Shown here: positions 1 to 64,000 of the stretch, in pieces
Layout of the letters: each line of letters begins with the position of its first letter
Position numbering within the stretch: the stretch's first letter is position 1
DNA from: Mycolicibacterium baixiangningiae
Lineage (GTDB): Bacteria; Actinomycetota; Actinomycetes; Mycobacteriales; Mycobacteriaceae
Direction: 5' to 3'
Assembly (NCBI RefSeq): GCF_016313185.1
Contig: NZ_CP066218.1
Coordinates: 3,968,001-4,032,000 of the forward strand
Length of the DNA: 64,000 nucleotides
Position numbers and translations under genes: made by a program
Notes under the pieces: model-generated
Seen by the model: only the letters and a program-made list of their open reading frames with translations
Database searches by the model: none
What the model was told of the DNA's origin: nothing

Positions 1-1
1 G

Positions 2-526
2 CACGTGCGCGCTCGCTATCCCCGGGTCGAGATTCGCCACGGCAACCTCGCGGCGCTCCCCCTGCCCGACGCGTCCGTCGACGTGGTGGTCAACTTCCAG
101 GTGATCGAACATCTGTGGGATCAGCCACAATTCGTCGGCGAATGCCGGCGGGTGCTCCGACCCGGCGGCCTGCTGTTGATGTCGACCCCCAACCGGATCA
201 CCTTCTCCCCCGGCCGCGACACCCCGGTCAACCCGTTCCACACGCGTGAACTCGACGCGGCCGAACTGACCGAGCTGCTGACCGACGCCGGCTTCGGCAT
301 GGAGGCGATGCTCGGCGTTTTCCACGGTCCGCGGCTGCGCGAACTGGACGCCAAGCACGGCGGTTCGATCATCGACGCGCAGATCGCCCGAGCCGTGGCC
401 GACGCGCCATGGCCGCAGCCTCTGCTCGACGACGTCGCCGCCGTGCGGACCGACGACTTCGACCTGGTGGATGACCGTGATATCGACGACAGCCTCGACC
501 TGGTCGCGATCGCGGTGCGGCCGTGA
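2..526 (+). CDS. SAM-dependent methyltransferase, 5'-truncated by window edge (Rv3030-like)
   Basis: C-terminal two thirds of a class I SAM methyltransferase; the frame is open to the window edge, so the true start lies upstream. Visible features are an acidic segment around PLPDASVDVVV, the post-II motif VIEHLWD and VLRPGGLLLMSTPN, all typical of Methyltransf_11/25 domains. The stop overlaps the GTG start of the next gene by 4 bp. In M. tuberculosis the same position is occupied by Rv3030, assigned to the methylglucose lipopolysaccharide (MGLP) cluster. The role in sugar O-methylation is inferred from this synteny; the methyl acceptor cannot be read from the sequence. Confidence 0.85.
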   Translation, partial: HVRARYPRVEIRHGNLAALPLPDASVDVVVNFQVIEHLWDQPQFVGECRRVLRPGGLLLMSTPNRITFSPGRDTPVNPFHTRELDAAELTELLTDAGFGMEAMLGVFHGPRLRELDAKHGGSIIDAQIARAVADAPWPQPLLDDVAAVRTDDFDLVDDRDIDDSLDLVAIAVRP

Positions 527-2091
527 GTGACGACGCGCCTGCGGTACCGGGGCTGTTCACCCTCGTCCTGCACACGCACCTGCCGTGGCTGGCCCACCAC
601 GGCCGCTGGCCCGTCGGCGAGGAGTGGCTCTACCAGTCGTGGTCGGCGTCGTATCTGCCGCTGCTGCGGGTACTGCGCACGCTGGCCGCCGAAGGCCGCA
701 GCCATCTGCTCACTCTCGGGATGACACCCGTCGTGACCGCCCAGCTCGACGACCCCTACTGCCTGACCGGTATGCACAGCTGGCTGGCGAACTGGCAGCT
801 GCGCGCACTGGAGGCGGCGACGCTGCGCACCTCGTCCGACACCACCCCGGCCTGCACTCCAGAGGCGTTGCGGGCCTTCGGCGCGCGTGAGCTGCGGGAG
901 GCCGAGCACGCGCTCGACGAGTTCGCCACGCTGTGGCGCCACGGCGGCAGCCCGCTGCTGCGCGAACTCGTCGACGCCCGCACCGTCGAATTGCTGGGCG
1001 GGCCGCTGGCACATCCCTTTCAGCCGCTGCTCAACCCGCGCCTGCGGGAGTTCGCGCTGCGCGAAGGGCTCGCCGACGCCCGGCAACGGTTCGCCCACAC
1101 CCCACGCGGCATCTGGGCGCCCGAATGCGCGTACGCACCCGGTATGGAGGACGACTACGCCGCGGCTGGTGTCGGACACTTCATGGTCGACGGGCCGTCG
1201 CTGCACGGCGACACCGCGCTGGGCCGGCCCGTCGGCGACTCCGGTGTGGTGGCGTTCGGACGGGACCTGCAGGTCAGCTACCGGGTGTGGTCGCCGAAGT
1301 CCGGATACCCCGGCCACGCCGCCTACCGCGACTTCTACACCCACGACCACGTCACCGGATTGAAGCCGGCGCGCGTCACCGGCCGCAACGTGCCGTCTTC
1401 GGCCAAAGCGCCGTACGACCCGGACCGTGCCGATGCCGCCGTCGACGCCCACGTCGCCGACTTCGTGCAGGTCGTCCGGCGCCGGTTGATCGACGAGAGC
1501 GAGCGGATCGGCCGTCCGGCGCACGTGGTGGCCGCCTTCGACACCGAACTCTTCGGTCACTGGTGGTACGAGGGTCCGGAATGGCTTGCGCGCGTGCTGC
1601 GCGCGCTGCCCGAGGCCGGTGTGCGGGTCGGGACGCTCACCGACGCCGTGGACGACGGATTCGTCGGCGACCCAGTCGATCTGCCGCGGAGCTCCTGGGG
1701 CTCCGGCAAGGACTGGCAGGTGTGGGCCGGCGACCAGGTGGCCGACTTCGTCCAACTCAACGCCGAGGTCGTCGACACCGCGCTGAGCACCGTCGACAAG
1801 GCACTGACCCAGCATGCCTCGGTGGGCACACCGACACCGCGCGACACCGTCGCCGATCAGATCCTGCGCGAAACCCTGCTGACGGTGTCGAGCGACTGGC
1901 CGTTCATGGTGAGCAAGGACTCTGCCGCCGACTACGCCCGCTACCGCGCACATCTGCACGCGCACGCGACCCGCGAGATCGCCGACGCGCTGGGCGCCGG
2001 CCGCCGGGAACAGGCGCAGCGCCTCGCCGACGGCTGGAACCGGGCCGACAGCCTGTTCGGTGCCCTCGACGCCCGACGGCTGCCGCGGTGA
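523..2091 (+). CDS. GH57 1,4-alpha-glucan branching enzyme (Rv3031-like)
   Basis: 522-residue glycoside hydrolase family 57 protein, close to the usual length. The N-terminal LHTHLPW strand, the nucleophile region WAPECAY (Glu) and the acid/base region AAFDTELFGHWWYEG (Asp) mark the GH57 barrel. The GTG start overlaps the methyltransferase stop (GTGA), suggesting translational coupling. In mycobacteria this enzyme forms alpha-1,6 branches on the glucan core of MGLP. The downstream GT4 glucosyltransferase starts 11 bp after its stop, so the three genes read as one operon. Confident in family and position; substrate is taken from the known cluster. Confidence 0.93.
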   Translation: MSDDAPAVPGLFTLVLHTHLPWLAHHGRWPVGEEWLYQSWSASYLPLLRVLRTLAAEGRSHLLTLGMTPVVTAQLDDPYCLTGMHSWLANWQLRALEAATLRTSSDTTPACTPEALRAFGARELREAEHALDEFATLWRHGGSPLLRELVDARTVELLGGPLAHPFQPLLNPRLREFALREGLADARQRFAHTPRGIWAPECAYAPGMEDDYAAAGVGHFMVDGPSLHGDTALGRPVGDSGVVAFGRDLQVSYRVWSPKSGYPGHAAYRDFYTHDHVTGLKPARVTGRNVPSSAKAPYDPDRADAAVDAHVADFVQVVRRRLIDESERIGRPAHVVAAFDTELFGHWWYEGPEWLARVLRALPEAGVRVGTLTDAVDDGFVGDPVDLPRSSWGSGKDWQVWAGDQVADFVQLNAEVVDTALSTVDKALTQHASVGTPTPRDTVADQILRETLLTVSSDWPFMVSKDSAADYARYRAHLHAHATREIADALGAGRREQAQRLADGWNRADSLFGALDARRLPR

Positions 2092-2101
2092 ATGTGACGT
2101 C

Positions 2102-3340
2102 GTGAGAATACTTCTCGTGTCGTGGGAGTACCCGCCGGTGGTGATCGGCGGGCTCGGCCGGCACGTGCACCACCTCGCCACGGCGCTCGCCGCGGCCGGT
2201 CACGACGTGGTGGTGCTGAGCCGTCGACCCACCAGCACCGATCCCAGCACGCACCCCACCACCGACGAATTCAGCGAGGGTGTGCGGGTGGTGGCCGCCG
2301 CCCACGACCCGCACGAGTTCGGGTTCGGCACCGACATGATGGCCTGGACCCTGGCCATGGGCCACGCCATGATCAGGGCCGGTCTGGCGATCAGGGACCA
2401 CGGCCGGCCGTGGCGCCCCGACGTGGTGCACGCCCACGACTGGCTGGTCGCCCATCCGGCGATCACGCTGGCCGAATTTTTCGACGTGCCACTGGTGTCG
2501 ACCATCCACGCCACCGAGGCCGGTAGACATTCAGGCTGGGTGTCCGGGCCGATCAGCCGCCAGGTGCATGCGGTCGAATCGTGGCTGGTGCGTGAATCCG
2601 ACTCTCTCATCACATGTTCGGCGTCGATGCGCGACGAGCTCACCGCACTGTTCGGCCCCGGCCTGCCCGAGATCAGGGTCATCCGCAACGGAATCGAAGC
2701 GCAGCGTTGGCCGTTCGCGCGGCGCCGCACCCGCAGCGGGCCCGCCCATCTGCTCTACCTCGGCCGCCTCGAGTACGAGAAGGGTGTGCACGACGCGATC
2801 GCCGCACTGCCGCGGATCCGCCGCACCCATCCCGGCACCACGCTCACGATCGCCGGCGACGGGACGCAATTGGAGTTCCTGCTCGAGCAGACACGACAAC
2901 ACAAGGTGCGCAAGGCCGTGTCATTCGTCGGACGTCTGGACCACGACCGCCTCGTCGACATACTGCACACCGCGGACGCGGCGGTCCTGCCCAGCCACTA
3001 CGAGCCGTTCGGCATCGTCGCCCTCGAGGCCGCCGCCACGGGCATTCCGCTGGTGACCTCCACGGCGGGCGGCCTCGGCGAAGCGGTGATCGACGGGCTG
3101 ACCGGGGTGTCGTTCCCGCCGCGGGATGTCGCGGCGCTCGCCGCGGCGGTCCGCGTGGTGCTCGACGACCCTGCCGCCGCGCAGCAACGCGCTGTCGCGG
3201 CGCGCGACCGGCTCACCTCGGACTTCGACTGGAACACCGTCGCGGCCGAAACCTCTCAGGTGTACCTCGCCGCCAAACGCCGTGAACGCGAACCACATCC
3301 GCGGCTCCCGATCGTCGAGCGGGCGCTCCCCGATCGCTGA
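2102..3340 (+). CDS. GT4 alpha-(1->4)-glucosyltransferase (Rv3032-like)
   Basis: 412-residue GT-B fold glycosyltransferase family 4 protein. The N-terminal donor loop is PPVVIGGLGRHVHHL; the C-terminal half carries the E-x7-E motif EPFGIVALE of retaining GT4 enzymes. The GTG at 2102 is preferred because it begins MRILLVSWEYPP, the conserved family start; a longer in-frame start at 2060 would run back into the branching enzyme. The known Rv3032 protein elongates the alpha-1,4-glucan used for MGLP and contributes to glycogen and capsular glucan. Last gene of the + strand cluster. The M. tuberculosis Rv3033 gene that follows is missing here: only 66 bp separate this stop from the convergent acyltransferase. 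Confidence 0.93.
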   Translation: MRILLVSWEYPPVVIGGLGRHVHHLATALAAAGHDVVVLSRRPTSTDPSTHPTTDEFSEGVRVVAAAHDPHEFGFGTDMMAWTLAMGHAMIRAGLAIRDHGRPWRPDVVHAHDWLVAHPAITLAEFFDVPLVSTIHATEAGRHSGWVSGPISRQVHAVESWLVRESDSLITCSASMRDELTALFGPGLPEIRVIRNGIEAQRWPFARRRTRSGPAHLLYLGRLEYEKGVHDAIAALPRIRRTHPGTTLTIAGDGTQLEFLLEQTRQHKVRKAVSFVGRLDHDRLVDILHTADAAVLPSHYEPFGIVALEAAATGIPLVTSTAGGLGEAVIDGLTGVSFPPRDVAALAAAVRVVLDDPAAAQQRAVAARDRLTSDFDWNTVAAETSQVYLAAKRREREPHPRLPIVERALPDR

Positions 3341-3406
3341 GTTTTGCGCGAGTGTGAGGTTGTGCAGGAGAAATCGGCCACATCGCATGCACAAGTTCCC
3401 GTTCGG

Positions 3407-4144
3407 CTAGCGCGAAGCCTTCTTGCGCTCGATGTCGGCCAGCGCCGCAGCGAGTTCGGCACGCTGGGCCGCCGACGTCTCCCACGCAAGCTTGCGATTC
3501 TTGACCACCTTCGCCGGCGCACCGACCGCGATCGAGAAGTCCGGGATCTCTCCCTTGACCACCGCGTGGGCGGCCAGCACACACCCGCGCCCAACGGTGG
3601 TGCCGCGCAGCACGGTGACTTTCGTCGCGACCCAGGTGTCCGGACCGATCCGCACCGGGCTCTTCACGATGCCCTGGTCCTTGATCGGCAACTCGATGCT
3701 GTCCATTCTGTGGTCGAAATCGCAGACGTAGCACCAGTCGGCCATCAGGACTGAGTCACCGAGTTCGATGTCGAGGTAGGTGTTGATGACGTTGTCGCGC
3801 CCCAGCACCACCTTGTCGCCGATGCGCAGTGAGCCCTCGTGGGCGCGGATCGTGTTCTTGTCGCCGATGTGCACCCAGCGCCCGATCTCCAGCTGCGCCA
3901 ACTCCGGCGTCGCCTGGATCTCGACGTCCTTGCCGAGGAACACCATGCCCCGGGTGATCACGTGCGGGTTGGCGAGTTTGAACTTCAGCAGCCGCCAGTA
4001 TCGGACCAGATACCAAGGGGTGAACGCGCGGTTGGCCAGCACCCATCTCACCGAATCGAGCGTCAGGAACCGGGCCTGGCGCGGGTCACGCAGTCGCGAG
4101 CCCCGCCAACGCTTGTGCAGCGGAGCGCCCCACATCGTCGTCAT
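3407..4144 (-). CDS. Left-handed beta-helix acyltransferase (Rv3034c-like)
   Basis: 245-residue hexapeptide-repeat acyltransferase. The middle and C-terminal parts show imperfect [LIV]-G-x4 repeats (IGRWVHIGDKNTIRAHEG, IGDKVVLGRDNVIN) and a typical end, IAVGAPAKVVKN. The start is set at the ATG giving MTTMWGAPLHKRW, as in mycobacterial homologues; upstream in-frame codons lie in the divergent promoter region. It sits in the MGLP gene neighbourhood and probably transfers a short acyl group (acetyl, succinyl or similar) to a sugar. Acyl donor and acceptor are not visible in the sequence. Transcribed divergently from the beta-propeller lipoprotein gene, 77 bp away. Confidence 0.88.
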   Translation of the reverse strand: MTTMWGAPLHKRWRGSRLRDPRQARFLTLDSVRWVLANRAFTPWYLVRYWRLLKFKLANPHVITRGMVFLGKDVEIQATPELAQLEIGRWVHIGDKNTIRAHEGSLRIGDKVVLGRDNVINTYLDIELGDSVLMADWCYVCDFDHRMDSIELPIKDQGIVKSPVRIGPDTWVATKVTVLRGTTVGRGCVLAAHAVVKGEIPDFSIAVGAPAKVVKNRKLAWETSAAQRAELAAALADIERKKASR

Positions 4145-4221
4145 GGCCGCAAAGCCTACGCGAGCGTCCCGCACCGGCCGGGTTACCCTCACGTGGGCCA
4201 GAAAGCGACCGAAAGGACACC

Positions 4222-5505
4222 GTGTTCCGGCGATTCCTCGTGCTGGCGGTTTCAGCGCTGCTGGTGGGTGCGTCAGCCGGGTGCGGCGACACCTCCTCAT
4301 GGGTCGAGCCGCGTGCCGGGTCGGGGTGGCCCGCTCAGTACGGTGACGCCGCCAACAGCAGCTTCTCCAGTGCCGACGGCCCGGACGCGTTGAGGCTGGA
4401 GTGGAGCAGGTCGGTCAAGGGTGACCTCGGCGCCGCGGTGGCGCTCGGCTCCACCGGCTACCTCGCCGCCAACGCCCAGAGTCCTGCCGGCTGCTCGCTG
4501 ATGGTCTGGGAGTCCGACAACAACGCCCGTCAGCGCTGGTGCGCCCGCATCGGCCAGGGCGCGGCCGGGTCCAGCCCACTGCTCGACGGGTTCGACAACC
4601 TCTACGTCGGGCAGCCCGGGGCGATCCTGTCGTTCCCGACGACGCAGTGGTTCCGCTGGCGCCGCCTCGTGATCGGCGCGCCGACCACCCCGCGGATCAT
4701 GACCGGCGGACAGCTGCTGGTGGTGACCCACCTCGGTCAGGTGCTGGTGTTCGATGCCCACCGCGGCACCGTGGAGGCCACGCCACTCGACCTGGTCACC
4801 GGCGTCGACCCGACCGACTCGCAACGAGGCCTCGCCGACTGCCCGCCCGCGCGGCCCGGATGCCCGGTGGCCGCGGCTCCGGCCTTCTCGGCGCCCGGCA
4901 ACATCGTCGTGCTCAGCCTGTGGGAGCCCGGCGCCGACAAACCCATCCTGGTCGGACTGCGCTACCGGCCGGGCCAGACACCGCTGCTGTCCCGCGAATG
5001 GACCAGCGATGCAGTGGAGAGGGGGCCGCTGGCCAGTCCGGTGATCTCCGCGGACGGCTCGACGGTGTACGTCAACGGTCGCGACGAGCGCCTCTGGGCG
5101 CTCGACACCTCCGACGGCGCCGCCAAGTGGTCGATTCCGCTCGACTACCTGCCGCAGACGCCGCCCTCTGTCTCGCCGGAGGGCCTGGTCATCGCGGGCG
5201 GCGGCCCCGGGGCCACGCTGACGGCGATCCGCGACGACGGCGACCGGGGCGAGGTGGTGTGGACACGTGCGGACGTCGGTCCGCTGACGACGTCGAGTCG
5301 CGCCGGGCACCTGGGCTACACCGTCATCGAGGCGCCGGAGCGAGGCCAGGACCTGCTGGTGTTCGACACCGGCGACGGCCGCACCGTCAACAGCTATCCC
5401 CTGCCCGAGGCGACGGGGTGGCCGGTCGGGGTGTCGCTCGGACACGACGGCCGCGTGGTCGCCGCCACCAGCGACGGACAGGTGTACGGCTTCGCGCCGG
5501 AATAA
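4222..5505 (+). CDS. PQQ-like beta-propeller lipoprotein (Rv3035-like)
   Basis: 427-residue exported protein. The N-terminus has a short signal peptide ending in a lipobox (VGASAGC), predicting a lipid-anchored envelope protein. The rest is built of beta-propeller blades of the PQQ/WD type, for example AWSIP- or VYVNGRDERLWALDTSDGAAKW-like strands, with no recognisable catalytic residue. GTG start follows a purine-rich site (GAAAGGA). It lies beside the MGLP genes as Rv3035 does in M. tuberculosis, where its function is unknown. A scaffold or assembly role in the envelope is a guess from the fold only. Confidence 0.88.
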   Translation: MFRRFLVLAVSALLVGASAGCGDTSSWVEPRAGSGWPAQYGDAANSSFSSADGPDALRLEWSRSVKGDLGAAVALGSTGYLAANAQSPAGCSLMVWESDNNARQRWCARIGQGAAGSSPLLDGFDNLYVGQPGAILSFPTTQWFRWRRLVIGAPTTPRIMTGGQLLVVTHLGQVLVFDAHRGTVEATPLDLVTGVDPTDSQRGLADCPPARPGCPVAAAPAFSAPGNIVVLSLWEPGADKPILVGLRYRPGQTPLLSREWTSDAVERGPLASPVISADGSTVYVNGRDERLWALDTSDGAAKWSIPLDYLPQTPPSVSPEGLVIAGGGPGATLTAIRDDGDRGEVVWTRADVGPLTTSSRAGHLGYTVIEAPERGQDLLVFDTGDGRTVNSYPLPEATGWPVGVSLGHDGRVVAATSDGQVYGFAPE

Positions 5506-5514
5506 TTACGGGCC

Positions 5515-5528
5515 TGAGCAATTGCTCA
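5515..5528. promoter_or_regulatory. Perfect 14-bp palindrome TGAGCAATTGCTCA
   Basis: Perfect inverted repeat 10 bp after the lipoprotein stop and about 115 bp before the symporter start. A TATAAC hexamer at 5556-5561 is a plausible -10 box for the symporter, which would place the palindrome upstream of that promoter as an operator. It is AT-rich at the centre and has no U-tract, so it is a poor terminator. Confidence 0.45.
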
Positions 5529-5642
5529 CGTCACCTTACATCGTCGTGACGCTGATATAACAGAAATTCTCCGGTGCGCGTGACATCATGCCTCCTGGCC
5601 GCCGTCGGGCGGCTCGACCCGATTTTGGTAGGAGTACGCGAA

Positions 5643-7184
5643 TTGTCCGAGTTCCTCGACACCGTCAACGGGTATGTGTGGAGCAACGCCCTGGTCTACC
5701 TGTGTCTGGGGGCCGGGGTCTACTTCTCGATCCGGTCGCGGTTCGTCCAGGTACGCCAGGTGCCGGAGATGCTGCGGCTGTTGGTCAGGGGCGAGAAGTC
5801 GCCCGCCGGGGTGTCGTCATTCCAGGCGCTGACCATGTCGCTGGCGGGCCGCGTCGGCACCGGGAACATCGCCGGTGTGGCGACCGCGATCGCGTTCGGC
5901 GGTCCCGGCGCCCTGTTCTGGATGTGGGCGGTGGCGTTCCTCGGCGCCTCGACCTCGTTCGTCGAATGCACGCTCGGCCAGATCTACAAGACCCGGGACC
6001 CGTTGACCGGCGAGTACCGCGGCGGACCCGCCTACTATCTGAGCCGCGCGCTCTCCCATACCGCGGCGGCGGGGGCATTCAAGGTGTACGGCGCGATCTT
6101 CGCCGCGGTCACCGTACTTGCGTGCGGCCTGTTACTGCCGAGCGTGCAGTCGAACTCGATGGCGTCGGCGATGACCTCGGCGTGGGGCTGGTCGAAGTGG
6201 TGGGTCGCGGTCGGCACGGTCATCGTGCTGGCGTTCGTCATCATCGGTGGCGTGAAGCGGATCGCGGCGTTCGCCTCGATCGTGGTCCCGTTCATGGCGG
6301 TGGTGTACATCGTGGTCGCGATGATCATCGTGCTGCTCAATGCCGGTGAGGTCCCGGAGATCGTGCGGTTGATCTTCGCCAGCGCGTTCGGGCTCGATTC
6401 GGCCTTCGGCGCGATCATCGGCTCGGCGGTGATGTGGGGTGTCAAGCGCGGCATCTACTCCAACGAGGCCGGCCAGGGCACCGGTCCGCACGCTGCGGCG
6501 GCGGCGGAGGTGTCCCACCCGGCCAAACAGGGCCTGGTGCAGGCATTCGCGGTGTACGTCGACACGTTGTTCGTCTGCTCGGCGACCGGGTTCCTGATCC
6601 TGTCCACCGGCGCCTACCGGGTCTTCGAAGGCGAGAGCGAGTCAGGAGCAGTCCTGGCCGAAGGCGGGGCGCTGCCCGCAGATGCCGAGGTGGGACCGGC
6701 GTTCGCCCAGGTCGGTTTCGACACGCTGTGGAGCGGCGCGGGTGCTTCGTTCGTCGCGATCTCGTTGGCGTTCTTCTGTTTCACCACCCTGGTCGCCTAC
6801 TACTACATGGCCGAGACGAACCTGCGGTTCCTCCTCGGCAGGGCGTCGACCGTGGAGATCCCGTTCATTCGGGGCACGGTCGGTGCCAGCGCCACCATGT
6901 TGCTTCAGGCACTGATCCTGGTGTCGGTCGTGATCGGCGCGGTCTCGACGGCCACCGAGGCCTGGGTGCTCGGCGACATCGGTGTCGGCCTGATGGCGTG
7001 GCTCAACATCGTCGGCATCATCATCCTCCAGCAACCCGCGTACAAGGCGCTGTGGGACTACGAGAAGCAGAAGAAGGCCGGCCTGGACCCGGTTTTCGAT
7101 CCGGTCACACTGCAGATCCCCAACGCCCGTTTCTGGGAGTCGTACGAACCGACGGGCAGGAACCGGGAGTCGTCCCAGGTCTAG
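5643..7184 (+). CDS. Alanine/glycine:cation symporter (AGCS family)
   Basis: 513-residue multi-span membrane protein with the AGCS signature YSNEAGQGTGPHAAAAAEVSHP in the middle and about ten hydrophobic segments. These proteins import alanine or glycine with Na+ (or H+). The TTG at 5643 is chosen because a good Shine-Dalgarno (TAGGAG) lies 8 bases ahead and the protein then begins at the conserved SEFLDTVNGYVWS; an alternative upstream GTG would add 23 residues with no ribosome site. Its stop overlaps the stop of the convergent Rv3036c-like gene. Not part of the M. tuberculosis order here, so it is a lineage addition between Rv3035 and Rv3036c. Confidence 0.93.
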   Translation: MSEFLDTVNGYVWSNALVYLCLGAGVYFSIRSRFVQVRQVPEMLRLLVRGEKSPAGVSSFQALTMSLAGRVGTGNIAGVATAIAFGGPGALFWMWAVAFLGASTSFVECTLGQIYKTRDPLTGEYRGGPAYYLSRALSHTAAAGAFKVYGAIFAAVTVLACGLLLPSVQSNSMASAMTSAWGWSKWWVAVGTVIVLAFVIIGGVKRIAAFASIVVPFMAVVYIVVAMIIVLLNAGEVPEIVRLIFASAFGLDSAFGAIIGSAVMWGVKRGIYSNEAGQGTGPHAAAAAEVSHPAKQGLVQAFAVYVDTLFVCSATGFLILSTGAYRVFEGESESGAVLAEGGALPADAEVGPAFAQVGFDTLWSGAGASFVAISLAFFCFTTLVAYYYMAETNLRFLLGRASTVEIPFIRGTVGASATMLLQALILVSVVIGAVSTATEAWVLGDIGVGLMAWLNIVGIIILQQPAYKALWDYEKQKKAGLDPVFDPVTLQIPNARFWESYEPTGRNRESSQV

Positions 7185-7879
7185 ATCGCCAGGATGGGCG
7201 CGAGCACCGCGCGCGGCACCGTCGCCTGCGTGGCGCCCGCGGCCTCCGGCAGCAGTTCCCCCTGCCCGAAGAAGAAGATCACCGCGTCGTCGGTGACGGC
7301 GAAGTTCTGGTATCGCTGCGGATCGAGTCCGTCACCGGCCAGCACGGGCTGGTCGACACCGGTCTTGTCCTGCAGGTCGCGCTGCACCGCGGGGAACACC
7401 AGGTCCATCGGGCGGGTGCCCGGCCGGAACAGGGTGTCGAACGTGATCGGCGCACGCGTCCCGAGGTCGTAGGTGAACGCCTTGAACCACGTCTGCGGGT
7501 GCGCGCCGCCGACGTTCTGATACACCTCCAACACCAGGCTCTGCGTACCCCGGGGGGCCAACCCGGAGTGATACGCGGTGCCCTTGGCGTCGAGCACGTA
7601 CGGCAATCCGCGCGAGCCCGGCATCTCCGAGACGTTGACGAACCCGTCGCGGGTCTGCGTGAGGTACGCCGACACCGCCTGCTCGTCGGGATAGCCGGCG
7701 GGGAAACTGAAGTCGACGGTGTACCTCGGTGTCGAGGAGTGCACCTGACAGGACTGCTCGGCGTTGAGAGCGCCACCGAGGTCGGCGCACGCGGTCTGCG
7801 CCGACGCCACCCCCGTGCCTGCCCAACCGGACAGCACAGTGGCGGTCAGCAGCGCCGCGACGGAAAGTGCTCGTGTCAT
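7181..7879 (-). CDS. Secreted DUF3298-type protein (Rv3036c / TB22.2-like)
   Basis: 232-residue secreted protein. A signal peptide with a hydrophobic core and an Ala-x-Ala end (GVASA) precedes a mature domain with Cys residues near its start and a C-terminal DUF3298/RsiV-like domain (PITFDTLFRPG, DAVIFFFGQGELLPEAAG). The ATG giving MTRALSVAALL is chosen because it starts the signal peptide; the longer open frame upstream runs antisense through the next gene. The M. tuberculosis homologue is a secreted protein reported to have esterase activity. Convergent with the symporter, stops overlapping by 3 bp. Confidence 0.88.
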   Translation of the reverse strand: MTRALSVAALLTATVLSGWAGTGVASAQTACADLGGALNAEQSCQVHSSTPRYTVDFSFPAGYPDEQAVSAYLTQTRDGFVNVSEMPGSRGLPYVLDAKGTAYHSGLAPRGTQSLVLEVYQNVGGAHPQTWFKAFTYDLGTRAPITFDTLFRPGTRPMDLVFPAVQRDLQDKTGVDQPVLAGDGLDPQRYQNFAVTDDAVIFFFGQGELLPEAAGATQATVPRAVLAPILAI

Positions 7880-7901
7880 CCCCGTCAGCGTACGTGGCGG
7901 G

Positions 7902-9140
7902 TCAACGTGACGGCCGACATATGAACGCTGTTGCCCGGCTTGCGGTCCCGCTCCCCAGCCGGGTGATGACGACCGACAGGGCGGTACTCCCGCGGGGTTT
8001 GAGCCTGCGGCGCAGTGCGTCGGGGTCGACATCGACACCGCGGACGAGGATTTCGACCGCCCCGGCATCGTGGGCCGCGAGGGCCTGACGTAACCGCTTC
8101 TCCTGGTAGGCGACCTGTTCGAGCACCTCGAAACCGCGCACCCCTTCGGGCAGACGATCACCGGAGAGGTAGGCGATCTCGGGGTCGAGTTGCCACAGCC
8201 CGTACCGGGTCGCGTAGTGGCGGACCAGCCCGGCCCGCACGACCGCGCCGTCGGGGTCGACGATCCAGCGGCCCGCCGGCGCCACCGCACAGTCGTCGGG
8301 ATCGGCGTCGGTGATGTCTTCGTCACGGTCGAGGACACTCGCCCTGCGCGTCACACCCGCCGGGGCCAGCCCCGCTGACCACAGGCATGCCTCGCGCACG
8401 CTGCCCGCATGGGAGGTGATCTCGATTTCACCGGTGAAGCCGAGACGACGCACGGCGCCGAAATCGATTCCGGGCGCGCACTTGACGACGAGGTGCCGGC
8501 CCGCATAGGTGTCGAGCACGGCGTCCAGCGGCGGGGTGTACGCCCGCGGATCGAATGTGCGTCTGCCGCCGCGTCTTCGGGCCGGGTCGAGCAGGACCAC
8601 CGTGTCACGGGTCACCGGCGCGAGGGCGTCGGCGCGCAGGAGGGGCACACCGTTACCATCCGTATCGAGGTTGTGGCGGGCCATCGCCAGCCGCACCGGA
8701 TCGAGGTCGCTGCCCACCACGTATTCGGCCCGATCGGCAAGTGCGGCAAGCTCGGTGCCGATCGAGCACGTCGCGTCGTGCACCCGGGCGCCGGACAGCC
8801 GCCGCGCCCGGTGCGCAGTGACGGCGCCGGCGGTGGCCTGCTGCAGGGCCTCGTCGGTGAACAGCCAGCCGGCGGTACCCGGCAGCTTGTCCACCGCCTT
8901 GCGGCGCAGCCGCACCGTCTCGACGAGGATGCCCGCATGTTCGGCGAAACGGGTTCGCGCAGAGGCGATGTCGGCAACCAGGCTGGCCGGGGTCAGCGGC
9001 AGTGCCGCAACCTCGTCCAGCGCCAGGCGGCCCTCGTCGCCGTGCAGGTAGGCGACGGACTCGAGGTCGAACTCTAGGACGGCTTGACCCCGGTGATCAT
9101 CACGTTGTAGAACCAGCCCTTCGGCACGACGTGCCGCCAC
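7902..9140 (-). CDS. Methyltransferase, THUMP-like C-terminal domain (Rv3037c-like)
   Basis: Class I SAM methyltransferase of roughly 390 residues with the glycine-poor motif I HDATCSIGTELAAL, the acidic VVGSDLDPVRL strand and the motif VVLLDPARRRGGRR. The C-terminal part resembles the THUMP-like domain of this family. The start is uncertain: homology would put it near 9077, where reading begins at EFDLESVAYL, but no ATG/GTG/TTG occurs there. The first in-frame GTG is at 9140, inside the upstream gene, and is used here provisionally. Rv3037c has been proposed as an MGLP 3-O-methyltransferase. Last gene of a five-gene minus-strand operon. Confidence 0.8.
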   Translation of the reverse strand: MAARRAEGLVLQRDDHRGQAVLEFDLESVAYLHGDEGRLALDEVAALPLTPASLVADIASARTRFAEHAGILVETVRLRRKAVDKLPGTAGWLFTDEALQQATAGAVTAHRARRLSGARVHDATCSIGTELAALADRAEYVVGSDLDPVRLAMARHNLDTDGNGVPLLRADALAPVTRDTVVLLDPARRRGGRRTFDPRAYTPPLDAVLDTYAGRHLVVKCAPGIDFGAVRRLGFTGEIEITSHAGSVREACLWSAGLAPAGVTRRASVLDRDEDITDADPDDCAVAPAGRWIVDPDGAVVRAGLVRHYATRYGLWQLDPEIAYLSGDRLPEGVRGFEVLEQVAYQEKRLRQALAAHDAGAVEILVRGVDVDPDALRRRLKPRGSTALSVVITRLGSGTASRATAFICRPSR

Positions 9141-10060
9141 ACGTTGGAGTCCACCCAGGACAGGGTGGTCCAACTGCCGAACGCGAATTTCGCCCAATTC
9201 CAGCCCAGCTTGCCCGGCGGCACCGTGGATTCGAACGTGCGGACCGGCCAGCCGAGCATGGCCGCGGTGAACTCTTCGCTGGCGGTCTGCACCTCGACGG
9301 CGCCGGCATTGGCCGCCATCCGCTCCAGATCGGCCGGGTCGAAGGTGTGCAGGTCGACGATCCACTCGAGCGCCGCGGCGCGCGAGTTCTCGTCGAGCTC
9401 GGACTGGGGGCGCCGCCAGCTCTCCAGCCCGGGCAGCTTCATGGCGCGCACCGTGGCTTTCCAGGTGAGGTCGGCGAGCTTGCGGGCGTACGCGTTGCCG
9501 ACGGTGGTCGGCTCGCCCGCGAACACGAAACGGCCGCCGGGCTTGAGCACGCGCACCACCTCGCGCAACGACAGTTCGACATCCGGGATGTGGTGCAGCA
9601 CCGCGTGGCCGACCACCAGGTCGAAGGTGTCGTCCTCATACGGGATGCCCTCAGCATCGGCGACGCGGCCGTCGATGTCCAAGCCGAGCGACTGGCCGTT
9701 ACGGGTCGCCACCCGGACCATGCCCGGCGACAGGTCGGTGACCGATCCGCGCCGCGCCACCCCGGCCTGGATCAGGTTCAGCAGGAAGAACCCGGTGCCG
9801 CAGCCCAACTCGAGCGCCCGGTCGTAGGGCAGCTCCCGCTGCACGGCGTCGGGGACGATCGCATCGAACCGGCCCCGCGCGTACTCGATGCAGCGCTGGT
9901 CGTAGGAGATCGACCACTTGTCGTCGTAGGACTCGGCCTCCCAGTCGTGATAGAGCACCTGGGCGAGCTTCGAATCGTGGCGGGCGGCCTCGACCTGTTC
10001 GGCGGTCGCGTGCGGGTTCGACGCGGGCAGATCGGTGGACGTGTGGTCGATACTCGTCAT
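9074..10060 (-). CDS. Class I SAM-dependent methyltransferase (Rv3038c-like)
   Basis: 328-residue protein with a complete Methyltransf_11/25 domain: motif I ALELGCGTGFFLLNL, then DLSPGMV, VVGHAVLHHIPD and VLKPGGRFVFAGEP. An unusual N-terminal stretch (HDWEAESYDDKWSISYDQRC) precedes the fold and is conserved in mycobacterial homologues. The C-terminus is hydrophobic and aromatic, suggesting a lipid or isoprenoid acceptor, but this is inference. It begins 10 bp after the enoyl-CoA hydratase stop and ends within the start region of the next methyltransferase, so all belong to one operon. Confidence 0.9.
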   Translation of the reverse strand: MTSIDHTSTDLPASNPHATAEQVEAARHDSKLAQVLYHDWEAESYDDKWSISYDQRCIEYARGRFDAIVPDAVQRELPYDRALELGCGTGFFLLNLIQAGVARRGSVTDLSPGMVRVATRNGQSLGLDIDGRVADAEGIPYEDDTFDLVVGHAVLHHIPDVELSLREVVRVLKPGGRFVFAGEPTTVGNAYARKLADLTWKATVRAMKLPGLESWRRPQSELDENSRAAALEWIVDLHTFDPADLERMAANAGAVEVQTASEEFTAAMLGWPVRTFESTVPPGKLGWNWAKFAFGSWTTLSWVDSNVWRHVVPKGWFYNVMITGVKPS

Positions 10061-10070
10061 GGCTGGCAGC

Positions 10071-10721
10071 CTAACCGGCGAAGGCGGCCTTGGCGGCAGC
10101 CAGCACCCGCGGTGGGTAATCCCTGAATCTCCTCGCCCAGGCCACAGCGGCGTCGTAGACGCCGTCGGGGGCCGTCAACTCGTCGAGCAGGCCCAGCGCG
10201 CGGGCCTGCTCGGCCCCGACGAAGCGGCCCGAGAACACCAGGTCCTTGGCCTGGCTCAGCCCGATCGCCCGCGCCAGTCGCGCGGTGGCGTCCGGGCCCG
10301 GCGCGAGGCCGGCCAGGATCTCGGTCGCCCCGACCTTGGCGTTGTCACCGCTGATGCGCCAGTCGGCGGCCAGGGCGAGTGTCAGGCCGGCGCCCAGGGC
10401 GTAGCCGGTCACCGCGGCGACGGTCGGTTTCGGGATCGCCGCCACCGCGGCGACGGCCCCGCGGGCCACCTCGGCGGCGACCGCGCCCTCCTGCGCGTTC
10501 AACGTGCGCAGCGCGGGGACGTCGTCACCGGCGGAGAAGATTTCGTGACCGCCGAACAGGATGACCGCGGTGATATCGTCACGCCCAGCGATTTCCGTTG
10601 CGGCCGTGGTCAATTCGCGATACACCTGGCGGGTCAGCGCATTGGTCGGCGGACGCGAGAGCAGCAGGGTGGCGATCCCCGGCTGCTCGTCGCTGCAATG
10701 GACGCCGACGAACTCTTTCAT
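10071..10721 (-). CDS. echA17: Enoyl-CoA hydratase/isomerase family protein (EchA17-like)
   Basis: 216-residue crotonase-fold protein. Oxyanion-hole segments are visible at [10 protein letters not shown] and [22 protein letters not shown]. The usual catalytic Glu pair of true hydratases cannot be assigned with certainty, so a hydratase or isomerase role is equally possible. It is shorter than typical 250-260-residue members because the C-terminal trimerisation helix is abbreviated. The ATG overlaps the stop of the upstream Nudix gene by 4 bp (ATGA). Position matches Rv3039c. Confidence 0.85.
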
Positions 10722-11545
10722 GGCGCCCGGTGGTTGCGGGCCGCGTTGTACCGGCCGCTGTCGAAGAACTCGATCTCCCAGTTGCCGTCGTGCACGGCAA
10801 GCGTGGGCTGTACCGGCTCGATGCGGCGTTCGACGGCGAGCACCTCCTCCACCGTCCGGCCCGCCAACGCATCGAGCTGGGTCCACGTCGGTGGCAGCAG
10901 GAAGGACCGGCCGTCGGCGAAGTCCCGCAGGGCTTCCTCGGGGGCGATCCAGCCGGCCTGGTCGGTTTCGGTGTTCTCGCCGTCGGCGCGCTGACCGGCG
11001 GGAAGCGCGCCGACGAAGAAGTACGTGTCGTAGCGGCGGGTGCGCTCCTCCTCGGGGGTCACCCAGTTCGCCCACGGCCGCAGCAGGTCGGCCCGCAGCA
11101 CCAGGTTCTCGGTGCGCAGGAAGTCCGCGAACGACAGCGACCCGTTGGCCAGCGCCAGGCGCGACTCGCGGTACACCGACGCGTCGTCGACCAGCACATC
11201 CGGGTCGTCGGCGGCGCCGGCGAACAGCACGCCGCACTCCTCGAACGTCTCACGGGCGGCCGCACACACCAGCGCCTCGGCCAGGCTCTCGTCGACCCCG
11301 AGCCGGTCGGCCCACCACCGCGGCCCCGGACCGGCCCACGCGATGTCCGCCTTGCGATCGCGGTCGTCGACGCCGCCACCGGGGAACACCATCACCCCAG
11401 CGACGAACTCCATCCCGGCGTGGCGCCGCATCAGGAACACTTCAAGATCTTCTGGGATGCCGCGGGCGGACCGGATCAGCATGACGGTGGCGGCCGGCCG
11501 CGCTACGAGCGGTTCCCGCGTCGGCTTCTCCGCGGATTCGGTCAT
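10718..11545 (-). CDS. Nudix hydrolase with insertion (Rv3040c-like)
   Basis: 275-residue Nudix-fold protein. The Nudix box is split: the N-terminal glycine part [12 protein letters not shown] is separated from the catalytic helix [12 protein letters not shown] (REx2EExG) by about 30 residues, as in NUDT8/NUDT19-type CoA-related hydrolases. This layout and the neighbouring crotonase suggest an acyl-CoA or CoA pyrophosphatase rather than a nucleotide-specific enzyme, though that is inference. Overlaps the ABC ATPase stop upstream by 4 bp and the crotonase start downstream by 4 bp. Confidence 0.87.
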
Positions 11546-12402
11546 GTGCGTCTCCTGTGGGCGGCACGGGTGCGGGCGCGACGGGCGAAGTAGCGGCCGT
11601 CGATCACGTCCAGCGCGATCTGCTGGCCGAAGGCCTTCGACAGGTTCTCGGCGGTCAGCACGTCGGACAGCAGGCCGGCGTCGACGATCTTGCCCTCCGA
11701 GAGGATCAGGCAGTGACTGAAGCCCGGCGGAATCTCTTCGACGTGATGGGTGACCAGCACGATCGCGGGGGCATCGGGATCGGCGGCGAGGTCGGCAAGG
11801 CGCGCGACGAGTTCCTCGCGCCCACCCAGGTCGAGACCGGCGGCCGGTTCGTCGAGCAGGAGCAGTTCGGGATCGGTCATCAGCGAACGCGCGATCATCA
11901 CCCGTTTGCGCTCACCTTCGGAGAGGGTGTCGTAGACCCGTTCAGCCAGGTGTTCGGCGCCCACGCTCTCGAGCATGTCGACGGCCTGCCCGTAGTCGAC
12001 GTCGTCGTAGCGCTCCCGCCACCGGCCGAGCACGGCGTACCCGGCCGACACGACCAGGTCGCGCACCACCTCCCCGGGTGGGATCCGTTGCGCCAGCGCC
12101 GAACTGGAGAGTCCGACGCGAGAGCGCAACTCGGCCATGTCGGTGCGGCCGAGCCGCTCACCCAACACGTAGGCAGTGCCGGACGACGGATGTTCCATCG
12201 CGGCGGCCATGCGCAGCAGCGACGTCTTTCCCGCGCCGTTGGGTCCGATCACCACCCAGCGCTCGTCGAGTTCGACCGCCCACGTGAGCGGGCCGACCAG
12301 CGTCCGGCCGCCGCGGCGCAAGCTGACCTTCGCGAAGTCGATCAGCAGGTCTTCGTCGACGGCACTGCCGGTCTGACCGTCGGCTGCGTCTTCTCCGGGC
12401 AC
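11542..12402 (-). CDS. ABC transporter ATP-binding protein (Rv3041c-like)
   Basis: 286-residue single ATPase domain. Walker A is GPNGAGKTSLL, the signature is LSEGERKRVMIARSL (a LSEGE variant) and Walker B is LLLLDEPAAGLD, with the switch His in LVTHHVEE. It resembles ModF/YhbG-type stand-alone ATPases. No permease gene is adjacent, so the membrane partner is unknown. The GTG start gives MPGEDAADG. It overlaps the tail of the frameshifted yczE reading frame by 61 bp. First gene of the operon running to Rv3037c. Confidence 0.88.
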   Translation of the reverse strand: MPGEDAADGQTGSAVDEDLLIDFAKVSLRRGGRTLVGPLTWAVELDERWVVIGPNGAGKTSLLRMAAAMEHPSSGTAYVLGERLGRTDMAELRSRVGLSSSALAQRIPPGEVVRDLVVSAGYAVLGRWRERYDDVDYGQAVDMLESVGAEHLAERVYDTLSEGERKRVMIARSLMTDPELLLLDEPAAGLDLGGREELVARLADLAADPDAPAIVLVTHHVEEIPPGFSHCLILSEGKIVDAGLLSDVLTAENLSKAFGQQIALDVIDGRYFARRARTRAAHRRRT

Positions 12403-13122
12403 CCGACCATCGTGCCGTACTCGGCGGCCTCCGCAACCTGCGGGGCACCCCGGCAATTCGGGCGTGCGCAGTCGCGCTCAGCGCGGCTGTGTGCACCGAA
12501 ACCGCGGCGTGCACCGAAACCGCGGCGTTCACCGAAATCACCCAGCCACATGAACAGTTGCACCAGCGGACCGATCCCGAAGGCGTAGACCACCGTGCCG
12601 ACCCCGACCGTCCCGCCCAGCAGCCATCCCACGGCGAGCACGGTCGCCTCGATCCCGGTGCGCACCAGCCGCACCGACCGGCCGGTTCTCGCCACCAGTC
12701 CCGTCATCAACCCGTCCCGGGGCCCGGGCCCGAGTCCGGCGCCGATGTAGAGCACGGTGGCCAGCGCGTTGAGCACCACGGCGGCGAGCATCCAGGCCAC
12801 CTGCGCCATCAGTGTCGACGCGTCGGGCAACACGGCCAGGCACGCGTCGACGGTCACCGCGATCACCACGACGTTGGCCACCGTCCCCACCCCGGGCCCG
12901 GTTGCGCAGCGGAATCCACGCCAGCAGCACCGCCACGCCGACCACCGCCGTGGCGGTCCCGATGGTCATGCCCGTGCGCCGCGCCAGGCCCTGGTGGAAC
13001 ACGTCCCACGGGTCGAGACCAAGTCCCGCGCGGACCATGAGCGCCATGGAAAAGCCGTAGAGAACCAGCCCGACGAGGAGCGCGACGGCCCGTATGGCCG
13101 CCCGCGGCAGGCGTCGGATCAC
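12342..13122 (-). pseudogene. yczE-like membrane protein gene, frameshifted
   Basis: Two reading frames together encode one YczE/YitT-type integral membrane protein. The first runs from the GTG at 13122 through AVALLVGLVLYGFSMALMV, LGLDPWDVFHQGLA and LLAWIPLRNR; then it collapses into Arg/Gly-rich nonsense. The family sequence resumes in another frame as VGTVANVVVIAVTVDACL and continues through three more membrane segments to VYAFGIGPLVQLFMWLGD. Removing one base from the GGGCCCGGGG tract near 12890-12902 restores LRNRPGVGTVAN exactly, so a single-base insertion is the cause. The tail carries a short RRGFGA repeat and overlaps the ABC ATPase start. Either a recent pseudogene or a sequencing error in a GC tract. 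Confidence 0.8.
12491..12526. repeat. 18-bp tandem duplication in the yczE tail
   Basis: Two exact head-to-tail copies of an 18-bp unit beginning GTGCACCGAAACC, followed by a third partial copy (GTTCACCGAAATCA). Being a multiple of three it adds whole codons: on the minus strand it encodes repeated RRGFGA. It sits just after the last membrane segment. Confidence 0.9.
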
Positions 13123-13277
13123 TATGAGTGGTCCGGGAAGCGCATTCTGATCGCGTCCAGTTCGCTACGCATCCGGCGCAGATCGGCGTCCAGTTCGGGG
13201 CTTGCGAACTCCCCCGGCCGAAAACCGAAGAGAGAAGCAAGGCCACTTCCCAACCGAGATATCCAGTTTGTCGTCAT
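13122..13277 (-). CDS. Small hypothetical protein upstream of yczE
   Basis: 51-residue protein beginning MTTNWISRLGSGLASLFGF, with an amphipathic N-terminal half and a charged C-terminal half (DADLRRMRSELDAIRMRF) that could form a helix or short coiled coil. Its stop overlaps the yczE GTG by one base (TAGTG), implying coupled translation. An alternative start at 13337 would add 20 residues but lie inside the palindrome. I do not recognise the family. The coupling and sensible composition argue for a real gene, but no Shine-Dalgarno is evident. Confidence 0.5.
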   Translation of the reverse strand: MTTNWISRLGSGLASLFGFRPGEFASPELDADLRRMRSELDAIRMRFPDHS

Positions 13278-13313
13278 GTGGCTATTCTTCGTTCGATTGG
13301 CTTGCTCTTCAAG

Positions 13314-13335
13314 GGCCAGTTGACCCATACTGGCC
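13314..13335. promoter_or_regulatory. Inverted repeat GGCCAGT-N8-ACTGGCC, probable MocR operator
   Basis: Perfect 7-bp arms (13314-13320 and 13329-13335) lie between the divergent mocR-type and yczE-side genes and end 3 bp before the regulator's ATG. MocR/YczR regulators are known to bind the region between themselves and yczE, so this is the natural candidate operator, also able to autoregulate by covering the regulator's start. Confidence 0.6.
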
Positions 13336-13338
13336 ACA

Positions 13339-14787
13339 ATGATGCTGGAAACGCCCGCCAGAGCCCTCGATGTCGAGCGATTGGTCCGCGAATTGGGAAA
13401 CTGGCGTACAGCCAGTTCGAGCGGTCCCGTCTATCTGGGACTGGCCGACGGGATCCGGATGCTCGTCGTGGACGGCAAGCTCCCGGTGGGTGCGCGGCTT
13501 CCGAGTGAGCGCGCGCTGGCCGAGCGATTGCGGGTCTCGCGCACGACGGTCACCGCCGCCTACGCCCAACTGCGCGAGGACGGGTATCTACTCGCCCGGC
13601 GCGGGGCGCGCAGCACCACCGCCCTGCCGGCGGCACCGAGCGCACCGGTGTCGCCGAGCGCTCCCCGCGGTGCGGTCAACCTGGCCAACGCGGCCCTTGC
13701 CGCACCGGCCCCCGCGGTGCTCGCGGCTTTCACCGCCGCCACGCACCAGCTGGCGCCGTACCTTCACGGCATCGGCGTCGAGCTCCAGGGGGTGCCGTCG
13801 CTGCGCGAGGCGGTCGCCGAAACATACTGTGCGCGTGGGCTTCCCACCGAGCCCGACGACATCATGATCACCACCGGAGCGCTGCACGCCATCGGGCTGA
13901 TCCTCGCGACGTACACCCAGCCCGGTGACCGCGTCCTCGTCGAGCAGCCCACCTATCACGGAGCGCTCGCCGCGATCGCCACCGCGGGCGCCCGCCCGGT
14001 ACCCGTAGCCGTCACCGAGGACGGCTGGGATCTCGGGGCGCTGCACACCGCGGTGCGGCAGCTCGCGCCCAGCCTTGCCTACGTGGTGCCCGACAACCAC
14101 AATCCGACCGGGCTGACGATGCCGCAGGCGCAGCGCCACGAACTGGCCGCGCTCATCGCCGACACCCGGACCCGCACCATCATCGACGAGACGATGACAG
14201 AGGTGTGGCTGGACCAGCCGGTACCCCCACCGGTCGCGACGGCGATGACCCGGCGCAGCGATCTGGTGCTCACCACGGGGTCGATGTCCAAGTCGTTCTG
14301 GGGAGGGTTGCGCATCGGGTGGATCCGCGCCGACCGGTCCACGCTGGCCTCGATCGCGGCCCTGCGTCCGTCGATCGACATGGGCACACCGATCCTCGAG
14401 CAGCTCGCCGCCGCGGAACTGCTCCGCATCGCCGACGAGGTGTTGCCGGAGCGCCGCGACATCCTGCGCACGCGCCGGGAGCGGATGCTGTCCCTGCTCG
14501 ACGAGCACCTTCCGGACTGGCAGCCCTGCCCCGGTGGAGGGGGTTTGGCGCTGTGGGTGCGGTTGCCGGCGCCGATGAGCTCGGCGCTGTCGGCCGCGGC
14601 GTCGCGGATGGGGCTCGACGTGCCGCCGGGGCCGCGGTTCGGTGTGGACGGCTCCCTCGAGCGGTTCATCCGGATCCCGTACACGCTGCCGCCGGATCAG
14701 ATGAGCGAGGCCGTCGCACTGCTGGCGCAGGCGTGGCTGGCGGTGACCGGGACGACGGCCCCGCACCCACGCAGCATCCTCGTGTGA
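13339..14787 (+). CDS. MocR/GntR-family regulator with aminotransferase domain (YczR-like)
   Basis: 482-residue MocR-type regulator. Residues about 30-100 form a GntR winged helix-turn-helix (LPSERALAERLRVSRTTVTAAYAQL); the rest is a fold-type I aminotransferase domain. The PLP-binding lysine is K318 in SMSKSFWGGLRIGW, and DNHNPTG is the cofactor phosphate-side motif. Divergent yczE on the other strand is the hallmark of the YczR subgroup, in which the regulator controls the membrane protein gene in response to PLP or a related amine. Here the presumed target yczE is frameshifted. Starts at the first of two consecutive ATGs right after the palindrome. Confidence 0.88.
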   Translation: MMLETPARALDVERLVRELGNWRTASSSGPVYLGLADGIRMLVVDGKLPVGARLPSERALAERLRVSRTTVTAAYAQLREDGYLLARRGARSTTALPAAPSAPVSPSAPRGAVNLANAALAAPAPAVLAAFTAATHQLAPYLHGIGVELQGVPSLREAVAETYCARGLPTEPDDIMITTGALHAIGLILATYTQPGDRVLVEQPTYHGALAAIATAGARPVPVAVTEDGWDLGALHTAVRQLAPSLAYVVPDNHNPTGLTMPQAQRHELAALIADTRTRTIIDETMTEVWLDQPVPPPVATAMTRRSDLVLTTGSMSKSFWGGLRIGWIRADRSTLASIAALRPSIDMGTPILEQLAAAELLRIADEVLPERRDILRTRRERMLSLLDEHLPDWQPCPGGGGLALWVRLPAPMSSALSAAASRMGLDVPPGPRFGVDGSLERFIRIPYTLPPDQMSEAVALLAQAWLAVTGTTAPHPRSILV

Positions 14788-14811
14788 CCCGGCGGCGTGT
14801 GACCCGGCGGC
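14782..14811. repeat. 15-bp tandem repeat spanning the mocR stop
   Basis: Two exact copies of GTGTGACCCGGCGGC, the first containing the mocR stop codon. It looks like a slippage duplication in the 31-bp gap to the convergent serB2. No function apparent. Confidence 0.85.
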
Positions 14812-14818
14812 GTGAGCC

Positions 14819-19072
<4,254 letters not shown>

Positions 19073-19080
<8 letters not shown>

Positions 19081-20113
19081 TGCCCTGCAGCGCCTGCTGT
19101 CCGAACTGACCGAGCGCCAGAGAACCCTCGGGCAGCACCAGCTCACCGCTGTCCAGCCGCCGGCGCAGGTAGGCGAACGACTGCGCCGTCTGGGCGAACA
19201 GATGCTCACCGGCCCGCAGCGGCGGACGCGGCCTGTCGTCGCGGGGCGCGAACTGCGGCAGCGGTTTCACCTCGGTGTGGTAGTCGACGTTGAAGAACAG
19301 CGGAAATGAGTACCGCTCCTCTTTGACCTTGCGGACCCGGTGGCTGGTGGCGACGAACGTGCCGTTGGTCCACAGTTCCAGCATGTCGCCGACGTTGACG
19401 ACGAAGGTGCCGGGCAGCGGGGGCACGTCGATCCACTCCCCGGCGCCGTTGAGCACCTCGAGGCCCGGCGCGGTGGGTTTGAGCAGCGTGAAGCACTCGT
19501 AGTCGGTGTGTGCGCCGATGCCCATGTGGTCCTCGGCGTCCGGGTTGTACGGATAGTGCACCAGCCGCAGTTGGCTCGGTGTCTTCGTCGCATGCCGGGA
19601 GAACACGTCCGGGTCCTCCCCCAGCGCGATCGCGAACGCCGACAGAAGCCGCTGCCCCACCTCGAGCACCGCGGTGTAGTAGGCGGTGACGGATTCGGCG
19701 AACCCCGGCAGGTCGGGCCAGGTGTTCGGGCCCAGCATGGGGTTGCCCGCCAGGTAGTCGGGGTCGTCGGCCGGCAGGTCCAGCGCGGTGTCGAACGCCT
19801 CCTTCAGATCCGGCGTTCCTCCGTTCTCGACACCTTCTTCACCGATCGGCACGTAGCCGCGGTGACACCGCGACAGGCCGATGTAGGTGCGCATCTTCTC
19901 CTCCAGCGGCAGCGCGAAGAACTCCTTCGTCGCGGCCAGCATCCGGTCGAAGAGCGACTCGTCGATGCCCGATCCGCTGATGTAGAAGAACCCGACGTCA
20001 CGAGCCGCGGTGCCGAGGTCGGCCGCCACCCGTTCCTGTTCGGACCGGTCGCTCGACAGCAATCCACTGATGTCGACGACCGGTACGGATGTGAAAGACG
20101 TTGCACCGCTCAC
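19073..20113 (-). CDS. 2-oxoglutarate/Fe(II)-dependent oxygenase, isopenicillin N synthase superfamily
   Basis: 346-residue oxygenase. The N-terminal DIOX_N domain starts VPVVDISGLL; the C-terminal jelly roll has iron ligands in HTDYECFTLL (HxD) and TSHRV (distal His), and the cosubstrate-binding RYSFP (RxS). GTG at 20113 follows GGAGAAG and overlaps the previous stop by 4 bp. Known relatives include the ethylene-forming enzyme and the 2-ODD-C23 group, which hydroxylate arginine-type side chains and release guanidine. Co-regulation with a guanidine/urea carboxylase operon makes a guanidine-releasing hydroxylase attractive here, but this is inference. Last gene of the eight-gene operon. Confidence 0.9.
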
Positions 20114-20640
20114 AATTTCACTTCTCCTTCGCTTCGCTGAACATCCCAGCGCACGCCGTTGACGCGACAATGAGGACCGGAAACGCCGATGTCGAGGGCA
20201 CTCCACCCGCTGTCACCGACAGCGCCGATCACCACATGATCGGTGCAGGCCCAGCCGAATCGATCGCCGACGCGCACCAGCAGTCCCCGATCAGTACCCG
20301 ACGTGAGCGCCAGCGCCCAGCACGGTTCGACCGGACCGCTGTCGCGGACCCAGTGCTCGACATAGTCTGCGTGGACACCCTTTTCGACCAGCGTGTCACC
20401 GTCCCAGTGCACGGACCCCACGTCCGGGAACTCGCCGGGCGGCTGCAGATCGATGTCGCGGTGCCACTCGAACACGCTGTCACGCTGGGTGAGGACCCCC
20501 GCGAACCCGCGGGAGTCGACGTAGGCCGTATCGCCCTGAAGCCACAGCACGTCGGTGCCGGTGTCGCGCGACCCGTCGGCCTCGATGAGCAGGGTGCGCC
20601 GCCACAGGCCGGTACAGTCCTGCCTCACGACCGCGGTCAC
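20110..20640 (-). CDS. HRI1-like beta-barrel protein of unknown function
   Basis: 176-residue protein without signal or membrane segments. The pattern WRRTLLIEADGSRDTGTDVLWLQ, YVDSRGFAG, EWHRDIDLQPP, and GVHADYVEHW matches what I remember of the HRI1 beta-barrel family, which has bacterial members of unknown function; no catalytic residue is evident. The GTG start is chosen because it overlaps the upstream stop by 4 bp (GTGA). Tight coupling on both sides to the lactonase-like enzyme and the oxygenase suggests a role in the same pathway, perhaps binding a pathway intermediate. Family assignment is moderately sure, function open. Confidence 0.7.
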   Translation of the reverse strand: MTAVVRQDCTGLWRRTLLIEADGSRDTGTDVLWLQGDTAYVDSRGFAGVLTQRDSVFEWHRDIDLQPPGEFPDVGSVHWDGDTLVEKGVHADYVEHWVRDSGPVEPCWALALTSGTDRGLLVRVGDRFGWACTDHVVIGAVGDSGWSALDIGVSGPHCRVNGVRWDVQRSEGEVKL

Positions 20641-21470
20641 GACACCGGCCCGAACCGCTGGTGGAAGTGCTGGGTCAGCTCGGGCCATACGTGCGGGTCG
20701 TGGCCGGGGATGAGCGGGAAACCCTTGTCGGCGGCCAGCTTCTTGAGCCGGCGGATCGGTTCGACGGTCTCCTCGGGGTCGACGTCGATGAACCCGCCGA
20801 TCGCCCGTTCGTGCTCGATGTTCTCGGTCAGGTCGGCGGCGTCGAACGCGAACACGAACCCGTCGCCGCCGACAGAATGATCGAGTTGCACGACGAAGCT
20901 CTGGTGACCGGGGGTGTGACCGTAGGTCGGCACCGCGGTGATCCCGGGTGCGATCTCGACCTCCCCGTCAGCGAGCCGCCAGTCGATCCGCGGGTCGTCG
21001 AAGTCGACCCGGAAGATCGCGTGCTGCTCGGGCGCCGGATGATTCGACAGCCCGTACTCCAGCTCGCGGCGCTGGGCGTGCACCGGCACCCGGCCCGCGA
21101 ACAGCTTCAGCCCGCCCGCGTGGTCCGTGTGCAGGTGCGACACCGCGACGAGGTGGATGTCGTCGACGTCGACACCGATGTCGGCCAGTGACTCCTCTAT
21201 CGGTTCCCCCGGCCCCGGTAGCACCGGCTGATACTCCACGCTCGGGTAGAAGCGCCTGCGTAGGTACGGGTCCCGGATCAGCGCGGTGTTGAACCCGGTG
21301 TCCAGCAGTACCCAACCGCCGTCGGTCTGCAGCAGCACGCCGGGCACCGGTTCGCGCAGCTGCTCGGTGGCCGACGCGCCGTGGACGCTGACCGACTTCG
21401 GCAGATCCTCCCAGCCGAGCGTCAGCAGGATGACGCGGCGCACTCCACTGGGTCGCAGCAGTGTCGCCAT
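20637..21470 (-). CDS. Metallo-beta-lactamase-fold hydrolase, AHL-lactonase-like
   Basis: 277-residue MBL-fold enzyme. The dinuclear zinc motif is SHLHTDHAGG (HxHxDH), with later ligands in TYGHTPGH, FDAADLT and IPGHDPH. The order and spacing resemble AiiA/AttM-type lactonases, though the substrate may be any lactone, ester or cyclic amide. ATG at 21470 overlaps the binding-protein stop by one base (TGATG); the longer upstream frame is antisense to nothing real but lacks a ribosome site. In this operon it probably opens a ring or hydrolyses an ester of the imported compound. Confidence 0.88.
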   Translation of the reverse strand: MATLLRPSGVRRVILLTLGWEDLPKSVSVHGASATEQLREPVPGVLLQTDGGWVLLDTGFNTALIRDPYLRRRFYPSVEYQPVLPGPGEPIEESLADIGVDVDDIHLVAVSHLHTDHAGGLKLFAGRVPVHAQRRELEYGLSNHPAPEQHAIFRVDFDDPRIDWRLADGEVEIAPGITAVPTYGHTPGHQSFVVQLDHSVGGDGFVFAFDAADLTENIEHERAIGGFIDVDPEETVEPIRRLKKLAADKGFPLIPGHDPHVWPELTQHFHQRFGPVS

Positions 21471-23050
21471 CAGCCCGCCGACAGTTCGAAGAGCCGCAGC
21501 GAGTTCGGGTTCGTCACCACATGCGCCTGCTCCACGCCCTTCAGCCACGGCTGGGCCACCATGAAGTCGTCGACGTCGGCGATGTTGAGCCAGCATCCGG
21601 TCTCTTCCGCGGCCTTGGCCGCATCCGAGAACGCCTGCGCGTCATCGGTTTCCAGACCCCGGGCCAGCGCTTCGGTGATCGGCGGCGCGGAGCACCCCAG
21701 GTAGTTCAGGCCGCCGTCGGCATCCCAGGAGATGTGGCCCCACGTGTAGGGCGACGGCGCATCCGGCCACCCGGTGGAGGTCAGGATGTCCGGTGCGTTG
21801 GGGGCGTCGTTGCCGATCCAGCCGTAGATCTCCGAGGTCGGGTAGCTCTGCACCTTCGCGGTGAGGCCCGCGGCCGCGAGCTGCGTCTGGATCAGGTTGT
21901 TGATCAGCTGGTTGTCGGGGTTGGAGGAGTCGTAGCCGATGGTGACGGATTTCTGGTCGGCGGGCAGGCCCGCCGCGATCTCGGTGAGGAGCGACGGATC
22001 GTGGGTGACGTTCTGCGTGGCCAACTCCGGCGGCAGCATGTTCGGCGGATAGAGCTGCCCGGCTTTCTCACCACGTCCGAAGTACGTCTGCTTGACCAGC
22101 GCGTCGACATCGATCGCGGCGAGCAGGGCGGCGCGGTTCTTCGGGTCGGTCAGCATGCCGCGGCGCGGGTTGACGTAGAGGTAGTTCGACATCATCGTCG
22201 GCAACGAATAGTGCGCGAACTTGTCGTCGTTCATGTACGACTCCACCGCCGACGACGGCAGGTCGTGCAGGATCGCGGCGATCTGACCGTTGTTGAACTG
22301 CAGCTGCTGGGCGGACACATCTGTGATGACGGGGATCTCGACCTGCTCGAAATACGGCTTGTCACCCCAGTATTCGGGGTAGGCGGCCAGCGCGTACCGG
22401 GATCCGACCTCGGCGGCGGTGAGCGTATAGGGTCCGGTGCCGAGGTCGTGGGTGGTCAGGTAGGTCGCGGCATGATCGCCGCCGGCGTTGGCCTGCAGTC
22501 CGGTCGGGCTGACCATTCTCGGCCCGTACGGGCACGCGAGGTAGTCCAGGAACGCCGCGTTGGGTGCCTTCAGGGTGATCGTGACGTCGTGATCACCCTG
22601 GGTGGTGATCGATTCCACATCTTTCACCATGTACGCCGGGCCCTGGTCGACCGCCAGCCGGCGGTCGAAGGAGGCCTTGACCGCAGCAGAAGTGAAAGGT
22701 GTCCCGTCGTGGAACGTGACTCCCTCCCGCAACTTGAACGTGTACACGCGGTGATCGGGTGACTCCGTCCACTCCGTGGCCAGCAGCGGTTCGATCTCCG
22801 GTTTGTCGGTGCCGCCCTTGAACTGCAGCAGCCCCTCGTAGACGTTGGTCGTCAACAGCAGCCCCTGGCCGGCGTAGAAGATGTCCGGATCCGGCGGTTG
22901 GCCGGGATCCTGCAGGAACGACACGTGCAGCACCTTGTCGGTGGGCGCCGCGTTCGGCGCGCCGCCCTCGGAATCCGAGCCGCCACAGGCGCTCAGCGTC
23001 AGGGTGGCGACGGCCGCCACGGCGGCGGCGGTGGTGAGGCGGCGAATCAT
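21470..23050 (-). CDS. ABC transporter substrate-binding lipoprotein, family 5 (DppA/OppA-like)
   Basis: 526-residue extracellular binding protein. Signal peptide plus lipobox LTLSACGGS anchors it to the membrane. The SBP_bac_5 fold is shown by the order LATEWTESPDHRVYTFKLREGVTFHDG, GTGPYTL and YLYVNPRRGMLTDPKNRAAL. These proteins bind peptides, opines, nickel complexes or small cationic molecules. A good AAGGAG precedes the ATG, which overlaps the isochorismatase stop by 4 bp. Placement inside the operon, after the permeases and hydrolase, is unusual but the whole eight-gene set is tightly coupled. Confidence 0.93.
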   Translation of the reverse strand: MIRRLTTAAAVAAVATLTLSACGGSDSEGGAPNAAPTDKVLHVSFLQDPGQPPDPDIFYAGQGLLLTTNVYEGLLQFKGGTDKPEIEPLLATEWTESPDHRVYTFKLREGVTFHDGTPFTSAAVKASFDRRLAVDQGPAYMVKDVESITTQGDHDVTITLKAPNAAFLDYLACPYGPRMVSPTGLQANAGGDHAATYLTTHDLGTGPYTLTAAEVGSRYALAAYPEYWGDKPYFEQVEIPVITDVSAQQLQFNNGQIAAILHDLPSSAVESYMNDDKFAHYSLPTMMSNYLYVNPRRGMLTDPKNRAALLAAIDVDALVKQTYFGRGEKAGQLYPPNMLPPELATQNVTHDPSLLTEIAAGLPADQKSVTIGYDSSNPDNQLINNLIQTQLAAAGLTAKVQSYPTSEIYGWIGNDAPNAPDILTSTGWPDAPSPYTWGHISWDADGGLNYLGCSAPPITEALARGLETDDAQAFSDAAKAAEETGCWLNIADVDDFMVAQPWLKGVEQAHVVTNPNSLRLFELSAG

Positions 23051-23697
23051 CGGGCTGCTCCTTCGAGGACGAGTGCGCCGGCAGGTGCCAAGGCGCCGAA
23101 TGCGGCGAGGATCTCCTCGGTGGTGCGCAGAGCCCCGGTCTGCAGGTACTCCATCGCGTCGAGAGCGGCGTCATGGCGGTACTGCGACGATCCGCCGACG
23201 CAGTCGGTCACCACCCGTACGTAGTAGTCGCGCTGGTGGGCGTCGGCGAAGGTGTAGTGCACGCACACATCGGTCAGGCCGCCGACGAGGATGAGGGTGT
23301 CGGCCTTCACACCGCGCAGCACGATGTCGAATTCGGTGCCGATGAACCCGGAGTAGCGGCGTTTGACGATGTGGAATTCGCGGTCGTCACGCTCGGGCAA
23401 TGGGCGCAGCGACGGCTCCAGGTCGGTGCCCGCACGCCCCTCGACGCAGTGCACCCCTTCGGTGCCGTCGAGTTCGCGGCCGAAGTCGACACCACTGGGC
23501 CGGTGCACCTCCTGGAAGAACACGACCGGGATGTCGGCGGCGCGCGCGGCTGCCACCAACTGCTCTGCGCGCGCGACCCGTTCGGCGTGCCCCGGCATGT
23601 GGTCGATGCCCACCTCGTCGGCCGGCATCCCTCCGCCCTGTTGGATGTCGACGACCACGAGCACGGGGTTGCCCACGATGAGTGGTTGTTGGGGCAC
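23047..23697 (-). CDS. Isochorismatase-like cysteine hydrolase
   Basis: 216-residue cysteine hydrolase. The triad is readable: Asp in VLVVVDIQQGG, Lys in HIVKRRYSGF and the nucleophile Cys in GGLTDVCVHYT, with the family cis-peptide region preceding it. The family contains isochorismatase, nicotinamidase, N-carbamoylsarcosine amidase, biuret hydrolase and ureidoacrylate amidase. Location in an ABC import operon co-regulated with urea/guanidine carboxylase favours an amidase releasing a carbamoyl- or ureido-nitrogen compound, rather than siderophore synthesis. It begins one base after the permease stop and overlaps the binding-protein ATG. Confidence 0.9.
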   Translation of the reverse strand: MPQQPLIVGNPVLVVVDIQQGGGMPADEVGIDHMPGHAERVARAEQLVAAARAADIPVVFFQEVHRPSGVDFGRELDGTEGVHCVEGRAGTDLEPSLRPLPERDDREFHIVKRRYSGFIGTEFDIVLRGVKADTLILVGGLTDVCVHYTFADAHQRDYYVRVVTDCVGGSSQYRHDAALDAMEYLQTGALRTTEEILAAFGALAPAGALVLEGAAR

Positions 23698-24702
23698 TTA
23701 TCCTCCTCTGACGGTGATACGTGGGTCGGCGGCCGCCTGCAGGAGGTCCACCACGGTGTTGATGAAGACGTAGAGCGCGCCGAGCATCAGCGTCACGCCG
23801 GCGATGGCGGGGAAATCGGCGACCGGGATGCTCTGGGCGATGTACTGGCCGATGCCCGGCCAGCCGAACACCTGCTCGACGACGAGGACCCCGGAGAACA
23901 TCAGGCCGATCTGGAGGCCGGTCATGGACAGCGCCGCACCGATCGAGTTGCGCAGCACGTGGCCGACCATGATCCGGCCCTCCGAAAGTCCCTTGGCCCG
24001 TGCGGTTCTGGCGTAGTCGCTGTCGGTGTCGCCCAACAGGCTCGATCGCAGCACCCGGCCGATGGCCACCGCAGGCCCGAGCGCGATCACCACGGCGGGC
24101 AGGAGCAGGTGGTGGAACGCGTCGGCGACGACGTCGAACCGGGCGTGCAGCAACCCGTCGACGGTCAGCAGGCCGGTCGGACCGGACGGCGAATTCGCGA
24201 TCGCGGTGCGGCCGTTGGCCGGAACCCAACCGAGCTGCTGGTAGAAGACGATGATGCCGATGATGCCGAGCAGGAACATCGGCGCCGACGAACCGGTGAA
24301 CAGCACGGCCCGCAGCACCGCCGAGCCTCGCCACTTCAGCGTCGTGCTGAACGCCAGCAGCGCGGCGAGTACGAGCGCGATGACCATACCGAACACCGCC
24401 AGCTCCAGTGTGGCGGGCAGGAAGTCGCCGAGGTCGGACGCGACGGGGTGGCGGGTGCGGTACGAGGTGCCGAGATCGCCGGTCACCGCACCGGTCAGGT
24501 AGTTCCAGAACTGCACGAGGATCGGTTCGTTGAGGCCGAGCGCCTCGCGGCGGGCGGCGACGGCCTCCTGGGAGGCCTGGGCACCGAGCTGTGCTTTGAC
24601 GGGATCGAGCGGCGAGATGTGGGCGAGGACGAACATCACACCCGTCAGGGCGACGAGGATCGCGAGCATGGCGGCGATCCGGGTCGTCACGAAGGTCCTC
24701 AT
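23698..24702 (-). CDS. ABC transporter permease, DppB/OppB type
   Basis: 334-residue permease with six membrane segments. The N-terminal long periplasmic loop contains the DppB mark NEPILVQFWNYLTGAVTGDLGTSY; the EAA loop is YARTARAKGLSEGRIMVGHVLRNS. It forms the channel with the DppC-type permease encoded 15 bp upstream and the fused ATPase. Stop lies directly next to the isochorismatase start. Confidence 0.94.
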   Translation of the reverse strand: MRTFVTTRIAAMLAILVALTGVMFVLAHISPLDPVKAQLGAQASQEAVAARREALGLNEPILVQFWNYLTGAVTGDLGTSYRTRHPVASDLGDFLPATLELAVFGMVIALVLAALLAFSTTLKWRGSAVLRAVLFTGSSAPMFLLGIIGIIVFYQQLGWVPANGRTAIANSPSGPTGLLTVDGLLHARFDVVADAFHHLLLPAVVIALGPAVAIGRVLRSSLLGDTDSDYARTARAKGLSEGRIMVGHVLRNSIGAALSMTGLQIGLMFSGVLVVEQVFGWPGIGQYIAQSIPVADFPAIAGVTLMLGALYVFINTVVDLLQAAADPRITVRGG

Positions 24703-24717
24703 CGGCCCCCTCTGCTC

Positions 24718-25584
24718 CTACTTGGTCTTCATCAGGTTGCGCAGGCTGTCGCCTGCGATGTTGCCGACCAGCGCGAGCACCAGGACACCGACTCCGGGCA
24801 TCACCGGAATCCACCACTGCTGCAGGAAATAACTGAGGTTGCGGGCCGAGTCGGCACCGAGCTCCGGCGCCGGTGCGGACTGTCCGAGCCCGAGGAACGA
24901 CAGCGCGGCGAGGGTGAGGATCAGCGTGCCGATGTCGAGGCTGGCGGCAACCATCGCGTTGGGCACGGCACCGGGGAGCAGGTGGCGGCGGGCCAGCCGG
25001 ATGGGGCCGACGCCGGCGAGTTTGGCGGCCTCGATGTGTGGTCTCGCGGCCAGGCGCGCCACCTCACCGCGCACCAACCGGGCGTAGAACGGCCACCACA
25101 CGATGGACACCGCGATCAGCGTGTGCAGGAAACCCGGTCCGAGGGCGGCGACCACGGCAATCGCGAGCACCGGTGCGGGTAGCGACAGGAACGCGTCGGT
25201 GATCCGCATCAACAGCGAGTCGATCCAGCCGCCTGCCGTTCCCGCGATCAGCCCGATCAGGCCGCCGATGAACAGGCCGAGGGCCACCACGGCCAGCGCC
25301 GCGAACCAGCTCGAGCGCGCCCCGTAGAGCACCCGGGACAGGACGTCGCGGCCGATGCTGTCGGTGCCGAGGAGGAATCCGTCAACGCCGGGCGCCTGCA
25401 GCGGCATCCCCACCGGGAGCAGCGGGTCGTAGGGCGCCAGCACCGGGACCGCTACCGCGGCCAGGGTCACGACGATGATGAGCGAGAAGCCAATCCAGTT
25501 CACCACCGCCGAGCGGGACTGCGGCATGGCGAGTACCCGACGCCGTGCCCGCACCATGGCGGGCGCGGGCAGAGCCACCGCCAT
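24718..25584 (-). CDS. ABC transporter permease, DppC/OppC type
   Basis: 288-residue permease. It begins with an N-terminal helix (VVNWIGFSLIIVVTLAAVAV), then GTDSIGRDVLSRVLYGARSS typical of DppC, and the EAA loop HIEAAKLAGVGPIRLARRHLLP. The ATG overlaps the fused ATPase stop by one base (TGATG). Partner of the DppB-type permease. Confidence 0.94.
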   Translation of the reverse strand: MAVALPAPAMVRARRRVLAMPQSRSAVVNWIGFSLIIVVTLAAVAVPVLAPYDPLLPVGMPLQAPGVDGFLLGTDSIGRDVLSRVLYGARSSWFAALAVVALGLFIGGLIGLIAGTAGGWIDSLLMRITDAFLSLPAPVLAIAVVAALGPGFLHTLIAVSIVWWPFYARLVRGEVARLAARPHIEAAKLAGVGPIRLARRHLLPGAVPNAMVAASLDIGTLILTLAALSFLGLGQSAPAPELGADSARNLSYFLQQWWIPVMPGVGVLVLALVGNIAGDSLRNLMKTK

Positions 25585-27581
25585 CAGCCGGCCTTCCGCT
25601 CGATGCAGGCGACCTGGTGGGGATTGCCCGGGAAGCCCTCGAGGCGGACGTCCAGCCCGGTGTCGTCGCAGGCATCGATGGCCAGCGGGCACCGCGGGTG
25701 GAAGGCGCATCCGGTGGGCGGCGACAACGGGCTCGCCGGCTCGCCGGCCAGCGGCCGCGGTTCGCGGCCCAGATCGGGGATGGAGTCGACGAGCGCCTGG
25801 GTGTATGGATGCGCGGGCTGGGCGATCACCCGCTCGGCGGGTCCGATCTCCACGATGCGCCCGAGGTACATCACCGCGATCCGGTCGGCGACCACCCGGG
25901 CCACCGACAGGTCATGGGTCACGAACACGACGGACATGTCGAGGCTGCGCCGCAGGTCGCCGATCAGGTTGAGCACCGAGGCCGCCAGTGACACGTCCAG
26001 CGCGCTGGTCGGCTCGTCGCACAGCAGCACCGAGGGCGGCACCACCGTCGCGCGGGCGAGCGAAACACGTTGCCGCTGGCCTCCGGACAGCTGACCGGCA
26101 CGCGATTTCGCGACCTCGGCGGGCAGCCCGACCCGTTCCAGCACCTCGGCGACGCGTTCGCGGCGGCGGGCCCGTGACAGACCGGTGCTCCGCAGTCGCT
26201 CGGCGATCAACTCGCCCACCGACAGCCACGGTGTCAGCGACGCGCCCGCATCCTGGAACACCATCTGCGGCCGCTGACCTCCCGCGAGCTCGACTGAACC
26301 TGTAGAAGGCGGCTCCAGGCCCGCGATAACGCGGAGGAGCGTCGACTTGCCCGACCCGCTCTCACCCACCAGCGCGACCGACTCACCGTGCCCGACACGG
26401 AGCGAAACTCCGCGCAGCGCATGCAGTTTGCCGTCGCCGTCGGTCGATCGGTCGAGCCAACGTCGGGCCACCGAGAAGGTCTTGGTGACGTCGCGCAGTA
26501 CCACCGAGGGCGGCATCTCGGTCCGGTCCCCGGTCATGGCCGGGAACATCTCGCTGGTGTTGCTCACCGCGGCCCCCAACTTCTCGGTGACCTCGGGGAA
26601 CGGGCGGATGCACGCGCTGACTCGTTCGGCCGCCACCGCGATCGGATCCGGTGGCGCGGCATTGCATTCCTCGGTGGACAACGCGCACCGGGGTACGAAC
26701 GCGCATCCGGCAAGCGGATTCACCGCGCTCGGCACCGCGCCGGCGAGCGCTGCCAGCGGACGGTCCCGCTCGGTGTCGAGCGTCAGCCGGGACCGCAACA
26801 ACCCATGGGTATAGGGGTGAGCCGGGGCCGCCAGCACTGCCGCACTCGGGCCGATCTCGGCGATCCGGCCGGCGTAGAGCACCGCGATGCGGTCGGCGAT
26901 CTGCGCGGCCACCCCGAGGTCGTGGGTGATCAGCACGATGCTGCAACCGATTTCGTCCCGCAGGCGCCGCAGGAGGCGCAGCACCTGGGCCTGGACGGTG
27001 ACGTCGAGCGCGGTGGTCGGTTCGTCGGCGACGATGAGGTCTGGGTCACCGGCGATCGCGATCGCGATCATCACGCGCTGGCGCAGTCCGCCGGACAGTT
27101 CGTGCGGGAACGCCCGCATCCGCCGCCCGGGCTCAGGGATGCCGACGGCGGTCAGCAGGCGCAGCGCCTCGTCCTCGCTGCCCGCGGCCTCGGCCACCTG
27201 TTTGCCGATGCGCATGGTCGGGTTCAGCGACGTCATCGGGTCCTGGAACACCGCGCCGAGGTCGAGGCGGCGCACTTTGCGCAGCGCCTTCGCATCACCG
27301 CGGACCATGTCGGAGCCGGCCACCCGAACCGTACCGGTCGTGGTGGCGTTGTCCGGCAGCAGGCCGAGCAGGCTGAAGCCCAGAACACTTTTGCCCGAAC
27401 CGGATTCGCCGACCAGCCCCAGGATCTCACCGGGTGCGATGGACAGGGAGACCCCGCGCAGGGCGTGGATGGCACGCCCGTTACGGCGAAACGTCACCCG
27501 CAGGTCACCGACAGCCGCGATCGGGTCCCGCACCGGCGGCACCGCGGCGGGTGCGTCGGCTTCGGAGACGGCGATGCCCAT
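25584..27581 (-). CDS. Fused double ATPase (DppD-DppF) of the peptide-type ABC transporter
   Basis: 665-residue protein with two complete ATP-binding domains. First: GESGSGKSVLG, LSGGLRQRVMIA, LIVADEPTTALD. Second, from about residue 350: GESGSGKSTLL, LSGGQRQRVSLARA, VLLCDEPTSALD. Each half ends in the Cys-rich oligopeptide/dipeptide C-terminal region (CAFVPRCALS; CAFHPRCPLA). It energises uptake through the two permeases below it. AGGAG precedes the ATG. First gene of the operon; the promoter region upstream carries two palindromic operators shared with the carboxylase operon. Confidence 0.94.
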   Translation of the reverse strand: MGIAVSEADAPAAVPPVRDPIAAVGDLRVTFRRNGRAIHALRGVSLSIAPGEILGLVGESGSGKSVLGFSLLGLLPDNATTTGTVRVAGSDMVRGDAKALRKVRRLDLGAVFQDPMTSLNPTMRIGKQVAEAAGSEDEALRLLTAVGIPEPGRRMRAFPHELSGGLRQRVMIAIAIAGDPDLIVADEPTTALDVTVQAQVLRLLRRLRDEIGCSIVLITHDLGVAAQIADRIAVLYAGRIAEIGPSAAVLAAPAHPYTHGLLRSRLTLDTERDRPLAALAGAVPSAVNPLAGCAFVPRCALSTEECNAAPPDPIAVAAERVSACIRPFPEVTEKLGAAVSNTSEMFPAMTGDRTEMPPSVVLRDVTKTFSVARRWLDRSTDGDGKLHALRGVSLRVGHGESVALVGESGSGKSTLLRVIAGLEPPSTGSVELAGGQRPQMVFQDAGASLTPWLSVGELIAERLRSTGLSRARRRERVAEVLERVGLPAEVAKSRAGQLSGGQRQRVSLARATVVPPSVLLCDEPTSALDVSLAASVLNLIGDLRRSLDMSVVFVTHDLSVARVVADRIAVMYLGRIVEIGPAERVIAQPAHPYTQALVDSIPDLGREPRPLAGEPASPLSPPTGCAFHPRCPLAIDACDDTGLDVRLEGFPGNPHQVACIERKAG

Positions 27582-27668
27582 CGGAACGCTCCTGCGGCTG
27601 GAAGTCGAAGTGGCCCGAGCGGCCGGTTCGACGTGGCGAAAGGAGCGGCACTCCGGTGAACCGCCCGC

Positions 27669-27682
27669 CTGTCAGGTGACAG
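27669..27682. promoter_or_regulatory. TetR-type operator 1 (CTGTCAGGTGACAG)
   Basis: Perfect 6-bp arms around GG, 87 bp upstream of the ABC ATPase start. Identical arms occur at 35394 and 35489, and a variant at 27760. Centre to centre it is 94 bp from operator 2. Confidence 0.75.
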
Positions 27683-27759
27683 TTTTCACGTGGTGCTGGC
27701 GCGATGGGTGTCGCGCGCGTAACCAATTGACGGCACAGGTAACTGATGCGTATCGCGCG

Positions 27760-27779
27760 TTTCTGTCGTGTGACAGAAA
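27760..27779. promoter_or_regulatory. TetR-type operator 2 (TTTCTGTC-N4-GACAGAAA)
   Basis: Perfect 8-bp arms around GTGT, 46 bp upstream of the tetR ATG, so well placed for autoregulation. The core matches the other three sites except that one CTGTCA arm reads CTGTCG. An 11-mer AGGTAACTGAT lies 13 bp before it (27737-27747) and recurs at 35442-35452. Confidence 0.75.
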
Positions 27780-27824
27780 CGCCGGCGTGTACCGATTGAC
27801 CGGTTCGTGGTCCACCATGGAGCC

Positions 27825-28529
27825 ATGCCGCTCACCCGGGCCGGTCGTCCGCGCCTCAACACCGCACGGCGTCCGGGGATGACCGCCCGCGACGAAATCC
27901 TCGATGCCGCAGGCGAATTGTTCACCACGCTCGGGTACGCGAGCACCTCGACCCGCCACATCGCGGAACTGGTCGGCATCCGGCAGGCGTCGCTGTACCA
28001 CTATTTCAACACCAAAGACGACATCCTGTGCGCCCTGCTGAGCCAGACGGTCAGCCCCACCCTGGGATTCATCCCGAGCCTGCTCGGAGCGCAACCGGCG
28101 CTGACCGCCGCGGAACACCTGCACGCGTTGGCCGCCTTCGACGGCGGCCAACTGCTCAGCGGCCGGTGGAATCTCGGCGCGCTGTACCTGCTGCCCGAGC
28201 TGAGGGATGCGCGGCTCGAACCGTTCTGGTCGGACCGCGAACGGCTGCGGTTGCACTATCTCGCGCTCAGCCGTGGAGTCGTCGAACAGACCGGCGTGCA
28301 CGAGGCGGCAACGGATCTGCCGTTCCGGCTGGTCGAATCCCTGGTGAACATGTGGTCGCTCGCCTCGGGCCCGCAGCGCGACGAGCTTCCGGTCCACGTG
28401 GCCGACGCCTGCCTGCGGGTGCTCGGGATACCCGACGGGGCGACCGCCGCGCTGCGGGCCCGTAGCACCGACGTGGTGGCTGGCTATACGCGCTCGCTGA
28501 GTGCACTGCCCGTGACGCCGCTCAGGTAG
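27825..28529 (+). CDS. TetR-family regulator, predicted regulator of the nitrogen locus
   Basis: 234-residue TetR protein. The HTH is near residues 18-65: ARDEILDAAGELFTTLGYASTSTRHIAELVGIRQASLYHYFNTKDDIL. The C-terminal ligand domain is unlike well-known subgroups. Start ATG at 27825 is preceded by GGAG; a longer GTG at 27807 is possible. It sits between the transporter operon and the allophanate hydrolase gene, with operators in its own promoter and at the far end of the carboxylase operon. Its last 46 bp overlap antisense to the 3' end of the allophanate hydrolase gene. Confidence 0.92.
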   Translation: MPLTRAGRPRLNTARRPGMTARDEILDAAGELFTTLGYASTSTRHIAELVGIRQASLYHYFNTKDDILCALLSQTVSPTLGFIPSLLGAQPALTAAEHLHALAAFDGGQLLSGRWNLGALYLLPELRDARLEPFWSDRERLRLHYLALSRGVVEQTGVHEAATDLPFRLVESLVNMWSLASGPQRDELPVHVADACLRVLGIPDGATAALRARSTDVVAGYTRSLSALPVTPLR

Positions 28530-30217
28530 CGCCGCCAGTCCCCGTACAACGAGATGTCCTCACCGGCCTGCCAGGCGTCGAGCGCGCACCCGAATCCGAC
28601 GACCTCCGTGCCGTCCGACAGCGTGACCCGGCCCAGCATCATCGGCGCCGGCAGCGCCGCGAGGAAGTCCCCGAGCATCGCCGTCCCGAGCAGCCACAGT
28701 TCACCGCCGATCGCCGTACCGGTTTCGGCTCCCACCCGCACCAGACCCGGTTTGGGTGGGGTGGTGTCCAGGCGCGCCAGCCGGTACAGCGGTGCGGTCA
28801 CCGCCCGGCCGAGCCACCGGGCCCCGCGCTCGTCGAGTTGCCAGGCCAGCGGTTGGTCACGCAGGTGTGCCCCCACCACGAGGATCGGTGTGGCCGCCAG
28901 ACCCGCGTGGATCGGCCACGGTGTTTGTTGCACAACGGGATTCGTGGCATCGAGTGTGGTGACACGGCGCGCGAGGTCGAGTGCCACCGCATCGGCACCG
29001 CTGCGCGCGACGAGTGAGACGCCGAACTGCGCCCCGTCGACGGTTCCGGACGGTACGGCGACCGCGCACATGTCCATGAGGTTGCAGAAGTTCGTGTAGG
29101 TGCCCAGTCGGGAGTTGACCCCGACGGGATCAGCCTCCACCTCGGCGATCGTCGGGTGTTCGGTGGTGGTCGGGATGAGCAGCGCATCGCAGTCGCCGAG
29201 TTCGGCCATCGCCACCGCGGTGAGTTCGGTGAGGCGTACCCGGTCGCGGAGCAGCCGGGTCGCCGGCACCGTACCGGCCGCCGAGATGATCGCGCCGACG
29301 GTCGGATCGACCTCGTCACGGTGGGTGTCGACGAAATCGCCGACCGCTTCGTGTCGCTCGGCCACCAGGCCGCCGTCGTACAGCAGTCGCGCCGCCTCGA
29401 GGAACGGGTTCAGATCGATCTCGCGCACCGTCACCCCCTGGCTCTCGAGGCGGACCCTGGCCGCAGCGAATGCACGCCGCCAGGCCGGCGAGAGACCGGG
29501 CAGTTCGCGGGGCACGGCCACGAGGGGTTCGGCCGGCGCGGCGAGCGGGGCATCGGGTGGGAACGGTCGCGTCCCAGGACCGCCCGCCATCACGCCCATG
29601 GCGGCGTCGGCGGTGTCCACATCGCGGGCGAGGACGGTGACGCAGTCATAGGAACGGCAGGCCGGCACCACACCGTCGGTGGGCACCACACCGTAGGTGG
29701 GTTTGATGCCGACGATGCCCTGTAGGGCCGCGGGCACCCGCCCGGATCCGGCGGTGTCGGTGCCGATGGCGACGTCGACGATGCCGAGTGCCACCGCGAC
29801 CGCCGATCCGGAACTCGATCCGCCCGAGATGTGGTCGGGGCGCTGGGCGTTGCGCACGGCGCCGTGTGGGCTGCGCGTGCCGACCAGCCCGGTCGCGAAC
29901 TGATCGAGGTTGGTCGCGCCGATCACCACCGCACCCGCCGCGCGCAGCCGCGCGACCACCGGCGCGTCGGTATCGGCCACCGCGGTCGCATAGCCCGGAC
30001 ATGCCGCCGTGGTGGGCAGGCCCGCGATGTCCACGTTGTTCTTCACCGCGACGGTCAGCCCGGCCAGTGGGAGCTCATCCCCCGCGGCGACGGCGGCGTC
30101 GACGGCCTCGGCGTCGGCCATCGCCTCAGCGAAGGGACGCACAAAGATCCAGATCTCCGGCCGCGCGACGTTCTCGAGCGTGGTGTAGGCGGCGCGGACG
30201 CGCTCGACGGCCGTCAT
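28484..30217 (-). CDS. atzF: Allophanate hydrolase (AtzF type)
   Basis: 577-residue amidase-signature enzyme that splits allophanate into ammonia and CO2. The Ser-cisSer-Lys triad is in VAVKNNVD (Lys) and HISGGSSSGSAVAVALG (Ser pair), followed by GTDTAGSGRVPAA. The extra C-terminal domain of AtzF (from about residue 450: LGTAMLGDFLAALPAPMMLGRVTLSDGTEVVGFG) is present, so the protein is full length. The ATG overlaps the carboxylase stop by 4 bp. Last gene of the carboxylase operon. Confidence 0.95.
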   Translation of the reverse strand: MTAVERVRAAYTTLENVARPEIWIFVRPFAEAMADAEAVDAAVAAGDELPLAGLTVAVKNNVDIAGLPTTAACPGYATAVADTDAPVVARLRAAGAVVIGATNLDQFATGLVGTRSPHGAVRNAQRPDHISGGSSSGSAVAVALGIVDVAIGTDTAGSGRVPAALQGIVGIKPTYGVVPTDGVVPACRSYDCVTVLARDVDTADAAMGVMAGGPGTRPFPPDAPLAAPAEPLVAVPRELPGLSPAWRRAFAAARVRLESQGVTVREIDLNPFLEAARLLYDGGLVAERHEAVGDFVDTHRDEVDPTVGAIISAAGTVPATRLLRDRVRLTELTAVAMAELGDCDALLIPTTTEHPTIAEVEADPVGVNSRLGTYTNFCNLMDMCAVAVPSGTVDGAQFGVSLVARSGADAVALDLARRVTTLDATNPVVQQTPWPIHAGLAATPILVVGAHLRDQPLAWQLDERGARWLGRAVTAPLYRLARLDTTPPKPGLVRVGAETGTAIGGELWLLGTAMLGDFLAALPAPMMLGRVTLSDGTEVVGFGCALDAWQAGEDISLYGDWRRYLSGVTGSALSERV

Positions 30218-33200
30218 GCCGGGATCTCCGCGACGTCCTGCTCCGCGCCGAGCACGACCAGGGGCGTTCCTGGTTCCACCTGGTGGCCCGCCTCGACGAG
30301 CACATGGGTCACCACACCGTCCGCCGGTGCGGTCACGACGGTCTCCATCTTCATCGCCTCCAATGCCAGCAGTGCCTGTCCGGCCGCCACGCGCTCCCCC
30401 ACGGCCACATCGACTTTCCACACATTCGACGAGAACGGCGCATCCACCCGCTGGGCGCCGTCGTCGAGGACGAGGTCGGCGGTGTCGGCGGTGGCCTGCG
30501 ACTGCGCACGCTCGGCGCGGTCGAACTCCCCTGCCGCCGCCCACGCCGAGCGCTCCGCGGAGAACGCCGCGCTCTGGCGGGCGCGGAACTCCGCGATGGA
30601 GTCGGCGTTTCGTGCGAGGAAGCGCTCGTGCTCGTCGAGGGAGAACGTGCCGTCGGTGATCTCGACGGTGCCGCGGCCCGCGGCGAGATCGGCGCGCAGG
30701 TCGAGCAGTTCCTCGGCGGACACCGGATACCAGGAGATGCGGTCGAAGAACCGCAGCAGCCACGGGCTGCCGGGTTCGAACGGTGCGGTGTGGCGGTAGG
30801 TGCTCCATACCTGTGTCGTCCGGCCGACGAACTGGTAGCCGCCGGGACCTTCCATCCCGTAGATGCACAGATAGGCGCCGCCGATCCCGACGGAGTTCTC
30901 CGCGGTCCAGGTGCGGGCGGGGTTGTACTTCGTGGTCACCAGGCGGTGGCGTGGATCGAGCGGAGTCGCCACCGGCGCACCGAGATACACGTCACCGAGT
31001 CCGAGGGTCAGGTATTCGGCGGCGAACACGGTGTCGGCGACATCGGCCTGGGTGGCCAGGCCGTTGACGCGCCGGATGAACTCGATGTTCGACGGGCACC
31101 AGGGGGCGTCGTCGCGCACTCCCGACATGTAGCGTGCGATCGCCTCGCGGGTCGCGGGGTCGTCCCAACTCAGCGGGAGCCGCACCGACCGGCTCGGCAC
31201 CACGAGGTCGGAGGTGGCGGGCAGATCGTCTTCGAGTTCGGTCAGCAGGCCGAGCAGTCGGTCGATCGCCAGTTGCTGCGGGTCGACATGGATCTGGAGC
31301 GAGCGGATACCCGGGGTGAGGTCGACGATCCCGGCAGCTCGCGCATCGGCCAGCCGGGTGTGCAGCGCGTGCACTCGGGCGCGCAACGCCAGATCGAGCA
31401 CCATCTCGCCGTACTCGACCAGCACGTTGTCGTCACCGCTGCGGCGGTAGGTGACCGACGGTTGCCCGTCGCGCCGGGCCAGCACACCGTCGTCGCCGTC
31501 GCCGCCGCTGGTGAGCACCGTCGGTGCGGCGGGCCGACGCTCGCCGCCCACCTCCGTCCGCGCCGGCGCGTCGGCGGCGCGAACCGGCACGAACCGCACG
31601 GTGTCACCGGGGCGCAGCTGCCCGAGCTTCCACCGGTCGGCGGCCACGACGGTCACCGGGCAGACGAAGCCGCCGAGACTGGGTCCGTCGGGTCCCAGCA
31701 GGATCGGGGTGTCACCGGTGAAGTCGAGTGCGCCAACCGAATACGGGGTGTCGTGGATGTTCGACGGATGGAGTCCGGCGTCACCGCCGTCGGCCCGCGC
31801 CCACCGCGGCCTGGGCCCTTCGAGGCGTACTCCGGTTCGTGCGGAGTTGAAGTGCACGCGGTATTCCGCGGCGAAGAGGGTGTCGATGTCCTCGCGGGTG
31901 AAGAACTCCGGCGCCCCGTGTGGTCCCTCGGTCACGGCCAGTTCCCAGTGCGAGACCAGGGCGGGGCGCATGTCGGGGGTGACCGCTGCGCGCCCGACCG
32001 CGCCGGTGACCGGGCGCGCGGCCCGCAGGACGTCACCGACCACCAGCGGCCGCCCCCCGTGGCCGCCGAATCTCCCGAGCGTGAACGTCGACGCGCTGCC
32101 CAGGTAGGCGGGTATGTCGAAACCGCCGGCGACGAGGACGTAGGTGCGTAGACCCACCGTCTCCGCCGCGCCGACGTCGAGCACTCCCCCGGCCGGGATC
32201 TCGACAGGCTCCCACATCGGGACGGGCCGGCCGTCGACGGTGACCAGGCACTCAGCGCCGGTGACGCACACGGTGGTGGGGTGGCTGGCACGCAGCGCCG
32301 GTCCGGAGGCGGTGCACTCGAGTCCCGCTGCGCCGTCGGGGTTGCCGAGCGCGCGGTTACCGAGCCGGAAGGACAGATCGTCCATCGGACCGCTCGGCGG
32401 GACACCGATGTGCCACAGTCCGATTCGGCCGGGCAGGTCCTGAACCGTGGTCAGCAGCCCCGGTCGCTCGACGGTGATGCGGGCCCGCGGGTCGGTGACG
32501 TCGGCCAACGTCGCGGTGCTGTGCCGCGCGGTGATGACGTCACGATGGGTCACCGCCGCCTGCAGTGCGCCGATGTTGGTCTCGATACCGTGCAGCACAG
32601 TGTGTCCCAGCGCATCGCCCAGACGCCCGAACGCCTGCTCACGTGCGGGTCCGGTGGCGATCACCTTGGCCAGCAGCGGATCGTAGAACGACGACACCTC
32701 CGTTCCGTCCTCGACCCAGGTGTCCACCCGCACATCGTCGGGGAAGGACACCGCGGTGACGGTTCCGGTGCTCGGCCGGTGATCGCGCGAGGGGTCCTCG
32801 GCGTAGAGCCGGGCCTCGACCGCATGACCTTTCACCGGCACCGCACCCGTCGGCAAGTACGGTGCCAACATGTCTGTTTCGCCACAGCCGAGGCGGAACA
32901 TCCACGCGGCGAGGTCGATTCCGGTGACAGCCTCGGTCACCGGGTGTTCGACCTGGAGCCGGGCGTTGACCTCGAGGAACGACGCCTGCTCTCGGACCGG
33001 ATCGTAGACGAACTCGACGGTGCCCGCCGACCGGTAGTCCACCGAGGCGGCCAGCGCGCGTGACGATTCGTGCAGCAGCGCACGGACGGGATCGGGCAGC
33101 GCCGGCGCCGGGGCCTCCTCGAGCACCTTCTGGTTGCGCCGCTGCAGGGAGCAGTCGCGGTCGCCCAGTGAGACGACGTGGCCTCGTCCGTCGCCGAAGA

Positions 33201-33831
33201 TCTGCACCTCGACGTGGCGGGCGGTTTCGACGAAGCGCTCCACGAACACGCCGGCCGTGCCGAAGCTGCGCTCGGCCAGGCGCGCGACCCGCTCGAAGGC
33301 CGCGCGGAGTTCGATGGCGTTGTGGCACACCTGCATGCCGATACCGCCTCCTCCCCCGGTCGCCTTGAGCATCACCGGATAGCCGATGCCGTCCGCGGCG
33401 TGCAGCGCATCGGCGGCGTCGGCGAGCAGGTCCGAGCCCGGGAAGACCGGGACCCCGGCTGCCCGGGCCGCCGCCCTGGCGGTGTGCTTGGTGCCGAATA
33501 CGCGCAGCTGGTCGGGTGTCGGACCCACGAAGACCATCCCCGCGGTCTCCACCGCAGCAGCGAAATCGCCGTCTTCCGAAAGGAATCCGTACCCGGGGTG
33601 GATCATGTCCGCGCCGGTTTCCCGCGCGGCGTCCAGGATGGCGTCGATCCGCAGATAACTGTCGGCCGGCGTGGACGGCCCGAGGCGGACGGCGTGGTCG
33701 GCGAGGCGCACGTGCGGGGCGCCGCGATCGGCGTCGGAGAACACCGCCACGGTGCGCAACCCGAGCCGCTGCGCGGACCGGACGAGCCGTACCGCGATCT
33801 CGCCGCGGTTGGCGATCAGCGCAGTCGTCAC
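30214..33831 (-). CDS. Urea/guanidine carboxylase (biotin-dependent)
   Basis: 1205-residue ATP-dependent biotin enzyme. Biotin carboxylase occupies about 1-450 (LIANRGEIAVRLVRSA; GGGGIGMQV; EVNARLQVEHPVTE). A KipA/allophanate-hydrolase-subunit-2-like domain follows (GRIGLWHIGVPPSGPMDD), then a KipI-like domain, and a C-terminal biotinyl domain with ALEAMKMET. The product of urea carboxylation is allophanate. Proteins of this type located beside two DUF1989 proteins have been shown in other bacteria to carboxylate guanidine, giving carboxyguanidine, so guanidine is the likelier substrate here. GTG start overlaps the DUF1989 gene stop by 4 bp. Confidence 0.95.
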   Translation of the reverse strand: MTTALIANRGEIAVRLVRSAQRLGLRTVAVFSDADRGAPHVRLADHAVRLGPSTPADSYLRIDAILDAARETGADMIHPGYGFLSEDGDFAAAVETAGMVFVGPTPDQLRVFGTKHTARAAARAAGVPVFPGSDLLADAADALHAADGIGYPVMLKATGGGGGIGMQVCHNAIELRAAFERVARLAERSFGTAGVFVERFVETARHVEVQIFGDGRGHVVSLGDRDCSLQRRNQKVLEEAPAPALPDPVRALLHESSRALAASVDYRSAGTVEFVYDPVREQASFLEVNARLQVEHPVTEAVTGIDLAAWMFRLGCGETDMLAPYLPTGAVPVKGHAVEARLYAEDPSRDHRPSTGTVTAVSFPDDVRVDTWVEDGTEVSSFYDPLLAKVIATGPAREQAFGRLGDALGHTVLHGIETNIGALQAAVTHRDVITARHSTATLADVTDPRARITVERPGLLTTVQDLPGRIGLWHIGVPPSGPMDDLSFRLGNRALGNPDGAAGLECTASGPALRASHPTTVCVTGAECLVTVDGRPVPMWEPVEIPAGGVLDVGAAETVGLRTYVLVAGGFDIPAYLGSASTFTLGRFGGHGGRPLVVGDVLRAARPVTGAVGRAAVTPDMRPALVSHWELAVTEGPHGAPEFFTREDIDTLFAAEYRVHFNSARTGVRLEGPRPRWARADGGDAGLHPSNIHDTPYSVGALDFTGDTPILLGPDGPSLGGFVCPVTVVAADRWKLGQLRPGDTVRFVPVRAADAPARTEVGGERRPAAPTVLTSGGDGDDGVLARRDGQPSVTYRRSGDDNVLVEYGEMVLDLALRARVHALHTRLADARAAGIVDLTPGIRSLQIHVDPQQLAIDRLLGLLTELEDDLPATSDLVVPSRSVRLPLSWDDPATREAIARYMSGVRDDAPWCPSNIEFIRRVNGLATQADVADTVFAAEYLTLGLGDVYLGAPVATPLDPRHRLVTTKYNPARTWTAENSVGIGGAYLCIYGMEGPGGYQFVGRTTQVWSTYRHTAPFEPGSPWLLRFFDRISWYPVSAEELLDLRADLAAGRGTVEITDGTFSLDEHERFLARNADSIAEFRARQSAAFSAERSAWAAAGEFDRAERAQSQATADTADLVLDDGAQRVDAPFSSNVWKVDVAVGERVAAGQALLALEAMKMETVVTAPADGVVTHVLVEAGHQVEPGTPLVVLGAEQDVAEIPA

Positions 33832-34469
33832 GGGCGGGTCACGATCATCCGGACCGGTGTGGGATTGAAGGCGTTGCACGGGTTGTTGATCTGCGGGCAG
33901 TTCGAGACGACCACGAGCGTGTCGATGTCGGCGCGCAATGCGATGCGCTTACCGGGCCCGGACAGCCCGTCGACGATGCCCAGCGCGCCGTCGGGGTCGA
34001 CCGGCACGTTCATGAACCAGTTGATGTTGCTGGAGAGATCCCGGGCGCCGAGGCCGTGGCGGGCGCCCTCGATCAGAAAGTTCTCCATGCAGCCGTGCTG
34101 TTCGCGGGTGTGCTGCCCGTAGCGCAGCGTGTTGGACTCTTTCGAACACGCGCCGCCCAGGGTGTCGTGTATGCCCACCTCGTCGGCGACGACGGTCATC
34201 AGCGCCGCACCGGTGTCGGCCCGCAGCACCGACCCGGTGGTCAGCACGATACGCCCCTGGCGCGCAATCGTTTCCGAGGCGGAGTAGCGGACCGCGGTGT
34301 CGGCGGCGGAGTAGAGCAGGCAGTCGACGGCCTGGTTGCCGTCGAGGTCGACGATCGTCAGCACGTCACCGGCGGTGACGACCGCCGACCACGGCGCCCT
34401 GGCCGCGACGGTCTCGTCGAGCACGACGGTGCCGGGGACAAGAGGCTGGGCGTCGGCGGTGGCGGTCAC
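33828..34469 (-). CDS. DUF1989 protein, UAAP2 / carboxyguanidine deiminase subunit
   Basis: 213-residue DUF1989 protein, historically called urea amidolyase-associated protein 2. Conserved parts are LTIVDLDGNQAVDCLLYSA, GSVLRADTGAALMTVVADEVG, CSKESNTLRYG and NWFMNVPVDPDGALG. Work on guanidine degradation assigned the paired DUF1989 proteins as CgdA/CgdB, which deiminate carboxyguanidine to allophanate. GTG start overlaps the upstream paralogue stop by 4 bp. Assignment as one deiminase subunit follows from the family and gene order. Confidence 0.9.
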   Translation of the reverse strand: MTATADAQPLVPGTVVLDETVAARAPWSAVVTAGDVLTIVDLDGNQAVDCLLYSAADTAVRYSASETIARQGRIVLTTGSVLRADTGAALMTVVADEVGIHDTLGGACSKESNTLRYGQHTREQHGCMENFLIEGARHGLGARDLSSNINWFMNVPVDPDGALGIVDGLSGPGKRIALRADIDTLVVVSNCPQINNPCNAFNPTPVRMIVTRP

Positions 34470-35350
34470 AGCGCTCCTCGGGCGGCGAGATCGGCGTCGG
34501 TGTTGGCGATGGCCTGGCGGTGCTCGGGCCCGAGCTCACCGACCAGATCGCCGGCGGTGAGGCGCGCGAGATCGGTTGCGGCGGGCCAGGCGTGGATCTG
34601 CAGCGGCGAGCAGGTGAACTGCGGGCGGGGGTCCATGGGGTGGGCGGTATTGGCGAGCAGGACGACGGCGTCCACGTGCAGCAGCAGGTCGACGGTCGTG
34701 CCCGGTCCTGCCGAGCCCTGCCACTGCAGGACTCCGTCGCCGTCGACCCGCACCCGCTGGAAGAAGGACACCGAGGGCACCAGGTCACGTTGTCCCATAC
34801 CGTTTTTCAGCGCGGCGAGCAACAGGAGCTCGCGGCCCGCCGGCGCCGGGGACTCGGGTGCACCGGCTCCGTACCTGGCCTCGTTGCCGGCCCGCGTCGT
34901 CGTTCCGGCCAGTGCGTCGTGGTGTCCGGAGGTGTCGCCGACCACGGTCGCGAGCACCCGCCCGAACCCGCTCAGCAGCGGATGGCCGGACCCGAGGTAG
35001 GCCTGCCACGGCACCTTGACGGTGTCGGCGACGTTGAGCCGCTCATGCGTCGCGTCGGCGCGGTGGAGTAGGAGGTGCGCACACGCGTCGCCGTCCACGT
35101 CGGTCATGCGGATACGGGTGCCGCGGGCCAGCACCGCGGTGGTGTACCCGCCGGGCGCCACGGTCTCCGACCACACCAGGCGCTCGGCCGGGACACCGTC
35201 GGGCACGGTCGGGCTGGTCGAGGCGGGGACGTGGCGCATGTGTTCGGCGGTGCGGCCGTGCTGGGCGCGGGCGTGTGCCCGGGCGCCGGCGGTGGTGGCG
35301 GTCGACGATGTCGCTCCACTGCCGTCGGACGTGCGCAGATCGCTGGTCAA
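34466..35350 (-). CDS. DUF1989 protein, UAAP1 / carboxyguanidine deiminase subunit
   Basis: 294-residue DUF1989 protein, about 50 residues longer at the N-terminus than usual; the extra part is Ala/Thr/Ser-rich and may be unstructured. Family signatures are VAPGGYTTAVLARGTRIRMTDVDGDACAHLLLH and NGMGQRDLVPSVSFFQRV. TTG at 35350 is preferred: GGGAG lies 5 bases ahead and it leaves the palindromic operator at 35394 outside the coding region, whereas a start at 35458 would put it inside. An ATG further in (MRHVPAS) is an alternative. First gene of the carboxylase operon. Confidence 0.87.
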   Translation of the reverse strand: MTSDLRTSDGSGATSSTATTAGARAHARAQHGRTAEHMRHVPASTSPTVPDGVPAERLVWSETVAPGGYTTAVLARGTRIRMTDVDGDACAHLLLHRADATHERLNVADTVKVPWQAYLGSGHPLLSGFGRVLATVVGDTSGHHDALAGTTTRAGNEARYGAGAPESPAPAGRELLLLAALKNGMGQRDLVPSVSFFQRVRVDGDGVLQWQGSAGPGTTVDLLLHVDAVVLLANTAHPMDPRPQFTCSPLQIHAWPAATDLARLTAGDLVGELGPEHRQAIANTDADLAARGAL

Positions 35351-35393
35351 AGGTGCTCCCGGGGTCGCGGCGCCGACGCCGACGGCGGCATTT

Positions 35394-35407
35394 CTGTCAC
35401 CTGACAG
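35394..35407. promoter_or_regulatory. TetR-type operator 3 (CTGTCACCTGACAG)
   Basis: Same 6-bp arms as operator 1 with CC spacer, 43 bp upstream of the UAAP1 TTG start. Flanked by TTT on the left and TTTTCGCG on the right, like the other sites. Confidence 0.75.
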
Positions 35408-35488
35408 TTTTCGCGTCGGCTGACCGCCGGTGGTTGCCGCGAGGTAACTGATCTTCATCGACGCGTTAAGAACGCAGTGTCGATGTGT

Positions 35489-35502
35489 CTGTCATGTGAC
35501 AG
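35489..35502. promoter_or_regulatory. TetR-type operator 4 (CTGTCATGTGACAG)
   Basis: Same arms with TG spacer, 37 bp before the YciI-like gene and 95 bp (centre to centre) from operator 3. Links the short plus-strand gene to the same control. Confidence 0.75.
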
Positions 35503-35539
35503 GTTTCGGGTCCCCCGCTCGGTCGGCTACCCTTCGCCG

Positions 35540-35815
35540 GTGTTCCATGTGCTGACGCTGACCTACCTGCAACCGCTCGACGTCATCGACCAGAGCCGGC
35601 CCGCCCACCTCGAATGGCTCGCCGGTGAGGTCGAAGCCGGCCGGATCCTGCTCGCCGGCCGGGTGGAGAGCCAGACCGGCGCGGTGCTCATCACCGGCGA
35701 TCTCACCGCCGACGAGGCCGATGCGCTCGCGGCGTCAGACCCCTACACGCAGGCCGCAGTGGTGTCCTACGAGCGCACATCGTTCAACGGCGCATTCCGC
35801 GCGCCCGGCCTCTAG
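35540..35815 (+). CDS. YciI-like protein
   Basis: 91-residue YciI-type ferredoxin-like fold protein ([54 protein letters not shown]). The His in RPAHLEW and Asp in SDPY correspond to the putative active-site pair of the family. GTG at 35540 gives the conserved N-terminus; it is downstream of operator 4, so it probably belongs to the nitrogen regulon. Enzymatic role unknown; a small-molecule lyase or isomerase role has been suggested for relatives. Followed 110 bp later by adhC. Confidence 0.85.
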
Positions 35816-35925
35816 GATCAAACTCACACTCCGATCGGGATCGATCGGCCCCCGCGAACCGTTTCCGCGCTGGAAGCGCCGCAGTGCCGCGGCCGAATTT
35901 TGCGATGACCGAACAAAGAGGATTG

Positions 35926-36978
35926 ATGAGTACCACTGTTTCCGCTTACGCCGCGACGTCGGCGACCGAACCGCTCACCGAGATCACGATCGCCCGACGC
36001 GACGTCGGCCCCCACGACGTGGCGTTCGACATCCACTTCAGCGGCATCTGCCACTCGGACATCCACACCGTCAGGGGTGAGTGGGGCCGGGCGACGTACC
36101 CGATCGTGCCGGGCCACGAGATCGCCGGCGTGGTCACCGCCGTCGGCGCCGATGTGACCGAGTTCGCGGTCGGCGACCGGGTCGGCGTCGGGTGTTTCGT
36201 GGATTCGTGCCGTGAGTGCGACAACTGCCGCGCCGGGATCGAGCAGTACTGCACCGGCTCCGGAATGGTCGGCACCTACAACGCCGTCGGCCGCGATGGC
36301 GAGCGCACGCAGGGCGGGTACAGCGGCGCGATCGTCGTCGACGAGAACTACGTTCTGCGCATCCCGGACGCTCTGCCGCTGGAGGCCGCGGCGCCGCTAC
36401 TGTGCGCCGGAATCACCACCTATTCGCCCCTGCGGCACTGGAACGCCGGGTCGGGCAGCCGGGTCGCGGTGATCGGCCTCGGCGGACTGGGCCACCTCGC
36501 CGTCAAGATCGCCAAGGCGATGGGCGCGGACGTGACCGTGCTCAGCCAGTCGCTCAAGAAGATGGAGGACGGTCTGCGCCTCGGCGCCGACGCGTACCAC
36601 GCCACCTCGGACGGCGAGACCTTCAGCCAGCTGAGGGGTTCGTTCGACCTGATCCTGAACACCGTCTCGGCCAACATCGACCTCACTGCGATGCTGAGCC
36701 TGCTGCGCACCGACGGCACGCTCGTCGAACTGGGTATGCCGGAGAATCCGATGTCGGTGCCGGCCGGCGCGCTGATCGGTGGCCGCCGCAGCATCTCGGG
36801 CTCGCTGATCGGTGGCATCGCCGAAACCCAGGAGATGCTGGACTTCTGTGCCGAACACGGCGTGCATCCGGAGATCGAGGTGATCGAGCCGGGCTACATC
36901 AACGAGGCCTACGAGCGCGTGGTCGCCAGCGACGTGCGCTACCGGTTCGTCATCGACACCGCGAGCCTGCGCACCTGA
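35926..36978 (+). CDS. adhC: NADP-dependent zinc alcohol dehydrogenase AdhC (Rv3045-like)
   Basis: 350-residue medium-chain dehydrogenase of the cinnamyl-alcohol-dehydrogenase type. Catalytic zinc ligands are in GICHSDIHT (Cys, His) and GHEIAG; structural zinc cysteines in [15 protein letters not shown]; the Rossmann motif is [11 protein letters not shown]. The ATG at 35926 has GAGGA ahead. In M. tuberculosis AdhC reduces aldehydes with NADPH and sits next to fecB; here 16.8 kb of accessory genes separate them. A strong hairpin follows the stop. Confidence 0.95.
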
Positions 36979-36988
36979 CAGGAACGCA

Positions 36989-37026
36989 AGTGGCCGGACA
37001 GCGGGGAAACCCGCGGTCCGGCCACT
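36989..37026. terminator. Bidirectional hairpin between adhC and the Ag85-like gene
   Basis: An 11-bp perfect outer stem (AGTGGCCGGAC / GTCCGGCCACT) and an inner GCGGG/CCCGC stem around GAAA-type loop bases. It lies 10 bp after the adhC stop and 12 bp from the convergent stop, with CGTCGTTT following, so it can serve both genes. Confidence 0.75.
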
Positions 37027-37038
37027 CGTCGTTTCGGC

Positions 37039-38127
<1,089 letters not shown>

Positions 38128-38181
38128 TCACCGCGCAGAGCGGTACCGCCACCTAGTACGTCGCGGGGTGATGCCCCGACG

Positions 38182-38479
38182 TTACGGCGCTGAAACGTGC
38201 CGAGTCGGATAAGCCCGGTCGGCGACGGCCTCTTCGAACACCAGCAGGGTGGCGTGGTCCTCCTGCTTCATCGTGACGAACACCAGCGCCTCGAAGTCCA
38301 GACCGAGCGCCGCCGGGTCAATGAGGGCGCGGTAGCCGACGATGACCCCGGACTGCTCGAGATCGCACTCGCCGGTGCGTCGGTGCGACGGTCAGCCCCA
38401 CCTTCGTGGCCAGTTCGGTCGTGCTCAACCGCCCGCTCATCTGCAGCTCAGCAAGAATCTTTTGGTCGATCGCGTCCAC
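38182..38479 (-). pseudogene. Lrp/AsnC regulator remnant, frameshifted and truncated
   Basis: The minus strand encodes an Lrp-type HTH (VDAIDQKILAELQMSGRLST, TELATKVGL), then after a frameshift near 38366-38372 continues as LEQSGVIVGYRALIDPAALGL and FEALVFVTMKQEDHATLLVFEEA before a stop at 38182. Normal Lrp proteins run about 150 residues; this piece ends halfway through the RAM sensing domain. Too damaged to be functional. It ends 184 bp from the Ag85-like gene and lies 37 bp from the nrdF2 stop. Confidence 0.75.
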
Positions 38480-38515
38480 GATCCTGGTCGGCGTGGCGCT
38501 GGTGGCCGAGCGGTT

Positions 38516-39502
<987 letters not shown>

Positions 39503-39551
39503 TCAACAGGTGTTTTCGCTAGATCGCCGCAGTCCCTCGCAGCTACCGCCG

Positions 39552-39601
39552 ACACTACTCGTAGTAGCCGACATCGCGAGCCAACCCCACATGTTGGGGT
39601 T
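39552..39601. promoter_or_regulatory. Paired NrdR-like boxes upstream of nrdF2
   Basis: Box 1 ACTACTCGTAGT (39554-39565) and box 2 centred on ACATGT (39589-39594) are 32 bp apart centre to centre. Box 1 is flanked by GAC and GCCGACA exactly as at nrdH. Box 2 lies in a 19-bp palindrome AACCCCACATGTTGGGGTT, 16 bp after the Rv3050c-like stop, which could also act as a terminator hairpin. Confidence 0.65.
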
Positions 39602-39616
39602 TGGCGTGTCGCGCCG

Positions 39617-40357
39617 TCAGGCGACGTGCTCGTTGCGGCGCACGCCCTCGTGCAACGGCAGGTCCGGGTCGAGGGAGATTCCCAGCAGTTCGCAGGTGCC
39701 GTTGATCGACCCGATCATGATGGTCGTGAGGTGGGCGACGAAATCCTCCGACGGCATCCGCCGGGGGCTCTCCTGCTCGGTGCCCAGCCACCAGTCGGTG
39801 GCCGAGGCGATGGAGCCGAACGCGGCGTACGCGGCCAGTTCGAGCGCGGCGGCGTCGAGCTCGATCTCACCGAGTTCGTTGTCGAACATGTCCGCCATCG
39901 CGAGCGTGATCTCGCGGCTCTCGTTGAGCGCCCGCATGGTGGATTCGCTCTGCTCGGCGAAGCGGCCCTGGATCAGGAACCGGATGACGTTGGGGTGTTC
40001 GTCGACCAGCCGCACATACTGTTCAACACTGCGCCGGATGACCTCGCGCCCCGAATCCACCGACAGGTCGATCGACGGGAAGATCGCCGTCCCCAGCATG
40101 TCGCGCAGGCGCTGACCGATCGCCTGGAAGAGATCGGATTTGTCGGTGAAGTGGCGGTAGATCTTGGGCTTGGCGGTGCCGGCCTCTTCGGCGATCTCCC
40201 GCAGGCTGACCGCGGGACCCTGCTGGTCGATGGCCCGGAACGCGGCGTCGACGATCTCCGCGCGCACCTTCTTGCGGTGCTCGCGCCAGCGCTCGCTGCG
40301 CGCGTCCACTTTGCCGCCCGATTCACTGCCGGTGCGGGCCCTCGACCCTCGTCGCAC
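39617..40357 (-). CDS. TetR-family regulator (Rv3050c-like)
   Basis: 246-residue TetR protein. HTH at about residues 28-75 (AEIVDAAFRAIDQQGPAVSLREIAEEAGTAKPKIYRHFTDKSDLF). A basic N-terminal extension (MRRGSRARTGSESGGK) precedes it. Divergent from the geranylgeranyl-reductase-like flavoprotein gene with a palindrome CTGTCGCGACAG in between, its likely operator. In M. tuberculosis the homologue lies directly beside nrdE; here about 19 kb intervene. Confidence 0.92.
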   Translation of the reverse strand: MRRGSRARTGSESGGKVDARSERWREHRKKVRAEIVDAAFRAIDQQGPAVSLREIAEEAGTAKPKIYRHFTDKSDLFQAIGQRLRDMLGTAIFPSIDLSVDSGREVIRRSVEQYVRLVDEHPNVIRFLIQGRFAEQSESTMRALNESREITLAMADMFDNELGEIELDAAALELAAYAAFGSIASATDWWLGTEQESPRRMPSEDFVAHLTTIMIGSINGTCELLGISLDPDLPLHEGVRRNEHVA

Positions 40358-40471
40358 CCGCTCACTGTACTCGCTCGAGGGTCGCTGACCTGCTCAGAAC
40401 CCTTTGCCCGCGCGGCCCAGGGAAGCTGTCGGCCGGGTTTCTCCCATGCAGCCTCGTGTGCGCGCAGTGGG

Positions 40472-40489
40472 TACTATCTGTCGCGACAG
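40472..40489 (+). promoter_or_regulatory. -10 box TACTAT abutting palindrome CTGTCGCGACAG
   Basis: A TANNNT-type -10 hexamer (40472-40477) is followed directly by a perfect 12-bp palindrome (40478-40489) that would cover the transcription start, about 28 bases before the flavoprotein ATG. Classic arrangement for TetR repression; the divergent TetR gene is the natural regulator. Confidence 0.6.
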
Positions 40490-40511
40490 CCCGACACACG
40501 AGACGAGATTC

Positions 40512-41693
40512 ATGACACAGCGATACGACCTGGTGATCGCAGGTGGCGGCCCTTCGGGCGCGGCCGCGGCGTGGCAGGCCGCGCAGACCGGCGCCAAGGT
40601 GGTCGTCCTGGACAAGGCCGTGTTCCCGCGCGACAAACCGTGCGGCGACGGCCTGACCGCCAGGGCGGTGAGCTACCTGCAGAAGATGGGCCTGGCCGAC
40701 GAGGTCGCCACGTTCCACCGGGTCAACCGCGTCACGGTCTTCAGCCCCAGCGAGTGGGAGCTGTCGTTCCCGAAGCGGCCGGGCATGCCGGATCACGGCC
40801 ACACCGTCAGCCGCACCCACCTCGACACCGTGTTGCTCAAGCATGCCGAGTCCGCGGGCGCGGAGGTACGACAGGGCGCTGAGGTCACCGGGCCCGAACT
40901 GGACGCCAACGGCCGGGTGATCGGTGTGACACTCAAGGGCGGCGAGAAGGTCTACGGCGATGCGGTGATCGCCGCCGACGGGGCCTACTCCCCCATCAAG
41001 CGGGCGCTGAAGATCGATTCGCAGCACAACGGCTACTCCGCGATCGCCATCCGCTCGGAGATGCACGTCAACCGGCCCGACTCCGACAGCCTCGACATCT
41101 ACCTCAAGCTGGCGTTCCAGGGCGATCAGCTGCCCGGGTACGGCTGGGTGTTCCCCATGGGCGACGGGGTGTTCAACATCGGCCTCGGCTACGTCAACAG
41201 CTACAAGAACTGGCAGTCGATCAACGCCACCCAGTTCCTCGGCGAGTTCCTGCGGACACTGCCGCGCGACTGGGAACTGCCCCCGATCGAGGAACTGAAG
41301 AAGAACAAGAGCGTGCGGGCGTGGCGATTGCCGATGGGCTTCACCGCATGGCCCCCGTGGCGTCCGGGTGTGCTGTTCACCGGCGACTCGCTCGGCGCGG
41401 GTAAGCCGGCCTCGGGTGCGGGTATCTCGAAGGCCCTCGAATCAGGCCTCGCCGCCGGTGAATGCGCGATCGCTGCGCTGACCAACGGCGGGCCCGACGA
41501 CTTCACGAACTACGGGCAGCGGATGGAAGCCGCGTGGGGCCGGGAGTACAAGCGGGGCCGCTACTTCCACAAGCTGGCCGGCATCCCCGCGGTCGCCAAC
41601 ACCGGCATCAAGGTGATCGACAACGCGTTGTTCCGTGACCGGATGCTCAAGTCGCTGTACAAGAAAGAGCAAGGGCCCCAGCACAAGTACTGA
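40512..41693 (+). CDS. Geranylgeranyl reductase family FAD-dependent oxidoreductase
   Basis: 393-residue flavoprotein. FAD motifs: DLVIAGGGPSGAAAAW at the N-terminus, KPCGDGLTARAV (family signature), GDAVIAADGAYSPIKR and LFTGDSLGAGKPASGAGISKALESG. Members reduce isoprenoid double bonds (as in menaquinone MenJ or archaeal lipids). ATG at 40512 has GACGAGATT upstream and gives MTQRYDLV. A strong terminator follows. Substrate likely polyprenyl, but not provable here. Confidence 0.92.
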   Translation: MTQRYDLVIAGGGPSGAAAAWQAAQTGAKVVVLDKAVFPRDKPCGDGLTARAVSYLQKMGLADEVATFHRVNRVTVFSPSEWELSFPKRPGMPDHGHTVSRTHLDTVLLKHAESAGAEVRQGAEVTGPELDANGRVIGVTLKGGEKVYGDAVIAADGAYSPIKRALKIDSQHNGYSAIAIRSEMHVNRPDSDSLDIYLKLAFQGDQLPGYGWVFPMGDGVFNIGLGYVNSYKNWQSINATQFLGEFLRTLPRDWELPPIEELKKNKSVRAWRLPMGFTAWPPWRPGVLFTGDSLGAGKPASGAGISKALESGLAAGECAIAALTNGGPDDFTNYGQRMEAAWGREYKRGRYFHKLAGIPAVANTGIKVIDNALFRDRMLKSLYKKEQGPQHKY

Positions 41694-41721
41694 GATTCCA
41701 CCCCGCCGAGTCATCGGCGCA

Positions 41722-41755
41722 CGCCGGGTGTGGGCCTTCGGGCCCACACCCGGCG
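41722..41755 (+). terminator. Intrinsic terminator after the flavoprotein gene
   Basis: Perfect 15-bp stem CGCCGGGTGTGGGCC with TTCG tetraloop, followed by TTTTG; starts 28 bp after the stop. One of the clearest intrinsic terminators in the window. Confidence 0.9.
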
Positions 41756-41883
41756 TTTTGCGTTCCGGGCGCCTCGGTGGTGGTTGTCTTCACCCAGCAC
41801 GCCGCCGCACGGCGCTTTAGGGTGCTGACAGCGACGCCGTCCATGCCAGGTAGACACGCCGAAAAGCGAAGGGAAACAACATA

Positions 41884-42696
41884 ATGCCCACAACAGTGCC
41901 GGAGGCCTTCGATCTCACGGGCCAGGTGGCGCTCGTCACCGGCTCGAGCAGTGAGCTCGGAATCGGCTTCGCGTCGGCGCGCCTGCTCGGCCAGTTCGGT
42001 GCGTCGGTGATGGTCACGGGAACCACGGGCCGGGCCGCCGCGCGAGCCGAGGAGCTCAACAGCGAAGGCATCACGGCCAGCTCGCACGTCGCCGACCTGA
42101 TGGACCCCGAAGCCGCTCGGGGCTTGGTCGAGGCCACCGAGGCGACGTTCGGCAAACTCGACATCCTGGTGAACAACGCCGGTCTGGCGTCGGTGAACAG
42201 TCCCGAACGGCCGAATCCGTTGATGGCGATGACCGACGATGAGTGGGCGCTCGCGCTGCGGCGGAATCTGGACAGCGCCTTCTTCGTCACCCGCGCGGCG
42301 CTGCCCGGCATGGTCGAGCGGGGGTACGGCCGTATCGTCAACGTCGCCTCGACGGCAGGAATTCTCACCGCCTACACCGGGGACGTCGGCTATCACACCG
42401 CGAAGGCCGCGATGCTGGGGATGACGCGGTCGGTGGCCGTCGATTTCGCCGCCCACGGTGTGACCGCCAACGTCGTGGTTCCCGGCTGGATCGCCACCGC
42501 GGCCCAACTCCCGTCCGAAGTCGCCGCGGGCAAAGCCACCCCGATGGGCCGGTCGGCGACCGCGGCGGAGGTCGCCGCCGGTGTGGCGTTCCTCGCGACG
42601 CCGGGCGCCTCCTACATCACCGGAACGACGTTGGCCATCGACGGGGGCAATTCGATTGCCGGCGCGAAAACAGCTGAGCCGGAGCAGGTCTCATGA
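41884..42696 (+). CDS. Short-chain dehydrogenase/reductase
   Basis: 270-residue classical SDR. Cofactor motif TGSSSELGIGFASA, NNAG in ILVNNAGLAS, catalytic Ser in NVASTAG and YHTAK (YxxxK), and a C-terminal end TGTTLAIDGGNSIAG. Resembles 3-oxoacyl-ACP reductases, and probably oxidises or reduces a secondary alcohol/ketone. Its stop overlaps the convergent LLM gene stop by 6 bp. Confidence 0.92.
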   Translation: MPTTVPEAFDLTGQVALVTGSSSELGIGFASARLLGQFGASVMVTGTTGRAAARAEELNSEGITASSHVADLMDPEAARGLVEATEATFGKLDILVNNAGLASVNSPERPNPLMAMTDDEWALALRRNLDSAFFVTRAALPGMVERGYGRIVNVASTAGILTAYTGDVGYHTAKAAMLGMTRSVAVDFAAHGVTANVVVPGWIATAAQLPSEVAAGKATPMGRSATAAEVAAGVAFLATPGASYITGTTLAIDGGNSIAGAKTAEPEQVS

Positions 42697-43566
42697 CCCA
42701 GCGGGGTTGATGAGTTCGTCGGCGACCCAGCTCGCCACGCGTTGCGGGTACGGCGTGGGCAGGATCAGCACGACGTGTCTGAAGCCGGCGTCGACCGCCT
42801 CCACGATCGCGCTGCGTGTCGCCGCGGGCTCGGCATAGGACACCGGCAGGGCGATGGATCGCGTGATCGCTTGCGGGTCGCGCCCGATCTCCGTGCAGTA
42901 GCGGTCCAGCAGCGCGCTGCGGCTGACGGCATCGTCGATGTCGCCGCCGGGGATGTTCCAGACGTCGGCGTGCTCGGCCACCACCCGCAGGGTGGCTTTC
43001 GCGCGTCCGCCGATGACGATCGGCGGGTGCGGTCGTTGGATCGGCTTGGGATTGCCGAATGCTGCGGTCAAGTGGTGGTGGGTGCCGTGGAAGTCGAAGG
43101 GCGTCTCCTCGGTCCACAGTCGCCGGATGACGGTGCAGGCCTCCGCGAGACTGGCGACCGCGTGATCGGCGTCGTGGTACGGGATGCCGTTCGACTCGTA
43201 CTCGTGACGGGCCACCGGATGGCCGGGCCGTGAGCCGGCACCGATGCCGAACTCGAGGCGTCCTCCCGAGACCACGTCCACCGTGGTGGCGATCTTGGCG
43301 AGCATGGCCGGTGGCCGAAAACGGTTGCTGGTCACCAAGAGTCCGAGGCGCAGACGTTCGGTCTGCGCGGCGAGCGCCGACAGGAGTGTCCAGCCCTCGA
43401 GGACCGGGCCGGTCACGTCCCCTTCGATGGGCATCAGGTGGTCGAACAGCCACGCGTGGTCGATCTCGGGGATCGCGTCGGCCTCACGCCACACCCGCCG
43501 CAGATCTTGGTAGTCGACCTGGTGCGGGGCGGTCATGATGCCGAACTGCGTCCGGGGCTGGTTCAT
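42691..43566 (-). CDS. LLM-class F420-dependent oxidoreductase
   Basis: 291-residue luciferase-like TIM-barrel protein. Family features: WLFDHLMPIEGDVTGPVLEGWTLLSALAAQTERLRLG, GAGSRPGHPVARHEYESNGIPY and PIQRPHPPIVIGGRAKATLRVVAEHADVWN. F420H2 rather than FMN is usual for such mycobacterial proteins. ATG at 43566 has AAAGGAC upstream. Divergent from a TetR gene with two shared operators, so it is probably that regulator's target. Confidence 0.92.
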   Translation of the reverse strand: MNQPRTQFGIMTAPHQVDYQDLRRVWREADAIPEIDHAWLFDHLMPIEGDVTGPVLEGWTLLSALAAQTERLRLGLLVTSNRFRPPAMLAKIATTVDVVSGGRLEFGIGAGSRPGHPVARHEYESNGIPYHDADHAVASLAEACTVIRRLWTEETPFDFHGTHHHLTAAFGNPKPIQRPHPPIVIGGRAKATLRVVAEHADVWNIPGGDIDDAVSRSALLDRYCTEIGRDPQAITRSIALPVSYAEPAATRSAIVEAVDAGFRHVVLILPTPYPQRVASWVADELINPAGS

Positions 43567-43627
43567 CAGGGGTCCTTTCAGCGATGCGCACAGCCGAATC
43601 GGCCGGCCTGGCATGATGGAGATAAGC

Positions 43628-43665
43628 GGAACAGCGCTCCACCTGACTATACGGAGCAGTGTTCC
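43628..43665. promoter_or_regulatory. Two related operators between LLM oxidoreductase and tetR
   Basis: GGAACAGCGCTCC (43628-43640) and GGAGCAGTGTTCC (43653-43665) are near-palindromes; the first read on the other strand is GGAGCGCTGTTCC. Their centres are 25 bp apart. Shared form GGAGC-N3-GTTCC fits a TetR dimer site controlling both genes. Confidence 0.65.
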
Positions 43666-43700
43666 GGTTAGCAAGCGTCGTCGACGAAAGGACGTTCGAG

Positions 43701-44288
43701 GTGCCTGACCAGCGGCCGCGCAAACGAGCCGACGCCCGCCGCAACGAGCAGACCCTGCTCGACGCGGCCGCCGCGGCGTTCGTGGCGTCCGGCGTCGAGG
43801 TACCCGTGCGTGACATCGCCGCCCGGGCCGGTGTCGGCATGGGGACGATCTACCGGCACTTCCCCACCCGCGCCGATCTCGTCATCGCCGTGTACCGCCA
43901 CCAGGTCGATGCCTGCGCCGAAGCCGGGCCGGCGCTGCTCGAACAGCACACTCCCTACGTCGCGCTGACGCACTGGGTGGATCAGTTCGTCGACTTCCTG
44001 GTCACCAAGCACGGACTCGCCGCGGCACTGCAATCCGACAACGCCCGCTTCGAGACATTGCACGCCTACTTCGTGGACCGGTTGCTGCCGGTGTGCGCGC
44101 AACTGCTCGACGCGGCAGCGGCGGCCGGTGAGATCCGTTCCGGCACAGACCCGTACGGCTTCATGCGCGCGATCGGCAACCTGTGTGTAGGTGCCGAGGG
44201 CGACGAGCGGTACGACGCCCGCCGCATGGTCGAGTTACTCGTCGCCGGGCTACGTCAACCGCCGAGCCCGCTCAGAGACGACTTCTGA
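43701..44288 (+). CDS. TetR-family regulator, divergent from LLM oxidoreductase
   Basis: 195-residue TetR protein: HTH RRNEQTLLDAAAAAFVASGVEVPVRDIAARAGVGMGTIYRHFPTRADL near residues 13-60, and a C-terminal domain with LVTKHGLAAALQSD and SGTDPYGFMRAIGNLCVG. GTG start with GAAAGGA 8 bases ahead. The 3' third (44061-44264) is repeated in decayed form at 54318-54474, on the far side of the neighbouring catabolic island. Its end overlaps the convergent TetR gene by 17 bp. Confidence 0.92.
   Translation: MPDQRPRKRADARRNEQTLLDAAAAAFVASGVEVPVRDIAARAGVGMGTIYRHFPTRADLVIAVYRHQVDACAEAGPALLEQHTPYVALTHWVDQFVDFLVTKHGLAAALQSDNARFETLHAYFVDRLLPVCAQLLDAAAAAGEIRSGTDPYGFMRAIGNLCVGAEGDERYDARRMVELLVAGLRQPPSPLRDDF
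44061..44264 (+). repeat. Direct repeat, intact copy (3' end of tetR)
   Basis: The segment starting CACGCCTACTTCGTGGACCGG and ending near GGGCTACGTCAACCGCCGA matches 54318-54474 in the same orientation, apart from substitutions and a deletion of roughly 45-50 bp in the second copy. The two copies flank 44272-54083. Confidence 0.8.
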
Positions 44289-44958
44289 ATCCGGCGATGC
44301 CGCGGCGGGCAGCCTCCTGCACATCGACCAACCCGTCGACATCAGACATCACCGCCCGCAGCGACGTTCTTGCTGCGGCATCGGCGTACCCATCCAGATC
44401 ATCGCGACTCTGACCGCTTGCGTGAAACCGGTACTGGCTGCCCTCGTTCAGACTCAACGCCGTCCGTGCGAACTCCTCCGGTGACACCTCGATGAACTCT
44501 CCGGACGCAACGCCCTCCTCGATGATGCTGCGGAGCCGCGCCGACAACTCGTCATAGTCGTCCTGGAAGTCGCCGAACACCTCCGGTTGTTTCTTCGCCG
44601 CTTCCTCCAGATCGTAGAAGTTCAGCGGCGCCGTGCACATCTGGACCACATCCTGATACAGCACGATGTAAAGCCTCACCGCGGCTGCCTCATCACGCTG
44701 AGACAGCACGCGCGCTGCCTCCAACGACACCCGATTCTGGTTCATGATCCCGCGCAGGATCTCGTCCTTGGACCTGAACCAGTAGTACAGCGAAGACTGC
44801 CCCAGCCCCGCCCGCTCCGCGATGGCGTCCATGCGGGTGGACCCGAAACCTCTCGCGGCGAACAGCTCCGCGGCTGCCTTGAGGATGTCCCCGCGAGGGT
44901 CGTCCGCGACGATGCCACTTCGCCGCGGGCGACCCCCCTGCGATGGCGATCTGGTCAT
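44272..44958 (-). CDS. TetR-family regulator of the catabolic island
   Basis: 228-residue TetR protein. HTH residues about 22-68: DILKAAAELFAARGFGSTRMDAIAERAGLGQSSLYYWFRSKDEIL, of the TetR_C_33/KstR-like style. ATG at 44958 gives MTRSPSQGGRPRR. It is the last gene of the minus-strand catabolic operon and also has its own upstream TGAC-N6-GTCA element, so it may be both read-through expressed and autoregulated. Likely controls the operon promoter near 54102. Confidence 0.9.
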   Translation of the reverse strand: MTRSPSQGGRPRRSGIVADDPRGDILKAAAELFAARGFGSTRMDAIAERAGLGQSSLYYWFRSKDEILRGIMNQNRVSLEAARVLSQRDEAAAVRLYIVLYQDVVQMCTAPLNFYDLEEAAKKQPEVFGDFQDDYDELSARLRSIIEEGVASGEFIEVSPEEFARTALSLNEGSQYRFHASGQSRDDLDGYADAAARTSLRAVMSDVDGLVDVQEAARRGIAGFRSRL

Positions 44959-44985
44959 ACGGTCATGGTAGGCCACTCGCCCCTT

Positions 44986-44999
44986 TGACCAAACAGTCA
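44986..44999. promoter_or_regulatory. Possible TetR operator TGAC-N6-GTCA
   Basis: Short inverted repeat in TTGACCAAACAGTCAT, 27 bp before the island TetR start. Arms are only 4 bp, but the TTGACCAAACAGTCA form is common at TetR promoters. Confidence 0.4.
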
Positions 45000-45093
45000 T
45001 CGACGTGTCGCGCACCCTCCGGATCATTTACGGCTCTTGGCGATTCAGACCCAACAGGATCCTCAGGTCAAGGGTCTTGCCTGAACGATGTGG

Positions 45094-46086
45094 CTAATCC
45101 GTGGTAGCGAACAGCGCTTCGTAATCCGCCGGCTCCTTGTCGATGATGCCGTACTCGACAACCGCCGCTCCGTATTCGTGCAACGCCTGAACGTCGTCCT
45201 CGGTGGGGAACTTCGGAAAGTTCACCTGATCGATGATCCCGGCATCGATACCCATCTCCGCGACAGCGACCTGGCCCACGCGATCGGGGTTCTCCTGCGC
45301 AAACGTGTTGACCTCGTCCATCGCATCTCGGAACGCCTTCACCGTCTCACCGTTCGATTCGGCGAAGTCCTGTGACGTCGAATAGTAACCACCCACCTGA
45401 TCGGGAAAAGACTGGATGCCGGGGGCGATGATCTGCTTCCATCCCTTGTTCAGTCCCGGCGTACGGTGCGGCTCCGACACCCAGATCGCATCGACATCGC
45501 CCCGCTCGAGCGCCTCACCCATGTCCGAGAACGGAAGCTGAGTCCACGTCAGGCCCTCGTGGCTCACCCCGAGATTGTCGAGTGCGCGGCGGATGTGGAC
45601 CTCGCCGATATTCTGCAGCGTATTGACCGCGATATTCGCCCCCTCCAAATCCTTCGGCTCGTTGATTCCGCTGTCCGGCAGCACGAGCACGCCATGATCG
45701 TCCTGCTCGGGTTGGCAGCACGGTGCCCACGCCGGCTGCACCAGCCGCAACGGCAACCCCTGATCGATCGCCGCGAGCTGGCTCACCGTGTTCGAGTAGC
45801 CGAATTGATTCTCACCACTGAGCACGGACGGGATGACGGCTGCACCACCGTCGGCGAAGTTGACCTGCACGTCCAGGCCATGCTTCTGGAATATCCCTTC
45901 CTCGATTCCGACGAACAAGGGTGCGCTGAGAATTGCCGGGATCGTTCCTACGTTGACCTTGACGAGTTCCCCGTCGCTCGTTGCAGAGTCGGCACTACCT
46001 CCGCTGCCACCACAGGCCGTCAGGACCACGGCGGCCGAGGCGAGGACTCCTCCCCACCGCGCGACGTGTGAAAGTTGTTTGAACAT
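45094..46086 (-). CDS. ABC transporter substrate-binding lipoprotein, NMT1/TauA type
   Basis: 330-residue binding protein. Lipobox VVLTACGGS after a short signal peptide. The NMT1/SsuA fold is visible in VNVGTIPAILSAPLFVGIEEGIFQKHGLDVQV and LEGANIAVNTLQNIGEVHIRRALDNLGV. Such proteins bind small organic acids, sulfonates, pyrimidines or aromatic compounds. A Cys-Cys pair (WAPCCQPEQDD) is unusual. Operon member between the ATPase and TetR genes. Confidence 0.93.
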   Translation of the reverse strand: MFKQLSHVARWGGVLASAAVVLTACGGSGGSADSATSDGELVKVNVGTIPAILSAPLFVGIEEGIFQKHGLDVQVNFADGGAAVIPSVLSGENQFGYSNTVSQLAAIDQGLPLRLVQPAWAPCCQPEQDDHGVLVLPDSGINEPKDLEGANIAVNTLQNIGEVHIRRALDNLGVSHEGLTWTQLPFSDMGEALERGDVDAIWVSEPHRTPGLNKGWKQIIAPGIQSFPDQVGGYYSTSQDFAESNGETVKAFRDAMDEVNTFAQENPDRVGQVAVAEMGIDAGIIDQVNFPKFPTEDDVQALHEYGAAVVEYGIIDKEPADYEALFATTD

Positions 46087-46109
46087 TGACGTTCTCCGAT
46101 CAGTAGGTG

Positions 46110-46898
46110 TCAGATGACAGCGAGAGCCGCATCGTTGCGGACCATCTCGCGGATTCGGCTGAATACATGGGCGCGCAGATGTGCGAATTCGGGCAGGGAT
46201 TTGGTCTCGATCTGATCGCGGCGGTCAGGCAGGCCGATGTCGACGATCTCGGCAACACAGCTCGGTGAGCGCGTCACGATCGCCACCCGCTTGCTCAGGT
46301 ACACCGACTCATCCACGTCATGCGTCACGAAAAGTACGGTGGTACCGGTCTCGTCGCGCACCCGCAGCAGCAGATCCTCGAGGTCCGCACGGGTCTGCGC
46401 GTCGACCGACGCGAACGGCTCGTCCATGATGAGAACCGCCGGGCGATAGGCGATCGCACGCGCGATCGCGACCCGCTGCTGCATGCCGCCGGAAAGCTGG
46501 AACGGCTTCTTGTGCGCAGCATCCGCCAGCCCGACTTCCTCCAGCGCCTGCGCGACCCGCGCCCGACGCTCAACCGCGCTGATGCCCTTCTTGATCAGCG
46601 GCAGTTCAACATTCTTTGCCACCGTGATCCACGGAAACAGCGAGCGCGCATAGTCCTGGAACACCACCGCGAAGTTGACCGGCGGTCCGTCGACGCGCTG
46701 CCCGTTGAATGTCACCGAACCGCTCGTCGGTCGGTCCAGTCCAGCGACGCACCGTAACAGCGTCGTCTTCCCTGCGCCGGACGGACCGACAATGCTGAAC
46801 AGCTCCCCTTCCGCCACACTGAAGGACATGTCGGCAACAGCTGTGAAACCGCCACCTTTGACGGGATAGGTCTTTTCGAGGCTTGAAACGATGAGCAT
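46110..46898 (-). CDS. ABC transporter ATPase, TauB/SsuB type
   Basis: 262-residue ATPase. Walker A GPSGAGKTTLLR, signature LSGGMQQRVAIARAI, Walker B VLIMDEPFASVD, switch His in LFVTHDVDE. The QDYARSLFPWITVAKN segment (Q-loop) is typical of nitrate/sulfonate/taurine importers. Gene starts 56 bp after the second permease stop and ends 23 bp before the binding protein. Confidence 0.94.
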   Translation of the reverse strand: MLIVSSLEKTYPVKGGGFTAVADMSFSVAEGELFSIVGPSGAGKTTLLRCVAGLDRPTSGSVTFNGQRVDGPPVNFAVVFQDYARSLFPWITVAKNVELPLIKKGISAVERRARVAQALEEVGLADAAHKKPFQLSGGMQQRVAIARAIAYRPAVLIMDEPFASVDAQTRADLEDLLLRVRDETGTTVLFVTHDVDESVYLSKRVAIVTRSPSCVAEIVDIGLPDRRDQIETKSLPEFAHLRAHVFSRIREMVRNDAALAVI

Positions 46899-46954
46899 CG
46901 ATCACTGCCTTTCAGATAGTCCGGGGTAGAACTCGATCGGGGAAACACGCGGAT

Positions 46955-47746
46955 TCAGCGCGTGTCGGAGCGCCGCGGATCGCACCACCGCAACAACCGA
47001 CGTTCGGCCAGGGAGTAGAGGAACGTCATGAGGAACCCGAGGATCCCCAGGACCAGGATCCCCGACCACATCGTCAGCAGCTGGAACGTCGCCTGCGCCT
47101 GGGTGATGACGAATCCCAAACCTTGTTGGGCGCCGACCATCTCGCTCGTCACCATCAGGATGAGGCTGAGCGGGATAGCGATCCGTATACCGACGAGGAC
47201 CCGCGGCAGCACAGCCGGGAGTACTACATACAGCTGACGTTGCAGACCGGAGATGTTGAATGCGCGCACCGAGGCGAGCATCGTTGTATCGAGTCGGCGC
47301 GCACCGTCGGCGGTACTGAGCAGAACCGGCCAGACACAGCCCAGCGCGATGAGAAAGATCTTCATCTCAGGGCTTACGCCGAAGAGCATCATCGCGAACG
47401 GGATGAGCGCTGTGCTGGGGATGGCGCGGGCGAACTCCAATGTCGGCGAGACCATGCGCTCGACGATCGGGAGCTGACCGATCACCAGACCCACCACGAC
47501 CCCGACGGCCACCGCGGTCCCCAGCCCCGCACTCAGGGTCGTCAAACTGGCGCGGATATTGGCCAGTCCCTCCGGCGTCGTCCAGTACTCTCGCGCCTCG
47601 GCGATGATCGCCGACAGTGCCGGAAAGTAGGCGTTACCGCTACTGGCGGAGATGAGAAACCACGCCGCCAGCGCTCCGGCCGCGCCGATCACGCCCAGGG
47701 CCGTGCGGCCGCGACCGGTGGACCATGCTGCCTTCCACGCACTCAC
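46955..47746 (-). CDS. ABC transporter permease, TauC/SsuC type (second)
   Basis: 263-residue permease with about six membrane segments. EAA loop: TTMLASVRAFNISGLQRQLYVVLPAVLPRVLVGIRIAI. GTG at 47746 overlaps the first permease stop by 4 bp. Together the two permease genes imply a heterodimeric channel, which is less common than a single TauC homodimer. Confidence 0.93.
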   Translation of the reverse strand: MSAWKAAWSTGRGRTALGVIGAAGALAAWFLISASSGNAYFPALSAIIAEAREYWTTPEGLANIRASLTTLSAGLGTAVAVGVVVGLVIGQLPIVERMVSPTLEFARAIPSTALIPFAMMLFGVSPEMKIFLIALGCVWPVLLSTADGARRLDTTMLASVRAFNISGLQRQLYVVLPAVLPRVLVGIRIAIPLSLILMVTSEMVGAQQGLGFVITQAQATFQLLTMWSGILVLGILGFLMTFLYSLAERRLLRWCDPRRSDTR

Positions 47747-48558
47747 CGGTTCACCCCTAGTCCCTGCGCCGACAGCACGTGGTTCTCCAGTCGACGCATC
47801 AGCCCGTTCAGCACGATCCCGGCGAGCCCGCTCACCACGATGTATGCGTACATGCGCGCTGGATCTCCAGCGGACCGCGACATCGTGATCTCGTACCCGA
47901 TACCCGGCATCTGGATGATGATCTCCGCGGTCACGACGAGGATCAGCGTCGTCGAAGTCGCCAACCGGATCGCCGTAGTCAGGTACGGCAGCATGCTCGG
48001 CAGCTGGATCCACCGGATCTTCTGCCATGACGTGAGGTGGTACGACCTGGCTGTCTCCAGCGCCACCGGATGAGCCGCCCGCACCCCGGCGATCGCCGGC
48101 ACCAGCACCTGCCAGAACGCCGCGAAAACCGCGAGGAACAGCGCGCTTTGGGATCCGGTGCCGATGGTGAGCACCACCAGCGGGATCAATGCGACCGACG
48201 GCACGGGCCGGAGGAATTCGATGACCGGTCTGAGTAGCGCTTCCAGCGGGACGAGCAAGCCGAGCACTATTCCCGCCACGGTCCCGAGGACCACCGCGAT
48301 GCACAGCGCCAGCAGCCAGGTACTCATCGTGTTCCACAACGCCGATCCCAGTGCCGACCCATTCAACTCGGCCACGACCGCCCCCGCGATCTCACTCGCA
48401 GGTGGAAAGTAGCCGGCCGGCAAAACGCCGGTCCGGGTGAGGATCTCCTGCACAGCGAGCAGGATCACGATGAACGCCACGGCCAGGACGTGCCCGTCAA
48501 GAGCGAGAGAAGGAATGCGCCGCGGCCGGGGACGCGACAACGCAGTGACCGCTGTCAT
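47743..48558 (-). CDS. ABC transporter permease, TauC/SsuC type (first)
   Basis: 271-residue permease, six membrane segments. EAA loop VALETARSYHLTSWQKIRWIQLPSMLPYLTTAIRLA. ATG overlaps the flavin monooxygenase stop (ATGA). Paralogous to the second permease, so likely to form a heterodimer with it. Confidence 0.93.
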   Translation of the reverse strand: MTAVTALSRPRPRRIPSLALDGHVLAVAFIVILLAVQEILTRTGVLPAGYFPPASEIAGAVVAELNGSALGSALWNTMSTWLLALCIAVVLGTVAGIVLGLLVPLEALLRPVIEFLRPVPSVALIPLVVLTIGTGSQSALFLAVFAAFWQVLVPAIAGVRAAHPVALETARSYHLTSWQKIRWIQLPSMLPYLTTAIRLATSTTLILVVTAEIIIQMPGIGYEITMSRSAGDPARMYAYIVVSGLAGIVLNGLMRRLENHVLSAQGLGVNR

Positions 48559-49649
48559 GATTCGAATTCCAGGTACCGGTTGATCTGGAGGTTGCCCTGC
48601 CCGGATCGGTATTCCTTACGGGTGCGCGAGTAATCGAAGTGCAGCCTCGAGTAATCGACCATCTTGTTCGCCACCGGCATGCGCTGCTCCTCGAACGCCC
48701 TCAACGCCCCACGCACGTCGTCGTGAGCGGTGAGGGACTGCGCAAGCGTCTGCCCGTCGATCAGCGCCTGGTTCGCCCCCTGTGCCATCCCGGGGTACAT
48801 CGGGTGCGCCGCATCGCCGATCAGCGCCACTCGTCCGTCCACCCACTGCGGCAGGTGGTCGCGATAGTGCCCGATCTCGCGGCCGATGATCGAATCCGGT
48901 TCGCTGGTCGCGATGATCTGCGGAACGGGAGTGTTGGTCCACGTGTCGTAGACGCCGCGAAACTCGTCGAAGGTGGAGAGTCCGCCGATGGATCCGTACC
49001 AGTAGGCGTGCGTGGAATCGATTGGTATCCAGCCGAAATGCCCCTCCGCACCGTATACGTCGGCCTGCACGCTGGTGGGAACACCGGCCCGCGCGGTCTC
49101 GAAGACCCCTCGCCAGCGAACGATCCCCTCGTCGGTGAACTGTGGGACTTCGCCCAGCATCGCGTTTCGGATCCGCGACCCGATGCCATCGGCGCCGAGC
49201 AGCACGTCCCCCTCGGCGCTGCGACCGTCCGCGAAGTGCACCGTGACCTTCTCGTCGGTCTGCGAATACCCCACCGCCGTCGTATTGAACTCGATCTCCC
49301 GCGGGTCGAGCGCCATCGCGAGCATGGCATTCAACCGTCGCCGACGTGCCCCGGTGACCGGGGCACCCAGGTGCTCGCGCCAATGGCTCACATCGATGTC
49401 AGAGGTGAGCGTGCCATCACTGTCGAGTGCCCACCACCGCTCCATCTCGGCAGCGAATGACCGGAACTCCTCACCCAACCCGAGCCCGTCGATGACCCTC
49501 ACTCCGTTGGGCCAGATGTTGAGCCCCACGCCGGCCGTCCGCAACTCCGAATCGCTCTCGAAGATCTGGACCTTCCAGTCCTTCTGCTTCAGGTGCAGGG
49601 CAGACGAGAGTCCAGCGACTCCACCGCCACAGATCAAGGCTGTTGGCAC
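48555..49649 (-). CDS. FAD-dependent monooxygenase (class A)
   Basis: 364-residue single-component flavin hydroxylase. Motifs: ALICGGGVAGLSSALHL (FAD binding), GDVLLGADGIGSRIR (DG motif) and VALIGDAAHPMYPGMAQGANQAL (GD motif). Members hydroxylate aromatic or N-heterocyclic acids (salicylate, 6-hydroxynicotinate, urate). GTG at 49649 begins at the Rossmann strand. Position between transporter and dehydrogenases suggests the first oxidative step on the imported compound; substrate unknown. Confidence 0.93.
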   Translation of the reverse strand: MPTALICGGGVAGLSSALHLKQKDWKVQIFESDSELRTAGVGLNIWPNGVRVIDGLGLGEEFRSFAAEMERWWALDSDGTLTSDIDVSHWREHLGAPVTGARRRRLNAMLAMALDPREIEFNTTAVGYSQTDEKVTVHFADGRSAEGDVLLGADGIGSRIRNAMLGEVPQFTDEGIVRWRGVFETARAGVPTSVQADVYGAEGHFGWIPIDSTHAYWYGSIGGLSTFDEFRGVYDTWTNTPVPQIIATSEPDSIIGREIGHYRDHLPQWVDGRVALIGDAAHPMYPGMAQGANQALIDGQTLAQSLTAHDDVRGALRAFEEQRMPVANKMVDYSRLHFDYSRTRKEYRSGQGNLQINRYLEFES

Positions 49650-49707
49650 GACCACTCTTCCTTCCGATATGTCCTGTGGGCTCGGCGATCTCGTATCGTC
49701 CGCCGGA

Positions 49708-50595
49708 TTACCGGCTGTCCGACGAGGTTCCGCTGAGTCGCTCGAGTGACTTGATGAGGGCACTGTGATCCAGCCCGCCGTCTCCGGCGGACCGCAGCGC
49801 CTGAACGAGTTGCGTGATGACACCGGTGAGCGGCACCGCGATCTGCGCCCGCTCAGCAGCCGCCAACGCGATCTTCAAATCCTTGTAATGCAGATCGACC
49901 CGGAAGCCCGGGGCGAAATCGCGGGCCAGCATTTTCGGCGCCTTCGCCTCGAGCACCTTGCTGGCCGCCAAGCCTCCGCCGAGAACGGTGAGCGCGGCAT
50001 CCACGTCGACATCTGTGCGCTGTAGCAATGTCACCGCCTCGCCCACCAGTGCGATATTGCCTGCGACCAGCATCTGATTGGCCGCCTTCACGAGCTGCCC
50101 CGCTCCGACCGGCCCGACGTGCACCAAAGTCGCTGCCACAGCGGTGAGTACCTCCCCGGCCCGACGCACCGCCTCCTCTTCGCCGCCCATCATGACCGCG
50201 AGCGTTCCGGCGATCGCTCCGGCTTCCCCTCCGCTGACCGGTGCGTCCACGAACGCTATGTCCATCGCGGCCAGACGCGCGGCGATCGTGACCGCGGCAT
50301 CCGGTGAGATTGTGCTGCAGTCGATGACGAGTGATCCGGGCCGCAGGGTCGAGACAACCCCTTCTGCGCCGAACAGCACCTCTTCGACGTCCGGTGAGTC
50401 GGGCAGCATGGTGACAACGACGTCCGCCTTCTCTCCCACATGCGCGGGACTGGTACCCCCCACTGCCCCGCGCGCCTCCAGCTCGGCGACCTTCGGACGC
50501 GAGCGGTTGAAGACCACCACCTGGTGGCCGGCGTCGACGAGATGAACCGCCATGGGCTTACCCATCACACCGAGCCCGATGAATCCAACGTTCAT
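49708..50595 (-). CDS. 3-hydroxyisobutyrate/tartronate-semialdehyde-type dehydrogenase
   Basis: 295-residue beta-hydroxyacid dehydrogenase. N-terminal NAD(P) motif GFIGLGVMGKPMA, substrate motif DAPVSGGEAGAIAGTLAVMMGG and catalytic Lys in GQLVKAANQMLV. Works on 3-hydroxy acids or semialdehydes. Good ribosome site (TGAGGAG) before the ATG. Starts 10 bp after the D-2-hydroxyacid dehydrogenase stop. Confidence 0.93.
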   Translation of the reverse strand: MNVGFIGLGVMGKPMAVHLVDAGHQVVVFNRSRPKVAELEARGAVGGTSPAHVGEKADVVVTMLPDSPDVEEVLFGAEGVVSTLRPGSLVIDCSTISPDAAVTIAARLAAMDIAFVDAPVSGGEAGAIAGTLAVMMGGEEEAVRRAGEVLTAVAATLVHVGPVGAGQLVKAANQMLVAGNIALVGEAVTLLQRTDVDVDAALTVLGGGLAASKVLEAKAPKMLARDFAPGFRVDLHYKDLKIALAAAERAQIAVPLTGVITQLVQALRSAGDGGLDHSALIKSLERLSGTSSDSR

Positions 50596-50605
50596 AGCCA
50601 ACTCC

Positions 50606-51640
50606 TCAGTAGCCCAGGGACAGGTCGACGACATTGCGGAACTCACGGCCCGCGACGAGTCGCTGCAGGTTGTCGACGAACACGTCGACCTGGCGGTCGC
50701 CCAGCAACTGAGACGCGTGCGAATCGTGCGGGAAAACGATGGCTCCCGGCGCCTTCCACAGCGGATCGTCGGCCGGCAGCGGCTCGGTGACATGACAGTC
50801 GATCAGCGCTCCGGACAAATGACCTCGTTCCAGCGCATCAGTGAGTGCGTCGGCATCATGGATCGCGCCGCGAGCGACGTTCGCCACCCAGCCACCCGGT
50901 TTCATCGCCGCCAGTGCCTCCGCATCGATCAGCCCGCGCGTGGCTGGGGTCAGCGGTGCCGCGATCACGAGGTAGTCGGATTCGGCCAGCGCCTCGAGCA
51001 ACTGCTCGGTGCAGACCGTTTCGTCAAAACCCTCGACCGCGTTACCGCGACGATTGACACCGATCGTCCGGATACCCAGCACCCGCGCGATCGTCGCCGT
51101 CCTCGCTCCGATGTTGCCGGTTCCGAGCACCGTCATGGTGGAACCCGCCAGTTCACGCGCGGGAAGTTCCTTCCACTCCCGCGCTGCTTGGTGCTCCCAG
51201 CGCTCCCGCAGCATCTTGGCCTGCGCCAGAATGCCCGCGATCACGGTCTCGGCGATGGCATTCGCCGCAACACCAGAGGCATTCGCCAATACCACGCCCT
51301 CAGGCATGATTCCCACGAGGTGCTCAGCGCCTGCGCTCATCGACTGCAGTAGCAACAGGTCCGGATTGAACAGTTGCTCGAGTCCGGGCATCTTCAGAAT
51401 GCCCTGCTCGATCTCGATCTCCTTCTTGGACCCGCTGGTCTCGACCATGATCGCGTGCGGTGGGCGCTGCGGCGCCTTGCCGGCATTCAGTTCCGAGACC
51501 GGGATGTGTTCCAGCCATACGTCATCGGCGACTCCGGCGATCCGGCCCTTCTGCTCCGGGGTCAGCCAGATTCCCTCGTCAGGGTCCTCGGCGTTCTGCA
51601 CTGCCTTGGGCAGACCTGCGACTACAACATTGAGTGACAC
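50606..51640 (-). CDS. D-isomer-specific 2-hydroxyacid dehydrogenase
   Basis: 344-residue NAD-dependent dehydrogenase. The cofactor domain has VLGTGNIGARTATIARVLG; the family block NVARGAIHDADALTDAL and a catalytic His in VFPHDSH are present; the usual Glu of the triad is in DCHVTEPLPADDPLW. Similar in outline to hydroxypyruvate/glyoxylate reductases. GTG start; 18 bp after the MetX-like stop. Confidence 0.92.
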   Translation of the reverse strand: MSLNVVVAGLPKAVQNAEDPDEGIWLTPEQKGRIAGVADDVWLEHIPVSELNAGKAPQRPPHAIMVETSGSKKEIEIEQGILKMPGLEQLFNPDLLLLQSMSAGAEHLVGIMPEGVVLANASGVAANAIAETVIAGILAQAKMLRERWEHQAAREWKELPARELAGSTMTVLGTGNIGARTATIARVLGIRTIGVNRRGNAVEGFDETVCTEQLLEALAESDYLVIAAPLTPATRGLIDAEALAAMKPGGWVANVARGAIHDADALTDALERGHLSGALIDCHVTEPLPADDPLWKAPGAIVFPHDSHASQLLGDRQVDVFVDNLQRLVAGREFRNVVDLSLGY

Positions 51641-51658
51641 TCGTCCGGTTCTCCTGCT

Positions 51659-52693
51659 CTACATCTCTGATGTGCTTCGTTGTTGAATGCGTTGTCGTTG
51701 TGTTGTCTTCATCAGCTCCCGCAGACACGCGTCGACCTCGTCTTGCTCTTCAGCGCGAATGCCCGGGCGCCCTGCCACGTGCCCCAGCGGCGACACCATC
51801 GGTCGCACTTCCCCGTCGTTGAGCCATGCCACCTCGAGGAGGTTCTCGGTGACTGTGAAGTATGTGTCGGTCACCGACGGCATGAAGATCGTGCGAGCCG
51901 TGATGTGGCCGAGCCGCTCGCTCAGCGCGTCGAGACTGCCCTCGCCGCCGGCCAGGCGCCACATCCGAAGCGACGCCATCAGATTGCCGGCGTGCATCGC
52001 CTGGTGATCCTTACCCCATCCCTCGAGCACGTCGGCGGGACTGGCGTATCCGAACTCGCGGTAGATCTCCTCGGCAAAGAACTGTTCGCAGTACGCCCAA
52101 CCGGCGTAGACCCGGCCGAACGCATCGAGCCGTTCCAGCACCGCGGGGTGGTCATCGCCCCCGATCTCGTTGCCGGCTGTCAGCGTGGCGCTGACCGAGT
52201 CGAGGAAGACCTGGTTGATCGGCGAACAGCGCGCCGCCGAACACAATGCGAACACCGTGGAGACGCACTCGGGGTAGGTGGCCGCGAAGTCCAGCGATTG
52301 CATACCGCCCAACGACCATCCAGCGACGAGTCGCAGATGCTGCACGCCCAGATGGTCCAGGACGAGTTTCGCCGCATGCACGTTGTCGCCGATGCGCACG
52401 TCGGGAAAGCCTGTGCCACTGGTCGAGGGAGAGGATGAGACCCCACCGCCGAAATGGTTGACGATGACCACGAAGTGCTCGGTCGGGTCTATCGGTCGCC
52501 CCGGCCCGATCCACGGCTGGTAACTGCCGTCGTCACCGGTGTAATAGGTGAACAACAGCACGGCGTTGTCTCCGGAGGCGGAGAGCGATCCGTGGGTTCG
52601 GTAGCTGATCTGCGCGTCGACCAACACCACACCCGACTCCAGCGAAAAGTCCAGCAGCCGAAGCTCTTTCCTCTCCCCGTGGCCAGCGGCCAT
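51659..52693 (-). CDS. Alpha/beta hydrolase, homoserine O-acetyltransferase (MetX)-like
   Basis: 344-residue alpha/beta-hydrolase of the MetX-like subgroup. Nucleophile elbow AGWSLGGMQSLDFAATYP; Asp and His of the triad in the C-terminal part (VTDTYFTV; SPLGHVAGRPG). MetX itself has conserved NVLGGCxGS, replaced here by NHFGGGVSSSPS, so a true homoserine transacetylase is unlikely; hydrolysis or acyl transfer to another alcohol is more plausible. ATG at 52693 is preceded by GAGGTGAG; GTG/ATG at 52699 is an alternative. Confidence 0.88.
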   Translation of the reverse strand: MAAGHGERKELRLLDFSLESGVVLVDAQISYRTHGSLSASGDNAVLLFTYYTGDDGSYQPWIGPGRPIDPTEHFVVIVNHFGGGVSSSPSTSGTGFPDVRIGDNVHAAKLVLDHLGVQHLRLVAGWSLGGMQSLDFAATYPECVSTVFALCSAARCSPINQVFLDSVSATLTAGNEIGGDDHPAVLERLDAFGRVYAGWAYCEQFFAEEIYREFGYASPADVLEGWGKDHQAMHAGNLMASLRMWRLAGGEGSLDALSERLGHITARTIFMPSVTDTYFTVTENLLEVAWLNDGEVRPMVSPLGHVAGRPGIRAEEQDEVDACLRELMKTTQRQRIQQRSTSEM

Positions 52694-52727
52694 CGTCACC
52701 TCACCTCGATCCTTCGGGTTCGTCTGC

Positions 52728-54083
52728 TCAGAAGAACTTGAGATACCGGTCCCGTTCCCAGTCGGTCACGGCGGTGGCATAGGACGTCCACTCGCTGCGC
52801 TTGTAGTCGATGAACGACTGCCAGAGCTTCTCCCCGCACACCTGCTTGGTGAACGGGTCGGCTTCGAACGCGTCCACCGCCTCCTCGAGGGTGCGCGGGA
52901 GGAGTGACAGACCACGCTTCTCGTACTCGGCCGGGTCGACCTCGTAGAGGTTCTCGGTGTGGAAGTGCTCCAGCTCGAGCTTTTCGCGAATACCTTCCAA
53001 GCCGGCGGCGAGCAGCAGAGCTGCTGCAAGATGGGGGTTGGCCGCGGAATCCACCGCACGGCACTCGACGCGGCCACCACCGAGGGGGATGCGCAACATG
53101 TTCGTGCGGTTGTTGTTGCCACAGCTGGCGAAGACCGGCGCCCACGTCGAGCCGGACCTGCTGCCTTCGCGCACCAGGCGCTTGTAGCTGTTGACCGTCG
53201 GAGCGATGACCGCACAGATCGCCGCGGCGTGCCGGACGATGCCGGCCGAGAAGTGGTAGCCGATCTCACTCAGTCCGGCAGCCCGCGGATCGTCAACGGA
53301 ATCAAAGAGGTTCAGCCCGCTGTCCAGACCCGCGAGCGACATGTTGAAATGCGCGCCCGAGCCTGTACGGTCAGCGAACGGCTTTGGCATGAAGGAGACG
53401 TACGCTCCGTGCTTGCGAGCGACCTCGTTGGCCATCAAGCGGAAGAACGCGACACGGTCTGCCATCGACAATCCGTCGGCGTAGGCGAAGTCGATCTCGA
53501 ACTGTCCCTGCGCATCTTCATGATCGAACGAGTAGACGTCCCAGCCGAGTTCGTTCATATGGTCGACAAGCTCGCGTAGCCAGCCCATGTTGTCCAGCAG
53601 CGCGGGGACCGTGTAGCAAGGCTTTTCGAGCGTATCGCGTTCGCTCAGAGCGCTGGGGCCGGCGGGTCCGTCCTCCAAGACGAAGAACTCGGTCTCGACG
53701 CCGAGATTGAATTGATAGCCCATCTCCTCGGCTGCCTTCACCTGCCGGCCGAGGATGTTTCGTGACGACGCCTCGAACGGCTCACCGGCGACGTACAGAT
53801 CGGAAAGGAACAGGGCGACGTCCTTGCGCCACGGCAAGACAAAACCCCGGTCCAGGTCGGGATGCGCGGAGAGCTCCTCGTCGCTGACGTCCTGCGGCAA
53901 GCCGTCGAGTGCCGCACCGGTGAACAACTCCGAGCCCTGCGACATCTGCACGAAGTGGTCGATCGGCACGATCTTGCCCTTGATGTTGCCGTGCAGGTCT
54001 GTGTAGCCGGCGATGCTGAATCGAACACCGTCTTCTTTCAACTGCTTGGCCATGACCTCGACCTCAGCTGCATCACGCGTCAT
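52728..54083 (-). CDS. Glutamine synthetase family ligase (GlnT/type III-like)
   Basis: 451-residue GS-fold enzyme. Beta-Grasp N-terminus IAGYTDLHGNIKGKIVP, catalytic-domain motifs GVETEFFVLED, DAQGQFEIDFAYAD, MPKPFADRTGSGAHFNMSL and NSYKRLVREGSRSGSTWAP. The usual tyrosine adenylylation loop is not evident. Distant GS relatives glutamylate amines (methylamine, isopropylamine, anilines, ethanolamine), so a gamma-glutamyl-amine ligase that starts amine breakdown is likely in this operon. ATG at 54083 with GAGGGG ahead; ATG at 54113 would lie inside the operator. Confidence 0.9.
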   Translation of the reverse strand: MTRDAAEVEVMAKQLKEDGVRFSIAGYTDLHGNIKGKIVPIDHFVQMSQGSELFTGAALDGLPQDVSDEELSAHPDLDRGFVLPWRKDVALFLSDLYVAGEPFEASSRNILGRQVKAAEEMGYQFNLGVETEFFVLEDGPAGPSALSERDTLEKPCYTVPALLDNMGWLRELVDHMNELGWDVYSFDHEDAQGQFEIDFAYADGLSMADRVAFFRLMANEVARKHGAYVSFMPKPFADRTGSGAHFNMSLAGLDSGLNLFDSVDDPRAAGLSEIGYHFSAGIVRHAAAICAVIAPTVNSYKRLVREGSRSGSTWAPVFASCGNNNRTNMLRIPLGGGRVECRAVDSAANPHLAAALLLAAGLEGIREKLELEHFHTENLYEVDPAEYEKRGLSLLPRTLEEAVDAFEADPFTKQVCGEKLWQSFIDYKRSEWTSYATAVTDWERDRYLKFF

Positions 54084-54101
54084 CGGCGACCCCTCATCAC
54101 T

Positions 54102-54124
54102 AGTTTCGATCATGTATCGAAACT
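54102..54124. promoter_or_regulatory. Operator of the catabolic operon: AGTTTCGAT-N5-ATCGAAACT
   Basis: Perfect 9-bp arms with CATGT between, 19 bp upstream of the GS-like ATG and at the head of the ten-gene operon. No second copy was noticed. Probable site for the island TetR protein. Confidence 0.65.
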
Positions 54125-54317
54125 GTAGGAAGGCGTTATTTCCCAAGCGTGGCGCTTAAGTAAAAACGGGATTTCGAAAGCTTCGGCGTGGGCCAGGCGG
54201 CCGAGAGTGCGAAGTGCTCATAGCGCGAGAGTCTTTTCGCCCGTCCCAGGCCCAGTGCCGGTTGGGTCGTCGAGTGGTCACTAGTCGTTCACTGAGGCGG
54301 TCGGCGTTGAAGCGCCG

Positions 54318-54474
54318 CACGCCTACTTCGTGGACCGGTTGCTTCCGGGTGTGCCCGCAGTTGCCCGACGCCGGGGCCGCTGCCCGCGAGCCAGTGTGTC
54401 GGCGCGGAGGGCGACGAGCGATACGACGCCTGAAGAATGGTCGAGTTACTCGTCGCCGGGCTACGTCACCCGCC
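54318..54474 (+). pseudogene. Decayed copy of the 3' end of tetR (43701 gene)
   Basis: Matches 44061-44264 in the same orientation, beginning CACGCCTACTTCGTGGACCGG and ending with TCGAGTTACTCGTCGCCGGG and CTACGTCA. Reading frame broken by indels; a stretch of roughly 45-50 bp is missing. Only the C-terminal third is recognisable; the 200 bp upstream (54125-54317) shows no gene I can support. Confidence 0.8.
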
Positions 54475-54612
54475 GAACAGCTGGCCGACCTTCAGGAGCA
54501 ACTCGTAGACGCCGTAACCGAAAGGCACCGCGACCCACGCCCACGCGAGCGCGATGTACGCCTTCGGGACGGTCGGCGTGTAGTCGTGCAATTCGACTGG
54601 CGGCTCGCTCAC
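54466..54612 (-). CDS. MFS transporter small subunit (oxalate/formate-type)
   Basis: 48-residue protein with one membrane helix: HDYTPTVPKAYIALAWAWVAVPFGYGVYELLLKV. It matches the small accessory protein encoded beside many actinobacterial OFA-family carriers. GTG start overlaps the carrier stop by 4 bp (GTGA). Its 3' end abuts the tetR remnant. Confidence 0.85.
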   Translation of the reverse strand: MSEPPVELHDYTPTVPKAYIALAWAWVAVPFGYGVYELLLKVGQLFGG

Positions 54613-55994
54613 CGGTGGTCCTCCTTTTCGACGGCAGTGGTCGGATCGGCTTGGGGCTGGTGCCATTTCGACGAGACCGGTCGGATCAGTTCGTTGCACA
54701 CCAGGGCGATCACCAGGAGGGCGATCATGATGGTGAACGACAGCGTGTACAGCGCGGGTCCGTCTTTACCCGCTGCGGTCTGATGGTCGGCGATGGAATT
54801 GACGATGATGGGTCCGAGGATTCCCGCCGCCGACCACGCCGTCAGCAGTCGGCCGTGGATGGCGCCCACCTGGAACGTGCCGAAGAGGTCACGCAGATAG
54901 GCGGGCACCGTGGCGAAGCCGGCGCCGTAGAACGACAGGATCACAATGGTCGCGACCAGGAAAACGATCTTGTTGGAGTTCGACATCAAGGTGATCGTCA
55001 GGTACATCAACGCGCCGACACCCAGGTAGAGCCGGTAGGCGTTCTTACGACCGATCACATCGGACAGGCTGGACCAGCCGATGCGGCCGAGCATGTTGCC
55101 CAACGAGAGCATGGCGACGTATCCGGCCGCCGCGGCGGCCAATGCGCCCGCCGCCGCGCCCGCTGTCGGGAAGTAGTCCTGGTAGATCGGCGATGCCTTC
55201 TCCAGGATGCCGATGCCCGCGGTCACGTTGAAGCACAGGACCACCCATAGCAGCCAGAACTGTGGGGTCTTGACGGCGTTGGTCGCCGACACCTGGCCGC
55301 CGGTGACGATCGAGTTCTCCTGCACCGGAGGCGGCGTCCAGCCCTGTGGCTTCCAATCCGCCCGCGGAACGCGGACGAGCAGCCAGCCCAGCGACATGAA
55401 CACCGCGTACACCACCCCGTGGACGAGGAAGGTCTTCGCGATGCCCGCGCTCTGGGTGCCGAAGGCGTCGAGCATCGCCGTCGACCACGGGGAGGCGATC
55501 AGCGCACCGCCGCCGAAGCCCATGATCGCCAGCCCGGTCGCCATGCCGGGCTTGTCGGGGAACCACTTGATCAGCGTCGACACCGGAGAGATGTAGCCGA
55601 TCCCCCAGCCGATACCGCCGATCACCCCGTACCCGAGCAGCACCAGCCAGTATTGGCCCACGGCGAGGCCGGCGGCGCCGACCAGCCAGCCACCGCAGAA
55701 GCAGCACATGGCCGCGAACATCGCCTTGCGCGGCCCGTTGCGGTCCACCCACGTACCGAACACCGCTGCTGACAGGCCCAGCATGACGATGCCGATGGTG
55801 AACGGCAGGGCACTGAGCGTGCCGGAGATGTCGAGCGCTCCCTCCAGCGGTTTCTTGAAGACGCTCCAGGAGTACGCCGCTCCGACGGATAGATGGATCG
55901 ACAACGCCGCGGGCGGGACCAGCCACCGACTCCAGCCGGGTGGGGCGACGATCCGTTCGCGACTGAAGAAGGATGCGGGTGTCTCCGATGCCAT
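54609..55994 (-). CDS. OFA-family MFS antiporter (oxalate/formate-like)
   Basis: 461-residue, 12-span carrier. OFA signs are SIHLSVGAAYSWSVFKKPLEG near the N-terminus, GVIGGIGWGIGYISPVSTLIKWFPDKPGMATGLAIMGFGGGA in the first half and LGNMLGRIGWSSLSDVIGRKNAY in the loop. Relatives exchange oxalate/formate or other small dicarboxylates. Preceded by a 259-bp region with a LacI-type palindrome. Forms an operon with the small subunit. Confidence 0.92.
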   Translation of the reverse strand: MASETPASFFSRERIVAPPGWSRWLVPPAALSIHLSVGAAYSWSVFKKPLEGALDISGTLSALPFTIGIVMLGLSAAVFGTWVDRNGPRKAMFAAMCCFCGGWLVGAAGLAVGQYWLVLLGYGVIGGIGWGIGYISPVSTLIKWFPDKPGMATGLAIMGFGGGALIASPWSTAMLDAFGTQSAGIAKTFLVHGVVYAVFMSLGWLLVRVPRADWKPQGWTPPPVQENSIVTGGQVSATNAVKTPQFWLLWVVLCFNVTAGIGILEKASPIYQDYFPTAGAAAGALAAAAAGYVAMLSLGNMLGRIGWSSLSDVIGRKNAYRLYLGVGALMYLTITLMSNSNKIVFLVATIVILSFYGAGFATVPAYLRDLFGTFQVGAIHGRLLTAWSAAGILGPIIVNSIADHQTAAGKDGPALYTLSFTIMIALLVIALVCNELIRPVSSKWHQPQADPTTAVEKEDHR

Positions 55995-56107
55995 CGGTGG
56001 GCTCTCCGTTCGACGTGCGAGTTCCGTACCGAACCTGTGGGCTCACTGTGATCGAGCACACAGGCCGCCGGTTTCCCCGGCAGACGATAGTGGAAACGAC
56101 GAGCATC

Positions 56108-56121
56108 CTGAAACGTTTCAG
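56108..56121. promoter_or_regulatory. LacI-type operator CTGAAACGTTTCAG
   Basis: Perfect 14-bp palindrome with the central ACGT of LacI/GalR-family sites, 114 bp upstream of the OFA carrier start. No LacI-family gene is in the window, so control must be from elsewhere. The rest of 55995-56253 shows no gene. Confidence 0.6.
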
Positions 56122-56253
56122 CCAATCTCGCCGAGGATCGCCGGTCAGCGCTGAATCGCACTCTCGCCGCCCATCGCGGTTGTGCGGTTTCATACGCGAC
56201 ACGCCAGTGCCGGCGTATCGGGACGCACACTCGACCGGCCATAGCCTGTCGGC

Positions 56254-56808
56254 ATGTCCCGACTCGGCGCTGACGCCGCGACACGCCTCGCAGCCCTCGG
56301 CGTGGTGCCGATGGCGCCCGGCCTGTCCGACGACGAGGTCGCGCACATCGAGTCGTCGTACGGATTCGCGTTCGCCGACGATCACCGGGATTTCCTGACT
56401 ACTGCGTTGCCGGTCGGCGAGGCCTGGCCGAACTGGCGCGCCGACGGCCGCAGAAGCCTCGACAAGCATCTGCGGCTACCGGTGGACGGCATTCTGTTCG
56501 CCGTGGAGTGGAAGCAGTTCTGGGACGACGCGTGGGGTCGGCGGCCGGCCCGCATGAAGGACGCGTTGCGCAGCGCGGTTTACCAGTTGGCCCGCGTGCC
56601 GCGGATGGTCCCGGTGCACTCGCAGTGCTACCTGCCCGCCGGTCACGGCTCCTCTGGACATCCCGTGCTGTCGATCTACCAGGCCGAAATCCGCGTCATC
56701 GCCGACGACCTGCTCGACTACGTCAACAGGCTGTCTGCGCCCGAAGCGCCTGTCCCGCAACCGACCTCAGTGTCGACCGTCGCTTTCTGGTCGGATCACG
56801 TGCGCTGA
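56254..56808 (+). CDS. SMI1/KNR4 (SUKH)-like protein
   Basis: 184-residue soluble protein. The N-terminal part LGVVPMAPGLSDDEVAHIESSYGFAFADDHRDFLTTALPVGEAWPNWR fits the SUKH superfamily, with the WxxxW-like patch VEWKQFWDDAWG. SUKH proteins often act as immunity or partner proteins, but no toxin gene is nearby, so a general housekeeping role is as likely. Convergent with the LysR-like gene. Confidence 0.7.
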   Translation: MSRLGADAATRLAALGVVPMAPGLSDDEVAHIESSYGFAFADDHRDFLTTALPVGEAWPNWRADGRRSLDKHLRLPVDGILFAVEWKQFWDDAWGRRPARMKDALRSAVYQLARVPRMVPVHSQCYLPAGHGSSGHPVLSIYQAEIRVIADDLLDYVNRLSAPEAPVPQPTSVSTVAFWSDHVR

Positions 56809-56813
56809 GGGCG

Positions 56814-57527
56814 TCAGCGGCGACCGCGCTCGGCCCGCCCCGGTTTGCGGGCGCCCTTACCCGTCGCGGCGCGGGCGGCCTGCTTCGCGAGGGTCTTCTC
56901 CCGTGCGGTGCGTTTCGGTACCGACGGGGCCTGTCCCCGTGACGATCCGGGTTTGCGGCCCCGCACGATCCCGATGAACTCCTCGAGCAGCACCGACTGC
57001 CGCCCCTCGGGGAAGGCCAGCGCCACGGAACAAGTCGGAGCGTCGGTGATCGGGCGGTACGTGAGGTCCTTGCGGTGATACAGCCGCGCCAGCGACTGTG
57101 GAACGATGAGCGCGCCGACCCCTGCGGCGACGAGTTCCATTGCGTCCTCAGTGCTCTCGGGTCGGTGATCGACCGGGGTGCCGGGAGCGCCCGCCCAGGC
57201 GACGACGTCATCGAGTGGGAGCAGCACCGGCTCGCCGTCGAGGTCGGCGGCACTGATCTCGTCGACGGCACTGAGCACGTGATCGGTCGGCACCACGACC
57301 ACCGTCGCCTCCTCGTAGAGGGGGATGACGGCCAGCCCAGACGTGTCGGCCGGCAGCCGGAGCAGCGCCACGTCGACGCTGCCCGCCCGCACGGCGGCGG
57401 CCGCGTCGGCCACGGCGACGGCGCGCAACCGCAGCGGGACCTCGGGGTGGCGCTCCGCCCAGTTCCTGGCCCACTTCGCGGGCGTCCCACCGGGGACGTA
57501 ACCGAGGGTGAGCGAGGGCGGGGTCAC
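56814..57527 (-). CDS. LysR substrate-binding-domain protein lacking a DNA-binding domain
   Basis: 237-residue protein made of a LysR-type effector domain only: LTLGYVPGGTPAKWARNWAERHPEVPLRLRAV, SVDVALLRLP and LVAAGVGALIVPQSLARLYHR. No helix-turn-helix precedes it; the frame starts directly at TPPSLTLGY. The C-terminus is a basic Lys/Arg/Ala tail (KRTAREKTLAKQAARAATGKGARKPGR), which could bind nucleic acid. Divergent from a DUF5997 gene 41 bp away, a pairing I recall in other actinobacteria. Confidence 0.85.
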   Translation of the reverse strand: MTPPSLTLGYVPGGTPAKWARNWAERHPEVPLRLRAVAVADAAAAVRAGSVDVALLRLPADTSGLAVIPLYEEATVVVVPTDHVLSAVDEISAADLDGEPVLLPLDDVVAWAGAPGTPVDHRPESTEDAMELVAAGVGALIVPQSLARLYHRKDLTYRPITDAPTCSVALAFPEGRQSVLLEEFIGIVRGRKPGSSRGQAPSVPKRTAREKTLAKQAARAATGKGARKPGRAERGRR

Positions 57528-57568
57528 CGCCTCAGGCTACCGCTGGGCCTCATCGATAAACTAAAGCC

Positions 57569-57955
57569 ATGAGCAGGCCGAACGCGCAGTCCATGAAACC
57601 CGCCACGGCGGCGAAGAAGCTGGACGTGTACTTGCCCGCGACGCCCGCGGAGTTCCAGGAGAACCCGATCACCCGCACTGAGCTCGCCGCCCTGCAGGCG
57701 GATCCGCCGCAGTGGCTCAAGGACCTCCGCAAGAACGGGCCGCACCCGAAGAACCTCGTGGCAGCCAGGCTGGGCGTCTCGATCGCCGGCCTCGCGCGGG
57801 GCGGTGTCGAGGACGCGCTCACCACCGAGCAGATCGATCAGCTGCTCGAGGAGAAGCCCGAATGGCTGGTCGCCGAACGCGAGAGCTACCAGACGGTGCT
57901 CCGCGAGCAGCGGCGCCAGAAGGCCCTGCGTGCGGAGCAGGCCCGCGAGAGCTGA
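57569..57955 (+). CDS. DUF5997 family protein
   Basis: 128-residue soluble protein: KKLDVYLPATPAEFQENPITRTELAALQADPPQWLKDLRKNGPHPKNLVAARLGVSIAGLARGGV. The helical, charged C-terminus ends QRRQKALRAEQARES. Function unknown; shares a short divergent promoter with the LysR-domain protein, suggesting the two act together. Its 3' end overlaps the extended tail of the convergent broken VOC frame. Confidence 0.85.
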   Translation: MSRPNAQSMKPATAAKKLDVYLPATPAEFQENPITRTELAALQADPPQWLKDLRKNGPHPKNLVAARLGVSIAGLARGGVEDALTTEQIDQLLEEKPEWLVAERESYQTVLREQRRQKALRAEQARES

Positions 57956-58360
57956 TCTCGTCGTCCGCCACGGCTGCCGGGTCGAACCAGAAGATCTGCC
58001 AGGAGTGGCCGTCCGGGTCGTTGTAGCTGCGGCCGTACATGAACCCTTCGTCCTCGGAGTCGCCCGCCGTACTGCCCGCGGCGATGGCGCGATCCACCAG
58101 GGCGTCCACCGCGGTTCTGCTGTCGACGCCGAGGCAGATCACGCACTCCTTCACCTTGGCCGCATCCGCGGTCTGCACCGGGTGGAAGGAATCGAAGAGT
58201 CGCGCTGCATCAGCATGGCGAATAGGTTGTCTGCCAGCACGACAACGATCGTCTTATCGTTACAGAACGCCTCGTTGAAGCTGTACCCGAGCTCGGTAAA
58301 CAACGCCCGCGATCGGTCAACGTCGGCGACGGGCAGGTTGACGAAGATCGGTGTGTGCAT
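57819..58360 (-). pseudogene. VOC (glyoxalase-fold) protein gene, frameshifted
   Basis: The first frame starts MHTPIFVNLPVADVDRSRALFTELGYSFNEAFCND and runs to FAMLMQRD; the family sequence then continues in another frame as FDSFHPVQTADAAKVKECV through GFMYGRSYNDPDGHSWQIFW. One base is missing at about 58196-58200 (GACTCTTC where GACTTCTTC is expected). In the second frame the usual stop after the FWFDP end is also lost, giving a tail over DUF5997. Restored, it would be an ordinary 130-140-residue glyoxalase-like protein. Confidence 0.8.
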
Positions 58361-58493
58361 GTCGGGTGCCTTCCGGTGGGTCCTCGGAATCCTGGTACAC
58401 GATGCCGTCGCGAATGCAGACCGTGCTCGGCGCGCGCACTCATCGCTTCCCCGACCTACCCGCGATAAGACGACGCTTCGCGTACCAACACGG

Positions 58494-58658
58494 CTAGCGG
58501 TCGAACAGGTCGCTGAGGCGATCGAAGAATCGGTCGACGCGCCGCTCGAGTCGAGAACCCTTGCCCCACTTCTCCCAGATGTAGATCAGGGCGAACAGCG
58601 CCACGACGATCCCGAGCACCATCGCGGTGATGAGAATGGCCTCGACGGTTGTCGACAT
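58494..58658 (-). CDS. Small single-span membrane protein
   Basis: 54-residue protein: one membrane helix (TVEAILITAMVLGIVVALFALIYIW) then a basic amphipathic helix (KWGKGSRLERRVDRFFDRLSDLFDR). ATG gives MSTTVEA. Family not recognised; composition argues it is real. The 133 bp between its stop and the VOC start hold no gene I can support. Confidence 0.6.
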   Translation of the reverse strand: MSTTVEAILITAMVLGIVVALFALIYIWEKWGKGSRLERRVDRFFDRLSDLFDR

Positions 58659-58672
58659 CGGAATATCATCCG

Positions 58673-59457
58673 CTACAAGGTATCCGAGGAAGGTAGGCCG
58701 TCCTGATCCGTGTCTTCGATGCAGTACCGGCACGTGTCTTTCTTTATGCCTCGATTGGTGTGATGCCTCGTATGCGCACTGCGTCTACTCGACGGCATTG
58801 GTCGTCCCTTCCGCACTGCCGACATCTTGGCGCGGGTCTCATCACTGGCCTCGCGCCCGTAATTCGGATTGGCGGCGCCGCGCCTTAGTTCTGCCAGATG
58901 CGCACGGGCTTGTTCGGATATGACACGACCGAAGCTCGGATGACTTGCCCCGAACTTGCCGAAATTGGGATTCGCGGGACCCGCGTTTTGTCCCTTACGA
59001 AGTTTCGACCACTTCGCACGCTGCTCGGCAGTGTGAGTCCGTCCGTAGAACGGGTTCTCCGCAGCGTATCTACTCACGCCTTTTCGTCCCGTCGACCGGA
59101 TTCTGGCGGCGTCCCGCATCTCCGCCGTCCATTCGATACCAGTCGGCCCCAGGCCCCCTGGGACAGATTGAGCAGCGGATGGCCTTCCTTCCAGAGCCGC
59201 TCGATCCAGGTAATCTCCGCCTGCCCTAGTTCTTCGAGGCCGTCGAAGACCTCCAGTACATCGGCGACGATGTCCTCGCCATCGTGTACTCGAAGCCAAT
59301 CGTAGAAAGGCGTCTTCCTGCCCGACCGGGCGATCTTGAAGTGCTGCCGGAGACGAATCTCCGCGGTTTTCGTTGTCAGACCGACGTACCGATAGACAAA
59401 CTCCGGCAGGAACCTGACCCCATAGATCACGCCTCCGGCCGGAGTTTCGTCAGTCAC
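58673..59457 (-). pseudogene. GIY-YIG homing endonuclease with NUMOD3 repeats, frameshifted
   Basis: N-terminal frame from the GTG at 59457: a GIY-YIG nuclease domain (GGVIYGVRF, FVYRYVGLTTK, IRLRQHF, LEELGQAEITWIERLWKEGHPLLNLSQG). Continuing in the next frame: NUMOD3 DNA-binding motifs ENPFYGRTHTAEQRAKWS, NPNFGKFGASHPSFGR and NPNYGREASDETRAKMS, then a CRYC finger-like end. Adding one base to the G5 run at 59154-59158 joins the frames (LSQGGLGPTGIEWTAEM). Lies 28 bp downstream of nrdE on the same strand. Such free-standing enzymes spread by cutting intron- or gene-less alleles. Confidence 0.85.
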
Positions 59458-59485
59458 GACATGGCGCCCTATCAGCTACCAATCG

Positions 59486-62400
59486 CTACAACATGCAGCT
59501 GACGCAATTTTCCACCTCAGTGCCTGCCAAAGCCATTTGGCGCAGCCGGATGTAGTACAGCGTCTTGATGCCCTTGCGCCAGGCGTAGATTTGCGCCTTG
59601 TTGACGTCGCGCGTCGTCGCGGTGTCCTTGAAGAACAGCGTCAGGCTCAGCCCCTGATCGACGTGCTGCGTCGCCGCCGCGTACGTGTCGATGATCTTCT
59701 CGTAGCCGATCTCGTACGCGTCCTGGTAGTACTCCAGGTTGTCGTTCGTCAGGTACGGCGCCGGGTAGTAGACGCGGCCGATCTTGCCTTCCTTGCGGAT
59801 CTCGATCTTGCTCGCCACCGGGTGGATCGAGCTGGTCGAGTGGTTGATGTAGGAGATCGACCCCGTCGGCGGCACGGCCTGCAGGTTCTGGTTGTAGATA
59901 CCGTGGGTCTGCACCGACTCCTTGAGCCGCCGCCAGTCGTCCTGGTTCGGGATGCGGATACCCGCGTCGGCGAACAACTGCCCGACCCGTTCGGTCTTCG
60001 GTTCCCAGGGCTGCTCGGTGTACTTGTCGAAGAACTCACCCGAGGCGTACTTCGAGCGCTCGAACCCCTTGAAGCGCGAACCACGTTCGATCGCAATGCG
60101 ATTCGACGCCCGCAGCGCATGGTAGAGCACCGTGTAGAAGTAGATGTTGGTGAAGTCCACACCCTCTTCGGAGCCATAGAGAATCCGCTCACGGGCCAGG
60201 TACCCGTGCAGGTTCATCTGACCGAGGCCGATCGCGTGGGAGTCGTTGTTGCCCTGCTCGATCGACGGCACGGAGGTGATCGACGTCTGATCACTCACCG
60301 CGGTCAGGCCGCGGATGGCCACCTCGATGGTCTGCGCGAAGTCCGGCGAATCCATCGCCTTGGCGATGTTCATCGACCCCAGGTTGCACGAGATGTCCTT
60401 GCCGACCTTCGCGTACGACAGGTCGTCGTTGAACTCCGACGGCGTGGAAACCTGCAGGATCTCCGAGCACAAATTGGAGTGCGTGATCTTGCCGTCGATC
60501 GGGTTCGACCGGTTCACCGTGTCCTCGTACATGATGTACGGGTAGCCCGATTCGAACTGCAGCTCGGCGAGTGTCTGGAAGAACTCCCGGGCCTTGATCT
60601 TCGTCTTGCGGATCCGCGAGTCGTCGACCATCTCGTAGTACTTCTCGGTCACCGAGATGTCGGCGAAGGGCAGCCCGTACACGCGCTCGACGTCGTAGGG
60701 CGAGAACAGGTACATGTCCTCGTTCTTCTTCGCCAGCTCGAAGGTGATGTCGGGAATGACGACACCCAGCGAGAGCGTCTTGATGCGGATCTTCTCGTCG
60801 GCGTTCTCGCGCTTGGTGTCGAGGAACCGGTAGATGTCCGGGTGATGGGCGTGGAGGTACACCGCACCCGCACCCTGGCGCGCACCGAGCTGGTTGGCGT
60901 AGGAGAACGAGTCCTCGAGCAGCTTCATGATCGGGATGACACCCGATGACTGGTTCTCGATGTTCTTGATCGGCGCGCCGTGCTCACGGATGTTGGTGAG
61001 CAGCAACGCGACTCCACCGCCGCGTTTGGACAGCTGCAGGGCCGAGTTGATGGAGCGGCCAATCGACTCCATGTTGTCCTCGATGCGAAGGAGGAAACAA
61101 TTGTGCACAACCGTGCCGCGAATGGTGTAGGTGTGCGTGCCCTCGACGTGCAGGTTGTACACCTTGGCCGGAACTTCGGAAGTGCGCTTGAGTTCGCGGA
61201 CTCCGTACACGTGTCGCCCATGGACGATCTGGTACGTGCTTCGCGACATACCCTTCCGACCCACATAGTTGTGCAGGTTCTTGCCGACATCGAAGATGAA
61301 GTCTTCGTTGAAGCCTGGCAGTCCAGGCACGAACACCTGTCCGGTCACATTCCCGGCTTGGTTGACGTACTGACGGACGCGAGACATGATCCCGATTCGC
61401 CGCAGCACAAGCTGAACTTGGTCAACCAACTCCGGGTTCACCAGGTCGAGCACCATACCGCCGGTCGTGCTGCAGCCATCCCCGCGGAACAGGCCGGCCA
61501 TTAGGCCGAGCTGAAACTCCTCGTCGGCTGTCAAGACGTCCGCGGACAACCGCTTCGAGTTGTAGCCCGTGCCGACAAGCGAGAGGAACAACGATGCAAT
61601 GACCTTGCTGTTACACACCATTCGCACCGATTGGTCGGACACGCTCTGGTGGGCGACGAGGTCGGCGGCGAAGACACGCTTGAACGCCGCTGCCAGTTCC
61701 TGCTGGTACTCGAGTTCGTGTGTACCGATTGTGAAGTGGACGCCGTTGGGCGACTTGGTACCGTCCGGTCCCACTCGCTTCGACACGTGACCCTCGGCGA
61801 TGTACCAACCGAGGATCAATCCGAGGTCGTATGACTCCTCGACGTAGCGGTTGATCGACACAAAACTCATGTGGTGCCGCTGCTTGTTGCGGTGCTTCAG
61901 ATCGGTGTTGACCTTGCGGACGAGGCCGTCCACCTCTTCGTAGAGGCCCGCGCCAACGTGATCCATCATGTCGTGAACCCGAGGCTCGCGCCCTTCCAGC
62001 GGTGCGGCCGTCACGATGAAGTCAGTCGGGTGAATGTCCTTAGCAGCAAGCCAGACGAAACCGTTGAACGGATCGGCACCGTCCCCGTCGATGAGCGTTT
62101 TCACGTCGCGCGTCGTCCACACCAGGATCGGATGCTCCGGCGTGCACAAGATCGGTTCTTTGTGCCCGAAGTGCGAGATCGATACCAGCGGTTGATTGTT
62201 CGGATTCTCGATCAAAGATTCGACGGTGGCGAAAGACCCGTCGTGGGACAGCACCCGGTCACCGGGCTGAAGTGTCTCGATGGCCTTCGGACCTGCAAGT
62301 GTGTCGATTGGAGTGCCGGCTGGGAAGCAGCTCACTGGCTCTCCCCGTTGCTTTTTGCCCGAGTTGAGGAACGTCGGCGTTGCCGGCTGGAAGCGACCGT

Positions 62401-62884
62401 CGATGATCTCGTCGACCAGCTTCTCCGCGAGCGTGGTGTCGCCTGCGGCCAGCGTCAGGGCCACCATCACCACGCGGTCCTCGAAACGCTCCAGGTAACG
62501 CTTCCCGTCGAACGTCTTGAGCGTGTAGGAGGTGTAGTACTTGAACGCCCCGAGGAAGGTCGGGAAGCGGAACTTCTTGGCATACGCGCGGTCGAGCAGC
62601 GTCTTGACGAAGTTGCGCGAGTACTGGTCGAGGACCTCGCGTTCGTAGTAGTCCTTCTGAATCAGGTAGTCGAGCTTCTCGTCCTGGTTGTGGAAGAACA
62701 CCGTGTTCTGGTTGACGTGCTGCAGGAAGTACTCGCGCGCGGCGAGCACGTCCTTGTCGAACTGAATCCTGCCGTCCTTGTCGTACAGGTTCAGCATCGC
62801 GTTGAGCGCGTGGTAGTCGGTCTCCCCGGGTAGCGCGTGCGCGCCGGTGGTTACAGGCTCTGCAGCTGTGGCGGTTGGTGACAC
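59486..62884 (-). CDS. nrdE: Class Ib ribonucleotide reductase large subunit NrdE, intein-containing
   Basis: 1132-residue precursor; removing the 410-residue intein leaves 722 residues, matching M. tuberculosis NrdE (725). The extein has [15 protein letters not shown] before the intein and [28 protein letters not shown] after it, then [22 protein letters not shown] and the C-terminal CVSCML redox pair. It reduces NDPs to dNDPs with the NrdF2 radical. GTG at 62884 has GGAAGGA ahead and overlaps nrdI by 34 bp. Mature enzyme requires protein splicing. Confidence 0.96.
61100..62329 (-). mobile_element. NrdE intein with LAGLIDADG endonuclease domain
   Basis: 410 residues from Cys1 ([11 protein letters not shown]) to Asn410 (VVHN), followed by Cys+1 of the extein. 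Splicing block B is TPEHP at 63-67. Two LAGLIDADG helices: [12 protein letters not shown] (169-180) and [12 protein letters not shown] (274-285), each with an acidic residue at the expected place. Block F/G is [21 protein letters not shown]. All nucleophiles are present, so it should splice. Insertion lies immediately before the conserved active-site cysteine of the reductase. Base composition is less GC-rich than the extein. Confidence 0.95.
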
Positions 62885-63309
62885 GTCTGTTCCTTCCAAA
62901 ACTTCGCCAGACCGGCGCGGACGGCGAGGACGTCGTCGACGGTCCCCATCAATTCGAAGCGGTAGAGATACGGCACGCCGCACTTACGGGACACCACGTC
63001 ACCCGCATAGCCGAACTCGGCGCCGAAGTTGGTGTTGCCCGCGGCGATGACACCGCGGATCAACGACCGGTTGTGTTCGTTGTTGAGGAACGCGATGACC
63101 TGTTTGGGGACGTAGCCCCCGGCTCCCGCTTTGTCACTGAGATCGGGCCCGTTCGCGTGCCCACCGCCGTAGGTGGGCAGCACCAACACGTAGGGCTCAG
63201 TGACCTCGATGCGGTCACGCAACGGAATGCGGAGGGCGGGCAGTTCCAGCTTCTCGACAAAGCGGTGCGTGTTCTCCGAGACGCTGGAGAAGTACACGAT
63301 GTTGCCCAT
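62851..63309 (-). CDS. nrdI: NrdI flavodoxin
   Basis: 152-residue flavodoxin-like protein: [18 protein letters not shown] (FMN phosphate loop), [11 protein letters not shown] and [37 protein letters not shown]. It supplies oxidant to assemble the Mn-tyrosyl radical in NrdF. ATG at 63309 gives MGNIVYFSS. Overlaps nrdE by 34 bp; 28 bp after nrdH. Confidence 0.96.
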
Positions 63310-63337
63310 TGTTAGACCTCCGCTGACCGCGCACCCG

Positions 63338-63580
63338 TCAGGCGCTGGCGGCCACCGCGCCGGAGAGCGCCTTGATGCGGTCCGGACGGAAACCCGCCCA
63401 GTGGTCGTTACCGGCCACCACGACCGGAGCCTGCAGGTAACCCAGCGCCATGACGTAGTCACGCGCCTCGCTGTCGAGGCTGATGTCGACGATCTCGTAG
63501 TCGATGCCCTGCTTGTCCAGCGCCTTGTAGGTGGCATTGCACTGCACGCATGCGGGCTTGGTGTAGACGGTGACGGTCAT
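63338..63580 (-). CDS. nrdH: NrdH glutaredoxin-like protein
   Basis: 80-residue redoxin with the CVQC active site at residues 11-14 and the ending [12 protein letters not shown]. It reduces NrdE using thioredoxin reductase. First gene of nrdHIE; promoter with NrdR-like boxes lies about 200 bp upstream. Confidence 0.96.
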
Positions 63581-63791
63581 CGGCGGTACGGCTCCTTACA
63601 CGAACGGCGGTGGTGAAATCTAATCGAGCTGGCAACGGGTTCGGCACTGCATGCCGCTGTCATGTTCAGCGGCCCGCAGGCTCCAGAAATTCCTGGTCGG
63701 CCGGGGTGCGTCTCCGCGGGCCGGAAAGCCGGCCCGACTGGATTCTGCGCTCCGCCCGGCCTCCGAACCGTGGTGGCCTGTCGGTCAGCAA

Positions 63792-63840
63792 GACACTACA
63801 CCTAGTGGCCGACAAAGCGGACAGATACAACATGTTCTGA
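63792..63840. promoter_or_regulatory. Paired NrdR-like boxes upstream of nrdH
   Basis: Box 1 ACTACACCTAGT (63795-63806) and box 2 around ACATGT (63830-63835) have centres 32 bp apart, the same as at nrdF2. Box 2 (ATACAACATGTTCTGA) matches 11 of 16 positions of the NrdR consensus by my count. Located about 210 bp before the nrdH start. Confidence 0.65.
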
Positions 63841-64000
63841 ATAACATTTCTGGAATTCCCAGGTCGTAACCTCCCGGCCGCCGCGTGGCACGGCGTGTCG
63901 GCGCGCCGAACGACGGCTGTGTCGCTGTCTACGGGTAGGTCTACCACCGGGCACCGACAGCCGACCCGGGGCGTCTGGCACCCCAGGGTGTTCAGCAAAC
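63841..64000. other. Intergenic, no gene seen
   Basis: The 63581-64000 stretch holds the nrdH leader and NrdR boxes; beyond 63841 I see no convincing coding frame, RNA gene or terminator. Short open frames here lack ribosome sites and sensible composition. Confidence 0.5.

Follow-up and report, generated by a model that had tools for sequence, protein, structure and literature searches.

A probable methylguanidine-catabolic locus joining MgdH and MgdL homologues to a Dpp-type importer and a guanidine carboxylase operon in Mycolicibacterium baixiangningiae

In silico analyses of a 64,000-nt stretch of the Mycolicibacterium baixiangningiae genome (contig NZ_CP066218.1, positions 3,968,001 to 4,032,000; hereafter the window) point to a set of jointly controlled genes whose products most likely import a methylguanidine-yielding compound and convert it, via guanidine, into a nitrogen source. 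When the oxygenase and lyase homologues, the carboxylase route, the importer and the TetR control predicted from the sequence are read together, the probability that this is a methylguanidine-catabolic locus is estimated at ca. 0.78. The core enzymes match a pathway published in 2025 for the salt-loving bacterium Vreelandella boliviensis (PMC12508155). Departures from that pathway are seen in the import genes, in several of the helper enzymes and in the DNA switch. The features are listed below by window position; starts given as putative were read from the sequence by eye.

19073..20113, minus strand: 2OG/Fe(II) oxygenase, homologue of MgdH (methylguanidine hydroxylase); DIOX_N and 2OG-FeII_Oxy; putative start 20113
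20110..20640, minus strand: homologue of MgdL (N-(hydroxymethyl)guanidine lyase), by match to MgdL; putative start about 20640
20637..21470, minus strand: metallo-beta-lactamase-fold hydrolase, AHL-lactonase-like (PF00753)
21470..23050, minus strand: solute-binding protein, family 5 (Dpp/Nik type), SBP_bac_5 (PF00496)
23047..23697, minus strand: isochorismatase-fold cysteine hydrolase (PF00857)
23698..24702, minus strand: ABC permease, DppB type (PF00528, PF19300)
24718..25590, minus strand: ABC permease, DppC type (PF00528); putative start
25584..27581, minus strand: fused ABC ATPase, DppDF type, with ABC_tran and oligo_HPY each present twice
27669..27682: operator palindrome CTGTCAGGTGACAG, exact match
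27763..27776: operator palindrome CTGTCGTGTGACAG, exact match, 94 bp from 27669
27807..28529, plus strand: TetR-family regulator (PF00440), divergent from the import operon
28484..30217, minus strand: allophanate hydrolase AtzF (TIGR02713 over cut-off)
30214..33879, minus strand: guanidine carboxylase, annotated as urea carboxylase (TIGR02712 over cut-off)
33828..34469, minus strand: DUF1989 protein UAAP2, CgdB (TIGR03424, 321 bits, cut-off 285)
34466..35242, minus strand: DUF1989 protein UAAP1, CgdA (TIGR03425, 296 bits, cut-off 206); putative start about 35242
35394..35407: operator palindrome CTGTCACCTGACAG, exact match
35489..35502: operator palindrome CTGTCATGTGACAG, exact match, 95 bp from 35394
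35540..35815, plus strand: YciI-like protein (PF03795); putative start about 35540

The import genes are predicted to form one operon because their starts are nested in stop codons. All genes named in an earlier sequence-only reading were recovered in place and in the Pfam or NCBIfam families assigned to them, except for the small protein at 20110..20640, there called HRI1-like, which scores 13.7 bits against HRI1 (PF16815), below the gathering cut-off of 27, and which belongs with MgdL. The same reading knew of no description of the eight-gene import and oxygenase set; the set is real, yet its oxygenase and small-protein pair has published counterparts. On sequence comparison these two products are homologues of MgdH and MgdL, the methylguanidine hydroxylase and lyase proven in V. 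boliviensis (PMC12508155). The oxygenase shares 60.9% identity with MgdH (335 aa, E 3e-149), in agreement with its anticipated kinship to guanidine-releasing 2OG oxygenases, and the small protein shares 29.8% with MgdL (141 aa, E 5e-10). The catalytic D49 and R51 of MgdL correspond to D58 and R60 in the ORF numbered from a start at 20688, the Asp-x-Arg being retained, and each of the two residues is kept in 92 of 93 aligned sequences; an inner 29-residue stretch and the C-terminal part of MgdL are missing from the window homologue in the alignment, which, like the identity of only about 30%, tells against the main reading. A profile of 20 members of the MgdL-homologue family gave no match among solved structures at E values up to 10, and a fold predicted from two sequences was unusable (mean pLDDT 36). 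Demethylation of methylguanidine to guanidine, followed by the carboxylase route, is the most likely activity to be predicted for the locus.

Plasmid records gave no match to MgdL and one weak Streptomyces match, with unrelated surroundings, to the window homologue. Oxygenase homologues on Paraburkholderia and Acinetobacter plasmids also lie among guanidine-pathway genes; for those of Klebsiella and Kozakia (51%) no carboxylase gene is listed nearby in the plasmid gene tables, which are incomplete.

The carboxylase contains biotin carboxylase, carboxyltransferase and biotin carrier domains. Its D719 aligns with N1330 of the Kluyveromyces lactis urea amidolyase, which we take to be the guanidine/urea specificity site. 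An Asp rather than an Asn at the specificity site denotes the guanidine type (review PMC12186494), and by this residue the window enzyme is classed as a guanidine carboxylase. The V. boliviensis carboxylase also has the guanidine-type Asp, as have those in 50 of 51 relatives' loci, the motif not being found in the 51st (L048). Urea as a substrate is disfavoured by the same residue. With CgdB, CgdA and AtzF scoring over the cut-offs of their models, the guanidine carboxylase operon proposed from the sequence alone stands. All four enzymes of the Gca/CgdAB/AtzF pathway (PMC12186494) are thus represented, and the locus differs from that pathway in that no riboswitch was found and in that it is probably fed by demethylation.

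Exact matches to the palindrome CTGTCNNNTGACAG occur in the window at 27669, 27763, 35394 and 35489, which are four of its six exact places on either strand of the 6.18-Mb genome and form two pairs spaced 94-95 bp; given the putative starts of CgdA and YciI, the operators at 35394 and 35489 would be intergenic. When up to three mismatches were allowed, the window gave 158 matches against a shuffle mean of 181, and 90 of 100 shuffles reached 158; the loose pattern being no commoner than in shuffled sequence, only the exact sites carry weight. Among relatives' loci, close operator pairs are spaced 94-96 bp in 46 of 48 cases. In the 66 importer loci of relatives a TetR match is found in 64 and a YciI match in 25, and 16 have no exact palindrome. 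A single palindrome family linking the two operons with the TetR and YciI genes, as the sequence-only reading had it, is confirmed for the window. Its further claim of co-regulation through shared operators agrees with the window sites; however, in many relatives the carboxylase operon is found elsewhere, as a rule accompanied by a separate TetR paralogue and by a pair of degenerate operators, so that the joint layout is not universal.

Between the paired TetR-type operators lies a GlnR-like AC-n9-AC motif, recognised by sequence only. Its AC-n9-AC form is that of the GlnR regulon of Mycobacterium smegmatis, where the genes activated by GlnR include one for a urea amidolyase, MSMEG_2187 (PMC3662644); the present site differs from that regulon in its position between TetR-type operators and in that the fuller consensus, GnnAC-n6-GnAAC, fits the CgdA side only. 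In relatives this consensus was found between the operators in 7 of 7 CgdA regions and 0 of 41 DppDF regions, compared with 7 of 7 and 41 of 41 for the looser motif. Neither a guanidine riboswitch nor any other Rfam match reached its gathering score in the window, and a literature search covering few subscription journals found no paper combining a TetR regulator, a carboxylase, guanidine and methylguanidine in Mycobacterium.

The MgdL homologue occurs in 120 of 396 genomes of the genus. Strong CgdB matches are present in 110 of these 120 and in 49 of the 276 genomes without it (raw counts, kinship ignored), which supports the co-occurrence with the carboxylase operon that the note on this DNA had proposed as a check. 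The ten without strong CgdB (nine if a weaker match in G637 is counted) indicate that this carboxylase route is no prerequisite for the MgdH/MgdL pair. In relatives the oxygenase adjoins the MgdL homologue in all 89 loci with a counted MgdL match (92 loci fetched); of the 23 loci with the MgdL homologue and no importer, 14 have guanidine-pathway genes in the same stretch. One locus (L197) has the lyase homologue near a carboxylase cluster with no oxygenase match.

Dpp/Opp family domains were identified in the binding protein, both permeases and the ATPase of the importer, families that handle peptides or nickel. That a peptide importer and hitch-hiking hydrolases are merely neighbours of the guanidine genes is nonetheless the least probable reading, since the import operon recurs with the MgdH/MgdL pair even where the carboxylase operon is elsewhere, and locus L202 extends this to another family of the same order. 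Of the helper hydrolases, the lactonase-fold protein is far under the NCBIfam lactonase cut-offs, and the best equivalogs of the isochorismatase-fold protein, BiuH and RutB, are both far under theirs. Plasmid relatives of the latter (11 records, 9 with 49-59% identity over 87-91% of the query) adjoin several kinds of importer, one record being unannotated, which does not fix the substrate; distant plasmid relatives of the lactonase-fold protein (6 records, 32-36%) include one in a Paraburkholderia guanidine cluster and one in a different kind of Streptomyces cluster. Hydroxylation by the oxygenase of a larger guanidino substrate (arginine, homoarginine or guanidinoacetate), in the manner of ethylene-forming enzyme and plant homoarginine hydroxylases, with the MgdL homologue splitting the hemiaminal and the importer carrying the guanidino compound itself, is also unlikely. 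The best PDB match of the oxygenase, in the same superfamily, is named as an ethylene-forming-enzyme chain (9ovh, 246 bits), and genes for glyoxylate/hydroxypyruvate reductase are found close to plasmid oxygenases related to it, which would suit conversion of guanidinoacetate to glyoxylate; the identity to MgdH, computed for MgdH alone, argues against this reading.

Relatives' import operons also resemble allantoin degradation (AllB, racemase, allantoicase), with allantoinase-, racemase- and allantoicase-family genes in 44, 36 and 43 of the 66 importer loci, inserted so that they part the MgdL homologue from the lactonase-fold gene. MgdL acts on a hemiaminal, and ureidoglycolate is one too; an AllA-type ureidoglycolate lyase was not found in 65 of the 66 importer-bearing genomes; the import operon might on these grounds serve an allantoin-like ureide, with the MgdL homologue as ureidoglycolate lyase and the carboxylase handling urea. 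We regard this as very unlikely, because the carboxylase is of guanidine type and all three inserted genes are absent from 22 of the 66 loci and from the window, where no gene separates the lactonase-fold gene from the MgdL homologue. Moreover, the window's genome has an allantoicase outside the locus, and 17 copies from elsewhere in genomes are only 37-41% identical to an operon copy (L039), which is thus divergent.

Under the methylguanidine reading, the cargo may, as a guess, be a creatinine-oxidation or guanidino-hydantoin compound. A dedicated route for such a cyclic compound (a creatol-type creatinine-oxidation product or a guanidino-hydantoin), in which the lactonase-fold and isochorismatase-fold enzymes, joined in relatives by the divergent allantoinase, hydantoin-racemase and allantoicase paralogues, would open the ring and cut it to methylguanidine and glyoxylate upstream of MgdH/MgdL and the carboxylase, is conceivable though rather doubtful. 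In the proposed mechanism, TetR would repress both operons at the paired palindromes until induced, probably by methylguanidine, guanidine or an imported precursor, and GlnR would probably activate them under nitrogen shortage. The importer would take up the methylguanidine-yielding compound and the two hydrolases would help its release, which is the weakest step. By homology to proven enzymes, the MgdH homologue would hydroxylate the methyl group, the MgdL homologue would cleave the resulting hemiaminal to yield guanidine plus formaldehyde, the carboxylase would form carboxyguanidine, CgdA/CgdB would deiminate it to allophanate, and AtzF would release CO2 and ammonia.

The V. boliviensis operon likewise encodes methylguanidine hydroxylase and lyase, guanidine carboxylase, CgdA/CgdB, AtzF and an ABC importer, but as one operon with two guanidine riboswitches and three ABC genes (PMC12508155), whereas here there are two operons, no Rfam match, a TetR gene with paired palindromes around a GlnR-like site, a Dpp-type importer, and additional lactonase-fold, isochorismatase-fold and YciI genes. 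In numerous genomes of a single actinobacterial genus, and in some genomes from other genera and families, homologues of the demethylating pair are tied to an importer and to hydrolases with testable reactions. The natural source of methylguanidine is left open in the available part of the 2025 paper, and the cyclic-guanidino route, if true, would answer it for such bacteria. The locus, in which the riboswitch search came up empty, also offers a candidate protein regulator of guanidine metabolism, and would give a function to genes annotated as "hypothetical", "lactonase" or "allantoicase" in such operons.

Every gene named in the sequence-only reading, which had proposed a co-regulated nitrogen-scavenging locus, was found at the locus, with the following layout:

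27581 to 19073, minus strand: import operon, in transcription order fused DppDF ATPase, DppC, DppB, isochorismatase-fold hydrolase, family-5 solute-binding protein, lactonase-fold protein, small protein and 2OG oxygenase
27669 and 27763: palindrome pair, exact match, 94 bp apart, ahead of DppDF/TetR
27807-28529: TetR gene, divergent from the import operon
about 35242 to 28484, minus strand: second operon, CgdA-CgdB-carboxylase-AtzF (CgdA and CgdB being DUF1989 proteins)
35394 and 35489: palindrome pair, exact match, 95 bp apart, ahead of CgdA/YciI
divergent from the carboxylase operon: YciI gene

The flanking genes, as read from the sequence (with a family search for the AdhC-like one only), are SerB-, CtaD-, FecB-, AdhC- and NrdF-like, in an order typical of Mycobacterium, which suggests a mycobacterial genome. 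Another import operon of a different ABC type (binding protein, ATPase and permease, by reading) lies ca. 10 kb away at 45094-48337.

An October 2025 paper describes the demethylation of methylguanidine in Vreelandella boliviensis by the 2OG oxygenase MgdH and the lyase MgdL, the latter requiring D49 and R51 (PMC12508155). The V. boliviensis locus was retrieved via a primer sequence and compared with the window proteins: MgdH matched the window oxygenase (60.9% identity over 335 aa, E 3e-149) and MgdL the small protein (29.8% over 141 aa, E 5e-10), with D49 and R51 each conserved in 92 of 93 aligned sequences, including that of the window. The oxygenase adjoins the MgdL homologue in 89/89 loci with a counted MgdL match, a count that excludes three of the 92 loci of relatives, whose match was below the display limit or missing, namely L064 (28% MgdL match, without an oxygenase match), L066 (26% match next to an oxygenase) and L067 (weak original match). 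Among ten additional loci (L196-L205), nine from other genera and one (L205) from the same genus, the pair was present in six, with reversed order in L198, L202 and L203. L197 carries the lyase homologue and a carboxylase cluster in one stretch without an oxygenase match, and no such match was found in L200, L201 and L204, of which L200 and L204 are short contigs.

The neighbourhoods of plasmid-borne oxygenase relatives were examined in five of 225 matched plasmid records. The relative lies amid guanidine genes, with a lactonase-fold gene close by, on a Paraburkholderia plasmid and beside AtzF, ABC and SMR genes on an Acinetobacter plasmid; guanidine genes were not visible around those of Klebsiella, Kozakia and Sulfitobacter. 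On the Paraburkholderia sprentiae plasmid (L128, 9093-9980), a xylose-isomerase-like TIM-barrel protein (PF01261), possibly an unrelated hemiaminal lyase, precedes the MgdH homologue (59%), with no MgdL among the listed genes; in Kozakia (L130) a sugar phosphate isomerase/epimerase is found ahead of the oxygenase. In Acinetobacter (L131, 9017-9898), ABC and AtzF genes flank a group made up of the MgdH homologue (48%), then a 293-aa protein having no Pfam match up to E 1, then an SMR transporter gene. On a Streptomyces plasmid (L136, 7989-11415), genes for an ABC importer, two proteins of the phosphotriesterase family and a RidA protein accompany a relative of the isochorismatase-fold protein (59%).

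The window carboxylase exceeds the TIGR02712 cut-off, and its D719 aligns with N1330 of the K. lactis urea enzyme, presumably the Asp/Asn specificity position. Asp at that position corresponds to guanidine and Asn to urea (PMC12186494). The specificity motif was found in 50 of 51 relatives' carboxylase loci, with Asp in all 50, and was not found in the remaining one (L048, contig end); the V. boliviensis carboxylase likewise has Asp. In L049 (genus g28; 4043-9305) the guanidine-type carboxylase comprises just the carboxyltransferase part, in a 656-aa protein, so that the biotin carboxylase portion would need a different source; MgdL, MgdH and a sodium:solute symporter come next.

Within the genus, an MgdL homologue (E 0.001) occurs in 120 of 396 genomes. 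A strong CgdB match, defined as E under 1e-84 (159 genomes, or 160 above the family cut-off by the tool's count), was found in 110/120 MgdL-positive versus 49/276 other genus genomes (Fisher p 3e-46, kinship ignored), the MgdL-positive genomes without it being G052, G316, G370, G424, G453, G474, G492, G503, G539 and G637, the last with a weaker match. Among the matches listed, MgdL and CgdB lie at most 20 kb apart in 35 of 103 genomes. Wider searches, overlapping draws in which at most 8 (order) or 6 (class) first-look candidates were scored per genome, gave MgdL homologues in 33/301 genomes of the family, 14/298 of the order and 12/394 of the class, the class count including very weak matches. 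CgdA, CgdB or carboxylase genes were present in the fetched stretch of 14 of the 23 importer-free MgdL loci, 21 of which are outside the genus. Another family of the order likewise contains the importer operon (L202), and one contig from that family (L204, 4 kb) has matches to CgdA, CgdB, MgdL, the lactonase-fold protein, a permease and the binding protein together.

The exact palindrome CTGTCNNNTGACAG, on either strand, occurs at six places in the 6.18-Mb genome, four of them at the locus; the other two (G000 contig 1, 1078991 and 4560857) are outside the window and neither is fully symmetric. A one-mismatch copy at 46107-46120, between the ATPase and binding-protein genes of the neighbouring import operon, could be chance or an additional regulon member. 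In relatives, 92 loci were considered (all 32 other requested family-search matches, L036-L067, and 60 of 114 further genus matches, L068-L127, hand-picked), 66 of which have the importer operon. In 50 of these 66, the 500 bp ahead of the DppDF match contain at least one exact palindrome, and in 41 a pair; 16 stretches (one, L070, shortened) have none, and sites with 10 of 12 fixed bases were found in seven of eight such loci scanned. Across the 92 loci, 48 pairs of palindromes lie close together, 46 with a spacing of 94-96 bp, ca. nine helical turns, and two with 106 and 107 bp, ca. ten. In 20 carboxylase operons (L143-L162) from genomes having the two operons apart or on separate contigs, a TetR gene (46-59% identical) is within the stretch in 18, and a degenerate pair (at least 10/12 fixed bases; ca. 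430 bp scanned, no shuffled control) precedes CgdA in 16, spaced by 74 bp in 13, 75 in two and 71 in one; 74-75 bp is ca. seven turns.

Between the exact pairs, GnTAC-n6-GnnAC occurs in 39/41 DppDF and 7/7 CgdA regions (shuffles 0.3 and 0.0), and AC-n9-AC, which forms the core of the GlnR motif in M. smegmatis (PMC3662644), in 41/41 and 7/7 (shuffles 13.9 and 2.5), a significance which the shuffles exaggerate because the motif-bearing sequences are mutually related. The fuller M. smegmatis consensus, GnnAC-n6-GnAAC, was found in 0/41 DppDF and 7/7 CgdA regions. This arrangement suggests a repressor that would bind two sites on the same helix face and enclose a nitrogen-control site.

In the 66 importer loci, allantoinase-family (44), racemase (36) and allantoicase (43) genes are inserted between the lactonase-fold gene and MgdL, all three in 35 and none in 22; the window has none of them. 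The L039 examples match TIGR03178 (above cut-off), PF01177 and PF03561, the allantoicase falling 7 bits under the NCBIfam equivalog cut-off. Allantoicase repeats occur in 56 of 66 searched genomes, including the window's own (there outside the window), and AllA in one of 66. Since 17 copies from elsewhere in the genomes have 37-41% identity to the L039 operon copy, against 47-94% for other operon copies, the operon allantoicase likely has a separate specificity. Methylguanidine can arise from creatinine via creatol (PMC3775425, PMC11970497) and its sources are otherwise described as elusive, except for abiotic formation from creatinine (PMC12508155); the allantoin-type enzymes may act on a ring compound of the creatinine/creatol kind.

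Gene content, palindromes, conserved residues and co-occurrence, established at the sequence level, point to a probable methylguanidine scavenging locus under putative TetR control. By homology to proven enzymes, methylguanidine would be converted via N-(hydroxymethyl)guanidine to guanidine and formaldehyde, and guanidine via carboxyguanidine and allophanate to ammonia and CO2. TetR would act as repressor and GlnR as activator, and any cargo of the importer or function of the lactonase-fold, isochorismatase-fold and YciI proteins in the pathway is putative. Our literature search found no paper on such a combination, and words beginning actinobacteria, Mycob or Rhodococcus are absent from the main text of PMC12508155. 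Compared with the published V. boliviensis operon, the control and the feeding module are different here, and the core corresponds to a pathway already known from another host group.
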